From NCBI RefSeq assembly GCF_035918235.1, contig NZ_CP109485.1, positions 8,037,001-8,101,000 of the forward strand: DNA of 64,000 nucleotides, in the 5' to 3' direction. The position numbers and the translations under genes are program-made. This document shows positions 1 through 64,000 of this stretch, piece by piece. This DNA comes from Streptomyces sp. NBC_01445. Its GTDB lineage: Bacteria; Actinomycetota; Actinomycetes; Streptomycetales; Streptomycetaceae. Under the pieces are notes generated by a model. The model was given only the letters and a program-made list of their open reading frames with translations, searched no databases and had not been told where the DNA came from. Each line of letters starts with the position of its first letter. Positions within the stretch are counted from its first letter, which is position 1.

Positions 1-733
1 GCTCGACAAGACGCTCACCTTCGTCCTCGGGCTGCTGCGCGACTACGGCCTGACCGACTTCTACCTCGAGCTCTCGACCAAGGACCCGGAGAAGTTCGTC
101 GGCTCCGACGAGATCTGGGAAGAGGCCACCGAGACACTGCGCCAGGTCGCCGAGAAGCAGGGCCTCCCGCTGGTCCCGGACCCGGGCGGCGCCGCCTTCT
201 ACGGCCCGAAGATCTCCGTCCAGGCGAAGGACGCCATCGGCCGCACCTGGCAGATGTCGACCGTGCAGCTCGACTTCAACCTGCCGGAGCGCTTCAACCT
301 GGAGTACACCGGCCCCGACGGCACCAAGCAGCGCCCGGTCATGATCCACCGCGCGCTGTTCGGCTCCATCGAACGGTTCTTCGCGGTGCTCCTCGAGCAC
401 TACGCGGGCGCCTTCCCGGCCTGGCTGGCGCCGGTGCAGGCGGTCGGCATCCCGATCGGCGACGCGCACATCCCGTACCTGGAGGAGTTCGCGGCCAAGG
501 CGAAGAAGAAGGGCCTGCGCGTCGACGTGGACTCCTCTTCGGACCGCATGCAGAAGAAGATCAGGAACGCGCAGAAGCAGAAGGTGCCGTTCATGATCAT
601 CGCGGGCGACGAGGACATGGCGGCCGGCGCCGTCTCCTTCCGCTACCGCGACGGCTCGCAGGAGAACGGCATCCCCGTCGACGAGGCGATCGAGAAGATC
701 GTCAAGGTCGTCGAGGAGCGCGTGCAGGTCTGA
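1..733 (+). CDS. thrS: Threonyl-tRNA synthetase, C-terminal part (5' end outside window)
   Basis: Class II aminoacyl-tRNA synthetase that charges tRNA-Thr in the cytoplasm. Only the last 243 residues are present, read from base 2. Visible are the end of the catalytic core, including motif 3 ([11 protein letters not shown], with the GxxR arginine) and the typical [10 protein letters not shown] strand, followed by the anticodon-binding domain (WLAPVQAV through SFRYRDGSQ) and the natural C terminus. The stop codon is TGA at 731-733. It is followed by a strong hairpin at 771-796 shared with the convergent channel gene. In mycobacteria thrS likewise precedes the HIT/pgsA/pimA cluster, which supports the identification. 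No anomalies are seen in the visible part. Confidence 0.97.
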
Positions 734-764
734 CGCCCGCCGCTCACGGCACGGACGTACGACA

Positions 765-1433
765 TCAGGGGGCCCCCGGGAAGTTTCCCGGGGGCCTCTC
801 GTCGCCGTCGCGCCGGAACACCTGGAACATCCAGGACGAGAACGAGCCCGTGATCGCCCCGAGCAGCGCCAGACCGCAGGCCATCAGCGCCACCGCCACC
901 AGGCGCCCGGCCGGGGTCACCGGGACCATGTCGCCGTATCCGACGGTCGACAGCGTCGAGCAGGCCCACCACACGGAGTCCCCGAAGGTATGGATCGTGG
1001 CGTGCGGCCGTCCGCGCTCGACCTGGTACATGGCCAGGGATGCGGCGAATCCGAGCAGCAAGGCGGACATGCCGGCGTAGGTCGCCACGCGCGCGTGCAG
1101 GCTGAGCCGCGGCTGTTCGTGCCGGCGCTGCACGGCGTCGTAGGTCCGCACGACCTGCAGCGGGCGCAGCAGGGGCAGCACTACGACCACCGCGTCCAGC
1201 CAGTGGCGATGCACGAACGAGAGCCCCTTGCCGCTGTGGCGCCACCTGACGGCGAAGTCCAGCACGAAGACGGCCCAGGCGGCGGCGGTCACCGCGAGAC
1301 ACGCGTCGCGCACCGCCTGCGGAAGCCCGTGTCCCAGGACTCTGATCGCGTACGACGCGAGGAACAGCAGGGCCGCCAGCGACAGCGGGGTCTCCATCCG
1401 GTGCTCCCACGGCGTCCGCCGTCTCTCGTCCAT
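765..1433 (-). CDS. Potassium channel family protein (two-pore-helix ion channel)
   Basis: A 222-residue integral membrane protein. The K+ selectivity filter TVGYGD is at residues 163-168, preceded by a pore helix (about 150-162), flanked by an outer helix (about 117-136) and an inner helix (about 177-197). Three further hydrophobic segments near residues 15-33, 45-63 and 80-96 suggest a reduced voltage-sensor-like N-terminal part; the region RPLQVVR (90-96) is only weakly S4-like, so voltage gating is not implied. Expected function is K+ permeation across the plasma membrane. It is divergently transcribed from the HIT gene, and its last codons form part of the thrS terminator. The family call is sure from the filter; the physiological role is unknown. 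Confidence 0.9.
   Translation of the reverse strand: MDERRRTPWEHRMETPLSLAALLFLASYAIRVLGHGLPQAVRDACLAVTAAAWAVFVLDFAVRWRHSGKGLSFVHRHWLDAVVVVLPLLRPLQVVRTYDAVQRRHEQPRLSLHARVATYAGMSALLLGFAASLAMYQVERGRPHATIHTFGDSVWWACSTLSTVGYGDMVPVTPAGRLVAVALMACGLALLGAITGSFSSWMFQVFRRDGDERPPGNFPGAP
771..796. terminator. Bidirectional hairpin terminator between thrS and the channel gene
   Basis: A perfect inverted repeat: arms GGCCCCCGGGAA and TTCCCGGGGGCC with only GT at the centre, so the practical loop is about 4 nt. It lies 37 nt after the thrS stop and overlaps the last codons of the convergent channel gene, so it probably ends transcription from both sides. There is no long T tract, as is common for streptomycete terminators. 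Confidence 0.8.
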
Positions 1434-1498
1434 CGGTCAAGGATCGCGGCCGGGGACCGGGACCTGCCCCGCCGACACGCTCCGAACGGGCGAAGCCA

Positions 1499-1504
1499 TA
1501 TGCT
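1499..1504 (+). promoter_or_regulatory. Candidate -10 box for a leaderless HIT-gene transcript
   Basis: TATGCT lies 7 nt before the ATG at 1512 and no Shine-Dalgarno sequence precedes that ATG. A TAnnnT box at this distance puts the transcription start on or next to the start codon, the arrangement of leaderless streptomycete mRNAs. I see no convincing -35 hexamer. Confidence 0.45.
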
Positions 1505-1511
1505 GCATCTC

Positions 1512-2066
1512 ATGACGAGTGAGCCGGAGCAGCACACGGGGCCGGTGGGTGAGCCGGACGGGTTCGGGCGCCTTTGGACGCCGCACCGGATGGCCTACAT
1601 CCAGGGGGAGAACAAGCCGACCGGACCGGGAGCCGACGACGGCTGTCCCTTCTGCGCCGCACCCGGCATGAGCGACGAGGAAGCGCTGATCGTGGCGCGC
1701 GGCGCGAGCGTCTACGCGATCCTCAACCTCTACCCGTACAACGGCGGGCACTTGATGGTGCTGCCGTACCGGCACGTCGCCGACTACACGGACCTGGACG
1801 ACGGCGAGACCGCCGAGCTGGCCCTCTTCACCAAGCACGCGATGGCCGCACTGCGCACCGCGTCCGGGGCGCACGGCTTCAACATCGGCATGAACCAGGG
1901 CGCGGTCGCGGGGGCCGGCATCGCCGCGCATCTGCACCAGCACATCGTTCCGCGCTGGGGCGGCGACACCAACTTCATGCCCGTCGTGGGACACACCAAG
2001 GTGCTGCCGCAGCTGCTCGGCGACACCAGGACCGCGCTCGCCAAGGCCTGGCCGGACGCCGACTGA
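1512..2066 (+). CDS. HIT-family nucleotide hydrolase/transferase, probable Ap4A phosphorylase
   Basis: A 184-residue histidine-triad protein. The active-site HxHxH motif is HLHQH at residues 140-144 (AAHLHQHIVPRW); an N-terminal CPFC (45-48) and the FNIGMNQG stretch before the triad also fit the family. The same position between thrS and pgsA in Mycobacterium tuberculosis is held by Rv2613c, a characterised Ap4A phosphorylase, so the probable reaction is phosphorolysis of diadenosine tetraphosphate to ATP and ADP; that is inferred from synteny and family, not shown here. I chose the second ATG (1512) because a -10-like TATGCT sits 7 nt upstream and fits leaderless translation; an in-frame ATG at 1500 would add MLHL. 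Confidence 0.9.
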   Translation: MTSEPEQHTGPVGEPDGFGRLWTPHRMAYIQGENKPTGPGADDGCPFCAAPGMSDEEALIVARGASVYAILNLYPYNGGHLMVLPYRHVADYTDLDDGETAELALFTKHAMAALRTASGAHGFNIGMNQGAVAGAGIAAHLHQHIVPRWGGDTNFMPVVGHTKVLPQLLGDTRTALAKAWPDAD

Positions 2067-2077
2067 GCCGATCGTGA

Positions 2078-2113
2078 CCGGCCGGCCGGGCTCGCACGCC
2101 CCGGGCCGGCCGG
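2078..2113. terminator. Hairpin between convergent HIT and membrane-protein genes
   Basis: Arms CCGGCCGGCC (2078-2087) and GGCCGGCCGG (2104-2113) form a 10-bp GC-only stem with a 16-nt loop. It sits in the gap between two convergent genes, so it probably terminates both. Confidence 0.6.
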
Positions 2114-2119
2114 GCCCGG

Positions 2120-3787
2120 CTACGCGTCGTACACGTCGGCGTTCGTGGGCGTCGGGGCCTGGACCAGGCCGCTGAGGAACGTCGAGCGCGTACCGAACTT
2201 CTCGGTGTCCACGCCGTTCTCCTCAAGCACCTTGATTGCCGCCGCGTGCACCACGCGCAGGACCGGGGTGGCCGTGCGCAGCGCGTCGTCCGCCATGAAG
2301 CGGTGGCGCCACGGCTTGTCCGCCCACGCGTGCCGCAGGCCGAAGGGCTCGGGCAGGATCAGCTTGCCGCCGATGAAGTCCAGGAGCGGCGGGTACCAGG
2401 TGAACGGCGCGCGGACCGCGAGGCGGACCACCTCGTCGGGCTCGATGAGGGGGAGCTTCTTCTCCACCGTCTCCCAGAACTTGATGGGCTTCGCGACTTC
2501 CTTCGTCTTCGGCTCGGGCTTCGTCGTGAACAGGGAGTGCACCGGGCCGAGCGCATGGCCCGTGACCTCGATGCGCAGCGTCTCGTGCAGTACCGTCACC
2601 GTGATCAGCATCGTGATCACCAACTGGCCGTCCCAGAGTGTGAACTGCACGCCCAGATAGTGGCGGTCGCCGCTGCCGAACTGCTGCTCGTTGCAGATCC
2701 GCTGTATCTCGTGGTTCTTGATCTGGAAGGCCTCGACGTCGGTGCCGCTGGGGCGCGCCACCTTCTTCACGTTCTCCCCGATCGGCGAGACGATCCAGTG
2801 CTTTATCGACGGCGTCGGGAACCCGCCCGTGTGCAGCGGGCCGCGCTCCAGGAGCCGCAGCTTGTCGTGGACCGCCCGTATGACGTCCCAGCTGCGGAAC
2901 GGGTGGATCTCCGCCCCCTCGTCGCGGGGGATCAGCTCCTCGGCGAGCTGCCAGCTGCCCCAGCGGGTGCCCATGCCGAGGATGCCCTTGGGCCCCGCGT
3001 AGAACACGGAATTCGACTGCTGCTCCGCGGTCAGCTTGGCGAGGCTCTGGCGCAGCCGCTCGGCGGCCGTCTCGCCCGGGCTGCCGGGCACCGCCTCCGG
3101 GATCTTGGCGCCGATGCCGCCGCCCGCGAGCAGGCTGTCCCAGCGCTCCCGCATGTCCTGCGCCGTGCGCTCGCAGATCTGCCGGGCCCACAGCCAGCCG
3201 ATCACGGGCGCCACGATCGCCCCCCGCAGATACCAGGCCCAGAAGCCCGTGAACGGCAGCTTGACCATGAAGATCACGGCGACGGCGGCGACCGCCACCA
3301 TCAGCGCCGTGAACAGCGCGGCCATGCGCTTGTTCTCCTGGCTGCCGATCATGCGGCGGACCTGGAAGACGAGCAGCCAGACGATCAGGCCGGGCAGGAA
3401 GAGCAGGCCGCACAGCGCCATCACGGCCGTGAGCCAGCTGTCGCGCTGCTTGCGGATCCGGTTCGCCGCGAGACAGTGCTCCACGACGACCTGCGGCTCG
3501 GTGCCGAAGGACTGGATGAGCGGCTTACGGGCACCGCCGAGCAGCCGGCCCTGGACGGCCCGCGAGAACGCCTCGCCCAGATTCGGCGCGGCCAGGGACC
3601 AAATGCCCTTCTTCACATCGGACTTGTGCCACTCGCTGTTGGCGGCGAGCAGATCGTCCACCTTCGCGTCCCGGTACGCCGCCGAAGCGAGGGCGTAGGT
3701 GGCCGCGGTCTGGCCCGCGGAGCCGTGCAACGGCACCTGCGCCCCGGGCCTGAAGTCGAATACGTCGTCCGCCACTGCCGCCCCCAT
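2120..3787 (-). CDS. Conserved membrane protein of unknown function
   Basis: A 555-residue protein I cannot assign to a named family. It starts MGAAVADDVFDFRPGAQ, has a soluble N-terminal part of about 115 residues (alanine-rich, with an ISP-like helical stretch), and three hydrophobic segments near 118-142, 155-176 and 183-203, the last rich in Trp. The remaining 350 residues look soluble and contain several beta-rich stretches (for example HYLGVQFTLWDGQLVITMLITVTV). Topology suggests a short membrane core with a large cytoplasmic or external C-terminal domain. It is a single-gene unit; a pair of 11-bp direct repeats lies just upstream at 3843-3870. The ATG could instead be a GTG a few codons in. 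Function unknown. Confidence 0.75.
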   Translation of the reverse strand: MGAAVADDVFDFRPGAQVPLHGSAGQTAATYALASAAYRDAKVDDLLAANSEWHKSDVKKGIWSLAAPNLGEAFSRAVQGRLLGGARKPLIQSFGTEPQVVVEHCLAANRIRKQRDSWLTAVMALCGLLFLPGLIVWLLVFQVRRMIGSQENKRMAALFTALMVAVAAVAVIFMVKLPFTGFWAWYLRGAIVAPVIGWLWARQICERTAQDMRERWDSLLAGGGIGAKIPEAVPGSPGETAAERLRQSLAKLTAEQQSNSVFYAGPKGILGMGTRWGSWQLAEELIPRDEGAEIHPFRSWDVIRAVHDKLRLLERGPLHTGGFPTPSIKHWIVSPIGENVKKVARPSGTDVEAFQIKNHEIQRICNEQQFGSGDRHYLGVQFTLWDGQLVITMLITVTVLHETLRIEVTGHALGPVHSLFTTKPEPKTKEVAKPIKFWETVEKKLPLIEPDEVVRLAVRAPFTWYPPLLDFIGGKLILPEPFGLRHAWADKPWRHRFMADDALRTATPVLRVVHAAAIKVLEENGVDTEKFGTRSTFLSGLVQAPTPTNADVYDA

Positions 3788-3842
3788 CGCCGCGCGCCTT
3801 CGCTCCTGCGGCTTTTCCCGACTTCCTTGCTCCGCACACCTG

Positions 3843-3870
3843 TTGATCAGGTCATCGGCTTGATCAGGTC
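3843..3870. repeat. Tandem direct repeat TTGATCAGGTC, candidate operator
   Basis: TTGATCAGGTC occurs at 3843-3853 and again at 3860-3870, a 17-bp period, each copy holding the palindrome TGATCA. The pair lies 56-83 nt upstream of the membrane-protein start (3787, minus strand), in the position expected for its promoter. No matching gene for a dedicated regulator is adjacent. Confidence 0.5.
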
Positions 3871-3978
3871 TTCAGCGTATCCGGGCGCACCGACATCCGT
3901 CAGGGGACGGCCGAAGCCGCCCGCCCGGAAGGGGACCGGGTGGGCGGCCTGGCTGTCGGGTGGCCGCGGGACGGCCAA

Positions 3979-6186
3979 CTACGAGACGTTCTCGGCCTGT
4001 TCACGCATCCTGTCGCCCAGCTGCGGGGGCATCGGCTCGTGCCGCGCGTACGCCCGGCTGAACCGCCCCGTGCCGTGCGACAGCGACCGCAGGTCCACCG
4101 CGTACCGGCCGATCTCGATCTCCGGGATCTCGGCCCGCACGAGTGTGCGAGACCCCGGTGCCTGTTCCGTGCCGACCACGCGGCCGCGCCGCCCCGACAG
4201 ATCGCTCATCACCGCGCCCACGTAGTCGTCGGCGACGAGCACCTGCACCTCGGCGACCGGCTCCAGGAGATGGATCCTCGCGTCCGCGGCCGCCTCCCGC
4301 AGTGCCAGCGCGCCCGCCGTCTGGAACGCCGCGTCGGAGGAGTCCACCGAGTGCGACTTCCCGTCGAGCAGCGTGATCCGCACATCGATGAGGGGATGGC
4401 CCGCGGCCACACCCTTCGCGGCCTGCGCCCGTACGCCCTTCTCCACGGACGGGATGAACTGCCGCGGCACCGCGCCGCCGACGACCTTGTCCACGAACTC
4501 GATGCCGGAGCCGTTCGGCAGCGGCTCCACCTCGATCTCGCAGATCGCGAACTGTCCGTGCCCGCCGGACTGCTTCACATGGCGCCCGCGGCCCGCCGAC
4601 CTGTCGGCGAACGTCTCCCTGAGCGAGACCTTGTGCGGGACGACGTCGACCTGGACGCCGTACCGGTTGCGCAGCCGCTCCAGGGCGACGTCGGCATGCG
4701 CCTCACCGAGGCACCACAGGACGACCTGGTGGGTGTCCTGGTTCTGTTCGAGCCGCATCGTGGGGTCCTCGGCGACCAGCCGGGACAGGCCCTGCGAGAG
4801 CTTGTCCTCGTCCGGCTTGCTGTGCGCCTGGATCGCCAGCGGGAGCAGCGGGTCCGGCATGTCCCACGGCTCCATGAGGAGCGGGTTGTCCTTGGCGGAG
4901 AGGGTGTCGCCGGTCTCCGCCCGGCCGAGCTTGGCGACGCACGCCAGGTCGCCGGCGATGCAGTGGGAGAGCACGCGCTGCTGCTTCCCGAACGGCGACG
5001 TCAGGGCGCCGATGCGTTCGTCGACGTCGTGGTCCTCGTGGCCGCGGTCGGCGAGGCCGTGTCCCGAGACATGCACCGTGTCGTCGGGGCGCAGGGTTCC
5101 GGAGAAGACCCGTACCAGCGAGATGCGGCCCACGTACGGATCGGATGCCGTCTTCACGACCTCGGCGACCAGGGGACCGTCCGGATCGCAGACGTTCACC
5201 GTGCGCGCCTCGCCCGACGGGGTGGTGACCACTGGGGCCGCGCGCTCCAGGGGAGTGGGGAAGCCGCCCGTGATGAGTTCGAGCAGCTCGACCGTGCCGA
5301 TGCCCTGCCGGGCGCCCTGCGCCGCGGGCGCCGCGGCCAGCACCGGGTGGAAGACACCGCGCGCCACGGCCCGCTCCAGGTCCCCGACCAGCGTCTTGTA
5401 GTCGATCTCCTCGCCGCTCAGATAGCGGTCCATGAGGGTCTCGTCCTCGCTCTCGGCGATGATCCCCTCGATCAGACGGTTGCGTGCCTCCTCGATGAGC
5501 GGCAGCTGATCGAGGTCGGGCTCGGACTCCTTGCGCTCGCCCGACGCGTAGTCGAACACACGCTGCGACAGGAGGCCTACGAGACCGGTCACGGGCGCGT
5601 GCCCGTCCGGCCCCGGCTCGCCGTGCAGCGGCAGGTAGAGCGGGATGACGGCGTCCGGGTCGTCGCCGCCGAAGAACGTCTCGCAGGTCCGCGTCATTTG
5701 TTCGAAGTCGGAGCGCGCCGCCTCCAGATGCGTGACCACGATGGCGCGTGGCATGCCGACCGCCGCGCACTCCTCCCACACCATGCGCGTCGCGCCCGCC
5801 ATGGTCTCGGGCCCGTCGGACGCCGAGACGACGAAGAGGGCCGCGTCCGCAGCCCGCAGACCGGCCCTCAGCTCCCCCACGAAATCCGCGTATCCGGGGG
5901 TGTCCAGAAGATTGATCTTGTACCCGTCCCATTCGAGGGGCACCAGTGAGAGCTGTACCGACCGCTGCTGCCGGTGCTCGATGTCGTCGTAGTCGGAAAC
6001 GGCGGTGCCGTCCTCCACCCGGCCCGCCCTGTTCACCGCCCCCGCGGTCAGCGCGAGAGCCTCCACCAATGTCGTCTTGCCGGATCCGCTGTGGCCGACC
6101 AGCACCACATTCCTCACGGACGAGGGGTGGTCGGCCGCCGTAGCCCTGCCGGCGGCTCCGGGGTGTGTATTCGCCTTGTCGCCCAT
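3979..6186 (-). CDS. Elongation factor G-like translational GTPase (EF-G2 type) with altered G motifs
   Basis: A 735-residue EF-G paralogue: GTPase domain, then domains II-V (for example GSGIEFVDKVVGGAVPRQFIPSVEKGV in domain IV). The P-loop is intact (GHSGSGKT, 31-38). The other nucleotide motifs differ from canonical EF-G: the switch I RGITI stretch reads RSVQL (75-79), so the Mg-binding Thr is replaced; DTPGH reads DTPGY (95-99), so the catalytic His is Tyr; and NKxD reads THLE (152-155). The start at 6186 has a GGGAGG ribosome-binding site 7 nt upstream; a longer frame exists but lacks one. The primary EF-G is presumably elsewhere. Similar second EF-Gs occur widely in actinobacteria; their role is unsettled. 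Confidence 0.9.
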   Translation of the reverse strand: MGDKANTHPGAAGRATAADHPSSVRNVVLVGHSGSGKTTLVEALALTAGAVNRAGRVEDGTAVSDYDDIEHRQQRSVQLSLVPLEWDGYKINLLDTPGYADFVGELRAGLRAADAALFVVSASDGPETMAGATRMVWEECAAVGMPRAIVVTHLEAARSDFEQMTRTCETFFGGDDPDAVIPLYLPLHGEPGPDGHAPVTGLVGLLSQRVFDYASGERKESEPDLDQLPLIEEARNRLIEGIIAESEDETLMDRYLSGEEIDYKTLVGDLERAVARGVFHPVLAAAPAAQGARQGIGTVELLELITGGFPTPLERAAPVVTTPSGEARTVNVCDPDGPLVAEVVKTASDPYVGRISLVRVFSGTLRPDDTVHVSGHGLADRGHEDHDVDERIGALTSPFGKQQRVLSHCIAGDLACVAKLGRAETGDTLSAKDNPLLMEPWDMPDPLLPLAIQAHSKPDEDKLSQGLSRLVAEDPTMRLEQNQDTHQVVLWCLGEAHADVALERLRNRYGVQVDVVPHKVSLRETFADRSAGRGRHVKQSGGHGQFAICEIEVEPLPNGSGIEFVDKVVGGAVPRQFIPSVEKGVRAQAAKGVAAGHPLIDVRITLLDGKSHSVDSSDAAFQTAGALALREAAADARIHLLEPVAEVQVLVADDYVGAVMSDLSGRRGRVVGTEQAPGSRTLVRAEIPEIEIGRYAVDLRSLSHGTGRFSRAYARHEPMPPQLGDRMREQAENVS

Positions 6187-6378
6187 GCCTTGCCTCCCGG
6201 TTACTTGCACGGTGAGGTGGCACCCCTGCTGAAGAGGGGGTCCCATTGGGCGCGGACACGCGGGACCCGCGATGGCGGCTCCGACGACGCCCGCGGTGTC
6301 TTCGAGCTTTGCACTCCGGTCATGGCGCGTCCATACGTCGTACGCGGTTCCCCGGGGCTCGCGGGTGCCCGTCGGCCA

Positions 6379-6402
6379 GTCACGCGCGCGCGTGACTACG
6401 AT
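6379..6402. promoter_or_regulatory. 18-bp perfect palindrome abutting a -10 box before pgsA
   Basis: GTCACGCGCGCGCGTGAC (6379-6396) is a perfect palindrome immediately followed by TACGAT (6397-6402), a plausible -10 box for the pgsA operon, whose ATG is at 6456. The palindrome occupies the spacer and -35 region, so a dimeric regulator bound there would compete with or recruit RNA polymerase. The gap is shared with the divergent EF-G2 gene. Confidence 0.5.
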
Positions 6403-6455
6403 GGGCCAGCCGGTGGCCAGAAGGGCCGCGCGGCCATCCGACCCTCGGGAAGGCC

Positions 6456-7130
6456 ATGCTGAACAAGTACGCGCGTGCATTTTTCACGCGTGTCCTCACA
6501 CCGTTCGCCGCGTTTCTCATCCGTCGCGGGGTCAGCCCCGACGCGGTCACGCTCCTCGGCACGGCCGGGGTCGTGGCGGGCGCACTGGTCTTCTTCCCCC
6601 GCGGGGAGTTCTTCTGGGGCACGATCGTCATCACGCTGTTCGTGTTCTCGGACCTCGTGGACGGCAACATGGCGCGCCAGCTCGGCCGCACCAGCCGCTG
6701 GGGCGCGTTCCTCGACTCCACGCTCGACCGCGTCGCCGACGGCGCGATCTTCGGTGGCCTCGCCCTCTGGTACGCGGGATCGGGCGACAACAACATGCTG
6801 TGCGCCGTCTCCATCTTCTGCCTCGCCAGCGGCCAGGTCGTGTCGTACACCAAGGCCCGCGGTGAGGCCATCGGCCTGCCCGTCGCGGTGAACGGCCTGG
6901 TGGAGCGCGCCGAGCGGCTCGTGATCACCCTCGTCGCCGCGGGCCTCGCGGGGCTGCACAAGTTCGGCGTCCCCGGCATCCAGATCGTGCTGCCGATCGC
7001 CCTGTGGGCCGTCGCCGCGGGCAGCCTCGTGACGCTGATCCAGCGGATGGTGACCGTCCGCAGGGAGTCGGCCGAGGCCGACGCGGAGGCCGCGGCAGAG
7101 GCTTCCCAGGAGAGCGGGACCGCATCGTGA
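6456..7130 (+). CDS. pgsA: CDP-alcohol phosphatidyltransferase, probable phosphatidylinositol phosphate synthase
   Basis: A 224-residue membrane enzyme of phospholipid synthesis. It carries the complete CDP-alcohol motif: D66, D69-G70, A73-R74, G83, D87 and D91, the metal- and CDP-binding residues. Several hydrophobic helices surround it and the charged tail (EAAAEASQESGTAS) is cytoplasmic. The context with an acyltransferase and a PimA-like mannosyltransferase matches mycobacterial pgsA1 (Rv2612c), so the product is most likely phosphatidylinositol phosphate made from CDP-diacylglycerol and inositol phosphate; this is a context inference, since the motif alone does not fix the alcohol. Ribosome-binding site GGGAAGG precedes the ATG. 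The stop overlaps the next start (GTGA). Confidence 0.92.
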   Translation: MLNKYARAFFTRVLTPFAAFLIRRGVSPDAVTLLGTAGVVAGALVFFPRGEFFWGTIVITLFVFSDLVDGNMARQLGRTSRWGAFLDSTLDRVADGAIFGGLALWYAGSGDNNMLCAVSIFCLASGQVVSYTKARGEAIGLPVAVNGLVERAERLVITLVAAGLAGLHKFGVPGIQIVLPIALWAVAAGSLVTLIQRMVTVRRESAEADAEAAAEASQESGTAS

Positions 7131-8032
7131 GCAACGCGCGCGAACGACTCGTCGACGCCCTTTACGGAGCGGGCTGGAGCACGGTCAAGAAGCTCCCGGA
7201 GCCCGTCGCGGTCCGCCTGGGCCGCACCATCGCCGACCTCGCGTGGAGGCGGCGCGGCAAGAGCGTCCTGCGCCTGGAGTCCAACCTCGCGCGCGTGGTG
7301 CCCGACGCCTCACCGGAGCGGCTCAAGCAGCTCTCCCGGGCGGGCATGCGCTCGTACCTGAGGTACTGGATGGAGTCGTTCCGGCTGCCGTCCTGGAGCG
7401 CCGACCGCGTACGGAACGGGTTCGACGTCGACGACGTCCACCACCTCACCGACGGCCTCGCCTCCGACAAGGGCGTCATCATCGCCCTGCCCCACCTGGG
7501 CAACTGGGACCTCGCGGGCGCCTGGGTCACCGCGAAGCTGGAGACCCCGTTCACGACGGTCGCCGAGCGGCTCAAGCCCGAGACCCTCTACGACCGCTTC
7601 GTGGCGTACCGCGAGAGCCTCGGCATGGAGGTCCTGCCGCACGAAGGCGGATCCGCCTTCGGCACGCTCGCCCGCCGGCTGCGCGCCGGTGGCCTGGTCT
7701 GCCTCGTCGCCGACCGCGATCTGTCCGAGTCCGGCGTCGAGGTGAAGTTCTTCGGCGACACCGCGCGCATGCCCGCGGGCCCCGCGATACTCGCCCAGCA
7801 GACCGGCGCCCTGCTCCTCCCGGTCACCCTCTGGTACGACGGGTCGCCCGTCATGCGCGGACGCATCCACGCGCCGATCGAGGTGCCCGAGACAGGTAAC
7901 CGCGCCGAAAAGACGTCTGTCATGACACAGGCGCTGGCCGATGCCTTCGCCACCGGCATCGCCGACCACCCGGAGGACTGGCACATGCTGCAGCGCCTGT
8001 GGCTCGCTGACCTCGAGGAGCGCCGACCGTGA
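7127..8032 (+). CDS. Lysophospholipid acyltransferase-family protein, probable PIM acyltransferase
   Basis: A 301-residue LpxL/HtrB-like acyltransferase. The catalytic HX4D motif is H123-LGNW-D128. It lies between pgsA and the mannosyltransferase gene, just as Rv2611c (PIM acyltransferase PatA) does in M. tuberculosis, so the likely role is acylation of a phosphatidylinositol mannoside at the inner membrane face. There is no obvious signal peptide. The GTG start at 7127 overlaps the pgsA stop by 3 bases (GTGA), and the stop overlaps the pimA GTG in the same way, implying strict translational coupling of the three genes. The acceptor lipid is inferred from context; the family assignment is firm. 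Confidence 0.88.
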   Translation: MSNARERLVDALYGAGWSTVKKLPEPVAVRLGRTIADLAWRRRGKSVLRLESNLARVVPDASPERLKQLSRAGMRSYLRYWMESFRLPSWSADRVRNGFDVDDVHHLTDGLASDKGVIIALPHLGNWDLAGAWVTAKLETPFTTVAERLKPETLYDRFVAYRESLGMEVLPHEGGSAFGTLARRLRAGGLVCLVADRDLSESGVEVKFFGDTARMPAGPAILAQQTGALLLPVTLWYDGSPVMRGRIHAPIEVPETGNRAEKTSVMTQALADAFATGIADHPEDWHMLQRLWLADLEERRP

Positions 8033-9237
8033 AGATCGGCATCGTCTGCCCGTACTCCTGGGACGTGCCGGGCGGCGTCCAGTTCCACATCCGCGACCTC
8101 GCGGAGCACCTCATCGCCCTGGGGCACGAGGTGTCCGTCCTCGCCCCGGCCGACGACGAGACCCCGCTGCCGCCGTACGTCGTCTCGGCGGGCCGCGCGG
8201 TCCCCGTGCCGTACAACGGCTCGGTCGCCCGGCTCAACTTCGGCTTCCTGAGCGCCGCGCGGGTGCGGCGCTGGCTGCACGACGGCACGTTCGACGTGAT
8301 CCACATCCATGAGCCGGCCTCGCCCTCGCTGGGGCTGCTCTCCTGCTGGGCGGCTCAGGGCCCGATCGTCGCCACGTTCCACACGTCGAACCCGCGGTCC
8401 CGCGCCATGATCGCCGCGTATCCGATCCTCCAGCCCGCCCTGGAGAAGATCAGCGCGCGCATCGCGGTGAGCGAGTACGCGCGGCGCACGCTCGTGGAGC
8501 ACCTCGGCGGTGACGCCGTCGTCATCCCGAACGGCGTCGACGTCGACTTCTTCGCCCGCGCCGAGCCCAAGGCCGAGTGGCAATCAGAAGGGGCGCGTAG
8601 CTCGGATGAGGGCGGCGGTGGGAGACGGGAGGGCGGCACCATCGGCTTCATCGGGCGCATCGACGAGCCCCGCAAGGGTCTTCCCGTACTGATGAAGGCC
8701 CTGCCGAGGATCCTGGCCGAGCGGCCCGGGACCCGGCTGCTCGTGGCCGGACGCGGCGACGAGGAGGAGGCCGTCGAGAGCCTGCCCGCCGAGATGCGCG
8801 AACGTGTCGAGTTCCTCGGCATGGTCAGCGACGAGGACAAGGCCAGACTGCTGCGCAGCGTCGACCTGTACGTGGCCCCCAACACCGGCGGCGAGAGCTT
8901 CGGCATCATCCTCGTCGAGGCCATGTCGGCGGGCGCGCCGGTCCTGGCCTCGGACCTCGACGCGTTCGCGCAGGTCCTCGACCAGGGCGGCGCGGGCGAG
9001 CTGTTCGCCAACGAGGACGCGGACGCCCTCGCGGACTCGGCCGTCCGGCTCCTGGGCGACGCCGACCGGCGCGAGGAGCTGCGGGAGCGCGGCAGCAAGC
9101 ACGTGCGGCGCTTCGACTGGTCGACCGTGGGGGCGGACATCCTGTCCGTGTACGAGACGGTGACCACCGGCGCGGCGGCCGTCGCCACCGACGAACGCAG
9201 CGGACTGCGGGCCCGGTTCGGGCTCGCCCGCGACTGA
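8029..9237 (+). CDS. pimA: GT4 glycosyltransferase, probable phosphatidylinositol alpha-mannosyltransferase PimA
   Basis: A 402-residue GT-B enzyme that should transfer mannose from GDP-mannose to phosphatidylinositol, the first step of PIM synthesis. Seen: the N-terminal MKIGIVCPYSWDVPGGVQ motif, the catalytic-region His118 (TFHTS), the C-terminal GDP-site stretch IGFIGRIDEPRKG, and the E-x7-E pair E289/E297 (GGESFGIILVE). GTG start, coupled to the upstream gene. Residues 185-203 (bases 8581-8637), between the two Rossmann domains, are a Gly/Ser/Arg-rich insertion with codons rare in Streptomyces (CAA, TCA, GAT, AGA), absent from the PimA proteins I remember. It lies in the inter-domain linker, so activity is probably kept. 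Confidence 0.92.
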   Translation: MKIGIVCPYSWDVPGGVQFHIRDLAEHLIALGHEVSVLAPADDETPLPPYVVSAGRAVPVPYNGSVARLNFGFLSAARVRRWLHDGTFDVIHIHEPASPSLGLLSCWAAQGPIVATFHTSNPRSRAMIAAYPILQPALEKISARIAVSEYARRTLVEHLGGDAVVIPNGVDVDFFARAEPKAEWQSEGARSSDEGGGGRREGGTIGFIGRIDEPRKGLPVLMKALPRILAERPGTRLLVAGRGDEEEAVESLPAEMRERVEFLGMVSDEDKARLLRSVDLYVAPNTGGESFGIILVEAMSAGAPVLASDLDAFAQVLDQGGAGELFANEDADALADSAVRLLGDADRREELRERGSKHVRRFDWSTVGADILSVYETVTTGAAAVATDERSGLRARFGLARD

Positions 9238-9238
9238 C

Positions 9239-9279
9239 GGGACGTACCGGCGGGCCACGCGCACAAACCGGTACGTCCC
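9239..9279 (+). terminator. Terminator of the pgsA-acyltransferase-pimA operon
   Basis: Arms GGGACGTACCGG (9239-9250) and CCGGTACGTCCC (9268-9279) form a perfect 12-bp stem with a 17-nt loop, starting 2 nt after the pimA stop. Confidence 0.75.
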
Positions 9280-9322
9280 TCCCGTCCCGTACGCGGCTGA
9301 TCGCCGCTGCGGGGCACGGCTG

Positions 9323-9328
9323 TAGCCT
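9323..9328 (+). promoter_or_regulatory. Candidate -10 box for a leaderless transcript of the LemA-like gene
   Basis: TAGCCT lies 8 nt before the GTG at 9337, and no ribosome-binding site is present. This fits leaderless initiation. No clear -35 box is seen. Confidence 0.4.
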
Positions 9329-9336
9329 TTGCGCCC

Positions 9337-9882
9337 GTGACCTCCACTTTGATCTGGATCGCGGTCTTCCTCATCGCGGTCGGCCTCTACCTGAGCTGGA
9401 CCGCGGGCCGCCTCGACCGGCTGCACGCCCGGATCGACGCGGCCCGCGCCGCCCTCGACGCCCAACTGCTGCGCCGCGCCTCGGTGGCGCAGGAGCTGGC
9501 GACCTCCGGAGTGCTCGACCCCGCCGCCTCGATCGTCCTGTACGAGGCCGCGCACGCGGCACGGCAGGCCGAGGAGGACCACCGTGAGGTCGCCGAGAGC
9601 GAGCTGAGCCAGGCGCTGCGGGCCGTGTTCGGCGAGGCAGGGCAGATGGAGGAGGTGCGCGCCGCCCCGGGCGGCCCCGACGCGGCCGAGGAGCTCGCTC
9701 AGGCCGTCCGCAGGGTGCCCATGGCCCGGCGCTTCCACAACGACGCCGTACGGGCCGCACGCGCCCTGCGCAGGCATCGCAAGGTGCGCTGGTTCCGGCT
9801 CGCGGGCCATGCGCCGTTCCCGCTGGCCTTCGAGATGGACGACGAGCCGCCCGTCGCGCTCGCCGACAGGCCCACCACGTAG
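9337..9882 (+). CDS. LemA-like membrane-anchored coiled-coil protein
   Basis: A 181-residue protein with a single N-terminal hydrophobic helix (residues 4-21, [18 protein letters not shown]) that acts as an anchor, followed by a largely helical domain. The stretch [17 protein letters not shown] followed by [12 protein letters not shown] resembles the C-terminal signature of LemA proteins (RRFYNDAVREYN ... FP), so I place it in or near that family. LemA proteins have no agreed function. It stands alone between the pimA terminator and pdxS. GTG start, likely leaderless. Family call moderate, function unknown. Confidence 0.65.
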
Positions 9883-10029
9883 GCCGACGGGCCCGCCACA
9901 TAACAGGGGGACCAGGCGCGTTCGCGAAGAATGAGCCACCGGTCAGATATTGGCCCTTGATGTGGACTGGTCGCGGGGCGTTTCCTCTGTGGAGTAGCAA
10001 GCCCCCCTTTCCACCGAGCGAGGTCACCC

Positions 10030-10935
10030 GTGTCCAGCACCCCCCAGTTCGTCGAAACCACCGGCACCGCGCGCGTGAAGCGCGGCATGGCCGAGCAGCT
10101 CAAGGGCGGCGTGATCATGGACGTCGTCAACGCCGAGCAGGCGAAGATCGCCGAGGACGCCGGCGCGGTGGCCGTCATGGCGCTCGAGCGGGTGCCGGCC
10201 GACATCCGCAAGGACGGCGGAGTGGCCCGGATGTCCGACCCGAACATGATCGAGGAGATCATCGAGGCCGTCTCCATCCCGGTCATGGCCAAGTCCCGGA
10301 TCGGCCACTTCGTGGAGGCCCAGGTCCTGCAGTCGCTGGGCGTCGACTACATCGACGAGTCCGAGGTTCTCACCCCGGCCGACGAGGTCAACCACAGCGA
10401 CAAGTTCGCGTTCACGACCCCCTTCGTGTGCGGCGCCACCAACCTGGGCGAGGCCCTGCGCCGCATCGCCGAGGGCGCGGCCATGATCCGCTCGAAGGGC
10501 GAGGCCGGCACGGGCAACGTCGTCGAGGCCGTCCGCCACCTGCGCCAGATCAAGAACGAGATCGCCAAGCTGCGCGGCTTCGACAACAACGAGCTGTACG
10601 CCGCCGCCAAGGAGCTGCGCGCCCCCTACGAGCTCGTCAAGGAGGTCTCCGAGCTCGGCAAGCTGCCGGTGGTGCTGTTCTCCGCCGGTGGTGTCGCCAC
10701 GCCCGCCGACGCCGCCCTGATGCGCCAGCTCGGTGCCGAGGGTGTCTTCGTCGGCTCCGGCATCTTCAAGTCCGGCGACCCGGCCAAGCGCGCCGCCGCC
10801 ATCGTGAAGGCCACCACCTTCTACGACGACCCCAAGATCATCGCGGACGCCTCGCGCAACCTGGGCGAGGCCATGGTCGGCATCAACTGCGACACCCTCC
10901 CCGAGACCGAGCGCTACGCGAACCGGGGCTGGTAA
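10030..10935 (+). CDS. pdxS: Pyridoxal 5'-phosphate synthase, lyase subunit
   Basis: A 301-residue (beta/alpha)8-barrel enzyme that joins ribulose/ribose 5-phosphate, glyceraldehyde 3-phosphate and ammonia into pyridoxal 5'-phosphate, in a 12+12 complex with PdxT. Landmarks: D31 (GVIMDV), the Schiff-base lysine K88 ([10 protein letters not shown]), K156 ([12 protein letters not shown]) and the phosphate loop [12 protein letters not shown]. Length and sequence are typical and highly conserved. GTG start at 10030. The stop overlaps the pdxT ATG by one base (TAATG), so the two subunits are made together. The 147-nt upstream gap (9883-10029) has no clear promoter and no divergent pdxR gene. Confidence 0.98.
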
Positions 10936-11540
10936 TGACCTCTCCCGTAGTGGGCGTCCTCGCGCTCCAGGGCGACGTACGGGAGCACCTCGTCGCCCTG
11001 GCCACGGCGGATGCCGTGGCCAGGCCCGTGCGGCGGCCCGAGGAACTGGCCGAGGTGGACGGCATCGTCCTGCCCGGCGGTGAGTCGACCACCATCTCCA
11101 AGCTGGCCGTCCTGTTCGGGCTCATGGAGCCCCTTCGCGCGCGCGTGCGTGAAGGCATGCCGGTGTACGGCACCTGCGCGGGCATGATCCTGCTCGCCGA
11201 CAAGATCCTCGACCCGCGTTCGGGCCAGGAGACGGTCGGCGGGATCGACATGATCGTGCGCCGCAACGCCTTCGGACGTCAGAACGAGTCCTTCGAGGCG
11301 GCGGTCGACGTACGCGGCGTGGAGGGCGACCCCGTGGAGGGCGTCTTCATCCGCGCCCCCTGGGTGGAGTCGGTGGGCGCCCGTGCCGAAGTACTCGCGG
11401 AGTACGACGGGCACATAGTCGCTGTACGGCAGGAAAACGCCCTTGCCACGTCCTTCCACCCCGAGCTGACCGGCGACCACAGGATGCACGCACTGTTCGT
11501 CGACATGGTGCGGGCGAAGCAGGTGGCCGGGTCCTTGTAG
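10935..11540 (+). CDS. pdxT: Pyridoxal 5'-phosphate synthase, glutaminase subunit
   Basis: A 201-residue class I glutamine amidotransferase that releases ammonia from glutamine and channels it to PdxS. The catalytic triad is visible: C81 in [11 protein letters not shown]175 and E177 in SFHPELTGD. The family motif [12 protein letters not shown] is at residues 46-57. The ATG shares one base with the pdxS stop. The transcript ends near a short palindromic repeat at 11546-11580. Confidence 0.98.
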
Positions 11541-11545
11541 GATCT

Positions 11546-11580
11546 CGGGGGGTCCCCCGGCCCTTGAGGCCAGGGGGAGT
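11546..11580. repeat. Short dispersed palindromic repeat, copy A (pdxT-yebC gap)
   Basis: The stretch reads GGGGGGTCCCCC, then GGCCCTTGAGGCC, then AGGGGGAG. Its reverse complement follows the pattern CTCCCC(C)-tgn-CTCAAG-n-gGGGG-nCCCC also seen at 19189-19221 and 55924-55963. It may double as the pdxT terminator. Confidence 0.5.
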
Positions 11581-11615
11581 TCGTACTGGGTTGGTTACGC
11601 GAAGGAGACAGGCAG

Positions 11616-12368
11616 ATGTCCGGCCACTCTAAATGGGCTACGACGAAGCACAAGAAGGCCGTGATCGACGCCAAGCGCGGCAAGCTCTTCGCGAAGATGA
11701 TCAAGAACATCGAGGTCGCTGCCCGCACGGGTGGCTCCGACGTGTCCGGCAACCCGACGCTCTTCGACGCCATCCAGAAGGCCAAGAAGAGCTCGGTCCC
11801 TAACAAGAACATCGACTCCGCGGTCAAGCGCGGCGCCGGCCTCGAGGCCGGTGGCGCCGACTACGAGACGATCATGTACGAGGGCTACGGTCCCAACGGT
11901 GTCGCGGTGCTCATCGAGTGCCTCACCGACAACCGCAACCGTGCCGCGTCCGACGTGCGCGTCGCCATGACCCGCAACGGCGGCAACATGGCCGACCCCG
12001 GCTCCGTCTCGTACCTGTTCAACCGCAAGGGTGTCGTGATCGTCCCCAAGGGTGAGCTGTCCGAGGACGACGTCCTCGGTGCCGTGCTCGACGCGGGTGC
12101 CGAAGAGGTCAACGACCTCGGTGAGTCCTTCGAGGTGCTCAGCGAGGCCACCGACCTGGTCGCGGTGCGCACCGCGCTCCAGCAGGCCGGCATCGACTAC
12201 GACTCGGCCGACGCCAACTTCGTCCCGACCATGCAGGTCGAGCTGGACGAGGAGGGCGCCCGCAAGATCTTCAAGCTCATCGACGCGCTCGAGGACAGCG
12301 ACGACGTGCAGAACGTCTTCGCCAACTTCGACGTGAGCGACGAGGTCATGGAGAAGGTCGACGCCTGA
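11616..12368 (+). CDS. yebC: YebC/PmpR family (TACO1-like) protein
   Basis: A 250-residue member of the YebC family, starting [25 protein letters not shown], the hallmark N terminus. Family members have been described both as DNA-binding regulators and, more recently, as ribosome-associated factors that help translate difficult proline-containing sequences; the sequence cannot decide between these. It lies just upstream of ruvCAB, the usual arrangement, but a terminator (12383-12415) and a new promoter separate them here. Ribosome-binding site GAAGGAG is 8 nt before the ATG. Confidence 0.95.
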
Positions 12369-12382
12369 CACGCAGGCAGCGC

Positions 12383-12415
12383 ACGGGCCGACGGGACACA
12401 GACCCGTCGGCCCGT
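12383..12415 (+). terminator. yebC terminator
   Basis: A perfect 13-bp stem, arms ACGGGCCGACGGG (12383-12395) and CCCGTCGGCCCGT (12403-12415), 7-nt loop, directly after yebC. It isolates yebC from the ruvC promoter that begins at 12420. Confidence 0.85.
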
Positions 12416-12419
12416 CGCA

Positions 12420-12442
12420 TTGTCAGCGGTACCCGATAGCCT
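12420..12442 (+). promoter_or_regulatory. DNA-damage (RecA-NDp/PafBC-type) promoter of ruvCAB
   Basis: TTGTCAGCG, 8 nt, then TAGCCT (12437-12442) matches the published actinobacterial motif tTGTCRgtg-N8-TAnnnT used for LexA-independent DNA-damage induction. The -35/-10 spacing (11 nt) is far too short for an ordinary sigma-70 promoter but exact for this class. An 8-bp inverted repeat, CGATAGCC (12434-12441) and GGCTATCG (12452-12459), overlaps the -10 and precedes the ribosome-binding site AAGGAGG. Confidence 0.8.
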
Positions 12443-12472
12443 GCACAAACTGGCTATCGAAGGAGGGGCGGG

Positions 12473-13021
12473 GTGCGCGTACTCGGCGTGGACCCGGGGC
12501 TGACCCGGTGCGGTGTCGGCGTGGTCGAGGGGGTCGCGGGGCGGCCTCTGACGATGCGCGGTGTCGGCGTCGTACGGACCCCGGCCGACGCGGAGTTGGG
12601 CCACCGCCTCGTCGCCATCGAGCAGGGCATCGAGCAGTGGCTGGACGAGTACCGGCCCGAATTCGTCGCCGTGGAGCGGGTGTTCAGCCAGCACAACGTG
12701 CGGACGGTCATGGGCACGGCCCAGGCGAGCGCGGTCGCGATGCTCTGCGCCAGCCGCCGCGGCATCCCTGTGGCCCTCCACACGCCCAGCGAGGTCAAGG
12801 CCGCCGTGACGGGCAGCGGACGGGCCGACAAGGCTCAGGTGGGCGCCATGGTGACGCGCCTGCTGAGACTGGACGCTCCTCCCAAGCCCGCCGACGCGGC
12901 CGACGCTCTGGCTCTCGCCATCTGCCACATCTGGCGCGCCCCCGCGCAGAACAGACTCCAGCAGGCTGTCGCCCTGCACGCATCGAAATCAACCACAGCA
13001 CCGAAAGGCCGTATCGCATGA
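12473..13021 (+). CDS. ruvC: Holliday junction resolvase RuvC
   Basis: A 182-residue RNase-H-fold endonuclease that cuts Holliday junctions as a dimer with RuvAB. All four acidic active-site residues are present: D7 (GVDPGLT), E68 (AVERVF), D141 and D144 ([12 protein letters not shown]). GTG start with a strong AAGGAGG site. Its promoter carries the DNA-damage motif. The stop overlaps the ruvA ATG (ATGA). The short basic C-terminal tail (TTAPKGRIA) is not conserved in general. Confidence 0.98.
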
Positions 13022-13626
13022 TCGCCTTCGTCAGCGGCCCGGTGGCCGCGCTCGCCCCTGACACCGCGGTGGTCGAGGTCGGCGGCATCGGCATGGCCGT
13101 CCAGTGCACTCCGAACACGCTCTCCGGCCTCCGCATCGGCCAGCAGACCAAGCTCGCCACCTCCCTCGTCGTACGCGAGGACTCGCTCACGCTGTACGGC
13201 TTCGCCGACGACGACGAGCGGCAGACCTTCGAGCTGCTGCAGACCGCCAGCGGCGTCGGCCCGCGCCTCGCGCAGGCGATGCTCGCCGTGCACAGCCCCG
13301 ACGCGCTGCGCGGCGCTGTCGCCTCCGGTGACGAGAAGTCGCTCACCGCCGTGCCCGGCATCGGCAAGAAGGGCGCCCAGAAGCTGCTCATCGAACTCAA
13401 GGACCGGCTCGGTGCGCCCCTCGGCACCGGTACGGGCGTGGGCGCCCCCGTGACGTCAGGCTGGCGCGACCAGCTGCACGCCGCCCTCATCGGGCTCGGC
13501 TACGCCACGCGCGAGGCCGACGAGGCCATCGAGGCCGTCGCCCCGCAGGCCGAGGAGGAGGGCGGCACGCCGCAGGTCGGCAAGCTCCTCAAGGCCGCGC
13601 TCCAGACGCTGAACCGCACCCGCTGA
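13018..13626 (+). CDS. ruvA: Holliday junction branch-migration protein RuvA
   Basis: A 202-residue DNA-binding subunit that holds the four-way junction as a tetramer and loads RuvB. Domain I starts [12 protein letters not shown]; two helix-hairpin-helix motifs follow ([13 protein letters not shown] and [16 protein letters not shown]); the C-terminal RuvB-binding domain contains ALIGLGY and ends at LQTLNRTR. The ATG at 13018 overlaps the ruvC stop. Length is normal. Confidence 0.97.
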
Positions 13627-13678
13627 CCGGGCCGCGCCCGCTCCCCGCCCGAACCACCACCACCGCGAGGCACACCTC

Positions 13679-14752
13679 ATGAACTGGGACGACACGACCG
13701 ACGCGACGCCCGACACCGAGCGGCTCGTGGGCTCTGTCGCCGACGGCGAGGACCAGGCGGTCGAGGCCGCCCTGCGCCCCAAGGACCTGGGCGAGTTCAT
13801 CGGCCAGGAGAAGGTCCGCGAGCAGCTCGACCTGGTCCTCAGGGCGGCACGCGCGCGTGGCGCCACCGCCGACCACGTCCTGCTCTCCGGCGCGCCCGGC
13901 CTCGGCAAGACCACGCTCTCCATGATCATCGCGGCCGAGATGGGCGCCCCCATCCGGATCACCAGCGGCCCGGCCATCCAGCACGCCGGCGACCTGGCCG
14001 CGATCCTCTCCTCCCTCCAGGAGGGCGAGGTCCTCTTCCTCGACGAGATCCACCGCATGTCCCGCCCCGCCGAAGAGATGCTCTACATGGCGATGGAGGA
14101 CTACCGGGTCGACGTCATCGTCGGCAAGGGCCCCGGCGCCACGGCCATCCCGCTGGAGCTGCCCCCGTTCACCCTCGTCGGCGCCACCACGCGCGCGGGC
14201 CTCCTGCCCCCGCCGCTGCGCGACCGCTTCGGCTTCACGGCGCACATGGAGTTCTACGAGCCGGCCGAGCTGGAGCGCGTCATCCACCGCTCCGCGAACC
14301 TCCTCGACGTGGAGATCGACCCTCAGGGCGCCGCCGAGATCGCCGGCCGCTCCCGCGGCACCCCCCGTATCGCCAACCGCCTGCTGCGCCGGGTCCGCGA
14401 CTACGCGCAGGTCAAGGCCGACGGCCACATCACCCGTGACATCGCCGGGGTGGCCCTCGGCGTCTACGAGGTGGACGGCCGCGGCCTCGACCGGCTCGAC
14501 CGCGCCGTCCTCGAAGCGCTGATCAAGCTCTTCGGCGGCGGCCCCGTCGGACTCTCCACCCTCGCGGTCGCCGTGGGGGAGGAGCGCGAGACGGTCGAGG
14601 AGGTCGCGGAACCCTTCCTCGTACGAGAAGGTCTGCTCGCCCGTACGCCGCGAGGCCGGGTCGCCACGCCCGCGGCCTGGGCCCACCTCGGCCTCACGCC
14701 GCCCCAGCAGACAAGGGGAACAAGCGGACAAGGGGACCTGTTCGGGGCGTGA
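13679..14752 (+). CDS. ruvB: Holliday junction ATP-dependent DNA helicase RuvB
   Basis: A 357-residue AAA+ motor that drives branch migration as hexameric rings beside RuvA. Walker [10 protein letters not shown] (71-79), Walker B VLFLDEIH (118-125), sensor 1 GATTRAG, the arginine finger region DRFGF, and the C-terminal winged helix ([16 protein letters not shown]) are all in place. The N terminus has about 25 extra acidic residues before the core, usual in streptomycetes. It is the last gene of ruvCAB; the gap from ruvA is 52 nt. Confidence 0.98.
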
Positions 14753-14800
14753 TCGCGCAGGGTAGTCGCCAGGTCAGGAACCCCGGTGCCATGCTGAGCG

Positions 14801-14830
14801 TTGTTCCTTGAGTGCGGACTCGCTTAGACT
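14801..14830 (+). promoter_or_regulatory. Vegetative promoter of the yajC-secD-secF operon
   Basis: TTGTTC (14801-14806), 18-nt spacer, TAGACT (14825-14830): a good match to the streptomycete HrdB consensus. It lies 88 nt before the yajC GTG. Confidence 0.6.
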
Positions 14831-14917
14831 CCGCCGATGCCGCCCATGTGGACGGCGTGCCCACCCCCATCCAACTGGCCGCCTACGTGCGCGGTCGTGC
14901 GAAGGAATTTCCGTCCC

Positions 14918-15418
14918 GTGAATATCGTGACCCTCCTCCCGTTCATCGTGCTCATCGGGGCCATGTTCCTGATGACCCGCTCCGCCAAGAAGAAGCAGCA
15001 GGCGGCAGGCCAGATGCGGGACCAGATGCAGCCCGGTTCCGGCGTCCGCACGATCGGGGGCATGTACGCCACCGTCAAGGAGGTCCACGACGAGATGGTC
15101 CTTCTGGAGGTGGCCCCCGGCGTCCACGCCGTCTACGCGAAGAACTCGATCGGCGCCGTCCTGGCCGACGACGAGTACAACCGCATCGTCCACGGCACCG
15201 AGAGTGACGACAACGATGACCACGACGCCCTCGGCGCCGATGGTGCGGTCGTGCCGGACGACGCTTCCTCCCTCACCGAGACCGACGAGCCCGCCGACGC
15301 CTCGGACGACTCGCGCATCGACCTCGACAAGAAGGACGAGGCTGCTGCCACTGACGTAGCCTCCGAGGCCGACGGCGCTGAGCCGAAGAAGACCGACGGC
15401 GAGTCCGACGCGAAGTAG
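14918..15418 (+). CDS. yajC: Preprotein translocase subunit YajC
   Basis: A 166-residue accessory membrane subunit of the SecDF-YajC complex, which assists SecYEG-driven export. It has one N-terminal transmembrane helix (about 4-20, VTLLPFIVLIGAMFLMTR), the basic loop RSAKKKQQ, then the conserved YajC core (MQPGSGVRTIGGMYATV ... VAPGVHAVYAKNSIGAV). A long acidic Asp/Glu/Ala tail of roughly 70 residues follows, typical of actinobacteria. I chose the GTG at 14918 because GAAGGA precedes it; the longer in-frame ATG at 14837 would add non-conserved residues. It is first in the operon with secD and secF. Confidence 0.93.
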   Translation: MNIVTLLPFIVLIGAMFLMTRSAKKKQQAAGQMRDQMQPGSGVRTIGGMYATVKEVHDEMVLLEVAPGVHAVYAKNSIGAVLADDEYNRIVHGTESDDNDDHDALGADGAVVPDDASSLTETDEPADASDDSRIDLDKKDEAAATDVASEADGAEPKKTDGESDAK

Positions 15419-15557
15419 TCACGCCCCCAGGACCGCGCGCGCCCGCTCGCGCTCCGCGGTCCCGGACGTGTGATTTCCGCACGGATTCTCGACACCATTT
15501 CATGGCCGTCCGGGCACGTACCCCGCTGCGGGACGGATGGAGAGGGAGAACGAGAAG

Positions 15558-17339
15558 GTGGCAGCACCCAAGAAGGGCCGAAGTCACGGCGCCCAGAGCA
15601 GGCCGGGCCGCACACTGGCCTTCATCCTGATCGCGATGGTGGCGTTGACCGGCGGGATGTTCCTGTCCGGCCACACCACGCCGCGCCTGGGCATCGACCT
15701 CGCCGGTGGTACGAGCATCACGCTCAAGGCGAAGAGCGAGCCGGGTCAGAAGAACGCGGTCAACCAGACCAACATGAACACGGCCGTGAGCATCATCGAG
15801 CGCCGCGTCAACGGTCTGGGTGTCACGGAGTCCGAGGTCCAGACCCAGGGCTCCGACAACATCATCGTCAACATCCCCAAGGGGACGAACGAGGCGCAGG
15901 CGCGCGAGCAGGTCGGCACTACCGCCCAGCTCTACTTCCGCCCCGTGCTCACCGTGGCCGCCGGTGCGCCCACTCCCGAGCCCTCCGCCAGCCCTTCCGG
16001 CTCGGGCAAGGGCAAGGCCACCGACAAGGCGACCGACAAGGCCACGGACGGCGGCAAGGGCAAGGCGTCCAGCACGCCGACCGCCTCGCCGACCTCGTCC
16101 GCGACCTCGCAGGGCCGCGCCGTCACCGACGGTCTGAAGGCCGACTCCTCGCCGTCGCCGAGCGCCAGCGCCTCCGCGAGCGGCAAGCCCACCCCCTCGG
16201 CCAGCTCCACCCCGGACCCGGCCACCGCCGCACTGCAGAAGAAGTTCACGGACCTCAACTGCACCGACAAGGCCGCCCGCAGCCAGGTCGCGTCGGGCGT
16301 CAAGCCCGAGGACCCCGCCGTGGCGTGCGGTAAGAACTCGTCCGGCCAGTGGGAGAAGTACGTCCTCGGCCCCGCCGAGGTGAACGGCAAGGACGTCGAC
16401 AAGGCGCAGGCCACGATCAACCAGCAGACCGGCGCCTGGGTCGTCAACATGGACTTCACGGGCGGCGGCTCGAAGAAGTTCGCGAAGATCACCAGCAAGC
16501 TCTCGCAGCAGCAGCCGCCGATGAACCAGTTCGCCATCGTGCTCGACGGCGACGTGGTCTCGGCTCCCAGCGTCAGCTCGACCCTGAGCGGCAGCGCGGA
16601 GATCTCCGGCAGCTTCGACCAGCAGTCCGCCCAGGACCTCGCCAACGTGCTGTCCTACGGTGCCCTCCCGCTCTCCTTCCAGGAGCAGAGCGTCACGACG
16701 GTCACCGCGGCCCTCGGCGGCGAGCAGCTGCACGCCGGCCTGATCGCCGGCGCCATCGGCCTCCTGCTGGTCGTGATCTACCTGGTGGTCTACTACCGCG
16801 GCCTGTCGCTGATCGCGCTCGCCTCGCTCATGGTGTCCGCGATCCTCACCTACGTGATCATGACGCTCCTCGGCCCGGCCATCGGCTTCGCGCTGAACCT
16901 GCCGGCGGTCTGCGGCGCGATCGTGGCGATCGGCATCACGGCCGACTCGTTCATCGTGTTCTTCGAACGCATCAGGGACGAGATCCGTGAGGGTCGCTCG
17001 CTGCGGCCCTCCGTCGAGCGCGCCTGGCCGCGAGCCCGGCGCACGATCCTGGTCTCCGACTTCGTGTCGTTCCTCGCCGCCGCGGTGCTGTTCGTCGTCA
17101 CCGTCGGCAAGGTCCAGGGCTTCGCGTTCACGCTCGGCCTGACCACCGTGCTCGACGTGGTCGTCGTGTTCCTGTTCACCAAGCCGCTGATGACGATCCT
17201 GGCCCGCAAGAAGTTCTTCGCGAGCGGACACCCGTGGTCCGGGCTCGACCCGAAGCGCCTCGGCGCCAAGCCGCCACTGCGCCGCACGCGCCGTGCTCCC
17301 GGCTCTCCCGTAGGCCCTGTCGACACGAAGGAGGCGTGA
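15558..17339 (+). CDS. secD: Protein translocase subunit SecD
   Basis: A 593-residue RND-family membrane protein which, with SecF, uses the proton gradient to pull proteins out during Sec export. The N-terminal anchor (about 19-36) is followed by the D1 motif RLGIDLAGG (43-51), a large external domain, and five transmembrane segments at the C terminus. The external domain carries an inserted Ser/Thr/Pro/Ala/Lys-rich low-complexity stretch, residues 137-225 (see separate entry). The GTG at 15558 has GGGAG about 10 nt upstream and gives the usual MAAPKKGR start; an ATG seven codons earlier is also open. secF begins after one base. Confidence 0.94.
   Translation: MAAPKKGRSHGAQSRPGRTLAFILIAMVALTGGMFLSGHTTPRLGIDLAGGTSITLKAKSEPGQKNAVNQTNMNTAVSIIERRVNGLGVTESEVQTQGSDNIIVNIPKGTNEAQAREQVGTTAQLYFRPVLTVAAGAPTPEPSASPSGSGKGKATDKATDKATDGGKGKASSTPTASPTSSATSQGRAVTDGLKADSSPSPSASASASGKPTPSASSTPDPATAALQKKFTDLNCTDKAARSQVASGVKPEDPAVACGKNSSGQWEKYVLGPAEVNGKDVDKAQATINQQTGAWVVNMDFTGGGSKKFAKITSKLSQQQPPMNQFAIVLDGDVVSAPSVSSTLSGSAEISGSFDQQSAQDLANVLSYGALPLSFQEQSVTTVTAALGGEQLHAGLIAGAIGLLLVVIYLVVYYRGLSLIALASLMVSAILTYVIMTLLGPAIGFALNLPAVCGAIVAIGITADSFIVFFERIRDEIREGRSLRPSVERAWPRARRTILVSDFVSFLAAAVLFVVTVGKVQGFAFTLGLTTVLDVVVVFLFTKPLMTILARKKFFASGHPWSGLDPKRLGAKPPLRRTRRAPGSPVGPVDTKEA
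15966..16232 (+). repeat. Low-complexity insertion within SecD external domain
   Basis: Codes for SecD residues 137-225, composed almost only of Ser, Thr, Pro, Ala, Gly, Lys and Asp, with short tandem units (KATD three times; SASASASG). It separates two conserved parts of the first periplasmic-equivalent domain, so it should form an exposed flexible loop on the outer face of the membrane. Confidence 0.8.
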
Positions 17340-17340
17340 G

Positions 17341-18462
17341 ATGTCGAAGCTCGGCCATCTCGGCGCCCGGCTCATCCGCGGTGAAGTCGGCTACGACTTC
17401 ATCGGCAAGCGCAAGATCTGGTACGGCATCTCGATCCTGATCACCATCACGGCCATTGTCGGCCTGGCGGTGCGTGGTCTGAACATGGGCATCGAGTTCG
17501 AGGGAGGCGCGGTCTTCACCACCCCGAAGACCAGCGTCTCCGCGGGCACGGCGGAGCGGTCCGCCGAAGCGGCTTCCAGCCACGACGCGATCGTCCAGGA
17601 GCTCGGCACCGGCGGTCTGCGCATCCAGATCTCCGGCGTGGACACCGCGAAGTCCGACCAGATCAAGACCGCACTCTCGAAGGACCTCAACGTCCCCGAG
17701 GCGAAGATCAACGCCGACCTCGTCGGACCCAGCTGGGGCGAGACGATCGCCAACAAGGCATGGACCGGCCTGATCGTGTTCATGATCCTCGTGGTGATCT
17801 ATCTGGCCATCGCCTTCGAGTGGCGCATGGCGATCGCGGCCCTGGTAGCACTGATCCACGACCTCACGATCACGGTCGGGATCTACGCGCTGGTCGGCTT
17901 CGAGGTCACCACGGGCACCATCATCGGTCTGCTGACCATCCTCGGTTACTCGCTCTACGACACGGTGGTCGTCTTCGACTCCTTGAAGGAGGGCACGAAG
18001 GACATCACCAAGCAGACCCGCTTCACGTACAGCGAGGTCGCCAACCGCTCCATCAACGGCACGCTGGTGCGTTCGATCAACACCACGATCGTCGCGCTGC
18101 TGCCGGTGGCGGGCCTGCTGTTCATCGGCGGCGGCTTCCTCGGCGCGGGCATGCTCAACGACATCTCGCTGTCGCTGTTCGTCGGCCTCGCGGCCGGTGC
18201 GTACTCGTCGATCTTCATCGCCACTCCGCTCGTCGCCGACCTCAAGGAACGCGAACCGCAGATCAAGGCCCTGAAGAAGCGCGTGCTCGCCAAGCGCGCG
18301 TCGGCGGCCGCCAAGGGCGAGTCCGCCGAGGCCCCGGAGCCGCAGGACGACGACTACGACGACCCGTCGGACGACGAGGCCGCGACCGCGGTCGTCGGCC
18401 CGCGGCACCAGCCCGCGTCGCGCAACCGGGGCCGCGGGCGGCCCTCGGGGAAGCGTCGATGA
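17341..18462 (+). CDS. secF: Protein translocase subunit SecF
   Basis: A 373-residue partner of SecD. After an N-terminal helix it has the GIEFEGG motif, a short external domain, and five transmembrane segments with the conserved ALIHDLTITVGIYAL (proton-path Asp region) and GYSLYDTVVVFD motifs. The C-terminal tail (acidic, then Arg-rich) is cytoplasmic and not conserved. It starts one base after secD; its stop overlaps the apt ATG (ATGA), linking export and purine salvage genes in one transcript, as in other streptomycetes. Confidence 0.96.
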   Translation: MSKLGHLGARLIRGEVGYDFIGKRKIWYGISILITITAIVGLAVRGLNMGIEFEGGAVFTTPKTSVSAGTAERSAEAASSHDAIVQELGTGGLRIQISGVDTAKSDQIKTALSKDLNVPEAKINADLVGPSWGETIANKAWTGLIVFMILVVIYLAIAFEWRMAIAALVALIHDLTITVGIYALVGFEVTTGTIIGLLTILGYSLYDTVVVFDSLKEGTKDITKQTRFTYSEVANRSINGTLVRSINTTIVALLPVAGLLFIGGGFLGAGMLNDISLSLFVGLAAGAYSSIFIATPLVADLKEREPQIKALKKRVLAKRASAAAKGESAEAPEPQDDDYDDPSDDEAATAVVGPRHQPASRNRGRGRPSGKRR

Positions 18463-18998
18463 CCGACATCAAGGAGCTGCTGCTCAGCCGAATCCGCGAT
18501 GTGCCGGACTACCCGGAGCCGGGTGTGATGTTCAAGGACATCACCCCGCTCCTGGCGGACCCGTCGGCCTTCACGGCACTCACCGACGCCCTCGCGGAGC
18601 TCTGCGTCGCGAACGGCGCCACCAAGGTCGTCGGCCTGGAGGCGCGCGGGTTCATCCTGGGCGCCCCCGTCGCCGTCCGCGCCGGGCTCGGCTTCATCCC
18701 CGTACGCAAGGCCGGCAAGCTCCCCGGGGCGACGCTCAGCCAGTCGTACGACCTGGAGTACGGGTCGGCCGAGATCGAGGTGCACGCCGAGGACCTGGTC
18801 GCGGGTGACCGGGTCATGGTGATCGACGACGTCCTCGCCACCGGTGGTACGGCCGAGGCATCGCTGCGGCTCATCCGGCGCGCGGGCGCCGAGGTCGCCG
18901 GCATCGCCGTCCTGATGGAGCTGGGTTTCCTGAGCGGCCGCGAGCGGCTGCTCCCGGCCCTCGACGGCGCCCCGCTGAACTCACTGCTCATGGTCTGA
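18459..18998 (+). CDS. apt: Adenine phosphoribosyltransferase
   Basis: A 179-residue purine salvage enzyme: adenine + PRPP gives AMP + PPi. The PRPP-binding motif VMVIDDVLATGGTAEA is at residues 119-134, and the N-terminal FKDITPLLADP hood signature is present. The ATG overlaps the secF stop. In streptomycetes apt sits between secF and relA; here a strong terminator (19017-19052) separates it from relA. Confidence 0.97.
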   Translation: MTDIKELLLSRIRDVPDYPEPGVMFKDITPLLADPSAFTALTDALAELCVANGATKVVGLEARGFILGAPVAVRAGLGFIPVRKAGKLPGATLSQSYDLEYGSAEIEVHAEDLVAGDRVMVIDDVLATGGTAEASLRLIRRAGAEVAGIAVLMELGFLSGRERLLPALDGAPLNSLLMV

Positions 18999-19016
18999 AC
19001 ACCTGGTCACAGGCGT

Positions 19017-19052
19017 AAAGGCGGGCCCGGAGGAATCCGGTGCCCGCCTTTT
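19017..19052 (+). terminator. Rho-independent terminator after apt
   Basis: Arms AAAGGCGGGC (19017-19026) and GCCCGCCTTT (19042-19051), with inner CCGG/CCGG pairing, followed by T. This is the most classical intrinsic terminator in the window. Confidence 0.9.
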
Positions 19053-19167
19053 GCGTTTCCGCAGTTGAAAGCCGTCCCACCGGCCGAAGGCGAGGGAGCG
19101 GCCCAGTGTCGATACCATGGGCTCTCCGGGACCTGAACGGGGGACCCGTCGCGCACGAGGAGCGCCG

Positions 19168-21768
19168 TTGCCAGACGAGGCCAAGCCACTCTCCCCCAGC
19201 GCCGAGCGCGTGGGGGTACCCACAGCCGCCAAGCCCGACCAGAAGGCCGACCAGGCCGCGGCTGCCGCAGTCGTGCCCGCGAAGCCCGGGAAGACCGGGC
19301 AGAGCGCCGCCGGCACGCCGGGCGGCAAGGCGGCCGAGCAGCAGCCGCGCCCCAAGCCTCCCGCCGACAAGCGCCCGGCCCCCGGCCCCGAGGCCGCCGC
19401 CCCGGCCCCTGTCGCCCCTGCCGCGCCGCCCACCCCGCCCGTGGTGCGCCCCGCAGCGGGCCAGCCCGCCCGCTCCGGCTCCTCGAACCGCGTCCGCGCC
19501 CGCCTCGCCCGTCTCGGCGTCCAGCGCTCGAACCCGTACAACCCCGTTCTCGAGCCCCTGCTGCGGATAGTGCGCAGCAACGACCCGAAGATCGAGACGT
19601 CCACGCTGCGCCAGGTCGAGCGCGCCTACCAGGTCGCCGAGCGCTGGCACCGCGGTCAGAAGCGCAAGAGCGGCGACCCGTACATCACGCACCCGCTCGC
19701 GGTGACGACGATCCTCGCCGAGCTCGGCATGGACCCCGCGACGCTGATGGCGGGCCTGCTGCACGACACGGTCGAGGACACCGAGTACGGCCTGGACACC
19801 CTGCGCCGCGACTTCGGCGACCAGGTCGCCCTGCTCGTCGACGGCGTCACCAAGCTGGACAAGGTCAAGTTCGGCGAGGCCGCGCAGGCCGAGACCGTCC
19901 GCAAGATGGTCGTCGCGATGGCCAAGGACCCGCGCGTCCTGGTCATCAAGCTCGCCGACCGCCTGCACAACATGCGCACCATGCGGTACCTCAAGCGCGA
20001 GAAGCAGGAGAAGAAGGCCCGCGAGACGCTGGAGATCTACGCCCCGCTGGCGCACCGCCTGGGCATGAACACCATCAAGTGGGAGCTGGAGGACCTCGCC
20101 TTCGCGATCCTCTACCCCAAGATGTACGACGAGATCGTGCGTCTGGTGGCCGAGCGCGCGCCCAAGCGCGACGAGTACCTCGCCATAGTGACCGACGAGG
20201 TGCAGAGCGACCTGCGCGCCGCCCGCATCAAGGCGACCGTCACCGGCCGCCCGAAGCACTACTACAGCGTCTACCAGAAGATGATCGTCCGCGGCCGTGA
20301 CTTCGCGGAGATCTACGACCTGGTGGGCATTCGTGTCCTTGTCGACACGGTGAGGGACTGTTACGCCGCCCTCGGCACGGTGCACGCGCGATGGAACCCG
20401 GTCCCCGGCCGGTTCAAGGACTACATCGCGATGCCCAAGTTCAACATGTACCAGTCGCTGCACACGACGGTGATCGGCCCCAACGGCAAGCCCGTTGAGC
20501 TGCAGATCCGTACGTTCGACATGCACCGCCGCGCCGAGTACGGCATCGCGGCCCACTGGAAGTACAAGCAGGAGGCCGTCGCCGGTGCCTCCAAGGTGCG
20601 CTCCGACGCCCCGAAGAGCACGGGCAAGGACGACCACCTCAACGACATGGCGTGGCTGCGCCAGTTGCTCGACTGGCAGAAGGAGACGGAGGACCCGGGC
20701 GAGTTCCTGGAGTCCCTGCGCTTCGACCTGTCTCGCAACGAGGTCTTCGTCTTCACGCCGAAGGGCGACGTCATAGCGCTGCCGGCCGGTGCGACCCCGG
20801 TGGACTTCTCGTACGCGGTCCACACCGAGGTCGGCCACCGGACCATAGGAGCACGGGTCAACGGGCGGCTCGTTCCGCTCGAATCGACCCTGGACAACGG
20901 CGATTTGGTGGAGGTCTTCACCTCCAAGGCCGAAGGCGCGGGCCCGTCCCGCGACTGGCTCGGCTTCGTCAAGTCGCCCCGGGCGCGCAACAAGATCCGT
21001 GCCTGGTTCTCCAAGGAGCGCCGCGACGAGGCGATCGAGCAGGGCAAGGACGCCATCGTCCGCGCCATGCGCAAGCAGAACCTGCCGATCCAGCGGATCC
21101 TGACGGGCGACTCGCTGGTCACGCTCGCGCACGAGATGCGCTACCCCGACATCTCGTCCCTGTACGCGGCGATCGGCGAAGGCCACGTCACCGCGCAGAG
21201 CGTCGTCCAGAAGCTCGTCCAGGCCCTCGGCGGCGAGGAGGCCGCCAACGAGGACATCGCCGAGAGCGCGCCCCCGTCGCGCGGCCGCTCCAAGCGCCGG
21301 GCGAACGCCGACCCCGGCGTGGTCGTCAAGGGCGTCGAGGACGTGTGGGTCAAGCTGGCCCGCTGCTGCACGCCCGTCCCCGGCGACCCCATCATCGGCT
21401 TCGTCACGCGCGGCAGCGGCGTATCGGTGCACCGCAGCGACTGTGTGAACGTCGAGTCGCTGTCCCGTGAGCCCGAGCGGATCCTCGAGGTCGAGTGGGC
21501 GCCCACGCAGTCCTCGGTCTTCCTCGTCGCCATACAGGTGGAGGCCCTCGACCGCTCTCGGCTGCTCTCGGACGTCACCAGGGTCCTGTCCGACCAGCAC
21601 GTCAACATCCTGTCCGCGGCCGTGCAGACGTCCCGCGACCGGGTGGCCACCTCCCGCTTCACCTTCGAGATGGGCGACCCCAAGCACCTGGGCCACGTCC
21701 TGAAGGCGGTCAGGGGAGTGGAGGGCGTCTACGACGTCTACCGCGTGACGTCGGCGCGCAGACCGTAA
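19168..21768 (+). CDS. relA: Bifunctional (p)ppGpp synthetase/hydrolase (RelA/SpoT family)
   Basis: An 866-residue Rel enzyme that makes and degrades (p)ppGpp and so controls the stringent response and antibiotic onset. Domains in order: a disordered Pro/Ala/Lys-rich N terminus (1 to about 105); HD hydrolase with HDTVED (199-204); synthetase with [13 protein letters not shown] and RFKD (415-418), the RxKD signature of bifunctional Rel rather than ExDD of monofunctional RelA; TGS ([16 protein letters not shown]); a CC/zinc-finger region ([13 protein letters not shown]); and a C-terminal ACT domain. I chose the TTG at 19168 because GAGGAG precedes it by 5 nt and MPDEA is the usual streptomycete start. 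Codons 8-18 coincide with a dispersed palindromic repeat. Confidence 0.96.
19189..19221. repeat. Short dispersed palindromic repeat, copy B (inside relA N-terminal codons)
   Basis: Sequence pattern CTCTCCCCCAGC-GCC-GAGCGCGTGGGGGTACCC. It matches copy C (55924-55963, reverse complement) in the CTCCCCCA, GAGCGTGGG and nGGTnCCCC blocks. It falls in the disordered N-terminal part of relA, where an in-frame insertion would be tolerated. Confidence 0.5.
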
Positions 21769-21777
21769 CCGACAGAC

Positions 21778-21820
21778 ATGGGAAGGGCCCCCGGCGCTCA
21801 GCGCCGGGGGCCCTTCCCAT
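21778..21820. terminator. Strong bidirectional terminator between relA and the DUF349 gene
   Basis: A perfect 20-bp inverted repeat: left arm 21778-21797, TCA loop 21798-21800, right arm 21801-21820. The arms begin ATGGGAAGGG and end CCCTTCCCAT. It lies between convergent genes. Confidence 0.92.
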
Positions 21821-21834
21821 CATGCGATGACTGC

Positions 21835-23067
21835 TCAGCCGCCGAACTCGTGCAGGCCCTTGAGCGCCTGGTCGAGCAGCGCCTGACGGCCGTCGAGCTC
21901 ACGCTCCAGCTTGTCGGCCTTCGCGTTGTTGCCCTGCGCGCGGGCCGTGTCGATCTGGCCCCGCAGCTTGTCGACCGCGGCCTGGAGCTGACCGGTGAGC
22001 CCCTCGGCACGCGCGCGTGCCTCCGGGTTCGTCCGGCGCCACTCGGTCTCCTCGGACTCCTGAAGTGCCCGCTCCACGGCGTGCATCCGGCCCTCGACCT
22101 TCGGACGCGCGTCGCGCGGCACGTGGCCGATGGCCTCCCAGCGCTCGTTGATCGAGCGGAAGGCGGCGCGGGCCGTCTTCAGGTCCCCGATCGGCAGGAG
22201 CTTCTCGGCCTCGTCGGCGAGCTCCTCCTTGAGCTTGAGGTTCTCGCCCTGCTCGGCGTCCCGCTCGGCGAAGACCGAGCTGCGCGCCGCGAAGAACACG
22301 TCCTGGGCGCCGCGGAAGCGGTTCCACAGGTCGTCCTCGTGCTCGCGCTGGGCGCGGCCCGCGGCCTTCCAGTCCGTCATCAGCTCGCGGTACCGGGCGG
22401 CCGTGGTCCCCCAGTCCGTCGAGCCCGACAGCGACTCGGCCTCGGCGACCAGCTTCTCCTTGGCCTGACGGGCATCCTCGCGCTGCGCGTCCAGCGAGGC
22501 GAAGTGCGCCTTGCGGCGCTTCGAGAACGCCGAGCGCGCGTGCGAGAAGCGGTGCCACAGCTCGTCGTCCGACTTGCGGTCCAGACGCGGCAGACCCTTC
22601 CAGGTGTCCACCAGCGCCCGCAGCCGCTCGCCGGCCGCGCGCCACTGCTCGCTCTGGGCCAGCTCCTCGGCCTCGGTGACCAGGGCCTCCTTGGCGTGCC
22701 GCGCCTCGTCGGACTGCTTCGCCTTCTGGACCTTGCGCTCCTCGCGGCGCGCGTCGACGGTCTCGACGAGCTTGTCCAGGCGCTTGCCCAGAGCCTCCAG
22801 ATCGCCGACGGCGTGCGCATCGGTCACCTGCTCGCGCAGGTGCTCGATGGCGGTCGTGGCGTCCTTCGCCGACAGGTCGGTCGTCTGCACCCGGCGCTCG
22901 AGGAGCCCGATCTCGACGACCAGGCCGTCGTACTTGCGCTTGAAGTAGGCGAGGGCCTCGTCGGGAGAACCTGCCTGCCACGAACCGACTTCACGCTCGC
23001 TGCCGTCGGCCGAACGCACGTACACGGTCCCCGTCTCATCGACGCGGCCCCACGGGTCGCTGCTCAC
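21835..23067 (-). CDS. DUF349-repeat coiled-coil protein
   Basis: A 410-residue, highly charged, helical cytoplasmic protein with three DUF349 repeats, each ending in a W-K/E-x-x-G plus basic/acidic block (WKGLPRLDRKSDDELWHRF; WKAAGRAQREHEDDLWNRF; WEAIGHVPRDARPKVEGRM). It begins with a small beta-rich region (MSSDPWGRVDETGTVYVRSADGSEREVGSWQ) that may be a separate fold and ends in a coiled coil. The function of DUF349 proteins is not established; a helical scaffold is a guess. GTG start at 23067. The downstream terminator is shared with relA. No membrane segment. Confidence 0.88.
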   Translation of the reverse strand: MSSDPWGRVDETGTVYVRSADGSEREVGSWQAGSPDEALAYFKRKYDGLVVEIGLLERRVQTTDLSAKDATTAIEHLREQVTDAHAVGDLEALGKRLDKLVETVDARREERKVQKAKQSDEARHAKEALVTEAEELAQSEQWRAAGERLRALVDTWKGLPRLDRKSDDELWHRFSHARSAFSKRRKAHFASLDAQREDARQAKEKLVAEAESLSGSTDWGTTAARYRELMTDWKAAGRAQREHEDDLWNRFRGAQDVFFAARSSVFAERDAEQGENLKLKEELADEAEKLLPIGDLKTARAAFRSINERWEAIGHVPRDARPKVEGRMHAVERALQESEETEWRRTNPEARARAEGLTGQLQAAVDKLRGQIDTARAQGNNAKADKLERELDGRQALLDQALKGLHEFGG

Positions 23068-23201
23068 AGCGCCTCCTCCACATGATGCCTGCGGGGCGCC
23101 TTGGGCCCCCGGGCATCGTCCACAGTTTCGTCACGGCCAACATAGGCGACCGGCGGGGCGGCTGTCCGCATCCCGCGCGACCGAAATTTCACCGCCGGCG
23201 G

Positions 23202-24014
23202 TCAGGATTTCTTCACGGTCGCCTTGTCGATCACGACGGTGGCGTTCGGGGCGCCGTCACCCTGCCCGGTGCTCTCACCTGCGGCGGCGATCTTCTTGAG
23301 CACCTTCATGCCGGAATCGGAAATGGTCCCGAACGGTGTGTAGCTCGGCGGCAACTGACTGTCCTGGTACACGAGGAAGAACTGGCTGCCGCCGGTGTGC
23401 TTCTGGCCCGTGTTCGCCATCGCGATCGTGCCCGCCGGATACACGTTCCCCTTCAGGCTTTTGTCCTTCAGGTTCTCGTCCGGGATCGTGTAGCCCGGGC
23501 CGCCCGCGCCGGTGCCCTTCGGGTCGCCGCACTGCAGGACGTAGATCCCGTTGGTGGTGAGCCGGTGGCACTTCGTGTGGTCGAAGAAGCCCTTGCCGGC
23601 GAGGAAGTCGAAGGAGTTGACCGTGTGCGGAGCCTCCTTCGCCTTGAGGCCGATGCCGATGTCGCCGCACGTCGTCGCGAGGTTCATCGTGTAGCCGGCC
23701 GACTTGTCGATGGTGAGCGCCGGCTCCTTCTTCCAGCTGAGCGGCTTCACCTTGCCCGCGGCGGGCTTCTCGCACGGGTCGGCGGCCTTGGAGGGGCTCG
23801 CGCTCGGCTTGGAGGCCGCGGAGTCCTTCTTGTCCTTGCCGTCGAAGGCCCCGGCGGCGAACGCGCCGGCGCCCGCCACCACGACCACGGCCAACGCCGA
23901 CGCGATCACCGTGTTGCGTGTGCGCGCCCTGCGCCGCGCCGACTCCCGCCGCTGCTGCTGCCGCAAGAACTTCTCCCGGGCGAGCTGCCGCCGCCGCTGA
24001 TCGTTGCTGACCAC
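23202..24014 (-). CDS. Membrane-anchored cyclophilin-type peptidyl-prolyl isomerase
   Basis: A 270-residue protein: a short Arg/Gln-rich cytoplasmic N terminus, one transmembrane helix (about 35-56, TVIASALAVVVVAGAGAFAAGAF), a Ser/Lys/Pro linker, then a cyclophilin domain outside the membrane. Catalytic-site pieces are visible: CHRLTTNGIYVLQCGDP (the HR arginine kept; QGGD reads QCGD) and GGSQFFLVYQD. It should catalyse cis-trans proline isomerisation in exported proteins. The position between relA and hisS matches other streptomycetes. The GTG at 24014 is used. The extra cysteines (C in DPCEKP, TTCGDI, KCHRL, LQCGD) could form disulphides, which I have not tested. Confidence 0.92.
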   Translation of the reverse strand: MVSNDQRRRQLAREKFLRQQQRRESARRRARTRNTVIASALAVVVVAGAGAFAAGAFDGKDKKDSAASKPSASPSKAADPCEKPAAGKVKPLSWKKEPALTIDKSAGYTMNLATTCGDIGIGLKAKEAPHTVNSFDFLAGKGFFDHTKCHRLTTNGIYVLQCGDPKGTGAGGPGYTIPDENLKDKSLKGNVYPAGTIAMANTGQKHTGGSQFFLVYQDSQLPPSYTPFGTISDSGMKVLKKIAAAGESTGQGDGAPNATVVIDKATVKKS

Positions 24015-24230
24015 CGGGTCTACTCCTCGTACGTCGCGAGACCTGATTCCGAACCGATCCGAAGTGATTCGAACGGGACGAACCGGGTCTGAACTGGACC
24101 TGTTACGACCGCCTGCTGTGTGCCCCGTACCGTATATGGGTTAGCTGTGGAATCGGCAGCGCCGGTAGGCTCTGATCTGCCGCATTCTTCTGCGGACACA
24201 CTTCCGCCGGACGACATACGAAGGACGATC
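24015..24230. other. Divergent intergenic region, cyclophilin / metallo-hydrolase
   Basis: 216 nt with no gene. On the plus strand TAGGCT (24166-24171) could be a -10 for the hydrolase-hisS operon, with TTAGCT 19 nt upstream as a weak -35. A small hairpin CCGCA/TGCGG follows. Nothing else is recognisable. Confidence 0.3.
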
Positions 24231-24941
24231 GTGCTGATTGCCGGGTTCCCCGCCGGGGCCTGGGGCACCAACTGTTACCTGGTTGCCCCCGCCGCGGGTG
24301 AGGAGTGCGTGATCATCGACCCCGGCCACCAGGCCACCCAGGGAGTCGAGGACGCGCTCAAGAAGCATCGGCTCAAGCCGGTCGCCGTCATCCTCACGCA
24401 TGGCCACATCGACCACGTCGCCTCCGTCGTCCCCGTGTGCGGGGCCCATGACGTCCCGGCGTGGATCCACCCCTCCGACCGCTACATGATGAGCGATCCG
24501 GAGAAGGCGCTCGGCCGCTCCATCGGCATGCCGCTGATGGGTGAGCTGACCGTGGGGGAGCCCGACGACGTGCGGGAGCTGAGCGACGGCGCCGAACTGA
24601 AGCTGGCGGGTCTCGACCTGACCGTGGCGCACGCGCCGGGTCATACCAAGGGGTCGGTGGCCTTCACGATGCCCGAGAGCGCGGACATCCCGTCCGTGTT
24701 CTTCTCCGGGGATCTGCTCTTCGCCGGCTCCATCGGACGCACCGATCTGCCCGGTGGCTCCATGGACGACATGCTCGAATCGCTGGCACGCGTGTGCCTG
24801 CCGCTCGACGACCGGACCGTGGTGCTCTCCGGGCACGGCTCCCAGACGACCATCGGCCAGGAACGCGCCACCAACCCGTATCTGCGGCAGGTGGCCGCCG
24901 GCCAGGGAACCTCCTTCGAGGCTCCCCGACGAGGAATGTGA
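24231..24941 (+). CDS. Metallo-beta-lactamase-fold hydrolase (glyoxalase II-like)
   Basis: A 236-residue MBL-fold enzyme. The dinuclear metal motif HGHIDH is present (THGHIDHVAS), with later ligands in APGHTKGS, FSGDLLF and SGHGSQT, the pattern of hydroxyacylglutathione-hydrolase-like proteins. Streptomycetes use mycothiol rather than glutathione, so a thioester of mycothiol is one possible substrate, but nothing in the sequence shows it. The GTG at 24231 has AAGGA 5 nt upstream; the in-frame upstream extension lacks conservation features. It precedes hisS by 12 nt and is likely co-transcribed with it. Confidence 0.9.
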   Translation: MLIAGFPAGAWGTNCYLVAPAAGEECVIIDPGHQATQGVEDALKKHRLKPVAVILTHGHIDHVASVVPVCGAHDVPAWIHPSDRYMMSDPEKALGRSIGMPLMGELTVGEPDDVRELSDGAELKLAGLDLTVAHAPGHTKGSVAFTMPESADIPSVFFSGDLLFAGSIGRTDLPGGSMDDMLESLARVCLPLDDRTVVLSGHGSQTTIGQERATNPYLRQVAAGQGTSFEAPRRGM

Positions 24942-24953
24942 CGAGAGACTTCC

Positions 24954-26216
24954 GTGAGCACCTTTCAGGCCCCCAAGGGCACGTACGACCTGCTTCCCCC
25001 CGACTCCGCGACGTACCTCGCGGTGCGCGACGCCATTTCCACCCCGCTGAGGAACTCCGGCTACGGCTACGTCGAGACGCCCGGCTTCGAAAACGTCGAG
25101 CTGTTCGCGCGTGGTGTCGGTGAGTCCACCGACATCGTCACCAAGGAGATGTACGCCTTCGAGACCAAGGGCGGTGACAAGCTCGCCCTGCGCCCCGAAG
25201 GCACCGCGTCCGTGCTGCGCGCCGCCCTGGAGGCCAACCTCCACAAGGCCGGCAACCTCCCGGTCAAGCTCTGGTACTCGGGCTCGTACTACCGCTATGA
25301 GCGCCCCCAGAAGGGCCGTTACAGGCACTTCTCGCAGGTCGGCGCCGAGGCGATCGGCGCGGAGGACCCGGCGCTCGACGCCGAGCTGATCATCCTGGCC
25401 GACCAGGCGTACCGCTCGCTCGGGCTGCGCGACTTCCGCATCCTGCTGAACTCGCTCGGCGACAACGAGTGCCGGCCCGTCTACCGCGCGGCGCTCCAGG
25501 ACTTCCTGCGCGGCCTCGACCTCGACGAGGACACCCTGCGCCGCGCCGAGATCAACCCGCTGCGCGTCCTCGACGACAAGCGCCCCGACGTCCAGAAGCA
25601 GCTCGTCGGCGCGCCCTCGCTGCGCGACTACCTGTGCGACGGCTGCAAGGCGTACCACGAGCAGGTCCGTGAACTCCTGACCGCCGAGGGCGTCGCCTAC
25701 GAGGACGACGAGAAGCTGGTCCGCGGGCTCGACTACTACACGCGCACCACGTTCGAGTTCGTCCACGACGGTCTCGGCTCGCAGTCCGCGGTGGGCGGCG
25801 GCGGCCGCTACGACGGCCTGTCCGAGATGATCGGCGGCCCGTCGCTGCCGTCCGTCGGCTGGGCGCTCGGCGTCGACCGCACGGTCCTGGCGCTGGAGGC
25901 GGAGGGCGTGGAGCTCGAACTCCCCTCCACCACCAGCGTGTTCGCGGTGCCGCTCGGCGACGAGGCGCGCCGCGTCCTCTTCTCGAAGGTCACGGAGCTG
26001 CGCCGGGCCGGCGTCTCCGCCGACTTCTCGTACGGCGGCAAGGGCCTCAAGGGCGCGATGAAGAACGCGAACCGCAGCGGCGCCCGCTTCACCATCGTCG
26101 CCGGCGAACGCGACCTCGCCGACGGCGTCGTCCAGCTCAAGGACATGGAGTCGGGCGAGCAGGACGCGGTGGCGGTCGAGGAGATCGTGGCTGTCCTGAA
26201 GGGCAAGCTGGCGTAG
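24954..26216 (+). CDS. hisS: Histidyl-tRNA synthetase
   Basis: A 420-residue class II synthetase charging tRNA-His. Motif 2 ([26 protein letters not shown]), the histidine-specific stretch [15 protein letters not shown], and motif 3 ([15 protein letters not shown] ... GWALGVDR) are all intact, followed by the anticodon-binding domain. GTG start. It follows the MBL hydrolase closely and ends at a strong terminator. Confidence 0.98.
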
Positions 26217-26236
26217 CCGGGCCTCAGGAGCAGGCG

Positions 26237-26268
26237 AAGGAGCGGGGCACGCGCGTGCCCCGCTCCTT
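26237..26268 (+). terminator. hisS terminator
   Basis: Arms AAGGAGCGGGGCAC (26237-26250) and GTGCCCCGCTCCTT (26255-26268) with GCGC between: a perfect palindrome followed by a short T-rich stretch. Confidence 0.88.
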
Positions 26269-26433
26269 GTCTGTTCGTGCCGTGTGTCGTCATGTCAGGG
26301 AGCGCCCCGTCGGAGCGAACGCTTCGGGACCGTCGGCCGTACTTGCTTATGTCCATCGAACGGTGGACACACAGGAGCGTGCGGCAGAATGAGGCTGCCA
26401 GCAGGCCACCACCTCAAGCGACGGAACGGCGTG

Positions 26434-27078
26434 ATGAGCAAGACGACCACGGCAAGCGACAGCGCCTCTTCCACCGGCGGCGACGGAGCGGGCGCTCCCC
26501 GCAGTGCCGGGGGTTCCCTGGGTTTCGCGCTGCTTCTGGTGATCACCGGTGCGGCGGGGCTGCTCGCGGCGTGGGTCATCACGATCGACAAGTTCAAGCT
26601 GCTCGAGGACCCGAACTTCACGCCGGGCTGCAGTCTGAACCCGGTCGTGTCGTGCGGGAACATCATGAAGAGCGAGCAGGCGTCGGTGTTCGGGTTCCCG
26701 AACCCGATGCTGGGGCTCGCGGCCTACGCGGTCGTGATCTGTGTGGGGATGAGCCTGCTGGGGCGGGCGAGCTTCCCGCGCTGGTACTGGCTGACGTTCA
26801 ACGCGGGCACGCTGTTCGGGGTCGGGTTCTGCACATGGCTGCAGTTCCAGTCGCTGTACCGGATCAACTCGCTGTGCCTGTGGTGCTCTTTGGCGTGGGT
26901 CGCCACGATCGTCATGTTCTGGTACGTGACGTCGTTCAACGTGCGCAACGGGTTCCTGCCCGCGCCGTCGTGGCTGCGGTCGTTCTTCGGCGAGTTCACG
27001 TGGGTTCTTCCCGTGCTGCACGTCGGGATCATCGGGATGCTGATCCTGACCCGCTGGTGGGACTTCTGGACCAGCTGA
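26434..27078 (+). CDS. Vitamin K epoxide reductase (VKOR) family membrane protein
   Basis: A 214-residue four- to five-helix membrane protein. It has the two VKOR cysteine pairs: a loop pair (CSLNPVVSC) and the CxxC of the active-site helix (LCLWC). Bacterial VKORs reoxidise DsbA-like proteins using quinone, so it probably supports disulphide formation in exported proteins. There is no fused thioredoxin domain here, so the partner is elsewhere. The Ser/Gly-rich N terminus before the first helix is not conserved. The start is ATG 26434 (a GTG directly before it is possible). It is a single gene after the hisS terminator. Confidence 0.92.
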   Translation: MSKTTTASDSASSTGGDGAGAPRSAGGSLGFALLLVITGAAGLLAAWVITIDKFKLLEDPNFTPGCSLNPVVSCGNIMKSEQASVFGFPNPMLGLAAYAVVICVGMSLLGRASFPRWYWLTFNAGTLFGVGFCTWLQFQSLYRINSLCLWCSLAWVATIVMFWYVTSFNVRNGFLPAPSWLRSFFGEFTWVLPVLHVGIIGMLILTRWWDFWTS

Positions 27079-27117
27079 GCCGCGGCCGGGGTCCCTGCTT
27101 CACGGGGCCGGGCGGGA

Positions 27118-27140
27118 TTGTCAGTGGGGTGACATAGGGT
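27118..27140 (+). promoter_or_regulatory. DNA-damage (RecA-NDp/PafBC-type) promoter of rarA
   Basis: TTGTCAGTG (27118-27126), exactly 8 nt, then TAGGGT (27135-27140): a perfect match to tTGTCRgtg-N8-TAnnnT. The GTG start at 27148 is 7 nt past the -10 with no ribosome-binding site, so the mRNA is probably leaderless. Confidence 0.85.
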
Positions 27141-27147
27141 TTTCGAC

Positions 27148-28518
27148 GTGGAGCCCGACCTGTTCACCGCCGCAGCCGAAGACCGCCAGGAAAAGGACCC
27201 GTCCAGCAGCCCCCTGGCCGTCCGGATGCGCCCGCGCACCCTCGACGAAGTCGTCGGCCAGCAGCATCTGCTGAAGCCGGGCTCACCCCTGCGCCGCCTC
27301 GTGGGGGAGAGCGGCGGCGGCCCCGCCGGGCCTTCGTCGGTGATCCTCTGGGGCCCGCCCGGCATCGGCAAGACGACCCTCGCGTACGTCGTCTCCAAGG
27401 CGACGAACAAGCGCTTCGTGGAGCTCTCCGCGATCACCGCGGGCGTCAAGGAAGTGCGGGCCGTCATCGACGGCGCCCGCAGGGCGCTCGGCGGCCACGG
27501 CAAGGAGACCGTCCTCTTCCTCGACGAGATCCACCGCTTCAGCAAGGCCCAGCAGGACTCCCTCCTGCCGGCCGTCGAGAACCGCTGGGTCACGCTCATC
27601 GCGGCGACGACCGAGAACCCGTACTTCTCGATCATCTCGCCGCTCCTGTCCCGCTCCCTGCTCCTCACCCTCGAATCCCTCACGGACGACGACCTGCGCG
27701 CACTGCTCCGGCGGGCACTCACCGAGGAGCGCGGTCTCGGCGGCGCGGTCACGCTCCCCGATGAGGCCGAGGGTCACCTGCTGCGCATCGCGGGCGGCGA
27801 CGCGCGCCGGGCTCTCACCGCACTTGAGGCGGGCGCGGGTTCGGCCCTCGCCAAGCAGGAGAAGGAGATCACCCTCCAGACCCTGGAGGAGTCCGTCGAC
27901 CGCGCCGCGGTCAAGTACGACCGGGACGGCGACCAGCACTACGACGTCGCGAGCGCCCTGATCAAGTCCATCCGCGGCTCTGACGTGGACGCCGCCCTGC
28001 ACTATCTGGCCCGCATGATCGAGGCGGGTGAGGACCCCCGTTTCATCGCCCGCCGCCTGATGATCTCCGCGAGCGAGGACATCGGCCTCGCCGACCCGAC
28101 GGCGCTGCCCACGGCCGTCGCGGCAGCCCAGGCCGTCGCGATGATCGGCTTCCCCGAGGCGGCGCTCACCCTCAGCCACGCGACGATCGCTCTGGCCCTG
28201 GCGCCGAAGTCGAACTCCGCGACGACGGCGATCGGCGCCGCCATGGAAGACGTCCGCAAGGGCCTCGCGGGCCCCGTCCCGCCCCATCTGCGCGACGGCC
28301 ACTACAAGGGCGCGGCCAAGCTCGGCCACGCCCAGGGATACGTGTATCCGCACGACGTCCCCGGAGGCATCGCCGCCCAGCAGTACGCGCCGGACGCGGT
28401 CAAGGGAAAGCGCTACTACCAACCCACCCGGTACGGGGCGGAGGCCCGGTACGCGGACGTGGCCGAGCGCGTCCGTGAGCGCCTCACCGGCGAGCAGCCG
28501 GGCGCGGCGGGCAGCTGA
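27148..28518 (+). CDS. rarA: Replication-associated recombination protein A (AAA+ ATPase)
   Basis: A 456-residue RarA/MgsA/WHIP1-family clamp-loader-like ATPase acting at stalled replication forks. Walker [10 protein letters not shown], Walker [11 protein letters not shown], sensor 1 [10 protein letters not shown] and the C-terminal tetramerisation region ([24 protein letters not shown]) are present. Upstream is an exact DNA-damage promoter motif, which fits a repair role. The GTG start is supported by leaderless spacing from the -10. It stands alone between the VKOR gene and rpsD. Confidence 0.96.
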
Positions 28519-28561
28519 CACCCCCGCGTGACCCCGGTCCGCTGCACTCCTCGCCACCCTG

Positions 28562-28886
28562 TAAACTCTCGGAAGCGCTGCGTCTCGCGTCCGGCCCCGG
28601 CCGGCACCACCAGAGCGGGACATGCAGCCGGAACCCCGACGCCGCAAGGCATTGGGGATCCAGGAGCGTCGCGCACCGTCGAATAGGTGTCGCGGGCAGC
28701 CCACCACCATCCCGGGCTTCCGGGAAGCGGTCGGTGGGCCACTCGCGTGCTGCACGTATGTGCCCAGACCAGGGAGCGGCTGCCTGCCCCGTCCGCAAGG
28801 ACAAGGCGGGTTTCCCCGGCTGCGGATGCGACCTCCCTTAACCCTGGTGAAGCCGTATCCACACAGAACAATGAGGTGTTTGGTTC
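28562..28886 (+). promoter_or_regulatory. Long structured 5' leader of rpsD with candidate promoter
   Basis: The 368-nt gap before rpsD starts with a -10-like TAAACT (28562-28567; no clear -35), giving a leader of about 310 nt. It folds on paper into at least two hairpins: GCCCACC/GGTGGGC (28699-28705/28733-28739) enclosing TCCCGG/CCGGGA (28710-28715/28720-28725); and CCTGCC/GGCGGG (28783-28788/28805-28810, one U-G) enclosing GTCC-GCAA-GGAC, a GNRA tetraloop. Ribosomal protein S4 represses its own mRNA in several bacteria, so an autoregulatory role is plausible but inferred. Confidence 0.5.
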
Positions 28887-29501
28887 ATGACGAACCAGTC
28901 CCGCCCCAAGGTCAAGAAGTCGCGTGCCCTCGGTATCGCGCTGACCCCGAAGGCCGTCAAGTACTTCGAGGCCCGCCCCTACCCGCCGGGCGAGCACGGC
29001 CGCGGCCGCAAGCAGAACTCGGACTACAAGGTCCGTCTGCTGGAGAAGCAGCGTCTGCGTGCGCAGTACGACGTGTCCGAGCGCCAGCTCGTCCGCGCCT
29101 ACGAGCGTGCCGCCAAGACGCAGCTCAAGACCGGTGAGGCCCTGGTCATCGAGCTGGAGCGTCGTCTCGACGCCCTGGTTCTGCGTTCGGGCATCGCCCG
29201 CACGATCTACCAGGCCCGCCAGATGGTCGTTCACGGCCACATCGAGGTCAACGGTGGCAAGGTCGACAAGCCGTCGTACCGTGTCCGTCCCGACGACGTC
29301 GTGATGGTCCGCGAGCGCAGCCGCGAGAAGCCGCTGTTCCAGGTCGCGCGTGAGGGTGGCTTCGCCCCCGACGGCGAGATCCCGCGTTACCTCCAGGTCA
29401 ACCTGAAGGCCCTGGCCTTCCGTCTGGACCGTGACCCGAACCGCAAGGAAATCCCCGTGATCTGCGACGAGCAGCTCGTCGTCGAGTACTACGCCCGCTG
29501 A
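28887..29501 (+). CDS. rpsD: 30S ribosomal protein S4
   Basis: A 204-residue primary 16S rRNA-binding protein of the small subunit. It has the N-terminal domain and a C-terminal S4 RNA-binding domain (RRLDALVLRSGIARTIYQARQMVVHGHIEVNGGKVD). The N terminus lacks the zinc-binding cysteines found in some S4 paralogues, so this is the C-minus form. It is a stand-alone gene here, not in the alpha operon, behind a long leader that may be regulatory. Confidence 0.98.
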   Translation: MTNQSRPKVKKSRALGIALTPKAVKYFEARPYPPGEHGRGRKQNSDYKVRLLEKQRLRAQYDVSERQLVRAYERAAKTQLKTGEALVIELERRLDALVLRSGIARTIYQARQMVVHGHIEVNGGKVDKPSYRVRPDDVVMVRERSREKPLFQVAREGGFAPDGEIPRYLQVNLKALAFRLDRDPNRKEIPVICDEQLVVEYYAR

Positions 29502-29531
29502 TCATCCGGCGGACGTAGCACTTCCTGCGTT

Positions 29532-31736
29532 TCAGCCCGTCGTCTCCCCGCCCTGCACGGTCGGGGAGGCGGCGGGTTCGCGCGTTTCCGGGGCCGGATG
29601 CGCGGTACGGGGCCCCGGCACCACCGCCGGCCGCGATGCGGCGTCCCGTCCGAGCGCCCGCTGAACGGCCTCCCCGGGCTCCAGGCGCGCCCCGGCCGCC
29701 ACGAACGACTCGAACCGCGCGTCGCCGAGGATGGCCCGGGCGTCCGACGCACACCGCTCGTGCGGCGCGTTGTAGTGCGCCGAACCGAACAGCGGCAGCC
29801 CCACGGACGGCCAGATCCTGCCCGCGGCGCCCTGGAGCAGCGCCGCCTCACCCGCGTCCCCCTCCGTCACGGTGACGAGCGCCAGCAGCTCGATCGTCAG
29901 GACCGTGCCCAGCAGGTCGTCGAACGTGTCACCGATGACGAGGCACTCGCGCAGCAGCTGCCGCGCCCGCACCAGATCGCCCTTGGTCCACTCCGCGTAC
30001 GCCAGGACATACAGCGCGTATGCCAGCGTCCACCGCTCGCCGTGGTCCTCGCAGATCAGCCGCACGTCCTCGCACAGCTCGACCGCCGCGGCGAGATCTC
30101 CCCGGAACGCCACGGCCATCGCCAGCTCGACCTGGCCCATCAGCACGCTGCTGTTCAGCTCACCGATCTCCCGATAGCCGGCGAGGGCCGTCCGCAGCAG
30201 TTCCTCGGCGCGCGGCAGATCGTCCGTGACCAGCGCCAGGCAGCCCCTGCGGTGCTCCGCGTACGCGACCGCCGTGGCGTCGCCCATACGTTCCGCCTCG
30301 TCGCGGCACTCCTGGAGTGCGGCCAGCGCGGGCACCGTGTCGCCCTGGAGGATCGCCACATAGCCGAGCACCCACAGCGCCTTCAGCCGGGACCGGGAGT
30401 AGTCGCCGTCCTCACTCTCGGCGTCGAGCCCCACGCTGCGCTCCAGCCAGTGCCGCCCCTCCGACAGGCGGCCGCAGCCCGCCCAGAAGAACCACAGCGT
30501 GCCCGCGAGGTACTGCCCCAGGTGCGTCTCGCCCGGCTCCGTCAGACAGAACTCCAGCGCGGCGCGCAGATTCGGCAGCTCCGCCCCGATCTGCGCCGCC
30601 ACCTGCGCCTGCCGCGGCGAGAACCAGTCCAGCTCGCACCACGTGGCGAGGCCCATGTACCAGTCGCGGTGCCTGCGCCGCATGCGCGCGGTGTCGCCCG
30701 ACACCTCCAGCCAGTCCGCGCCGTACGCCCTGACCGTGTCGAGCAGTCGGTAGCGCACCACGGAGCCCGCCTCCTCGCGGATCACCACGGACTGCGCGAT
30801 CAGCTCGGAGAGCACATCGAGGACCGCTTCGGCGTGCAGCCCGTCCCCGCTGCAGATGTACTCCGCCGCGTCCAGGTCGAACTGCCCGGAGAACACCGAG
30901 AGCCGCGCCCACAGCAGCCGCTCCTGCGCCGTGCACAGCTCATGGCTCCAGCCGATCGCCGTCCGCAGCGTCTGATGCCGCGGCAGCGCCCCGCGCGTGC
31001 CGCCCGTGAGCAGCCTGAACCGGTCGTCGAGCCGGCCGAGCAGGTCCGCGGGCGACAGTGCCCGCAGTCGCCCCGCCGCCAGTTCCACCGCGAGCGGCAG
31101 ACAGTCGAGTCGCCGGCACACCTCGACGACCTCCGTCCGGTTCCCGTCGTCCAGGGCGAAGCCCGGCAGCAGCGCGGCGGCCCGGTCGGCGAAGAGCTCC
31201 GCCGCGTCCGCCGTGCCGAGCGGCGCCAGTGGGAAGATCCGTTCCCCTTCTACGGACAGGGGCCTGCGCCCCACCGCGAGGATCCGTAGATCCGGTGCCG
31301 CACCGAGCAGTTCGGTCACGAGCGAGGCGCACGCGCCGACGAGATGCTCGAACCCGTCGATGACAAGCAGGAGTTGACGCTGTCCGAGGTGGTCGAGAAG
31401 GACCTCGCGCTGCGGACGGCTCGTGTGGTCGGTCAGTTCGAGGGCCGCGGCAAGCGCGTACTCGACCAGATTCGGCTCGCGCACCGTGGCGAGGTCCACC
31501 CGCCGGACCGCGTCGCAGCCCAGGCGCCCAGCGGCCACGGCCGCCGCTCTCGCCGCGAAGCGGGACTTGCCGACGCCGCCGGCGCCGGTCACGGTGACCA
31601 GGTGAGCCGCCTCAAAAGTTCGCGTGAGCTCCGCGAGTTCATCGGCCCGACCGACGAAGCGGTTGAGCTCGAGGGGGAGGTTGCCGGGCGGGGTCGAACC
31701 CTCCGGCCTGTCGGCAGGGCGCAGTTCGCGTCGCAT
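29532..31736 (-). CDS. AfsR-like NB-ARC/TPR ATPase lacking a DNA-binding domain
   Basis: A 734-residue STAND-type ATPase. P-loop GAGGVGKS (51-58), Walker B LLLVIDGFE (122-130), an NB-ARC/winged-helix region (CRRLDCLPLAVELAAGRLRALSP), then many TPR-like helices (for example ALWVLGYVAILQGDTVPALAALQECRDEAERMGD). This is the ATPase-TPR half of SARP regulators such as AfsR, but it has neither an N-terminal OmpR/BTAD domain nor a C-terminal LuxR helix-turn-helix. It may act through a partner, or be a truncated regulator. Start uncertain: ATG 31736 lacks a ribosome-binding site, with TACGCT 9 nt upstream (possible leaderless); a TTG at 31775 is also open. Convergent with rpsD. Confidence 0.82.
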   Translation of the reverse strand: MRRELRPADRPEGSTPPGNLPLELNRFVGRADELAELTRTFEAAHLVTVTGAGGVGKSRFAARAAAVAAGRLGCDAVRRVDLATVREPNLVEYALAAALELTDHTSRPQREVLLDHLGQRQLLLVIDGFEHLVGACASLVTELLGAAPDLRILAVGRRPLSVEGERIFPLAPLGTADAAELFADRAAALLPGFALDDGNRTEVVEVCRRLDCLPLAVELAAGRLRALSPADLLGRLDDRFRLLTGGTRGALPRHQTLRTAIGWSHELCTAQERLLWARLSVFSGQFDLDAAEYICSGDGLHAEAVLDVLSELIAQSVVIREEAGSVVRYRLLDTVRAYGADWLEVSGDTARMRRRHRDWYMGLATWCELDWFSPRQAQVAAQIGAELPNLRAALEFCLTEPGETHLGQYLAGTLWFFWAGCGRLSEGRHWLERSVGLDAESEDGDYSRSRLKALWVLGYVAILQGDTVPALAALQECRDEAERMGDATAVAYAEHRRGCLALVTDDLPRAEELLRTALAGYREIGELNSSVLMGQVELAMAVAFRGDLAAAVELCEDVRLICEDHGERWTLAYALYVLAYAEWTKGDLVRARQLLRECLVIGDTFDDLLGTVLTIELLALVTVTEGDAGEAALLQGAAGRIWPSVGLPLFGSAHYNAPHERCASDARAILGDARFESFVAAGARLEPGEAVQRALGRDAASRPAVVPGPRTAHPAPETREPAASPTVQGGETTG

Positions 31737-31883
31737 CAAGCACGGAGCGTACTCGTGCGTATGCAGTCCGTACAATCGGTACGCGCAACTCCGCCCGCGG
31801 CGAGGGGTAATCCGGTACGGAGCGCGGACCCCGGCGCGATAGGCTCAGGAGACGACTTTTCGATGTTCAGGAAGCGGTGCTAA

Positions 31884-32354
31884 GTGTCCGGTGGAGAGGT
31901 GGCCGGGATCCTGGTGGCCGTCTTCTGGGCGATCCTGGTCTCCTTCCTCGCGGTGGCTCTGGCGAGGCTGGCCCAGACGCTCAGGGCGACCACCAAGCTC
32001 GTGGCGGATGTGACCGAGCAGGCGGTCCCGCTGCTTGCCGACGCCTCCGCGGCCGTGCGTTCCGCACAGACGCAGATCGACCGGGTCGACGCCATCGCGT
32101 CGGACGTCCAGGAGGTCACGTCGAACGCGTCGGCGCTTTCCTCCACCGTCGCCTCCACCTTCGGTGGCCCGCTCGTCAAGGTGGCCGCCTTCGGCTACGG
32201 CGTGCGCCGGGCGATCGGCCGCAAGTCCACGGGTGCCTCCGCAGCCGAAGCGCCCGCCAAGCCGTCCCGCCGCACCGTGATCGTGGGCCGCACCGTCCCG
32301 TCGGCGCGGCGCAGCAAGCGAGCCACGCGGGACAACCCGAACAAGAGGGACTGA
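31884..32354 (+). CDS. DUF948 membrane protein
   Basis: A 156-residue protein: one N-terminal transmembrane helix (about 6-30, VAGILVAVFWAILVSFLAVALARL), then an amphipathic coiled-coil-like helix (TLRATTKLVADVTEQAVPLLADASAAVRSAQTQ), and a basic C-terminal tail. This matches DUF948, a family of unknown function common upstream of alaS in actinobacteria. GTG start. It leads the alaS-ruvX-mltG-aroE run, with 7 nt to the next gene. Confidence 0.85.
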   Translation: MSGGEVAGILVAVFWAILVSFLAVALARLAQTLRATTKLVADVTEQAVPLLADASAAVRSAQTQIDRVDAIASDVQEVTSNASALSSTVASTFGGPLVKVAAFGYGVRRAIGRKSTGASAAEAPAKPSRRTVIVGRTVPSARRSKRATRDNPNKRD

Positions 32355-32361
32355 CGCAGCG

Positions 32362-32706
32362 ATGTTCCGCCGTACGTTCTGGTTCACCGCGGGCGCAGCC
32401 GCCGGCGTATGGGCCACCACCAAGGTCAACCGCAAGCTGAAGAAGCTGACGCCGGAGAGCCTCGCCGCACAGGCCGCGAACAAGGCGATCGAGGCGGGCC
32501 ACCGCCTCAAGGACTTCGCCCTCGACGTCCGCGACGGCATGGCCGAGCGTGAGGCCGAACTCGACGACGCACTGGGTCTCAACGCCCCCGTGGACGCCGA
32601 ACTCCCCGCGCAGCGCCGCTTCGCCGGCATCGAGAACCACGTGAAGAACAACCCCAAGTACCTCGAGAACACGACGTACTCGTACAACCGGAATGAGGAC
32701 CACTGA
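32362..32706 (+). CDS. Small conserved actinobacterial protein upstream of alaS
   Basis: A 114-residue protein of unknown function. It has a short hydrophobic N-terminal stretch ([21 protein letters not shown], probably a weak membrane anchor), then a helical charged body ([42 protein letters not shown]). The C terminus is Asn/Tyr-rich. Its stop shares a base with the alaS ATG (TGATG), so it is translated together with alaS. Homologues in this position are usual in streptomycetes; no function can be read from it. Confidence 0.85.
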
Positions 32707-35375
32707 TGGAGTCGGCTGAAATCCGCCGCCGCTGGCTGAGCTTCTTCGAGGAGCGTGGCCACAAGGTCGTGCCCTCGGCGTCGCTCATCGCGGACGACCC
32801 GACTCTGCTGCTCGTCCCCGCCGGCATGGTCCCGTTCAAGCCGTACTTCCTCGGCGAGGTCAAGCCGCCCGCCCCGCGCGCCACATCGGTGCAGAAGTGC
32901 GTGCGCACACCGGACATCGAAGAGGTCGGCAAGACGACCCGCCACGGCACGTTCTTCCAGATGTGCGGCAACTTCTCCTTCGGCGACTACTTCAAGGAAG
33001 GCGCCATCAAGTACGCGTGGGAGCTGCTCACCAGCTCCGTGGCGGACGGTGGTTACGGCCTCGACCCGGAGAAGCTCTGGATCACGGTCTACCTCGATGA
33101 CGACGAGGCCGAGCGCATCTGGCACGACGTCGTCGGCGTTCCCAAGGAGCGCATCCAGCGCCTGGGCAAGAAGGACAACTTCTGGTCCATGGGCGTCCCC
33201 GGCCCCTGCGGCCCGTGTTCCGAGATCAACTACGACCGCGGCCCCGAGTTCGGTGTCGAGGGCGGCCCGGCCGTCAACGACGAGCGGTACGTGGAGATCT
33301 GGAACCTGGTCTTCATGCAGTACGAGCGCGGCGCCGGCATCGGCAAGGAGGACTTCGAGATCCTCGGCGACCTGCCGTCGCAGAACATCGACACCGGTCT
33401 CGGCCTCGAGCGCCTCGCCATGATCCTGCAGGACGTACAGAACATGTACGAGACGGACACCCTGCGCGTCGTCATGGACAAGGCCACCGAACTCACCGGC
33501 GTCCGGTACGGCGAGAAGCACGACACCGACGTGTCGATGCGTGTGGTCGCCGACCACATGCGCACCTCCGTGATGCTCATCGGGGACGGCGTCACCCCCG
33601 GCAACGAGGGCCGTGGCTACGTCCTGCGCCGCATCATGCGCCGCGCCATCCGCAACATGCGCCTCATGGGTGCCACCGGTCCGGTCGTCAAGGATCTCGC
33701 CGACGTCGTGATCGACACGATGGGCCAGCAGTACCCGGAGCTCATCACCGACCGCAAGCGCATCGAGACCGTCGCCCTCGCCGAAGAGGCCGCCTTCCTC
33801 AAGGCCCTCAAGGGCGGCACGAACATCCTCGACACCGCCGTCACCGACACCAAGGCCGCGGGCGGCACGGTCCTCGCCGGCGACAAGGCGTTCCTGCTCC
33901 ACGACACCTGGGGCTTCCCGATCGACCTCACCCTGGAGATGGCCGCCGAGCAGGGCCTGTCCGTGGACGAGGACGGCTTCCGGCGCCTGATGAAGGAGCA
34001 GCGGGAGCGCGCCAAGGCCGACGCCCAGGCCAAGAAGACCGGCCACGCCAACGTCGGCGTCTACCGCGAGATCGCGGACGCAGCCGGCGCCACCGACTTC
34101 ATCGGCTACACGTCGACCGAGGGCGAGTCCACGATCGTCGGCCTGCTGGTCAACGGCGTCTCCTCCCCGGCCGCCTCCGAGGGCGACGAGGTCGAGGTCG
34201 TCCTCGACCGCACCCCGTTCTACGCCGAGGGCGGCGGCCAGATCGGCGACACCGGCCGCATCAAGCTGGACAACGGCGCGGTGATCGAGATCCGCGACTG
34301 CCAGAAGCCCGTCCCGGGTGTCTACGTCCACAAGGGTGTCGTCCAGGTCGGCCAGGTCACCGTCGGCGCCCCGGCCCAGGCCGTCATCGACATCACGCGC
34401 CGCCGCTCCATCGCCCGCGCCCACTCCGCCACGCACCTCACGCACCAGGCGCTGCGCGATGCCCTCGGCCCGACGGCCGCCCAGGCCGGTTCCGAGAACC
34501 AGCCGGGCCGCTTCCGCTTCGACTTCGGCTCCCCGTCCGCCGTGCCCACGGCCGTGATGACGGACGTCGAGCAGAAGATCAACGAAGTGCTCTCCCGCGA
34601 GCTGGACGTCATGGCCGAGGTCATGAGCATCGACGACGCCAAGAAGCAGGGCGCCATCGCCGAGTTCGGCGAGAAGTACGGCGAGCGTGTCCGCGTCGTC
34701 ACCATCGGCGACTTCTCCAAGGAGCTGTGCGGCGGCACGCACGTGCACAACACCGCCCAGCTCGGCCTGGTGAAGCTGCTCGGCGAGTCGTCCATCGGCT
34801 CGGGCGTCCGCCGCATCGAGGCCCTCGTGGGTGTCGACGCGTACAACTTCCTCGCCCGCGAGCACACGGTCGTCAACCAGCTGACCGAGCTGCTCAAGGG
34901 CCGCTCGGAGGAGCTGCCGGAGAAGGTCTCCACGATGCTCGGCAAGCTGAAGGACGCCGAGAAGGAGATCGAGAAGTTCCGCGCGGAGAAGGTCCTCCAG
35001 GCCGCTGCCGGTCTCGCCGCCGGCGCCACCGACGTACACGGGATCGCGCTCGTCACAGGCCAGGTCCCGGACGGCACCGGCGCCGACGACCTGCGCAAGC
35101 TGGTCCTCGACGTGCGCGGCCGTATCCAGGGCGGACGCCCGGTCGTGGTGGCCCTGTTCACGACGGTCAACGGCAAGCCGCTGACGGTCATCGCCACGAA
35201 CGAGGCCGCCCGTGAGCGCGGTCTGAAGGCCGGCGACCTGGTCCGCACGGCCGCCAAGACCCTCGGCGGCGGCGGTGGCGGCAAGCCGGACGTCGCCCAG
35301 GGCGGCGGCCAGAACCCGGCCGCCATCGGTGACGCCGTGGCCGCGGTCGAGCGACTCGTCGCGGAAACCGCCTGA
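32706..35375 (+). CDS. alaS: Alanyl-tRNA synthetase
   Basis: An 889-residue class II synthetase with all usual domains: aminoacylation core ([24 protein letters not shown] ... [22 protein letters not shown]), tRNA-recognition helices, the editing domain with zinc ligands HSATH and CGGTH, and a C-terminal C-Ala/DHHA1 domain ([15 protein letters not shown]). It edits Ser/Gly mischarged tRNA-Ala. Coupled at both ends by one-base overlaps (TGATG) with the small protein and ruvX. Confidence 0.98.
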
Positions 35376-35839
35376 TGCGACGCGGCCGCCGGCTCGCGAT
35401 CGACGTCGGGGACGCCCGGATCGGGGTCGCCTCGTGCGACCCCGACGGGATCCTCGCCACGCCGGTGGAGACCGTGCCGGGACGCGATGTCCCGGCCGCC
35501 CACCGGCGGCTCCGGCAACTCGTGGAGGAGTACGAGCCGATCGAGGTCGTCGTCGGACTCCCTCGCTCCCTCAAGGGGGGCGAGGGTCCGGCCGCGGCCA
35601 AGGTCCGCGCGTTCACCCAGGAGCTGGCCGCCGGGATCGCCCCCGTCGGCGTGCGGCTCGTGGACGAGAGGATGACCACAGTGACGGCCAGTCAGGGGCT
35701 GCGCGCCTCGGGCGTGAAGTCCAAAAAGGGCCGGTCTGTCATCGACCAGGCGGCCGCCGTCGTCATCCTCCAACAGGCACTGGAGTCCGAACGGGCGTCA
35801 GGTAAAGCTCCGGGCGAGGGCGTCGAAGTGGTCATCTGA
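35375..35839 (+). CDS. ruvX: Putative pre-16S rRNA nuclease / Holliday junction resolvase-like YqgF
   Basis: A 154-residue RNase-H-fold protein of the YqgF/RuvX family. The motifs LAIDVGDARIGVA, VVVGLPRSLKGGEG, LVDERMTT and the C-terminal VIDQAAAVVILQ carry the acidic catalytic residues. In E. coli YqgF matures the 5' end of 16S rRNA; a role in DNA recombination is also discussed. The start shares a base with the alaS stop. After it comes a 123-nt gap before mltG, in which I see no firm promoter. Confidence 0.93.
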   Translation: MRRGRRLAIDVGDARIGVASCDPDGILATPVETVPGRDVPAAHRRLRQLVEEYEPIEVVVGLPRSLKGGEGPAAAKVRAFTQELAAGIAPVGVRLVDERMTTVTASQGLRASGVKSKKGRSVIDQAAAVVILQQALESERASGKAPGEGVEVVI

Positions 35840-35962
35840 TCGCGATACGGTAACGTTCCGCGCGACCGGCGGCGTTCGAACAGCTGCCGCACAGCATCAA
35901 GAGGCGGAACGGTTGCCCTGCCACCCAGACGCGGCCGCCGCCTCGCGGCTTGTAGGGGATCG

Positions 35963-37651
35963 ATGACTGAGTATGGCCGGGGCCCGGGCTCCGAACCGTG
36001 GCACCCCGAGGACCCGTTGTACGGGGACCAGGGGTGGGGGCAGCAGGCCGCCGACGGCCAGCCTGCCTACGGCGGCCAGGGGCAGTACCACCCTCAGCAG
36101 CCGCAACAGCATCCTCAGGCCCAGCAGCAGCCGCAGCAGTACGGCGGCGAGTGGGGCACCGGTCAGCACGACCAGTACGGCCAGCAGCAGTACGGGGGCG
36201 GCCAGCAGTACGGCGGTCAGCCTCAGGGTGGCGGTCAGCAGTACGGCGGCCAGCAGCAGGGTGGCGGCTGGGACACCGGTCAGCACGGCCATGTCCCGTA
36301 CAACGCCGACCCGGTGGACCCGTACGGCGGTCAGCAGCAGCCTGTCGCGTACGGCGGTGAGCAGCCGGATCTCTACGGCACCCCCGACGCGTACCCGCCG
36401 CCGGAGCCGCCCGGCCGGCGCGGGGCCGCCGCGGAGCCGGAGACGAACTGGGACCCGGGCCCCGACCAGGGTGAGCACGCGTTCTTCGCCGGTGGCGGCG
36501 ATGACGACGGCGACGACTACGACGACCCGAGTGACCGGGGCAGCCGCCGCGGCCGCGGCGGCAAGAAGCCGAAGAAGCGGCGCAGCGGATGCGCCTGCCT
36601 GGTCCTCACTGTGATCTTCGCGGGCGGCGTCGGCGGTGTCGGCTATTTCGGCTATCAGTTCTATCAGGACCGTTTCGGATCGGCGCCGGATTACGCGGGG
36701 TCCGGAAACGGCGAACCCGTTTCCGTGGACATTCCCAAGGGTGCGGGCGGCTATGTCATCGGCCAGCGCCTGAAGGACGCGGGCGTCATCAAGAGTGTGG
36801 ACGCCTTCGTTGCGGCGCAGGAGCAGAATCCGCGGGGCAAGTCCATTCAGGACGGCGGATATACGCTCGAGAAGGAAATGTCGGCCCAAAGCGCGGTCGA
36901 GATGATGCTCAGCCCGAGCAGCCGGAACAACCTGATCATCGCCGAGGGCCGCCGTAACGTGTGGGTCTACGAGCAGATCGACAAGCGGCTCGGTATCGCC
37001 AAGGGGACCACGCAAAAGGTCGCGAAGAAGGACTACAAGAAGCTCGGTCTGCCCTCCTGGGCCATGAACGAGCCGAATGTGAAGGACCCGCTGGAAGGGT
37101 TCCTCTACCCGTCCAGCTACGGCGTCGCCAAGGGCGGAAAGCCCGAGACGGTCCTCAAGCAGATGGTGTCGCGGGCGACCGAGACGTACGAGTCCTACGG
37201 CGTCGAGAAGAAGGCCAAGAGCCTTGGCCTCGACAGCCCGTGGCAGCTGATCACGGTGGCGAGCCTCGCCCAGGCCGAGGGCACGAGCCACGACGACTTC
37301 CGCAAGATGGCCGAGGTCGTCTACAACCGCCTCAAGCCCGGCAACGCGCAGACGAACGGAATGCTGGAGTTCGACTCCACGTACAACTACGTCAAGAACC
37401 AGAGCAAGATCGACCTGAGTCTCACCGCGCTGCGTAAGTACGACAACCGCTACAACACGTACTACTACAAGGGCCTGCCGCCGGGGCCGATCGGAAACCC
37501 GGGTGAGGAAGCTCTGAAGGGCGCCACCGACCCGACCAGCGACGGCTGGTACTACTTCATCTCGATGGACGGCAAGACCAGCGAGTTCACCAAGACGAAC
37601 GAGGAACACCAGAAGCTGGTCGACAAGTGGAACGCGTCGAGGAAGAACTGA
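35963..37651 (+). CDS. mltG: Endolytic peptidoglycan transglycosylase MltG with long Gln/Gly/Tyr-rich cytoplasmic N terminus
   Basis: A 562-residue protein of the YceG/MltG family, which cuts nascent glycan strands and may set their length. The single transmembrane helix is at 210-230, after a basic block (RRGRGGKKPKKRRSG). Outside lies the catalytic domain; the proposed catalytic Glu is E439 in ASLAQAEGTSHDDF, followed by EVVYNRLK. The first roughly 200 residues are cytoplasmic and disordered, built of QQYGGQ-like repeats, then an acidic patch (DDDGDDYDDPSD). Such long N termini occur in streptomycete MltG. The stop overlaps the aroE ATG (TGATG). Confidence 0.93.
   Translation: MTEYGRGPGSEPWHPEDPLYGDQGWGQQAADGQPAYGGQGQYHPQQPQQHPQAQQQPQQYGGEWGTGQHDQYGQQQYGGGQQYGGQPQGGGQQYGGQQQGGGWDTGQHGHVPYNADPVDPYGGQQQPVAYGGEQPDLYGTPDAYPPPEPPGRRGAAAEPETNWDPGPDQGEHAFFAGGGDDDGDDYDDPSDRGSRRGRGGKKPKKRRSGCACLVLTVIFAGGVGGVGYFGYQFYQDRFGSAPDYAGSGNGEPVSVDIPKGAGGYVIGQRLKDAGVIKSVDAFVAAQEQNPRGKSIQDGGYTLEKEMSAQSAVEMMLSPSSRNNLIIAEGRRNVWVYEQIDKRLGIAKGTTQKVAKKDYKKLGLPSWAMNEPNVKDPLEGFLYPSSYGVAKGGKPETVLKQMVSRATETYESYGVEKKAKSLGLDSPWQLITVASLAQAEGTSHDDFRKMAEVVYNRLKPGNAQTNGMLEFDSTYNYVKNQSKIDLSLTALRKYDNRYNTYYYKGLPPGPIGNPGEEALKGATDPTSDGWYYFISMDGKTSEFTKTNEEHQKLVDKWNASRKN
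36044..36292 (+). repeat. Degenerate repeats encoding QQYGGQ-type low complexity in MltG
   Basis: Encodes MltG residues 28-110. Units such as QQYGGGQQYGG, QQYGGQQQGGG and the twice-used TGQH recur, with CAGCAGTACGGCGG-like DNA words. Composition (Gln, Gly, Tyr) resembles prion-like disordered domains. Confidence 0.75.
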
Positions 37652-38475
37652 TGTCAGCAATCAGAAGGGCGGCCGTACTCGGGTCGCCCATCGCGCACTC
37701 CCTGTCCCCGGTGCTGCACCGTGCCGCCTACGAGGAATTGGGCCTGACGGACTGGTCCTACGACCGCTTCGAGGTCGACGAGGTGGCCCTGCCCGACTTC
37801 CTGGCCGGGCTCGGGCCCGAGTGGGCGGGCCTCTCGCTGACCATGCCGCTGAAGCGCGCCGTGATCCCGCTGCTCGACACGATCAGTGACACGGCCGCCT
37901 CCGTCGAGGCCGTCAACACCGTCGTCCTCACCGATGACGGGCACAAGGTCGGCGACAACACCGACATCCCCGGCATGGTCGCCGCCCTCGCCGAGCGCGG
38001 CATCGACAAGGTCGAGTCCGCCGCGATCCTGGGTGCGGGCGCCACCGCCTCCTCCGCGCTCGCCGCCCTGTCGCGGATCTGCGCCGGCGAGATCGTCGCG
38101 TACGTACGCAGCGACGCCCGCGCCGCCGAGATGCGGGAGTGGGGCGAGCGGCTCGACGTGGACGTGAAGATCGGGAAGTGGTCGGACGCGGCGCGTGCCT
38201 TCACCGCGCCGCTGGTCGTCGCCACGACGCCCGCCGGAACCACGGACGCCCTCGCCGCCGACATCCCCGAGCGGCCCGGTACCCTCTTCGACGTCGTGTA
38301 CGACCCCTGGCCGACACAGCTCGCGGCCCGCTGGTCCGGGTACGGCGGAGCGGTCGTCAGCGGGCTCGACCTGCTGGTGCACCAGGCCGTCCTCCAGGTC
38401 GAGCAGATGACGGGGCGCGCCCCGGCGCCGCTCGGTGCGATGCGCCGGGCGGGGGAGCGGGCGCTCGCCGGCTGA
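37651..38475 (+). CDS. aroE: Shikimate dehydrogenase
   Basis: A 274-residue NADP-dependent enzyme reducing 3-dehydroshikimate to shikimate in the aromatic amino acid pathway. The substrate-site motif GSPIAHSLSPVLHRAAY is at the N terminus; the catalytic Lys is in TMPLKRAVIP, paired with DNTDIPG; the nucleotide fold motif is ILGAGATASSAL. The ATG at 37651 overlaps the mltG stop. It is followed by a 144-nt gap to aroC. Confidence 0.95.
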   Translation: MSAIRRAAVLGSPIAHSLSPVLHRAAYEELGLTDWSYDRFEVDEVALPDFLAGLGPEWAGLSLTMPLKRAVIPLLDTISDTAASVEAVNTVVLTDDGHKVGDNTDIPGMVAALAERGIDKVESAAILGAGATASSALAALSRICAGEIVAYVRSDARAAEMREWGERLDVDVKIGKWSDAARAFTAPLVVATTPAGTTDALAADIPERPGTLFDVVYDPWPTQLAARWSGYGGAVVSGLDLLVHQAVLQVEQMTGRAPAPLGAMRRAGERALAG

Positions 38476-38619
38476 CCCGGACCGTGTCCGTCCCGGCGTC
38501 CGTCTGATGGACCGGGGGCCGGGTCGGGTGTGCGGACGTGGGAGGATCGGGGGTGGCGGGCCAGGGCCGCGCACCCGGCCGCGCCATCGCAGTTCGAGGC
38601 GCGAGCAAGAGGAGCACCG

Positions 38620-41407
<2,788 letters not shown>

Positions 41408-41433
41408 CTCCCGTCTTCGGGCACTTCGCGACC

Positions 41434-41465
41434 TCCCCGGCCGTTCACACAACGGCGGCCGGGGA
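41434..41465 (+). terminator. aroB terminator
   Basis: Arms TCCCCGGCCG (41434-41443) and CGGCCGGGGA (41456-41465), 12-nt loop, 27 nt after the aroB stop. Confidence 0.7.
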
Positions 41466-41530
41466 AGGTACCGTTCGGTAGCGCCTTGTTCGCTGGCGCC
41501 AGTTGCCTGTACGAGACGGAGTCGCACCGG

Positions 41531-42478
41531 ATGCAGCACGGAGTGGGTTCGCCGCTGCCGCCGCCCCCTCAGCCGGGGCACGGACCGGCCGCCGGCTGGT
41601 CCCAGGCCGGGCATCACCCGGGCCCCGGACCGGCGGGTCCGCCACCGCCTGCACCCGGCTTCGCCGGCCCACCCGGCCCCTCGGGCCCGGCACCGAACGC
41701 CCCGGCGCCCGCCCCGCACCAACCCGCGCCGCACCCCCAGGCCCCGCACACCCAGCCGCCGCAGGGCCAGCCCCCGCACCCGGGCGTCGTCCCTCAGCAC
41801 GCGCCCCAGCAGTCCCCGCAGCCCCCCTCACGGGACACCACGGGCCATGTGCAGCTCCCGCCCGGCGGCCCCGTCGCCATGCCGAGCCCACCGCCCGCCG
41901 CGGGCACCGCCGACGCCACCGCCACGACGCTCGCCGTCCTGCTCATCGGCCCCGCCGGCGCGGGCAAGACGAGCGTCGCCAAGTACTGGGCGGACCAGCG
42001 CCGCGTCCCCACGGCTCACATCAGCCTCGACGACGTACGCGAGTGGGTGCGCTCCGGATTCGCCGACCCGCAGTCGGGGTGGAACGACCACTCCGAGGCC
42101 CAGTACCGCCTCGCCCGCCGCACCTGTGGCTTCGCCGCGCGCAACTTCCTGGCCAACGGCATCTCCTGCATCCTCGACGACGCCGTCTTCCCGGACCGTC
42201 CGGTCGTGGGCCTCGGCGGCTGGAAGCGGCACGTGGGCCCCGGCCTGCTGCCCGTGGTGCTGCTCCCCGGCCTGGAGATCGTCCTCGAGCGCAACGCGGA
42301 GCGCAGCGGGAACCGCCGCCTCACGGACGAGGAAGTCGCCCGCATCCACGGCCGCATGGCCGGCTGGTACGGCTCGGGTCTGCCCATCATCGACAACTCC
42401 CAGATGGACGTGCCCACCACGGCCCGCGTCCTCGACGACGTCCTCGCCCGCTCGATCGCGAGCCCGCCCCAGTGGTAG
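41531..42478 (+). CDS. P-loop ATP/GTP-binding protein with proline-rich N terminus
   Basis: A 315-residue protein. Residues 1-125 are disordered and rich in Pro, His, Gln and Ala. A kinase-like P-loop domain follows: GPAGAGKTS (140-148), an ISLDDVREWV motif, and a C-terminal LIDN-like end (LPIIDNSQMDVPTTARVLDDVL). It resembles zeta-toxin/polynucleotide-kinase or antibiotic-phosphotransferase type folds (phosphate transfer to a small molecule or nucleic acid), but the substrate cannot be told. It stands between aroB and pepP, the place of aroQ in mycobacteria. No known antitoxin is adjacent. Confidence 0.8.
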   Translation: MQHGVGSPLPPPPQPGHGPAAGWSQAGHHPGPGPAGPPPPAPGFAGPPGPSGPAPNAPAPAPHQPAPHPQAPHTQPPQGQPPHPGVVPQHAPQQSPQPPSRDTTGHVQLPPGGPVAMPSPPPAAGTADATATTLAVLLIGPAGAGKTSVAKYWADQRRVPTAHISLDDVREWVRSGFADPQSGWNDHSEAQYRLARRTCGFAARNFLANGISCILDDAVFPDRPVVGLGGWKRHVGPGLLPVVLLPGLEIVLERNAERSGNRRLTDEEVARIHGRMAGWYGSGLPIIDNSQMDVPTTARVLDDVLARSIASPPQW

Positions 42479-42560
42479 CGGGCCGCGCAGAGCGCCCTGG
42501 AGGGGGCCACCTCGCCGCCCGTCCGGACGCGCTGGCCGGGCCGCGCGCCTCTGTCACTCG

Positions 42561-42566
42561 TACGCT
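42561..42566 (+). promoter_or_regulatory. Candidate -10 box for a leaderless pepP-efp-nusB transcript
   Basis: TACGCT ends 6 nt before the ATG at 42573, and no ribosome-binding site precedes that ATG. This fits leaderless initiation; no -35 is evident. Confidence 0.4.
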
Positions 42567-42572
42567 CGATTC

Positions 42573-43691
42573 ATGTCAGAGGTGTACGCGGCCCGTAGGG
42601 ACCGGCTGAGGGAGCGCGCTGCGGCGGGCGGCAGTGCCGCCGCCCTTGTCTCGCGCCCCGCCAACGTTCGCTATCTCGCGGGTGCGGCACCCCACGGTGC
42701 CGTACTTCTGCTGGGCAAGGGCCCCGGCGCCGAAGGTGACGTCCTGATGTGCCGGGTGCCCCCCAGCGACCAGCCCGCCGACGGGCGGCCCGACGAGTTG
42801 CTGCGGATCCAAGTGCTCGATGCGCCCGGCGGGGACCCCGCCGTCGCCGCCGCCGACGTCGCGCTGACCCTCGGGGCGGATTCGCTCGCCGTCGAGGAGC
42901 ACCATCTGACCGTGGCCAGGCACCGGGCGCTCGGCTCCGTGGCGCCCCGGCTGCGCCTCGGCGACCTGGGCAGCGCCGTGGAGCAGCTGCGGCTCGTCAA
43001 GGACGAGGACGAGATCTCCTGTCTGCGCATCGCCGCCGAGATCGCCGACCAGGCCCTCGGTGAACTGCTCGAATCGATCCTCGTCGGCCGCACCGAACGC
43101 CACCTCGCCCTGGAGCTGGAGCGCCGTCTCGTCGACCACGGCGCCGACGGCCCCGCCTTCCCGACCTCGGTCGGCACCGGGCCGAACTCGGGCCGCGGCG
43201 CCCACCGCCCCACCGATCGCCGCGTGGAGGAGGGCGACTTCCTCTCGGTCTGCCTCGGCGCCGCCTACCGCGGCTACCGCTGCGAGATCGGCCGTACGTT
43301 CGTCATCGGCACCTCGCCCGCGGACTGGCAGATCGACCTGTACGACCTGGTCTTCGCAGCCCAGAGAGCCGGCCGGGAGAGCCTCGCACCCGGCGCCGAG
43401 TGCCGCGAGGTGGACCGCGCGGCACGCCACGTACTGGACTCCGCGGGGTACGCGGACGGCCTCTCACAGCTCACCGGACACGGTGTCGGACTCGAAATCG
43501 ACGAGGAGCCGCAGTTGGCCCCCGCGGCCATGGGTAAACTGGACCTTTGTGTGCCGGTCACCGTCGAACCGGGGGTCCACCTCCCGGGCCGGGGCGGTGT
43601 CCGGATCGATGACACGCTCGTCGTGCGCCCCGAGGCGGACGGCGGACCCGAGCTACTCACCATTACGACCAAGGAGCTGCTCGCGCTGTAA
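42573..43691 (+). CDS. M24-family (aminopeptidase P/Xaa-Pro dipeptidase-like) protein with degenerate metal ligands
   Basis: A 372-residue protein with a creatinase-like N-terminal domain ([20 protein letters not shown]) and a pita-bread M24 domain. Synteny (before efp-nusB) equals mycobacterial pepQ (Rv2535c). The usual dinuclear metal ligands are changed: the first Asp (V-D-x-G) is Cys in [11 protein letters not shown]; the second (SDITRT) is Glu in CEIGRTF; the GHG His is kept; the following H-E is D-E (GLEIDEEP); EPG Glu is kept; the last Glu (RIED) is Asp (VRIDDT). Such changes would weaken or alter metal binding, so peptidase activity is doubtful. Start ATG, possibly leaderless. Confidence 0.85.
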
Positions 43692-43741
43692 GGCGCGCGC
43701 GCCCGGGGTCGTCCATCGTCAGTCCAGGAGATTCCGCAACC

Positions 43742-44308
43742 GTGGCTTCCACGAACGACCTCAAGAACGGCCTGGTGCTCAAGCTCGACGGGGGCCAGCT
43801 CTGGTCCGTCGTCGAGTTCCAGCACGTCAAGCCCGGCAAGGGCCCTGCCTTTGTGCGCACCAAGCTCAAGAACGTGCTCTCCGGGAAGGTCGTCGACAAG
43901 ACCTTCAACGCCGGCGTCAAGGTCGAGACGGCCACGATCGACAAGCGCGACATGCAGTTCTCGTACATGGACGGCGAGTACTTCGTCTTCATGGACATGC
44001 AGACGTACGACCAGCTCATGGTCGACCGCAAGTCTGTCGGTGACGCCGCCAACTTCCTGATCGAGGGCTTCAACGCCTCCGTCGCGCAGCACGAGGGCGA
44101 GGTGCTCTTCGTCGAGCTGCCGGCCGCCGTCGAGCTCGTCGTCCAGGAGACCGAGCCGGGCGTCCAGGGCGACCGCTCCACCGGTGGCACCAAGCCCGCC
44201 ACGCTGGAGACCGGCCACCAGATCCAGGTGCCGCTCTTCATCACGACCGGCGAGAAGATCAAGGTCGACACCCGCACGAGCGACTACCTCGGCCGGGTGA
44301 ACAGCTAA
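43742..44308 (+). CDS. efp: Elongation factor P
   Basis: A 188-residue three-domain tRNA-shaped factor that helps ribosomes through polyproline stretches. The tip of domain I reads [17 protein letters not shown]: the functional Lys lies in the palindromic loop PGKGP, the form described for an actinobacterial subfamily that works without lysine modification. GTG start with AGGAGA upstream. It is followed after 2 nt by nusB. Confidence 0.98.
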
Positions 44309-44310
44309 CC

Positions 44311-44745
44311 GTGGCTGCTCGCAACACGGCCCGCAAGCGCGCCTTCCAGATCCTTTTCGAGGCAGACCAGCGCGGAGTCGACGTCCAGACGGTCCTCGCG
44401 GACTGGATCCGGCACTCCCGGTCCGACACCCGGCAGCCGCCGGTCAGCGAGTACACGATGGAGCTGGTCGAGGGATACGCGCGCAAGACCGCGCGTATCG
44501 ACGAGCTCATCTCGCAGTACGCCGTTGGGTGGACCCTGGACAGGATGCCGGTCGTCGACCGCAACATCCTGCGCCTGGGCGCCTACGAGCTCGTCTGGGT
44601 CGACGACACTCCGGACGCCGTGGTGCTCGACGAGGCCGTGCAGCTCGCCAAGGAGTTCTCCACGGACGACTCCCCGGCCTTCGTCAACGGGCTTCTGGGA
44701 CGCTTCAAGGACCTGAAGCCGACGCTGCGCCGCGACGAGGCGTAG
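44311..44745 (+). CDS. nusB: Transcription antitermination factor NusB
   Basis: A 144-residue all-helical protein that binds boxA RNA with S10 (NusE) during rRNA antitermination. Recognised by the Arg-rich N terminus (ARNTARKRAFQILFEADQRG) and the conserved C-terminal stretches LRLGAYELVWVDDTPDAVVLDEAVQLAKEFSTDDSPAFVNGLLGRF. GTG start directly after efp; the operon ends at a 23-bp hairpin. Confidence 0.97.
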   Translation: MAARNTARKRAFQILFEADQRGVDVQTVLADWIRHSRSDTRQPPVSEYTMELVEGYARKTARIDELISQYAVGWTLDRMPVVDRNILRLGAYELVWVDDTPDAVVLDEAVQLAKEFSTDDSPAFVNGLLGRFKDLKPTLRRDEA

Positions 44746-44767
44746 CAGACAGACAGGCAGCGACAGC

Positions 44768-44818
44768 CATCAGGCCCGGAGCGGAACACTGAATCAGTGT
44801 TCCGCTCCGGGCCTGATG
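44768..44818. terminator. Strong bidirectional terminator, nusB / bldD
   Basis: A perfect 23-bp inverted repeat, left arm 44768-44790, GAATC loop, right arm 44796-44818, starting CATCAGGCCCGG and ending CCGGGCCTGATG. It is the longest stem in the window and lies between convergent units. Confidence 0.92.
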
Positions 44819-44847
44819 CGTTCCTGGGACGACGCCACGGCACGGAA

Positions 44848-44894
44848 ACGCCGGAGGGGCAGGCCGGGAAAACGCGGGCCCGCCCCTCCGGCGT
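44848..44894 (-). terminator. bldD terminator
   Basis: Arms ACGCCGGAGGGGC (44848-44860) and GCCCCTCCGGCGT (44882-44894) make a 13-bp stem; on the minus strand it is followed by TTTCC. It begins 25 nt after the bldD stop. Confidence 0.75.
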
Positions 44895-44918
44895 GACGTT
44901 TCTGCCGGCTTCTGTCCG

Positions 44919-45419
44919 TCAGAGGTCGTCGTGTGCGACGGCGCGACGCGCGTCGGCGTCCAGGACGCCCCAGCTGATGAGCTGCTCGGTGAGGACCGAG
45001 GGCGACTGGTCGTAGATGACGGCGAGGGTGCGCAGGTCGTCCTGGCGGATCGACAGCACCTTGCCGTTGTAGTCGCCACGCTGGGACTGGATCGTCGCCG
45101 CGTAGCGCTGCAGGGGGCCCGCCTTCTCCGGCGGGACGTGGGCCAGGCGCTCCAGGTCGAGGACGAGCTTGGGCGGGGGCTCGGCCGCACCGCCCGGCGT
45201 CGTGCCCGGCAGGAGCTCCTGCACCGGCACCCCGTAGAAGTCCGCCAGCTCGGCGAGGCGCTGCACGGTCACGGCACGGTCGCCGCGCTCGTACGAACCG
45301 ACCACGACCGCCTTCCAGCGTCCCTGGGACTTCTCCTCGACACCGTGGAGGGAAAGGCCCTGCTGGGTGCGGATGGCGCGGAGCTTGGCCCCGAGCTGTT
45401 TGGCGTATTCGCTGGACAT
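44919..45419 (-). CDS. bldD: Developmental master repressor BldD
   Basis: A 166-residue DNA-binding protein that, when bridged by tetrameric cyclic di-GMP, represses sporulation genes in Streptomyces. The N-terminal HTH_3 domain (about 9-66) starts MSSEYAKQLGAKLRAIRTQQGLSL. The C-terminal domain holds the c-di-GMP signature RxD-x8-RxxD exactly: R114-G-D116 and R125-Q-D-D128. Apart from a few residues near 94-97 and the last five, the sequence equals the protein as I remember it from S. coelicolor. A GGGAGC site precedes the ATG. The promoter overlaps an inverted repeat consistent with known autoregulation. Confidence 0.98.
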   Translation of the reverse strand: MSSEYAKQLGAKLRAIRTQQGLSLHGVEEKSQGRWKAVVVGSYERGDRAVTVQRLAELADFYGVPVQELLPGTTPGGAAEPPPKLVLDLERLAHVPPEKAGPLQRYAATIQSQRGDYNGKVLSIRQDDLRTLAVIYDQSPSVLTEQLISWGVLDADARRAVAHDDL

Positions 45420-45464
45420 ATAGCTCCCGGACGCTGTATCAACGTGCGGCTCCGCCGCGTGGCT

Positions 45465-45508
45465 GGTAACTCACTGTGAGGTTACGCAGCGTTACTTGGC
45501 TGCGTCAA
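45465..45508 (-). promoter_or_regulatory. bldD promoter with candidate BldD autoregulatory operator
   Basis: On the minus strand TTGACG (45508-45503), 18-nt spacer, TAACCT (45484-45479). An imperfect palindrome, GTAACTCAC-T-GTGAGGTTAC (45466-45485), covers the -10 and the start site and contains an AGTGAGTTACC version of the BldD site (AGTGA-n-TCACC) at 45475-45465. BldD is known to repress its own gene. Confidence 0.7.
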
Positions 45509-45630
45509 GCCGAGTGGTCCGATACCGACTTTCCCCCGGAACGGCGTCTCTCGCACCTCCAGGGGGGTGATCAGCGGCGTTCCGGGCCTGGTACCGTGGA
45601 TGGCGCAAATCCGACGTCCTTTAAGGTCCG

Positions 45631-45652
45631 TCCCGTGAGGCGGAGAAGGGGG
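45631..45652 (+). promoter_or_regulatory. PyrR-binding RNA loop overlapping the pyrR translation start region
   Basis: TCCCGTGAGGC (45631-45641) fits the PyrR-binding consensus UCCNGNGAGGY exactly and can close as CCGTC/GGCGG. It touches the ribosome-binding site GGAGAAGGGGG (45642-45652). PyrR bound with UMP should therefore block ribosome entry, as shown for the Mycobacterium smegmatis pyr operon. There is no antiterminator/terminator pair like that of Bacillus. Confidence 0.8.
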
Positions 45653-45662
45653 TCCGTTTTTT

Positions 45663-46238
45663 ATGGACATCAGCAGCTCCGATGAGGCACGCCCCGTACT
45701 TGAGGGCCCCGACATCGCGCGGGTACTGACCCGCATCGCTCACGAGATCGTCGAGCGCGCCAAGGGCGCCGAAGACGTCGTGCTCCTGGGCATTCCCACC
45801 CGCGGCGTCTTCCTGGGCCGCCGGCTCGCGGACAAGCTCGAAGAGATCACCGGACGCAAGATCCCGGTCGGCTCCCTCGACATCACCATGTACCGCGACG
45901 ACCTGCGCATGCACCCGCCGCGGGCGCTGGCCCGCACGGAGATCCCCGCCGACGGCATCGACGGCCGCCTCGTCGTCCTCGTCGACGACGTGCTCTTCTC
46001 CGGCCGCACCATCCGCGCCGCACTCGACGCCCTGAACGACATCGGGCGCCCCCGCGCCGTGCAGCTCGCGGTCCTCGTCGACCGCGGCCACCGCGAACTC
46101 CCCATTCGCGCCGACTACGTCGGCAAGAACCTCCCCACGTCGCTGCGGGAGACGGTCAAGGTCCAGCTCGCCGAGGAGGACGGACGCGACTCCGTGCTGC
46201 TCGGCGCCAAGCGGACCGCTCCGGCCGGCGAGCAGTAG
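45663..46238 (+). CDS. pyrR: Bifunctional pyr operon regulator / uracil phosphoribosyltransferase PyrR
   Basis: A 191-residue PRTase-fold RNA-binding protein. The PRPP motif [15 protein letters not shown] is at 104-118, and RNA-contact basic residues lie in [18 protein letters not shown]. It senses UMP and binds the pyr leader; it may also convert uracil + PRPP to UMP. It is first in the operon pyrR-pyrB-pyrC-(membrane protein)-carA-carB-pyrD-pyrF and is preceded by its own binding loop. A TTTTTTATGG start context follows the ribosome-binding site. Confidence 0.97.
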
Positions 46239-46239
46239 C

Positions 46240-46264
46240 CACCCTCAGCCCGACCCTGAGGGTG
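46240..46264 (+). terminator. Hairpin between pyrR and pyrB (attenuator or processing site)
   Basis: Arms CACCCTCAG (46240-46248) and CTGAGGGTG (46256-46264), 7-nt loop, right after the pyrR stop and 55 nt before pyrB. It could cause partial termination so that pyrR exceeds the enzymes, but it lacks a T run. Confidence 0.45.
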
Positions 46265-46319
46265 CTGCCGCGCGCCCGTATGCCCGAATACTCCTGAACT
46301 TTCCTACGGAGCCTCCCCG

Positions 46320-47297
46320 ATGATGCGACACCTCATCTCGGCCGCCGACCTCACCCGCGACGACGCCGTCCTCATCCTCGACACCGCCGAGGAGATGGCC
46401 CGGGTCGCCGACCGGCCGATCAAGAAGCTGCCCGCCCTGCGCGGCCGCACGATCTGCAACCTCTTCTTCGAGGACTCGACCCGCACCCGGATCTCCTTCG
46501 AGGCCGCCGAGAAGCGCCTCTCCGCGGACGTCATCAACTTCGCCGCCAAGGGATCCAGCGTCTCCAAGGGCGAGTCCCTCAAGGACACCGCGCAGACCCT
46601 GGAGGCGATGGGCGTCGACGCCGTCGTCATCCGGCACGGCGCATCCGGCGCGCCCTACCGCCTCGCCACCTCGGGCTGGATCGACGCCCCGGTCATCAAC
46701 GCGGGCGACGGCACCCACCAGCACCCCACGCAGGCGCTCCTCGACGCGTTCACGATGCGCCGCCGCCTGGTCGGGCGCGACGCCGGACTCGGCAAGGACC
46801 TCGAGGGCAAGCGCATCACGCTCGTCGGGGACGTCCTGCACAGCCGCGTCGCCCGCTCGAACGTCGACCTGCTGCACACCCTCGGCGCCGAGGTCACCCT
46901 CGTCGCCCCGCCGACCCTCGTCCCGGTCGGCGTCGAGACCTGGCCCTGCGAGGTCTCGTACGACCTCGACAGCACCCTGCCGAAGTCCGACGCCGTCATG
47001 ATGCTGCGCGTCCAGCGTGAGCGGATGAACGCCGCCTTCTTCCCGACCGAGCGCGAGTACTCGCGTCGCTACGGCCTGGACGGCGACCGCATGGCGAAGA
47101 TGCCCGAGCACGCCATCGTGATGCACCCGGGCCCGATGGTCCGCGGCATGGAGATCACCGCCGAGGTCGCCGACTCCGACCGCTGCACGGTCATCGAGCA
47201 GGTCGCCAACGGCGTCTCCATCCGCATGGCCGTCCTGTACCTGCTTCTGGGCGGCAACGAGCCCGCCGTCACCCACACCCGTACCGAGGAGAAGTAA
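46320..47297 (+). CDS. pyrB: Aspartate carbamoyltransferase, catalytic chain
   Basis: A 325-residue enzyme joining carbamoyl phosphate and aspartate, the committed step of pyrimidine synthesis. The carbamoyl-phosphate site STRTRISF (53-60), the [14 protein letters not shown] motif and HPGPMVRG are intact. No regulatory chain gene (pyrI) is present; in actinobacteria ATCase is typically not PyrI-dependent and may associate with PyrC. The start could be the ATG at 46320 or 46323. 5 nt to pyrC. Confidence 0.98.
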
Positions 47298-47302
47298 GAA
47301 CC

Positions 47303-48589
47303 ATGAGCAAGATCCTTATCCGAGGTGCGAAGGTGCTCGGCGGCGAGCAGCAGGACGTCCTGATCGACGGCTCCGTCATCGAGGCGGTCGGCACCGGTCT
47401 GTCCGCCGAGGGCGCCCAGGTCGTCGAGGCCGGCGGCAAGGTGCTCCTGCCGGGTCTCGTCGACCTGCACACCCACCTGCGCGAGCCCGGCCGCGAGGAC
47501 TCCGAGACCGTCCTCACCGGTACCCAGGCGGCCGCCTCCGGTGGCTACACCGCCGTGTTCGCCATGGCCAACACCTTCCCGGTCGCCGACACCGCCGGCG
47601 TCGTCGAGCAGGTCTACCGGCTCGGCCAGGAGCACGGCTACTGCGACGTGCAGCCCATCGGCGCCGTCACCGTCGGCCTGGAGGGCAAGAAGCTCGCCGA
47701 GCTCGGCGCCATGCACGAGTCCGCCGCCGGCGTCACCGTCTTCTCCGACGACGGCAAGTGCGTCGACGACGCGGTGATCATGCGCCGCGCCCTGGAGTAC
47801 GTGAAGGCCTTCGGCGGCGTCGTCGCCCAGCACGCCCAGGAGCCCCGCCTCACCGAGGGCGCCCAGATGAACGAGGGCATCGTCTCGGCGGAGCTCGGGC
47901 TCGGCGGCTGGCCCGCCGTCGCCGAGGAGTCGATCATCGCCCGCGACGTACTGCTCGCCGAGCACGTCGGCTCCCGCGTGCACATCTGCCACCTGTCCAC
48001 GGCCGGTTCGGTCGAGATCGTGCGCTGGGCCAAGTCCCGCGGCATCGACGTCACCGCCGAGGTCACCCCGCACCACCTGCTCCTCACCGACGAGCTGGTC
48101 CGCTCGTACAACCCCGTCTACAAGGTCAACCCGCCGCTGCGCACCGAGCGCGACGTGATGGCCCTGCGCGAGGCGCTCGCCGACGGCACGATCGACATCG
48201 TCGCCACCGACCACGCCCCGCACCCGCACGAGGACAAGGACTGCGAGTGGGCCGCGGCCGCCATGGGCATGGTCGGGCTCGAGACCGCCCTGTCCGTCGT
48301 GCAGCAGACGATGGTCGAGACCGGGCTGCTCGACTGGGCCGACGTCGCCGACCGCATGTCCGTCAAGCCCGCGCAGATCGGCGGCGCCAAGGGCCACGGA
48401 CGGCCCGTCTCGGCAGGTGAGCCCGCGAACCTGGTCCTGGTCGACGCCGATTACCGTGGAGCCGTGGACCCCGCCGGCTTCGCCTCGCGCAGCCGCAACA
48501 CGCCCTACGAGGGGCGTGAGCTGCCCGGGCGCGTCACGCACACGTGGCTGCGGGGCAAGGCCACGCTCGTCGACGGGAAGCTCGCGTGA
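47303..48589 (+). CDS. pyrC: Dihydroorotase
   Basis: A 428-residue amidohydrolase (class I type) that cyclises carbamoyl aspartate to dihydroorotate. The zinc-binding DLHTHLREPG is at 54-63; VTPHHLLLTDE and IVATDHAPH supply other ligands and the catalytic Asp. The metal-bridging position, a carboxylated Lys in some classes, lies in VFSDDGKCV, suggesting an Asp-bridged class I enzyme. GTG of the next gene overlaps its stop. Confidence 0.97.
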   Translation: MSKILIRGAKVLGGEQQDVLIDGSVIEAVGTGLSAEGAQVVEAGGKVLLPGLVDLHTHLREPGREDSETVLTGTQAAASGGYTAVFAMANTFPVADTAGVVEQVYRLGQEHGYCDVQPIGAVTVGLEGKKLAELGAMHESAAGVTVFSDDGKCVDDAVIMRRALEYVKAFGGVVAQHAQEPRLTEGAQMNEGIVSAELGLGGWPAVAEESIIARDVLLAEHVGSRVHICHLSTAGSVEIVRWAKSRGIDVTAEVTPHHLLLTDELVRSYNPVYKVNPPLRTERDVMALREALADGTIDIVATDHAPHPHEDKDCEWAAAAMGMVGLETALSVVQQTMVETGLLDWADVADRMSVKPAQIGGAKGHGRPVSAGEPANLVLVDADYRGAVDPAGFASRSRNTPYEGRELPGRVTHTWLRGKATLVDGKLA

Positions 48590-49215
48590 CACGACTGACG
48601 CAACCACTGGCAGTGCTCGCCGCCGAACAGAAGTCGGCGGACGTGACGGACTGGCCCGACCGGATCGGCTGGATCGTCGGGCTGCTCCTCTTCATCGCGC
48701 TCGTCTACTGGCTGATGCGCCAGGGCTGGACGTGGCGCGGCACCCTCCAGGGCGACCTGCCGCCGCTCCCCACCGCGCCGTCCGCGCCCGGTCCGGCCAG
48801 ACTTGAACTGAGCGGCCGGTACCACGGCTCCACGACCGCGGGGCAGTGGCTCGACCGCATCGTGGCGCACGGCCTCGGCACCCGCAGCCGCGTCGAGCTC
48901 ACGCTCACGGACGCGGGTCTGGACGTCGTACGCCCCGGGGCCACGGACTTCTTCATCCCCGTCGCACAGCTGCGCGAGGCCCGGCTCGACAAGGGCATCG
49001 CCGGCAAGGTCCTCACGGAGGGCGGTCTCCTGATCGTCACCTGGGGGCACGGGGACAAGCTGATCGACTCCGGCTTCCGCTCCGACCACGCCGCGGAGCA
49101 GGCCGAGTGGGTCGAGACCCTCAACAACATGATCGACACGAGCAGCTCAAGCAGTACGAGCAGCTCAAGCAGCACGAACAGCACGACCATCACGACGGAA
49201 GGCACCGCACGATGA
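48586..49215 (+). CDS. Conserved pyr-operon membrane protein with Ser/Thr/Asn-rich tail
   Basis: A 209-residue protein between pyrC and carA, the place of Rv1382 in M. tuberculosis. It has one transmembrane helix (about 28-46, [19 protein letters not shown]), a proline-rich linker, then a cytoplasmic beta-rich domain ([21 protein letters not shown] ... [14 protein letters not shown] ... [19 protein letters not shown]) that looks PH-like. The last 30 residues are nearly all Ser, Thr and Asn, coded by an 18-bp tandem repeat. Its role in pyrimidine metabolism is unknown. GTG start overlaps the pyrC stop; the stop overlaps carA. Confidence 0.82.
49141..49185 (+). repeat. 18-bp tandem repeat encoding the Ser-rich tail
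   Basis: AGCAGCTCAAGCAGTACG (49141-49158) is repeated as AGCAGCTCAAGCAGCACG (49159-49176), one mismatch, then a half copy to 49185. It encodes SSSSST units and is a likely slippage site. Confidence 0.85.
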
Positions 49216-50346
49216 CGACCTCCACCCGGGGAGCCGCCAACGCTCCCGCCGTACTCGTCCTGGAGGACGGCCGCATCTTCCGCGGCCGCGCCTACGGGGC
49301 CGTGGGGGAGACCTTCGGTGAGGCGGTGTTCAACACCGGCATGACCGGTTACCAGGAGACGCTGACCGACCCGTCGTACCACCGGCAGGTCGTCGTGATG
49401 ACCGCCCCGCACGTCGGCAACACCGGCGTGAACGACGAGGACCCCGAGTCGAAGCAGATCTGGGTCGCGGGCTACGTCGTGCGGGACCCCGCGCGCGTGC
49501 CCTCCAACTGGCGCTCCCAGCGCTCGCTCGACGAGGAGCTGCGCAAGCAGGGCGTCGTCGGCATCAGCGGCATCGACACCCGCGCCCTCACCCGCCACCT
49601 GCGCGAGCGCGGCGCCATGCGCGTCGGCATCTTCTCCGGCAACGCGCTGCCCGACGACGGCACGATGCTCGCCGAGGTGCGCCAGGCGCCCGAGATGAAG
49701 GGCGCGAACCTCGCCGCCGAGGTCGCCACCAAGGAGGCGTACGTCGTCCCCGCGATCGGTGCGAAGAAGTTCACCGTCGCCGCCGTCGACCTCGGCATCA
49801 AGGGCATGACACCGCACCGCATGGCCGAGCGCGGCATCGAGGTGCACGTGCTGCCCGCGACGGCCACGGCCGAGGACATCTACGCGGTCCGGCCCGACGG
49901 CGTGTTCTTCTCCAACGGCCCGGGCGACCCGGCCACCGCCGACGGCCCCGTCGCGGTCATGCGGGAGGTCCTCTCCCGTAAGACCCCGCTGTTCGGCATC
50001 TGCTTCGGAAACCAGATCCTCGGCCGCGCCCTCGGCTTCGGCACCTACAAGCTGAAGTACGGCCACCGCGGCATCAACCAGCCGGTGCAGGACCGCACGA
50101 CCGGCAAGGTCGAGGTCACCGCGCACAATCACGGATTCGCCGTCGACGCCCCGCTCGACAAGGTCTCCGACACCCCCTTCGGCCGCGCCGAGGTCTCCCA
50201 CGTCTGCCTGAACGACCAGGTCGTCGAGGGGCTCCACCTCCTCGACCAGCCGGCGTTCAGCGTCCAGTACCACCCCGAGGCAGCGGCGGGCCCGCACGAC
50301 GCGGCCTACCTGTTCGACCGCTTCGTAGAGCTCATGGAGGGCCAGC

Positions 50347-50354
<8 letters not shown>
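49212..50354 (+). CDS. carA: Carbamoyl phosphate synthetase, small (glutaminase) subunit
   Basis: A 380-residue class I amidotransferase that feeds ammonia to CarB. The N-terminal domain has the [18 protein letters not shown] motif; the nucleophile Cys is in [12 protein letters not shown] (the usual GICLGHQ varied), and His-Glu are in [11 protein letters not shown]. It overlaps the upstream gene by ATGA and carB by 8 bases, so the subunits are made in step. Confidence 0.97.
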
Positions 50355-53655
<3,301 letters not shown>

Positions 53656-53664
53656 CAGCCCACT

Positions 53665-53694
53665 GAGGGGGACATCGGAAACGGTGTCCCCCTC
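53665..53694 (+). terminator. Hairpin between carB and pyrD
   Basis: Arms GAGGGGGACA (53665-53674) and TGTCCCCCTC (53685-53694), 10-nt loop, between two genes of one operon. It may give partial termination or stabilise the upstream mRNA. Confidence 0.55.
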
Positions 53695-53712
53695 CGTGTG
53701 AGGACACCCACG

Positions 53713-54818
<1,106 letters not shown>

Positions 54819-54822
<4 letters not shown>

Positions 54823-55664
54823 CGGTTCTCGAACCCTTCGGCGCCCGCCTGCGCCGCGCCATGGACGAGCGCGGCCCCCTGTGCGTGGGCATCGACCCGC
54901 ACGCGGCGCTCCTGTCGGCCTGGGGCCTGAACGACGACATCGACGGCCTGGAGCGCTTCACGCGGACCTCGGTCGAGGCGCTCGCCGACACCGTCGCCGT
55001 CGTCAAGCCGCAGTCGGCGTTCTTCGAGCGCTTCGGCTCGCGCGGCGTCGCCGTCCTGGAGCGCGCCGTCGCGGACCTGCGCGCCGCCGGCACGCTGGTC
55101 GTCATGGACGCCAAGCGCGGCGACATCGGCTCCACCATGGCCGCGTACGCGGAGACCTTCCTGCACAAGGACTCCCCGCTCTTCTCGGACGCCCTCACCG
55201 TCTCGCCGTACCTCGGCTACGGGTCCCTGAAGCCGGCCGTCGACCTGGCCCGTGAGTCGGGCGCCGGGCTCTTCGTCCTCGCCCTGACCTCCAACCCGGA
55301 GGGCGGCGAGGTCCAGCACGCCGTACGCGCCGACGGGCGCAATGTGGGCGCGACGATGCTCGCCCACCTCTCCGAGGAGAACGCGGGCGAGACGCCCATG
55401 GGCTCCTTCGGCGCGGTCGTCGGCGCGACGCTCGGGGACCTGTCCTCGTACGACCTGGACATCAACGGTCCGCTCCTCGCCCCGGGCATCGGCGCCCAGG
55501 GCGCGACCCCGGCGGATCTGCCGGCCGTCTTCGGCGCGGCCGCGCGCAACGTCGTCCCGAACGTCAGCCGCGCCGTCCTGAAGGCGGGCCCCTCGGTCGC
55601 CGCCCTGCGTGATGCGTCGGTCCGCTTCGCCGACGAGGTCCGCGCGGCGGTCGCCGCCGGCTGA
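54819..55664 (+). CDS. pyrF: Orotidine 5'-phosphate decarboxylase (type 2)
   Basis: A 281-residue enzyme forming UMP from OMP. It is the long type 2 form found in actinobacteria; the catalytic Asp-Lys stretch is [11 protein letters not shown], with GIDPH near the start and the phosphate loop [19 protein letters not shown]. It is the last gene of the operon. The orotate phosphoribosyltransferase gene pyrE is not in this window. Confidence 0.96.
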
Positions 55665-55923
55665 CCCGATCGGGTAACGGAATCGCGGCTGTTCGAGGCG
55701 CTGAGAGGCGCCGCCGAGGTGCGAAAAGAGTCCTCGCGGGGGTCCGCGGGAGCCTCCTTGACCATTCCGTGATGTTTCAACGGGGCCTCGGGGAGGGGCT
55801 CGCACACGGATCCGGGCAGAAATCCGGGGCTATATGTCTGTAATGTCGGGCTCGACGGAGGCTGACCAGGACTTTTCGTCTGTTCTCGCTGACTCAGGCG
55901 GTCCTGGCCGCTAGTCTCCGTCG

Positions 55924-55963
55924 AGTGGGGGCACCTCCCACGCTCTCAAGGCAGTGGGGGAGA
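55924..55963. repeat. Short dispersed palindromic repeat, copy C (upstream of sIHF)
   Basis: AGTGGGGGCACCTCCCAC, CTCTCAAG, then GCAGTGGGGGAG. Contains CCCAC/GTGGG pairings. Its reverse complement aligns with copy B in relA and loosely with copy A. Confidence 0.5.
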
Positions 55964-55984
55964 AACGGGCGAGCGTATTGCTCG

Positions 55985-56020
55985 TTGCTCCCCAGGTGAG
56001 GGGCGACTAGGTTCCTCACC
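55985..56020 (+). promoter_or_regulatory. sIHF promoter with inverted repeat flanking the -10
   Basis: TTGCTC (55985-55990), 17-nt spacer, TAGGTT (56008-56013). GGTGAGG (55995-56001) and CCTCACC (56014-56020) form an inverted repeat embracing the -10. The half sites GGTGA and TCACC resemble those of BldD (AGTGA/TCACC) with a 16-nt gap. Confidence 0.5.
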
Positions 56021-56060
56021 GGTCCGTATCCGACAGTTCGACATCCGAGGTGACGTAGGC

Positions 56061-56384
56061 GTGGCTCTTCCGCCCCTTACCCCTGAACAGCGCGCAGCCG
56101 CGCTCGAAAAGGCCGCCGCGGCTCGCCGGGAGCGGGCCGAGGTCAAGAATCGACTCAAGCACTCCGGCGCCTCCTTGCACGAGGTCATCAAGCAGGGTCA
56201 GGAGAACGACGTCATCGGCAAGATGAAGGTCTCCGCCCTTCTCGAGTCTCTCCCCGGCGTGGGCAAGGTCCGTGCCAAGCAGATCATGGAGCGGCTCGGA
56301 ATTTCCGAGAGCCGCCGCGTGCGTGGACTCGGTTCCAACCAGATCGCGTCCCTGGAGCGCGAGTTCGGCAGCACCGGCGCCTAG
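56061..56384 (+). CDS. sihf: Streptomycete integration host factor (sIHF)
   Basis: A 107-residue basic nucleoid protein that binds and bends DNA without sequence specificity and stimulates topoisomerase; its loss affects sporulation and antibiotics in S. coelicolor. A long N-terminal helix ([29 protein letters not shown]) precedes a helix-two-turn-helix core ([21 protein letters not shown]). It is the counterpart of mycobacterial mIHF, also next to gmk. GTG start. A short hairpin follows it. Confidence 0.96.
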
Positions 56385-56391
56385 TCCTCCG

Positions 56392-56415
56392 TGCCCGGAC
56401 CGACTGGTCCGGGCA
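56392..56415 (+). terminator. sIHF terminator/attenuator
   Basis: Arms TGCCCGGACC (56392-56401) and GGTCCGGGCA (56406-56415) with a GACT loop, between sIHF and gmk. Confidence 0.7.
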
Positions 56416-56442
56416 TGCGGGGATAGCTGGAATAATCGCTGC

Positions 56443-57000
56443 ATGAGTGAACGTCCGCGGCTGACCGTGCTCTCCGGCCCCTCCGGGGTCGGCAAGAGCA
56501 CGGTCGTCGCTCATATGCGCAAGGAACACCCCGAGGTCTGGCTGTCGGTTTCGGCCACCACCCGCAAGCCGCGCCCCGGCGAGAAGCACGGTGTCCACTA
56601 CTTCTTCGTCACCGACGAGGAAATGGACAAGCTGATCGCCAACGGCGAGCTGCTGGAGTGGGCCGAGTTCGCGGGCAACCGGTACGGCACCCCGCGCCGG
56701 GCCGTCCTGGACCGTCTCGAGTCGGGCGAACCCGTCCTCCTCGAGATCGATCTCCAGGGCGCCAGACTCGTCCGCGAGTCGATGCCCGAGGCGCAGCTGG
56801 TCTTCCTCGCCCCGCCGAGCTGGGAGGAGCTGGTCCGCCGGCTCACCGGCCGGGGGACCGAGGCCCCCGAGGTGATCGAGCGCAGACTCGCGGCAGCCAA
56901 GGTCGAACTCGCAGCCGAAGCGGAGTTCGATACGACCCTGGTCAACACCTCCGTCGAAGACGTGGCCCGTGAGCTGCTAGCCTTGATGAGAGTTGTTTGA
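56443..57000 (+). CDS. gmk: Guanylate kinase
   Basis: A 185-residue enzyme converting GMP to GDP with ATP. P-loop GPSGVGKS (12-19), the GMP-binding [11 protein letters not shown] and the YGTPR motif are clear. The start is uncertain: ATG 56443 has only a weak ribosome-binding site; streptomycete homologues often carry a few more N-terminal residues. It heads a group with rpoZ and coaBC. Confidence 0.95.
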
Positions 57001-57091
57001 TCTTCGATCTATTTGTGATCTCGAATTCCGCCGGAGCAATCCCGCGTTTCCTTGATCACATGTGATCTTCAATCCCATCGGAAGGCAGAGA

Positions 57092-57364
57092 GTGTCCTCT
57101 TCCATTACCGCGCCCGAGGGCATCATCAACCCGCCGATTGATGAGCTGCTCGAGGCGACCGACTCGAAGTACAGCCTCGTGATCTACGCCGCCAAGCGCG
57201 CGCGTCAGATCAACGCGTACTACTCGCAGCTCGGTGAGGGCCTGCTCGAGTACGTCGGCCCGCTGGTGGACACCCACGTCCACGAGAAGCCGCTCTCGAT
57301 CGCGCTCCGCGAGATCAACGCGGGGCTGCTGACGTCCGAGGCCATCGAGGGTCCGGCTCAGTAA
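57092..57364 (+). CDS. rpoZ: RNA polymerase omega subunit
   Basis: A 90-residue subunit that helps assemble beta-prime; in Streptomyces it is needed for normal development. Sequence: [37 protein letters not shown] with the conserved [16 protein letters not shown] helix. The GTG at 57092 has GGAAGG 6 nt upstream and gives the usual 90-residue form. gmk-rpoZ order is conserved. Confidence 0.97.
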
Positions 57365-57382
57365 GCAATCAGTTTTTCTTGG

Positions 57383-57417
57383 CCACAGGCCCGGCAGCGC
57401 GACTGTCGGGCCTGTGG
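57383..57417 (+). terminator. Hairpin after rpoZ
   Basis: Arms CCACAGGCCCG (57383-57393) and CGGGCCTGTGG (57407-57417), 13-nt loop, between rpoZ and coaBC. A T-rich stretch lies before, not after, the stem. Confidence 0.65.
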
Positions 57418-57495
57418 TGTGTCATGGAGTCGTACGGGTCCGAGGGAGTCGTACGTTCCCGAGTACGGGAATCCGAGTGCGGGGAGGCACGGACG

Positions 57496-58746
57496 GTGGA
57501 CAAGCCCAAGGTCGTTCTGGGGGTCAGCGGCGGAATCGCCGCCTACAAGGCGTGCGAGCTCCTGCGCCGGCTGACCGAGTCCGGGCACGACGTACGCGTC
57601 GTGCCGACGGAGTCCGCCCTGCACTTCGTGGGGGAGGCGACCTGGTCGGCGCTGTCCGGCAACCCCGTCTCGACCGAGGTCTGGGAGTCCGTCCACGAGG
57701 TCCCGCACGTGCGCATCGGCCAGCACGCCGACCTGGTGATCGTCGCGCCCGCGACCGCCGACATGCTCGCCAAGGCCGCGCACGGCCTCGCCGACGACCT
57801 CCTCACGAACACACTCCTGACCGCCCGCTGTCCGGTCGTCTTCGCCCCCGCCATGCATACGGAGATGTGGGAGCATCCGGCGACGCGGGAGAACGTGGCC
57901 ACGCTCCGCCGCCGCGGCGCCCTCGTCATCGAGCCCGCTGTCGGCCGCCTCACCGGCGTCGACACCGGCAAGGGCCGCTTCCCCGACCCGGTGGAGATCT
58001 TCGAATTCGCCCGTCGGGTCCTCGCGCGCGGCGATCTGGCGACCACCCAGGACCTCGCCGGACGGCACGTCGTCATCAGTGCAGGCGGCACCCGCGAGCC
58101 CCTCGACCCGGTCCGCTTCCTCGGCAACCGCTCCTCGGGCAAGCAGGGCTACGCCCTCGCCCGCACGGCGGTCGCCCGCGGCGCCCGCGTCACCCTCCTC
58201 GCGGCGAACGCGACGCTGCCCGACCCGGCCGGCGTCGACGTCGTCCACATAGGGACGGCAGTAGAGCTGCGCGAGGCCGTCCTCGAGGCGGCGCCGGAGG
58301 CGGACGTGGTGGTCATGGCGGCAGCCGTGGCCGACTTCCGCCCCGAGACGTACGCCACAGGGAAGATCAAGAAGAAGGACGGGCAGGAGCCGGAGCCCAT
58401 CGTCCTGGTCCGTAACCCGGACATCCTCGCCGAGCTCTCGGCGGACCGGCCGCGCCCCGGGCAGATCGTCGTCGGCTTCGCCGCGGAGACGGACGACGTC
58501 CTCGCCAACGGCCGCAAGAAACTGGCCCGCAAGGGCTGTGACCTGCTCGTGGTCAACGAGGTGGGGGAGCGCAAGACCTTCGGCTCCGAGGAGAACGAGG
58601 CCGTTCTGCTCGGCGCGGACGGCAGCGAGACCCCGGTCCCGCACGGTCCGAAGGAAGTGCTCTCCGACACGATCTGGGACGCGGTCGCCCGGCTGCTGCC
58701 CATCGGCGACGAGCGGGCCGTGGAGCGGATCTACGACGGCGAGTGA
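57496..58746 (+). CDS. coaBC: Bifunctional phosphopantothenoylcysteine decarboxylase/phosphopantothenate-cysteine ligase
   Basis: A 416-residue coenzyme A biosynthesis enzyme. The N-terminal flavoprotein half (CoaC) has VLGVSGGIAAYKACELLRRL, the active-site His region VPHVRIGQHAD and the PAMHTEMW loop (PAMN in most homologues; here His replaces Asn). The C-terminal ligase half (CoaB) has AGGTREPLDPVRFLGNRSSGKQGYALA and the IKKKDG lysine motif. The GTG at 57496 has GGGGAGG 9 nt upstream and is preferred over earlier starts. Confidence 0.95.
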   Translation: MDKPKVVLGVSGGIAAYKACELLRRLTESGHDVRVVPTESALHFVGEATWSALSGNPVSTEVWESVHEVPHVRIGQHADLVIVAPATADMLAKAAHGLADDLLTNTLLTARCPVVFAPAMHTEMWEHPATRENVATLRRRGALVIEPAVGRLTGVDTGKGRFPDPVEIFEFARRVLARGDLATTQDLAGRHVVISAGGTREPLDPVRFLGNRSSGKQGYALARTAVARGARVTLLAANATLPDPAGVDVVHIGTAVELREAVLEAAPEADVVVMAAAVADFRPETYATGKIKKKDGQEPEPIVLVRNPDILAELSADRPRPGQIVVGFAAETDDVLANGRKKLARKGCDLLVVNEVGERKTFGSEENEAVLLGADGSETPVPHGPKEVLSDTIWDAVARLLPIGDERAVERIYDGE

Positions 58747-58791
58747 ATGCCGCTTTCGCTCCAGCGGAGGTCCCGAACCGCACGAAGCGCT

Positions 58792-58995
58792 TACAATTCG
58801 GACACGTTCGCCTCTTCCTAAGAGCGATCGTCGTACCGCAGAATGCAGTGCCGCTGGTCACAGCGCTCCCAAGTGGCGAGACGCGTGGTCCGACGGCCGA
58901 GAGTGACCGATAAACTGGTCACGGACGACGCCGGGCGCAGCCCCCGGCCGTCCGCAAATGATCAGCCAGCAGCCGCTGCAACCACAGGGAGCGTT
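58792..58995 (+). promoter_or_regulatory. metK leader with candidate -10 and alternative pairing elements
   Basis: A good -10, TACAAT (58792-58797), would give a leader near 195 nt. CTGGTCAC occurs twice (58854-58861 and 58915-58922) and GTGACC once between them (58903-58908), so the middle element can pair with either copy but not both. I see no T-run terminator or match to a SAM riboswitch core. Confidence 0.35.
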
Positions 58996-60204
58996 GTGTC
59001 CCGTCGCCTGTTCACCTCGGAGTCCGTGACCGAGGGTCACCCCGACAAGATCGCTGACCAGATCAGCGACACCATTCTTGACGCGCTTCTGCGGGAGGAC
59101 CCGACCTCCCGGGTCGCCGTGGAGACGCTCATCACCACGGGCCTCGTGCACGTCGCCGGTGAGGTCACGACCAAGGCGTACGCGCCGATCGCGCAGCTCG
59201 TGCGCGACAAGATCCTCGAGATCGGCTACGACTCCTCGAAGAAGGGCTTCGACGGCGCCTCCTGCGGCGTGTCGGTGTCCATCGGCTCGCAGTCCCCCGA
59301 CATCGCCCAGGGCGTCGACACGGCGTACGAGTCGCGTGTCGAGGGTGACGAGGACGAGCTCGACAAGCAGGGCGCGGGCGACCAGGGCCTGATGTTCGGC
59401 TACGCGTGCGACGAGACGCCCGAGCTGATGCCGCTCCCGATCCACCTCGCGCACCGCCTCTCGCGGCGCCTGTCCGAGGTTCGCAAGAACGGGACGATCC
59501 CGTACCTGCGCCCCGACGGCAAGACCCAGGTCACCATCGAGTACGACGGCGACAAGGCGGTCCGCCTCGACACGGTCGTGGTCTCCTCCCAGCACGCGTC
59601 GGACATCGACCTCGAGTCGCTGCTCGCCCCCGACATCCGCGAGTTCGTCGTGGAGCACGTCCTGAGCCAGCTCATCGAGGACGGCATCAAGCTGGACACC
59701 GAGGGCTACCGCCTTCTGGTGAACCCGACCGGCCGCTTCGAGATCGGCGGCCCGATGGGCGACGCCGGCCTCACCGGCCGCAAGATCATCATTGACACGT
59801 ACGGCGGAATGGCCCGCCACGGCGGCGGCGCCTTCTCCGGCAAGGACCCGTCGAAGGTCGACCGCTCCGCCGCGTACGCGATGCGCTGGGTCGCCAAGAA
59901 CGTCGTCGCGGCCGGACTCGCCTCGCGCTGCGAGGTCCAGGTCGCGTACGCGATCGGCAAGGCCGAGCCCGTCGGCCTGTTCGTCGAGACCTTCGGCACG
60001 GCGACGGTGGACACGGACAGGATCGAGCAGGCGATCACCGAGGTCTTCGACCTCCGCCCCGCCGCGATCATCCGCGACCTCGACCTGCTGCGCCCGATCT
60101 ACGCGCAGACCGCCGCGTACGGCCACTTCGGCCGCGAGCTTCCCGACTTCACGTGGGAGCGCACGGACCGCGTGGACGCGCTGCGCAAGGCCGCGGGCCT
60201 CTAA
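58996..60204 (+). CDS. metK: S-adenosylmethionine synthetase
   Basis: A 402-residue enzyme making SAM from methionine and ATP; extra SAM stimulates antibiotic production in streptomycetes. Three-domain fold with [18 protein letters not shown], the [15 protein letters not shown] motif (ATP site), the P-loop-like [19 protein letters not shown] and the DLRP end. GTG at 58996 with AGGGAG upstream gives the 402-residue form usual in Streptomyces. Confidence 0.98.
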
Positions 60205-60238
60205 GCGGGACCCCGCGGCGGACGACGCCTGTACGTGA

Positions 60239-60269
60239 ACGGCCCCGGACCGGTTCGGTCCGGGGCCGT
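60239..60269 (+). terminator. metK terminator
   Basis: Arms ACGGCCCCGGACC (60239-60251) and GGTCCGGGGCCGT (60257-60269) with a GGTTC loop: a perfect 13-bp stem. Confidence 0.85.
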
Positions 60270-60299
60270 CGCGCGTCCTCGCCCCCGTCGCGGCGGCCG

Positions 60300-60322
60300 G
60301 TGTCAGTGCGGTCTGGTAGGAA
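60300..60322 (+). promoter_or_regulatory. Near-match DNA-damage (RecA-NDp/PafBC-type) promoter of priA
   Basis: GTGTCAGTG (60300-60308), 8 nt, TAGGAA (60317-60322). It differs from tTGTCRgtg-N8-TAnnnT in the first base and the last -10 base, but keeps the core and exact spacing. The GTG start is 7 nt past the -10 box, the same leaderless geometry as rarA. Confidence 0.55.
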
Positions 60323-60329
60323 TTTGGCT

Positions 60330-62480
60330 GTGAGCAGCGAGAACGGGCAGGGCGACGGCGGTGGTGAGGGTGCGCCGCCCGAGCAGCTTGCGCTGATTCG
60401 GGAGAGTGTGCGGCAGGCCAAGGTGCCGCGGGCCAAGCCGCGTACGTGGCGGGGGGCCGCGCTCGCCAAGGAGCTGCCCGTGGCCCGGGTGCTCGTCGAC
60501 AAGGGCGTGCTGCATCTCGACCGGTACTTCGACTACGCGGTGCCCGAGGAGCTCGACGCCGACGCGCAGCCGGGCGTGCGGGTGCGGGTGCGGTTCGGCG
60601 CCGGGAAGCACTCCGTGCGGGACGGGCGCCGCGAGGGGGGCGGGCTGATCGACGGGTTCGTCGTCGCGCGGGTCGCCGAGTCCGAGTACCAGGGGCCGCT
60701 GGCCGCACTCGCGCAGGTCGTGTCGCCCGAGCCCGTGCTCGGGGAGGAGCTGCTCGGCCTCGCCCGCGCCGTCGCCGACCGGTACGCGGGAAGCCTCGCC
60801 GACGTGCTCCAGCTGGCCGTCCCGCCGCGGAACGCGCGCGCCGAGAAGAAGCCGTCGCCCGAGCCGCTCCCGCCCCCGTCGGCGCCGGACGCGGGGAGCT
60901 GGCGGCGGTACGAGCGCGGGCCGGGCTTCCTGGACGCTCTCGCGTCCGGTGGCGCGCCCCGGGCCGTGTGGAACGCGCTGCCAGGACCCGAGTGGGCCGA
61001 CGAAGTGGCGCGCGCCGTCGCCGCGACCCTCTCCTCCGGGCGCGGGGCCCTGGTCGTGGTGCCCGACGGGCGGGCCGTCGCGCGGGTCGACGCCGCGCTG
61101 AGCACCGTACTTGGCGAGGGACGGCATGCCGTGCTGACCGCCGACGCGGGTCCCGAGAAGCGGTATCGCGAGTGGCTCGGGGTGCGGCGCGGGGCGGTGC
61201 AGGCGGTCGTGGGGACGCGGGCCGCGATGTTCGCCCCCGTGCGGGACCTGGGGCTCGTGGTCATTTGGGACGACGGGGACTCCAGCCATGCGGAGCCGCA
61301 TGCCCCGCAGCCGCACGCGCGCGATGTGCTGCTCTTGCGAGCGGCGCACGACAAGTGTGCCTTCCTGCTCGGGAGTTGGAGCTGCACGGTCGAGGCCGCG
61401 CAGCTCGTCGAGAGCGGTTGGGCCGCGCCCCTCATCGCTGGTCGTGAGCAAGTACGGGGCGCCGCACCCCTCGTACGGACCGTGGGGGACGGGGACCTCG
61501 CGCGCGACGAGGCGGCGCGGGCCGCGCGACTGCCGACGCTCGCGTGGCAGGTGGTGCGGGAAGGGCTGAAGAGCGGGCCGGTGCTGGTGCAGGTGCCGCG
61601 GCGCGGATACGTGCCGCGGCTCGCGTGCGAGCGGTGCCGCGAGCCCGCGCGCTGCCGCCACTGCGCCGGGCCCCTGGAGGCGAGCGAGGGGACCGCCGCC
61701 CTCAAGTGCGGCTGGTGCGGGCAGGAGGAGAGCGCCTGGCAGTGTCAGGAGTGCGGGGGGTTCCGGCTGCGGGCGCAGGTCGTGGGGGCGCGCAGGACGG
61801 CGGAGGAGCTGGGGCGGGCGTTTCCGGCGGTGCCGGTGCGCACGTCCGGGCGGGAGCAGGTTCTCGATACGGTGCCGGGGGCGCCGGCCCTCGTGGTGAG
61901 TACGCCGGGCGCGGAGCCGGTGGCCGAAGGCGGGTACGCGGCCGCGCTGTTGCTCGACGGCTGGGCGATGCTGGGCCGCCCCGACCTGCGGGCGGGGGAG
62001 GACGCGCTGCGGCGCTGGATCGCGGCGGCCTCGCTGGTCAGACCGCAGGGGACGGGCGGCACGGTGGTGATCGTGGCCGAGCCGACGCTGCGTCCCGTGC
62101 AGGCGCTGGTGCGGTGGGACCCGGTGGGGCACGCCGTGCGGGAGCTCTCCGAGCGGGCCGAGCTCGGCTTTCCTCCGGTGTCGCGGATGGCGGCGGTGTC
62201 GGGTGCGCCCGAGGCGCTCGCCGGGTTCCTGGCGGCGGTGGAACTGCCGGGTGACGCCGAGGTGTTGGGCCCTGTCCCGGTGCCGGACGCGGCGCCGGGA
62301 CCGTCACGCCGTCCCGGTGCGCCGCCGCCGGGGGAGCATTGGGAGCGCGTCCTGGTCAGGGTCCCGCCCGGCAGCGGCGCGGCACTCGCCTCGGCGCTGA
62401 AGCATGCTCAGGCGGCCCGGATGGCCAGGGGCGGCACGGAGCCGGTACGGGTGCGGGTGGATCCGCCGGACATCGGCTGA
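60330..62480 (+). CDS. priA: Primosomal protein N' (PriA), actinobacterial form lacking helicase motifs
   Basis: A 716-residue replication-restart protein. The N-terminal DNA-binding domain (VLHLDRYFDYAVPEELDADAQPGVRVRVRFG) and the zinc-binding cysteine clusters (CERCREPARCRHC; CGWCGQEESAWQCQECGG) are kept. The helicase core is not: the Walker A GxGKT is absent, and the DEEH region reads WDDGDSSH. The same loss is noted for mycobacterial PriA, so primosome loading without helicase activity is expected. GTG at 60330 lies 7 nt after a damage-type -10, so the mRNA is probably leaderless. Confidence 0.93.
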   Translation: MSSENGQGDGGGEGAPPEQLALIRESVRQAKVPRAKPRTWRGAALAKELPVARVLVDKGVLHLDRYFDYAVPEELDADAQPGVRVRVRFGAGKHSVRDGRREGGGLIDGFVVARVAESEYQGPLAALAQVVSPEPVLGEELLGLARAVADRYAGSLADVLQLAVPPRNARAEKKPSPEPLPPPSAPDAGSWRRYERGPGFLDALASGGAPRAVWNALPGPEWADEVARAVAATLSSGRGALVVVPDGRAVARVDAALSTVLGEGRHAVLTADAGPEKRYREWLGVRRGAVQAVVGTRAAMFAPVRDLGLVVIWDDGDSSHAEPHAPQPHARDVLLLRAAHDKCAFLLGSWSCTVEAAQLVESGWAAPLIAGREQVRGAAPLVRTVGDGDLARDEAARAARLPTLAWQVVREGLKSGPVLVQVPRRGYVPRLACERCREPARCRHCAGPLEASEGTAALKCGWCGQEESAWQCQECGGFRLRAQVVGARRTAEELGRAFPAVPVRTSGREQVLDTVPGAPALVVSTPGAEPVAEGGYAAALLLDGWAMLGRPDLRAGEDALRRWIAAASLVRPQGTGGTVVIVAEPTLRPVQALVRWDPVGHAVRELSERAELGFPPVSRMAAVSGAPEALAGFLAAVELPGDAEVLGPVPVPDAAPGPSRRPGAPPPGEHWERVLVRVPPGSGAALASALKHAQAARMARGGTEPVRVRVDPPDIG

Positions 62481-62497
62481 GGTGGTGGACGTGGCGC

Positions 62498-62512
62498 GGG
62501 TGGCGCACCCGG
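62498..62512. terminator. Weak hairpin between convergent priA and HTH genes
   Basis: CGGGTG-GCG-CACCCG, 6-bp stem, 17 nt after the priA stop. Confidence 0.35.
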
Positions 62513-62627
62513 GGCCGCCGGTGGCAATCGGCCTCTCCGGGTGCTGCCCCGAACAATTCAGTACGCCCCAACGCACCTCTGCCTCCCCGTACTTGACGAT
62601 GTGAAGGGAGGCAGACAGCAGGTGAGG

Positions 62628-63258
<631 letters not shown>

Positions 63259-63425
63259 TGAGGGGTCACGCTGGAGGGGCGTATGCGCATATGCGCAGGG
63301 CGCGCGTCCCTGCGTACGCCCCCAGGGGGAGGCGGCCCCGAATACCGGAGGAACGGGCCCGTGGAACGGCCATAGACTGGTGTGCTGCCCGTCAAGTCCC
63401 TGCCCCGAGAGGCCGAAAGACACCT

Positions 63426-64000
63426 ATGAAGCTCGTCTTCGCAGGCACCCCCGAGGTCGCCGTTCCCGCTCTGGACGCCCTGATCGCCTCCGACCGGCAC
63501 GAGGTCGCCGCGGTCGTCACCCGGCCGGACGCTCCCGCGGGCCGCGGCCGCAGGCTCGTCGCCAGTCCGGTCGCCGAGCGTGCGGAGGAGGCGGGGATCG
63601 AGGTCCTGAAGCCGGCGAAGCCGCGCGACGAGGCATTCCTGGCCCGGCTGCGCGAGATCGCGCCCGACTGCTGCCCGGTCGTCGCCTACGGCGCGCTGCT
63701 GCCGAAGGTCGCCCTCGACGTTCCCGCCCGCGGCTGGGTCAACCTGCACTTCTCGCTGCTGCCCGCCTGGCGCGGCGCCGCCCCCGTACAGCACGCGATC
63801 ATGGCCGGTGACGAGATCACCGGAGCGTCCACGTTCCTGATCGAGGAGGGGCTCGACTCCGGGCCCGTCTACGGGACGGTGACGGAGATGGTGCGGCCCA
63901 CCGACACGAGCGGCGACCTGCTCACCCGGCTGGCCTTCGCCGGCGCCGGACTGCTCTCCGCGACCATGGACGGCATCGAGGACGGTTCCCTGAAGGCTGT
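63426..64000 (+). CDS. fmt: Methionyl-tRNA formyltransferase, N-terminal part (3' end outside window)
   Basis: The first 191 residues of the enzyme that formylates initiator Met-tRNA using 10-formyl-tetrahydrofolate. It starts [19 protein letters not shown]. The catalytic residues N106 and H108 ([16 protein letters not shown], with HPS changed to HFS) and D144 ([11 protein letters not shown]) are in place at the same numbers as in E. coli. The reading frame is open to the window edge. Confidence 0.96.

Follow-up and report, generated by a model that had tools for sequence, protein, structure and literature searches.

The sites upstream of ruvC and rarA in Streptomyces sp. NBC_01445, together with a variant upstream of priA, are very probably promoters of the RecA-NDp (PafBC) type that define a DNA damage regulon across the genus (probability about 0.85). 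The RecA-NDp signature, best known in mycobacteria, is thought to turn on DNA-repair genes upon DNA damage. This kind of promoter is already known; rarA and priA are likely new members. The motif, its placement, enrichment and conservation, and the presence of PafBC with its residues for contacting single-stranded DNA, were observed in the present analysis.

Within the window, the whole 64-kb stretch of DNA that was analysed, the exact pattern TTGTCRGNG-N8-TANNNT matches twice, before ruvC and before rarA, compared to no match in 100 shuffles. Both sites lie where a previous sequence-only reading had placed them. The predicted RecA-NDp/PafBC-type promoter of ruvC (TTGTCAGCG-N8-TAGCCT; 12420 to 12442, + strand) has its -26 element at 12420 to 12428 and its -10 element at 12437 to 12442, with 30 nt between its end and the ruvC GTG codon at 12473. 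The corresponding predicted promoter of rarA (TTGTCAGTG-N8-TAGGGT; 27118 to 27140, + strand) has its -26 element at 27118 to 27126 and its -10 element at 27135 to 27140, and only 7 nt separate its end from the rarA GTG codon at 27148. The Pfam check of the genes at these sites covered ruvC, ruvB and rarA; it matched PF02075 in ruvC (12473 to 13021, + strand), RuvB_N and RuvB_C in ruvB (13679 to 14752, + strand), and MgsA_C and AAA in rarA, of the MgsA family (27148 to 28518, + strand). Because its GTG codon stands 7 nt after the -10 element, the rarA transcript is probably leaderless. The GTG codons of rarA and priA, each 7 nt past the -10 element, would fit a transcription start about 7 nt after that element.

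The predicted variant promoter of priA (60300 to 60322, + strand) consists of the -26 element GTGTCAGTG at 60300 to 60308, N8, and the -10 element TAGGAA(T) at 60317 to 60322; it contains two mismatches, and the GTG at 60330 follows 7 nt after its end. A search of the window that tolerated two mismatches gave 5 matches versus a shuffle mean of 2.51, and 12 of 100 shuffles reach 5. Taken alone, in the window only, the priA site is no better than chance. The near match claimed earlier does exist, its significance does not follow from the window, and its backing comes from the orthologues: the motif is found within two mismatches in 24 of the 28 priA loci counted (including L125, which covers a later part of priA), within one mismatch in 9, and exactly in none. 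In these loci, the -26 element is kept and the -10 element is the variant TAGGAA or TAAGAA. The priA-like gene (60330 to 62480, + strand) had been presented as a fork-restart gene; in the Pfam scan it matched PriA_3primeBD and no helicase domain. Since PriA_3primeBD is the sole match, fork restart by the product is uncertain.

A genome-wide search, which the earlier reading had proposed as a check, found the motif enriched, with 44 exact sites in 11.47 Mb versus 2 for the reversed pattern used as the control. The window was chosen irrespective of the motif, and its 2 sites per 64 kb represent about eight times the genome mean. A coding-like ORF starts at most 105 nt downstream of 39 of the 42 distinct exact sites, compared to 14 of 42 in the backward direction and 37% of 1140 random places. 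As the -26 element, TTGTCAG is commoner than TTGTCGG (32 of the 42 sites). Among the genes that follow the sites are recA, uvrB, ogt, xseA, dnaX and several helicases, along with unrelated genes. Several observations were counted against the PafBC reading. First, some downstream genes, such as those for P450, ABC transporters and hydrolases, have no evident link to damage. Second, 6 of the 37 downstream ORFs scanned lack a Pfam match. Third, 21 of the 42 sites overlap a coding-like frame (78% for random places). The sequence-only reading had also suggested that ruvC, rarA and priA form one coordinated set. They are a few among 42 distinct exact sites plus variants and not special, and their nearness was rejected as a sign of coordination because the gene order is shared across the genus.

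A stricter form of the motif was present in all 150 genus genomes searched, with 3739 sites versus 14 for the control (summed over the per-genome table); each genome holds about 5 to 44 sites, with a median of 23, compared to 0 to 2 for the control. Among genus orthologues, the motif was found within one mismatch before ruvC in 29 of 30 and before rarA in 26 of 30, and the rarA motif-plus-start pattern was found in 127 of the 150 genomes. The flanking strands of the orthologue loci (723 kb) contained no further site within one mismatch. Three loci with the gene start at a contig edge were left out of the orthologue counts (L124 for priA; L148 for rarA and L171 for ruvC, both from the class), and two rarA loci with four mismatches (L084 and L086) were left out of the column counts of the motif. 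Outside the genus, the motif occurred within one mismatch in 1 of 25 ruvC loci and 0 of 25 rarA loci, which was counted against the PafBC reading, and beyond the genus and family f3 it stands at chance level in most genomes of the phylum. Repeated motif sites in class-mates stand before multi-copy genes and presumably resemble the 13E12 repeat family of mycobacteria.

A chance origin in a genome this rich in GC is extremely improbable for the sites as a whole. By the control, 2 of the genome-wide matches are expected at random, so a few of them must be fortuitous, and the priA site is not significant by itself. Against chance stand the enrichment in the genome, the conservation in orthologues, the counts in 150 genomes and the recurrence of the rarA pattern; at ruvC and rarA, chance is excluded by orthologue conservation. 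Chance had previously been judged unlikely on account of the 11-nt gap between promoter elements. The gap reasoning itself is no test, and chance is disfavoured instead by the reversed-pattern control and orthologue conservation.

Both near-identical TnpB copies of the genome (L002 and L005) have the motif about 20 nt upstream. Among 18 other TnpB relatives, several of them partial or about 30% alike, 2 (both from genome G257) carry it without mismatch about 22 nt upstream, and the remaining 16 have at least 3 mismatches. A general mobile-element feature was rejected, as the motif is kept in one TnpB branch in two species.

The mycobacterial PafBC site is given in the available part of PMC8151990 as TGTCGG or TGTCAG-10N-TA-3N-T, and the exact ruvC and rarA sites fit TGTCRG-10N-TA-3N-T at the right spacing. 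As in the RecA-NDp/PafBC regulon of M. smegmatis and M. tuberculosis, with which the -26 element, the -10 element and their spacing agree, PafB and PafC are encoded in the genome, by adjacent genes identified with Pfam. Their best PDB matches, 7p5x and 9fnd, are initiation complexes with mycobacterial PafBC, and alignments to these show that all eight published residues binding single-stranded DNA are kept. Mycobacterial PafBC targets include recA, uvr and ruvC genes, as here; in contrast, rarA, priA and dnaX, predicted here, are not among the targets named in the available excerpt of PMC8223512, and the -26 element here is mostly TTGTCAG rather than TTGTCGG. The earlier attribution to RecA-NDp/PafBC is supported by the mycobacterial spacing, the enrichment in this genome and in 150 genomes, the repair genes downstream and the encoded PafB and PafC.

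A promoter element that belongs to a different activator or sigma factor and matches the spacing by coincidence, with no relation to PafBC, is an improbable alternative. PafC-like domains and the exact motif do not track each other across the phylum: PF19187 (HTH_PafC) was matched in 190 of 246 phylum genomes, 158 of them above the cut-off, and in 5 of 14 control genomes, E. coli among them. This distribution is far wider than that of the motif and was counted against the PafBC reading; in addition, the link between PafBC and the motif is one of presumed binding. However, the bases and spacing of the -26 and -10 elements equal those of the mycobacterial site, recA and uvrB are among the downstream genes, and PafBC with its ligand residues is present in the genome.

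For the PafBC-type promoter, we infer binding and activation by PafBC, with induction by damage, from the mycobacterial work. PafB would read the -26 element TTGTCRGTG and the housekeeping sigma factor the -10 element TAnnnT, with no -35 element used. Upon DNA damage, single-stranded DNA would bind the WYL domains of PafBC, which would then lie between promoter DNA and domain 4 of the sigma factor, allowing the housekeeping polymerase to start at this promoter. The same promoter before about 40 genes, including recA, uvrB, ogt, dnaX, ruvC and rarA, with a variant at priA, would constitute a genus-wide damage regulon.

A refinement of the PafBC reading, which we consider rather probable, is dual control, in which PafBC activates these genes and some are repressed by LexA as well, with ruvC, like recA, under both and rarA and priA under PafBC alone. 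In Streptomyces sp. NBC_01445, recA carries both the motif and, 121 bp upstream of it, an SOS box identical to that of S. venezuelae. Past the -10 element of ruvC, a weak SOS-like stretch (12445 to 12460, no strand assigned), a possible LexA site overlapping the ruvC start region, recurs at this position in 17 of 30 orthologues. It matches 8 of the 12 positions of what we take to be the SOS consensus and is not above chance by score: ruvC scores are 8 to 9, and random 150-bp stretches reach at least 8 in about 46% and at least 9 in about 12% of cases. At the rarA and priA starts, no positionally shared SOS box was found, scores of at least 8 being scattered over 3 of 28 rarA and 6 of 22 priA loci (L084 and L086 of rarA and L115, L117 and L121 of priA were left out, and only L099 to L123 were used for priA). 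These two genes thereby differ from the LexA/SOS system of S. venezuelae, a repressor with a palindromic box, whose regulon overlaps with the present set at recA and ruvC (PMC9380542). The LexA independence assumed earlier is doubtful for ruvC because ruvC-ruvA is a LexA ChIP-seq target in S. venezuelae, with a validated site and 2.8-fold induction by mitomycin C (PMC9380542). In M. tuberculosis, a recA mutant lacked the RuvA, RuvB and RuvC proteins, and RuvC was also absent under pafBC knock-down (PMC8151990, available part); by the title of one cited paper, however, M. tuberculosis ruvC is induced RecA-independently despite an SOS box.

In Streptomyces, the recA study in S. rimosus reportedly described a RecA-NDp promoter. 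Another RecA-NDp promoter, that of SCO6735, was associated with 5-fold UV induction (PMC5087735, available part). The sites described here are of the same promoter type and in the same genus; those papers dealt with single genes, whereas the sites here were counted genome-wide and genus-wide. A 2022 paper stated that a motif search found the motif not conserved in S. venezuelae (PMC9380542), which is hard to square with the genus-wide counts. Two scans of the genome contigs with SOS boxes from that paper were uninformative on S. venezuelae: the ruvC box plus gene start gave 0 matches, and the alkB box plus motif gave 2 unrelated matches, in Microbacterium and a Krumholzibacteriia MAG.

A broader picture is offered tentatively, at somewhat less than even odds: in Streptomyces, PafBC may provide the main DNA damage response, with LexA as an overlay on few genes, and may extend past repair to the machinery of replication (dnaX, the rpsF operon, rarA, priA and thyX), partly through leaderless transcripts, with some mobile TnpB genes having taken up the promoter. 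If PafBC is indeed the main response, the published view of non-conservation in S. venezuelae would be reversed. A RecA/LexA-independent damage response in Streptomyces was left open in 2022 (PMC9380542), and the genus-wide promoter set with its named genes makes such a response testable. These results also bear on how producers of DNA-damaging antibiotics divide damage control between two systems.

Exact matches to the RecA-NDp (PafBC) promoter motif (-26 element TTGTCRGNG, N8, -10 TANNNT) lie upstream of ruvC (12420-12442) and rarA (27118-27140), as the sequence-only reading had claimed. That reading proposed a single LexA-independent regulon that also took in priA. Across the window the exact pattern has two occurrences, both at these genes, versus none in 100 shuffles. 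The near match claimed at priA (60300-60322) is present with two mismatches, but the window alone gives it no support beyond chance: matches with at most two mismatches number 5 versus a shuffle mean of 2.51, and the priA site therefore needs further support. The identities of ruvC, ruvB and rarA are Pfam matches. For the third, priA-like gene (60330-62480), the sole Pfam match is PriA_3primeBD, the PriA 3′ DNA-binding domain, and the Pfam scan found no helicase domain in its product.

An orthologue search in 31 genus genomes yielded 30 ruvC, 30 rarA and 29 priA loci, 28 of the last being used in the count. The ruvC promoters were exact in 24 cases, with one mismatch in five and two in one; the rarA promoters were exact in 14, with one mismatch in 12, two in two and four in two. 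None of the priA promoters was exact: nine had one mismatch, 15 two, one three, two four and one six. The reversed control always had at least three mismatches, so that four priA and two rarA loci do no better than it. The 723 kb of flanking strands held no additional site with at most one mismatch and 47 with two. Column information, from promoters aligned on the motif itself and thus biased in favor of motif columns, was 1.75 bits in the -26 element, 1.39 in the spacer, 1.81 in the -10 and 0.53 upstream for ruvC, 1.70, 0.93, 1.80 and 0.50 for rarA, and 1.47, 1.09, 1.0 and 0.44 for priA. The priA promoters retain the -26 element, and their -10 reads TAGGAA(T) or TAAGAA(T). At both rarA and priA the start codon stands about 7 nt 3′ of the -10, a spacing which suggests that these transcripts may be leaderless.

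The stricter form TTGTCRGTG-N8-TANNNT was found in all 150 genus genomes searched, including this one, with 3739 sites (median 23 per genome, range 5-44) versus 14 for the control as summed from the per-genome table. The motif followed by a rarA start was present in 127 of the 150 (control 0). Among the 23 genomes missing it, G272 yielded no full-length rarA match, G023, G259 and G262 carry diverged sites (loci L086, L074 and L084), and G247 has an exact motif with a different -10.

In a phylum survey of 246 genomes, eight genus members had 13-44 sites (control 0-2), six genomes of f3, a family of the same class, had 9-16 (control 0-2), genome G062 had 8 (control 0), and the remainder had 0-6 (controls 0-7). 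PF19187 matches 190 of the 246, 158 of them above the cut-off, and also 5 of 14 control genomes, E. coli among them. Since this domain is widespread while the motif is near control level in most phylum genomes, the exact motif is no simple companion of PF19187. At non-genus loci (25 per gene; 60 genomes searched), a site with at most one mismatch occurred at one ruvC and no rarA; the ruvC and rarA promoters in their present form are a genus trait. In f3, exact motifs also stand 6-7 nt upstream of multi-copy genes (L189, L190, L191, L193), which presumably resemble the 13E12 repeats of mycobacteria.

The genome-wide search proposed by the sequence-only reading gave 44 exact sites versus 2 reversed (11.47 Mb, two contigs), and 190 versus 51 with one mismatch allowed. 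The 44 represent 42 distinct sequences because one of them has three copies, one at each end of contig 1 (L001, L038) and a third on contig 2 (G000:C2:133200); a NOV_C-domain protein follows in the copies scanned. A coding-like ORF starts within 105 nt downstream of 39 of the 42; the same holds for 14 of them when read backwards and for 37% of random places (n=1140). Overlap with a coding-like frame was seen at 21 of the 42 sites and at 78% of random places.

ORFs were assigned to sites by a mechanical rule, and 37 were scanned against Pfam; locus L004 and two duplicates were left out, the two ORFs of L033 were scanned as parts of locus L128, and ruvC and rarA in a separate run. The matches include RecA, UvrB, O6-methylguanine methyltransferase, a uracil-DNA glycosylase superfamily member and the exonuclease VII large subunit, together with DNA polymerase III gamma/tau, ThyX, ribosomal S6 (followed, we assume, by ssb), a DEAD-box helicase fragment, a RecD2-like helicase, two YjbR proteins, PhoH and TerD; one further protein was taken for RadA, and the scan of L128 contributes a DSHCT helicase. 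No match at 1e-5 was obtained for six of the 37, and a P450, ABC transporters, hydrolases and sigma factors are seemingly unrelated to damage; part of the list may therefore be chance matches or genes without a known role. A HATPase (GHKL)-domain protein whose ORF extends past the locus edge also follows an exact motif (L006:1626-3023). In this genome, two TnpB genes of an IS605-like element (L002, L005; G000:C1 366543, 1832260) have an exact motif about 20 nt upstream, as do two in another species, G257 (L231, L232); 16 further TnpB relatives examined were without it.

Pfam places adjoining PafB (6111-7175) and PafC (7191-8147) genes in L128, and the DSHCT helicase gene, with its own exact motif, lies a few kb beyond them. 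The closest PDB structures are mycobacterial PafBC, 7p5x and 9fnd (E 4.2e-54 for PafB, 7.7e-51 for PafC). The accessible part of PMC11804915 names PafB R181, Y196, R204, R208, R211 and R214 and PafC R201 and R204 as ssDNA-contact residues, and all eight are retained as read from the printed alignments. By the mechanism described there, ssDNA would activate PafBC, PafB would read the -26 element and PafC would contact sigma domain 4.

The genome-wide count supports the RecA-NDp (PafBC) promoter type; the LexA independence claimed with it is no more than putative, and doubtful for ruvC. A weak SOS-like stretch lies 3′ of the ruvC -10, at the same position in 17 of 30 orthologues, with a score not above chance, and no positionally shared SOS box was found at the orthologous rarA or priA loci. 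The recA gene of this genome has both the motif and an SOS box, the latter identical to that of S. venezuelae. This box, together with genome size, gene content and the motif site repeated at the chromosome ends, points to Streptomyces as the genus. The title of one paper reportedly announces RecA-independent induction of M. tuberculosis ruvC. In S. venezuelae, ruvC-ruvA is listed as a LexA target in the available portion of PMC9380542. RuvC protein of M. tuberculosis was absent when recA was mutated and when pafBC was knocked down, according to the sections available of PMC8151990, which would fit dual control of ruvC. Table 1 of PMC9380542, as available, also gives an S. venezuelae alkB "SOS box," GGTTACGCTGGATC, which has poor SOS-box likeness and contains TACGCT, a possible PafBC-type -10.

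Earlier work already describes the promoter type and its regulator and counts ruvC among the targets (PMC8223512 and PMC8151990, accessible parts), and the excerpt seen of PMC5087735 describes UV induction of a Streptomyces gene with a RecA-NDp promoter. PMC9380542, as far as its text was available, remarks on a lack of motif conservation in S. venezuelae, which is hard to reconcile with the genus-wide result. In a limited search of partly accessible open-licence literature, neither rarA nor priA was named as a PafBC target in any paper found. The genus-wide motif count is new here, and rarA and priA are likely new members of the promoter set.
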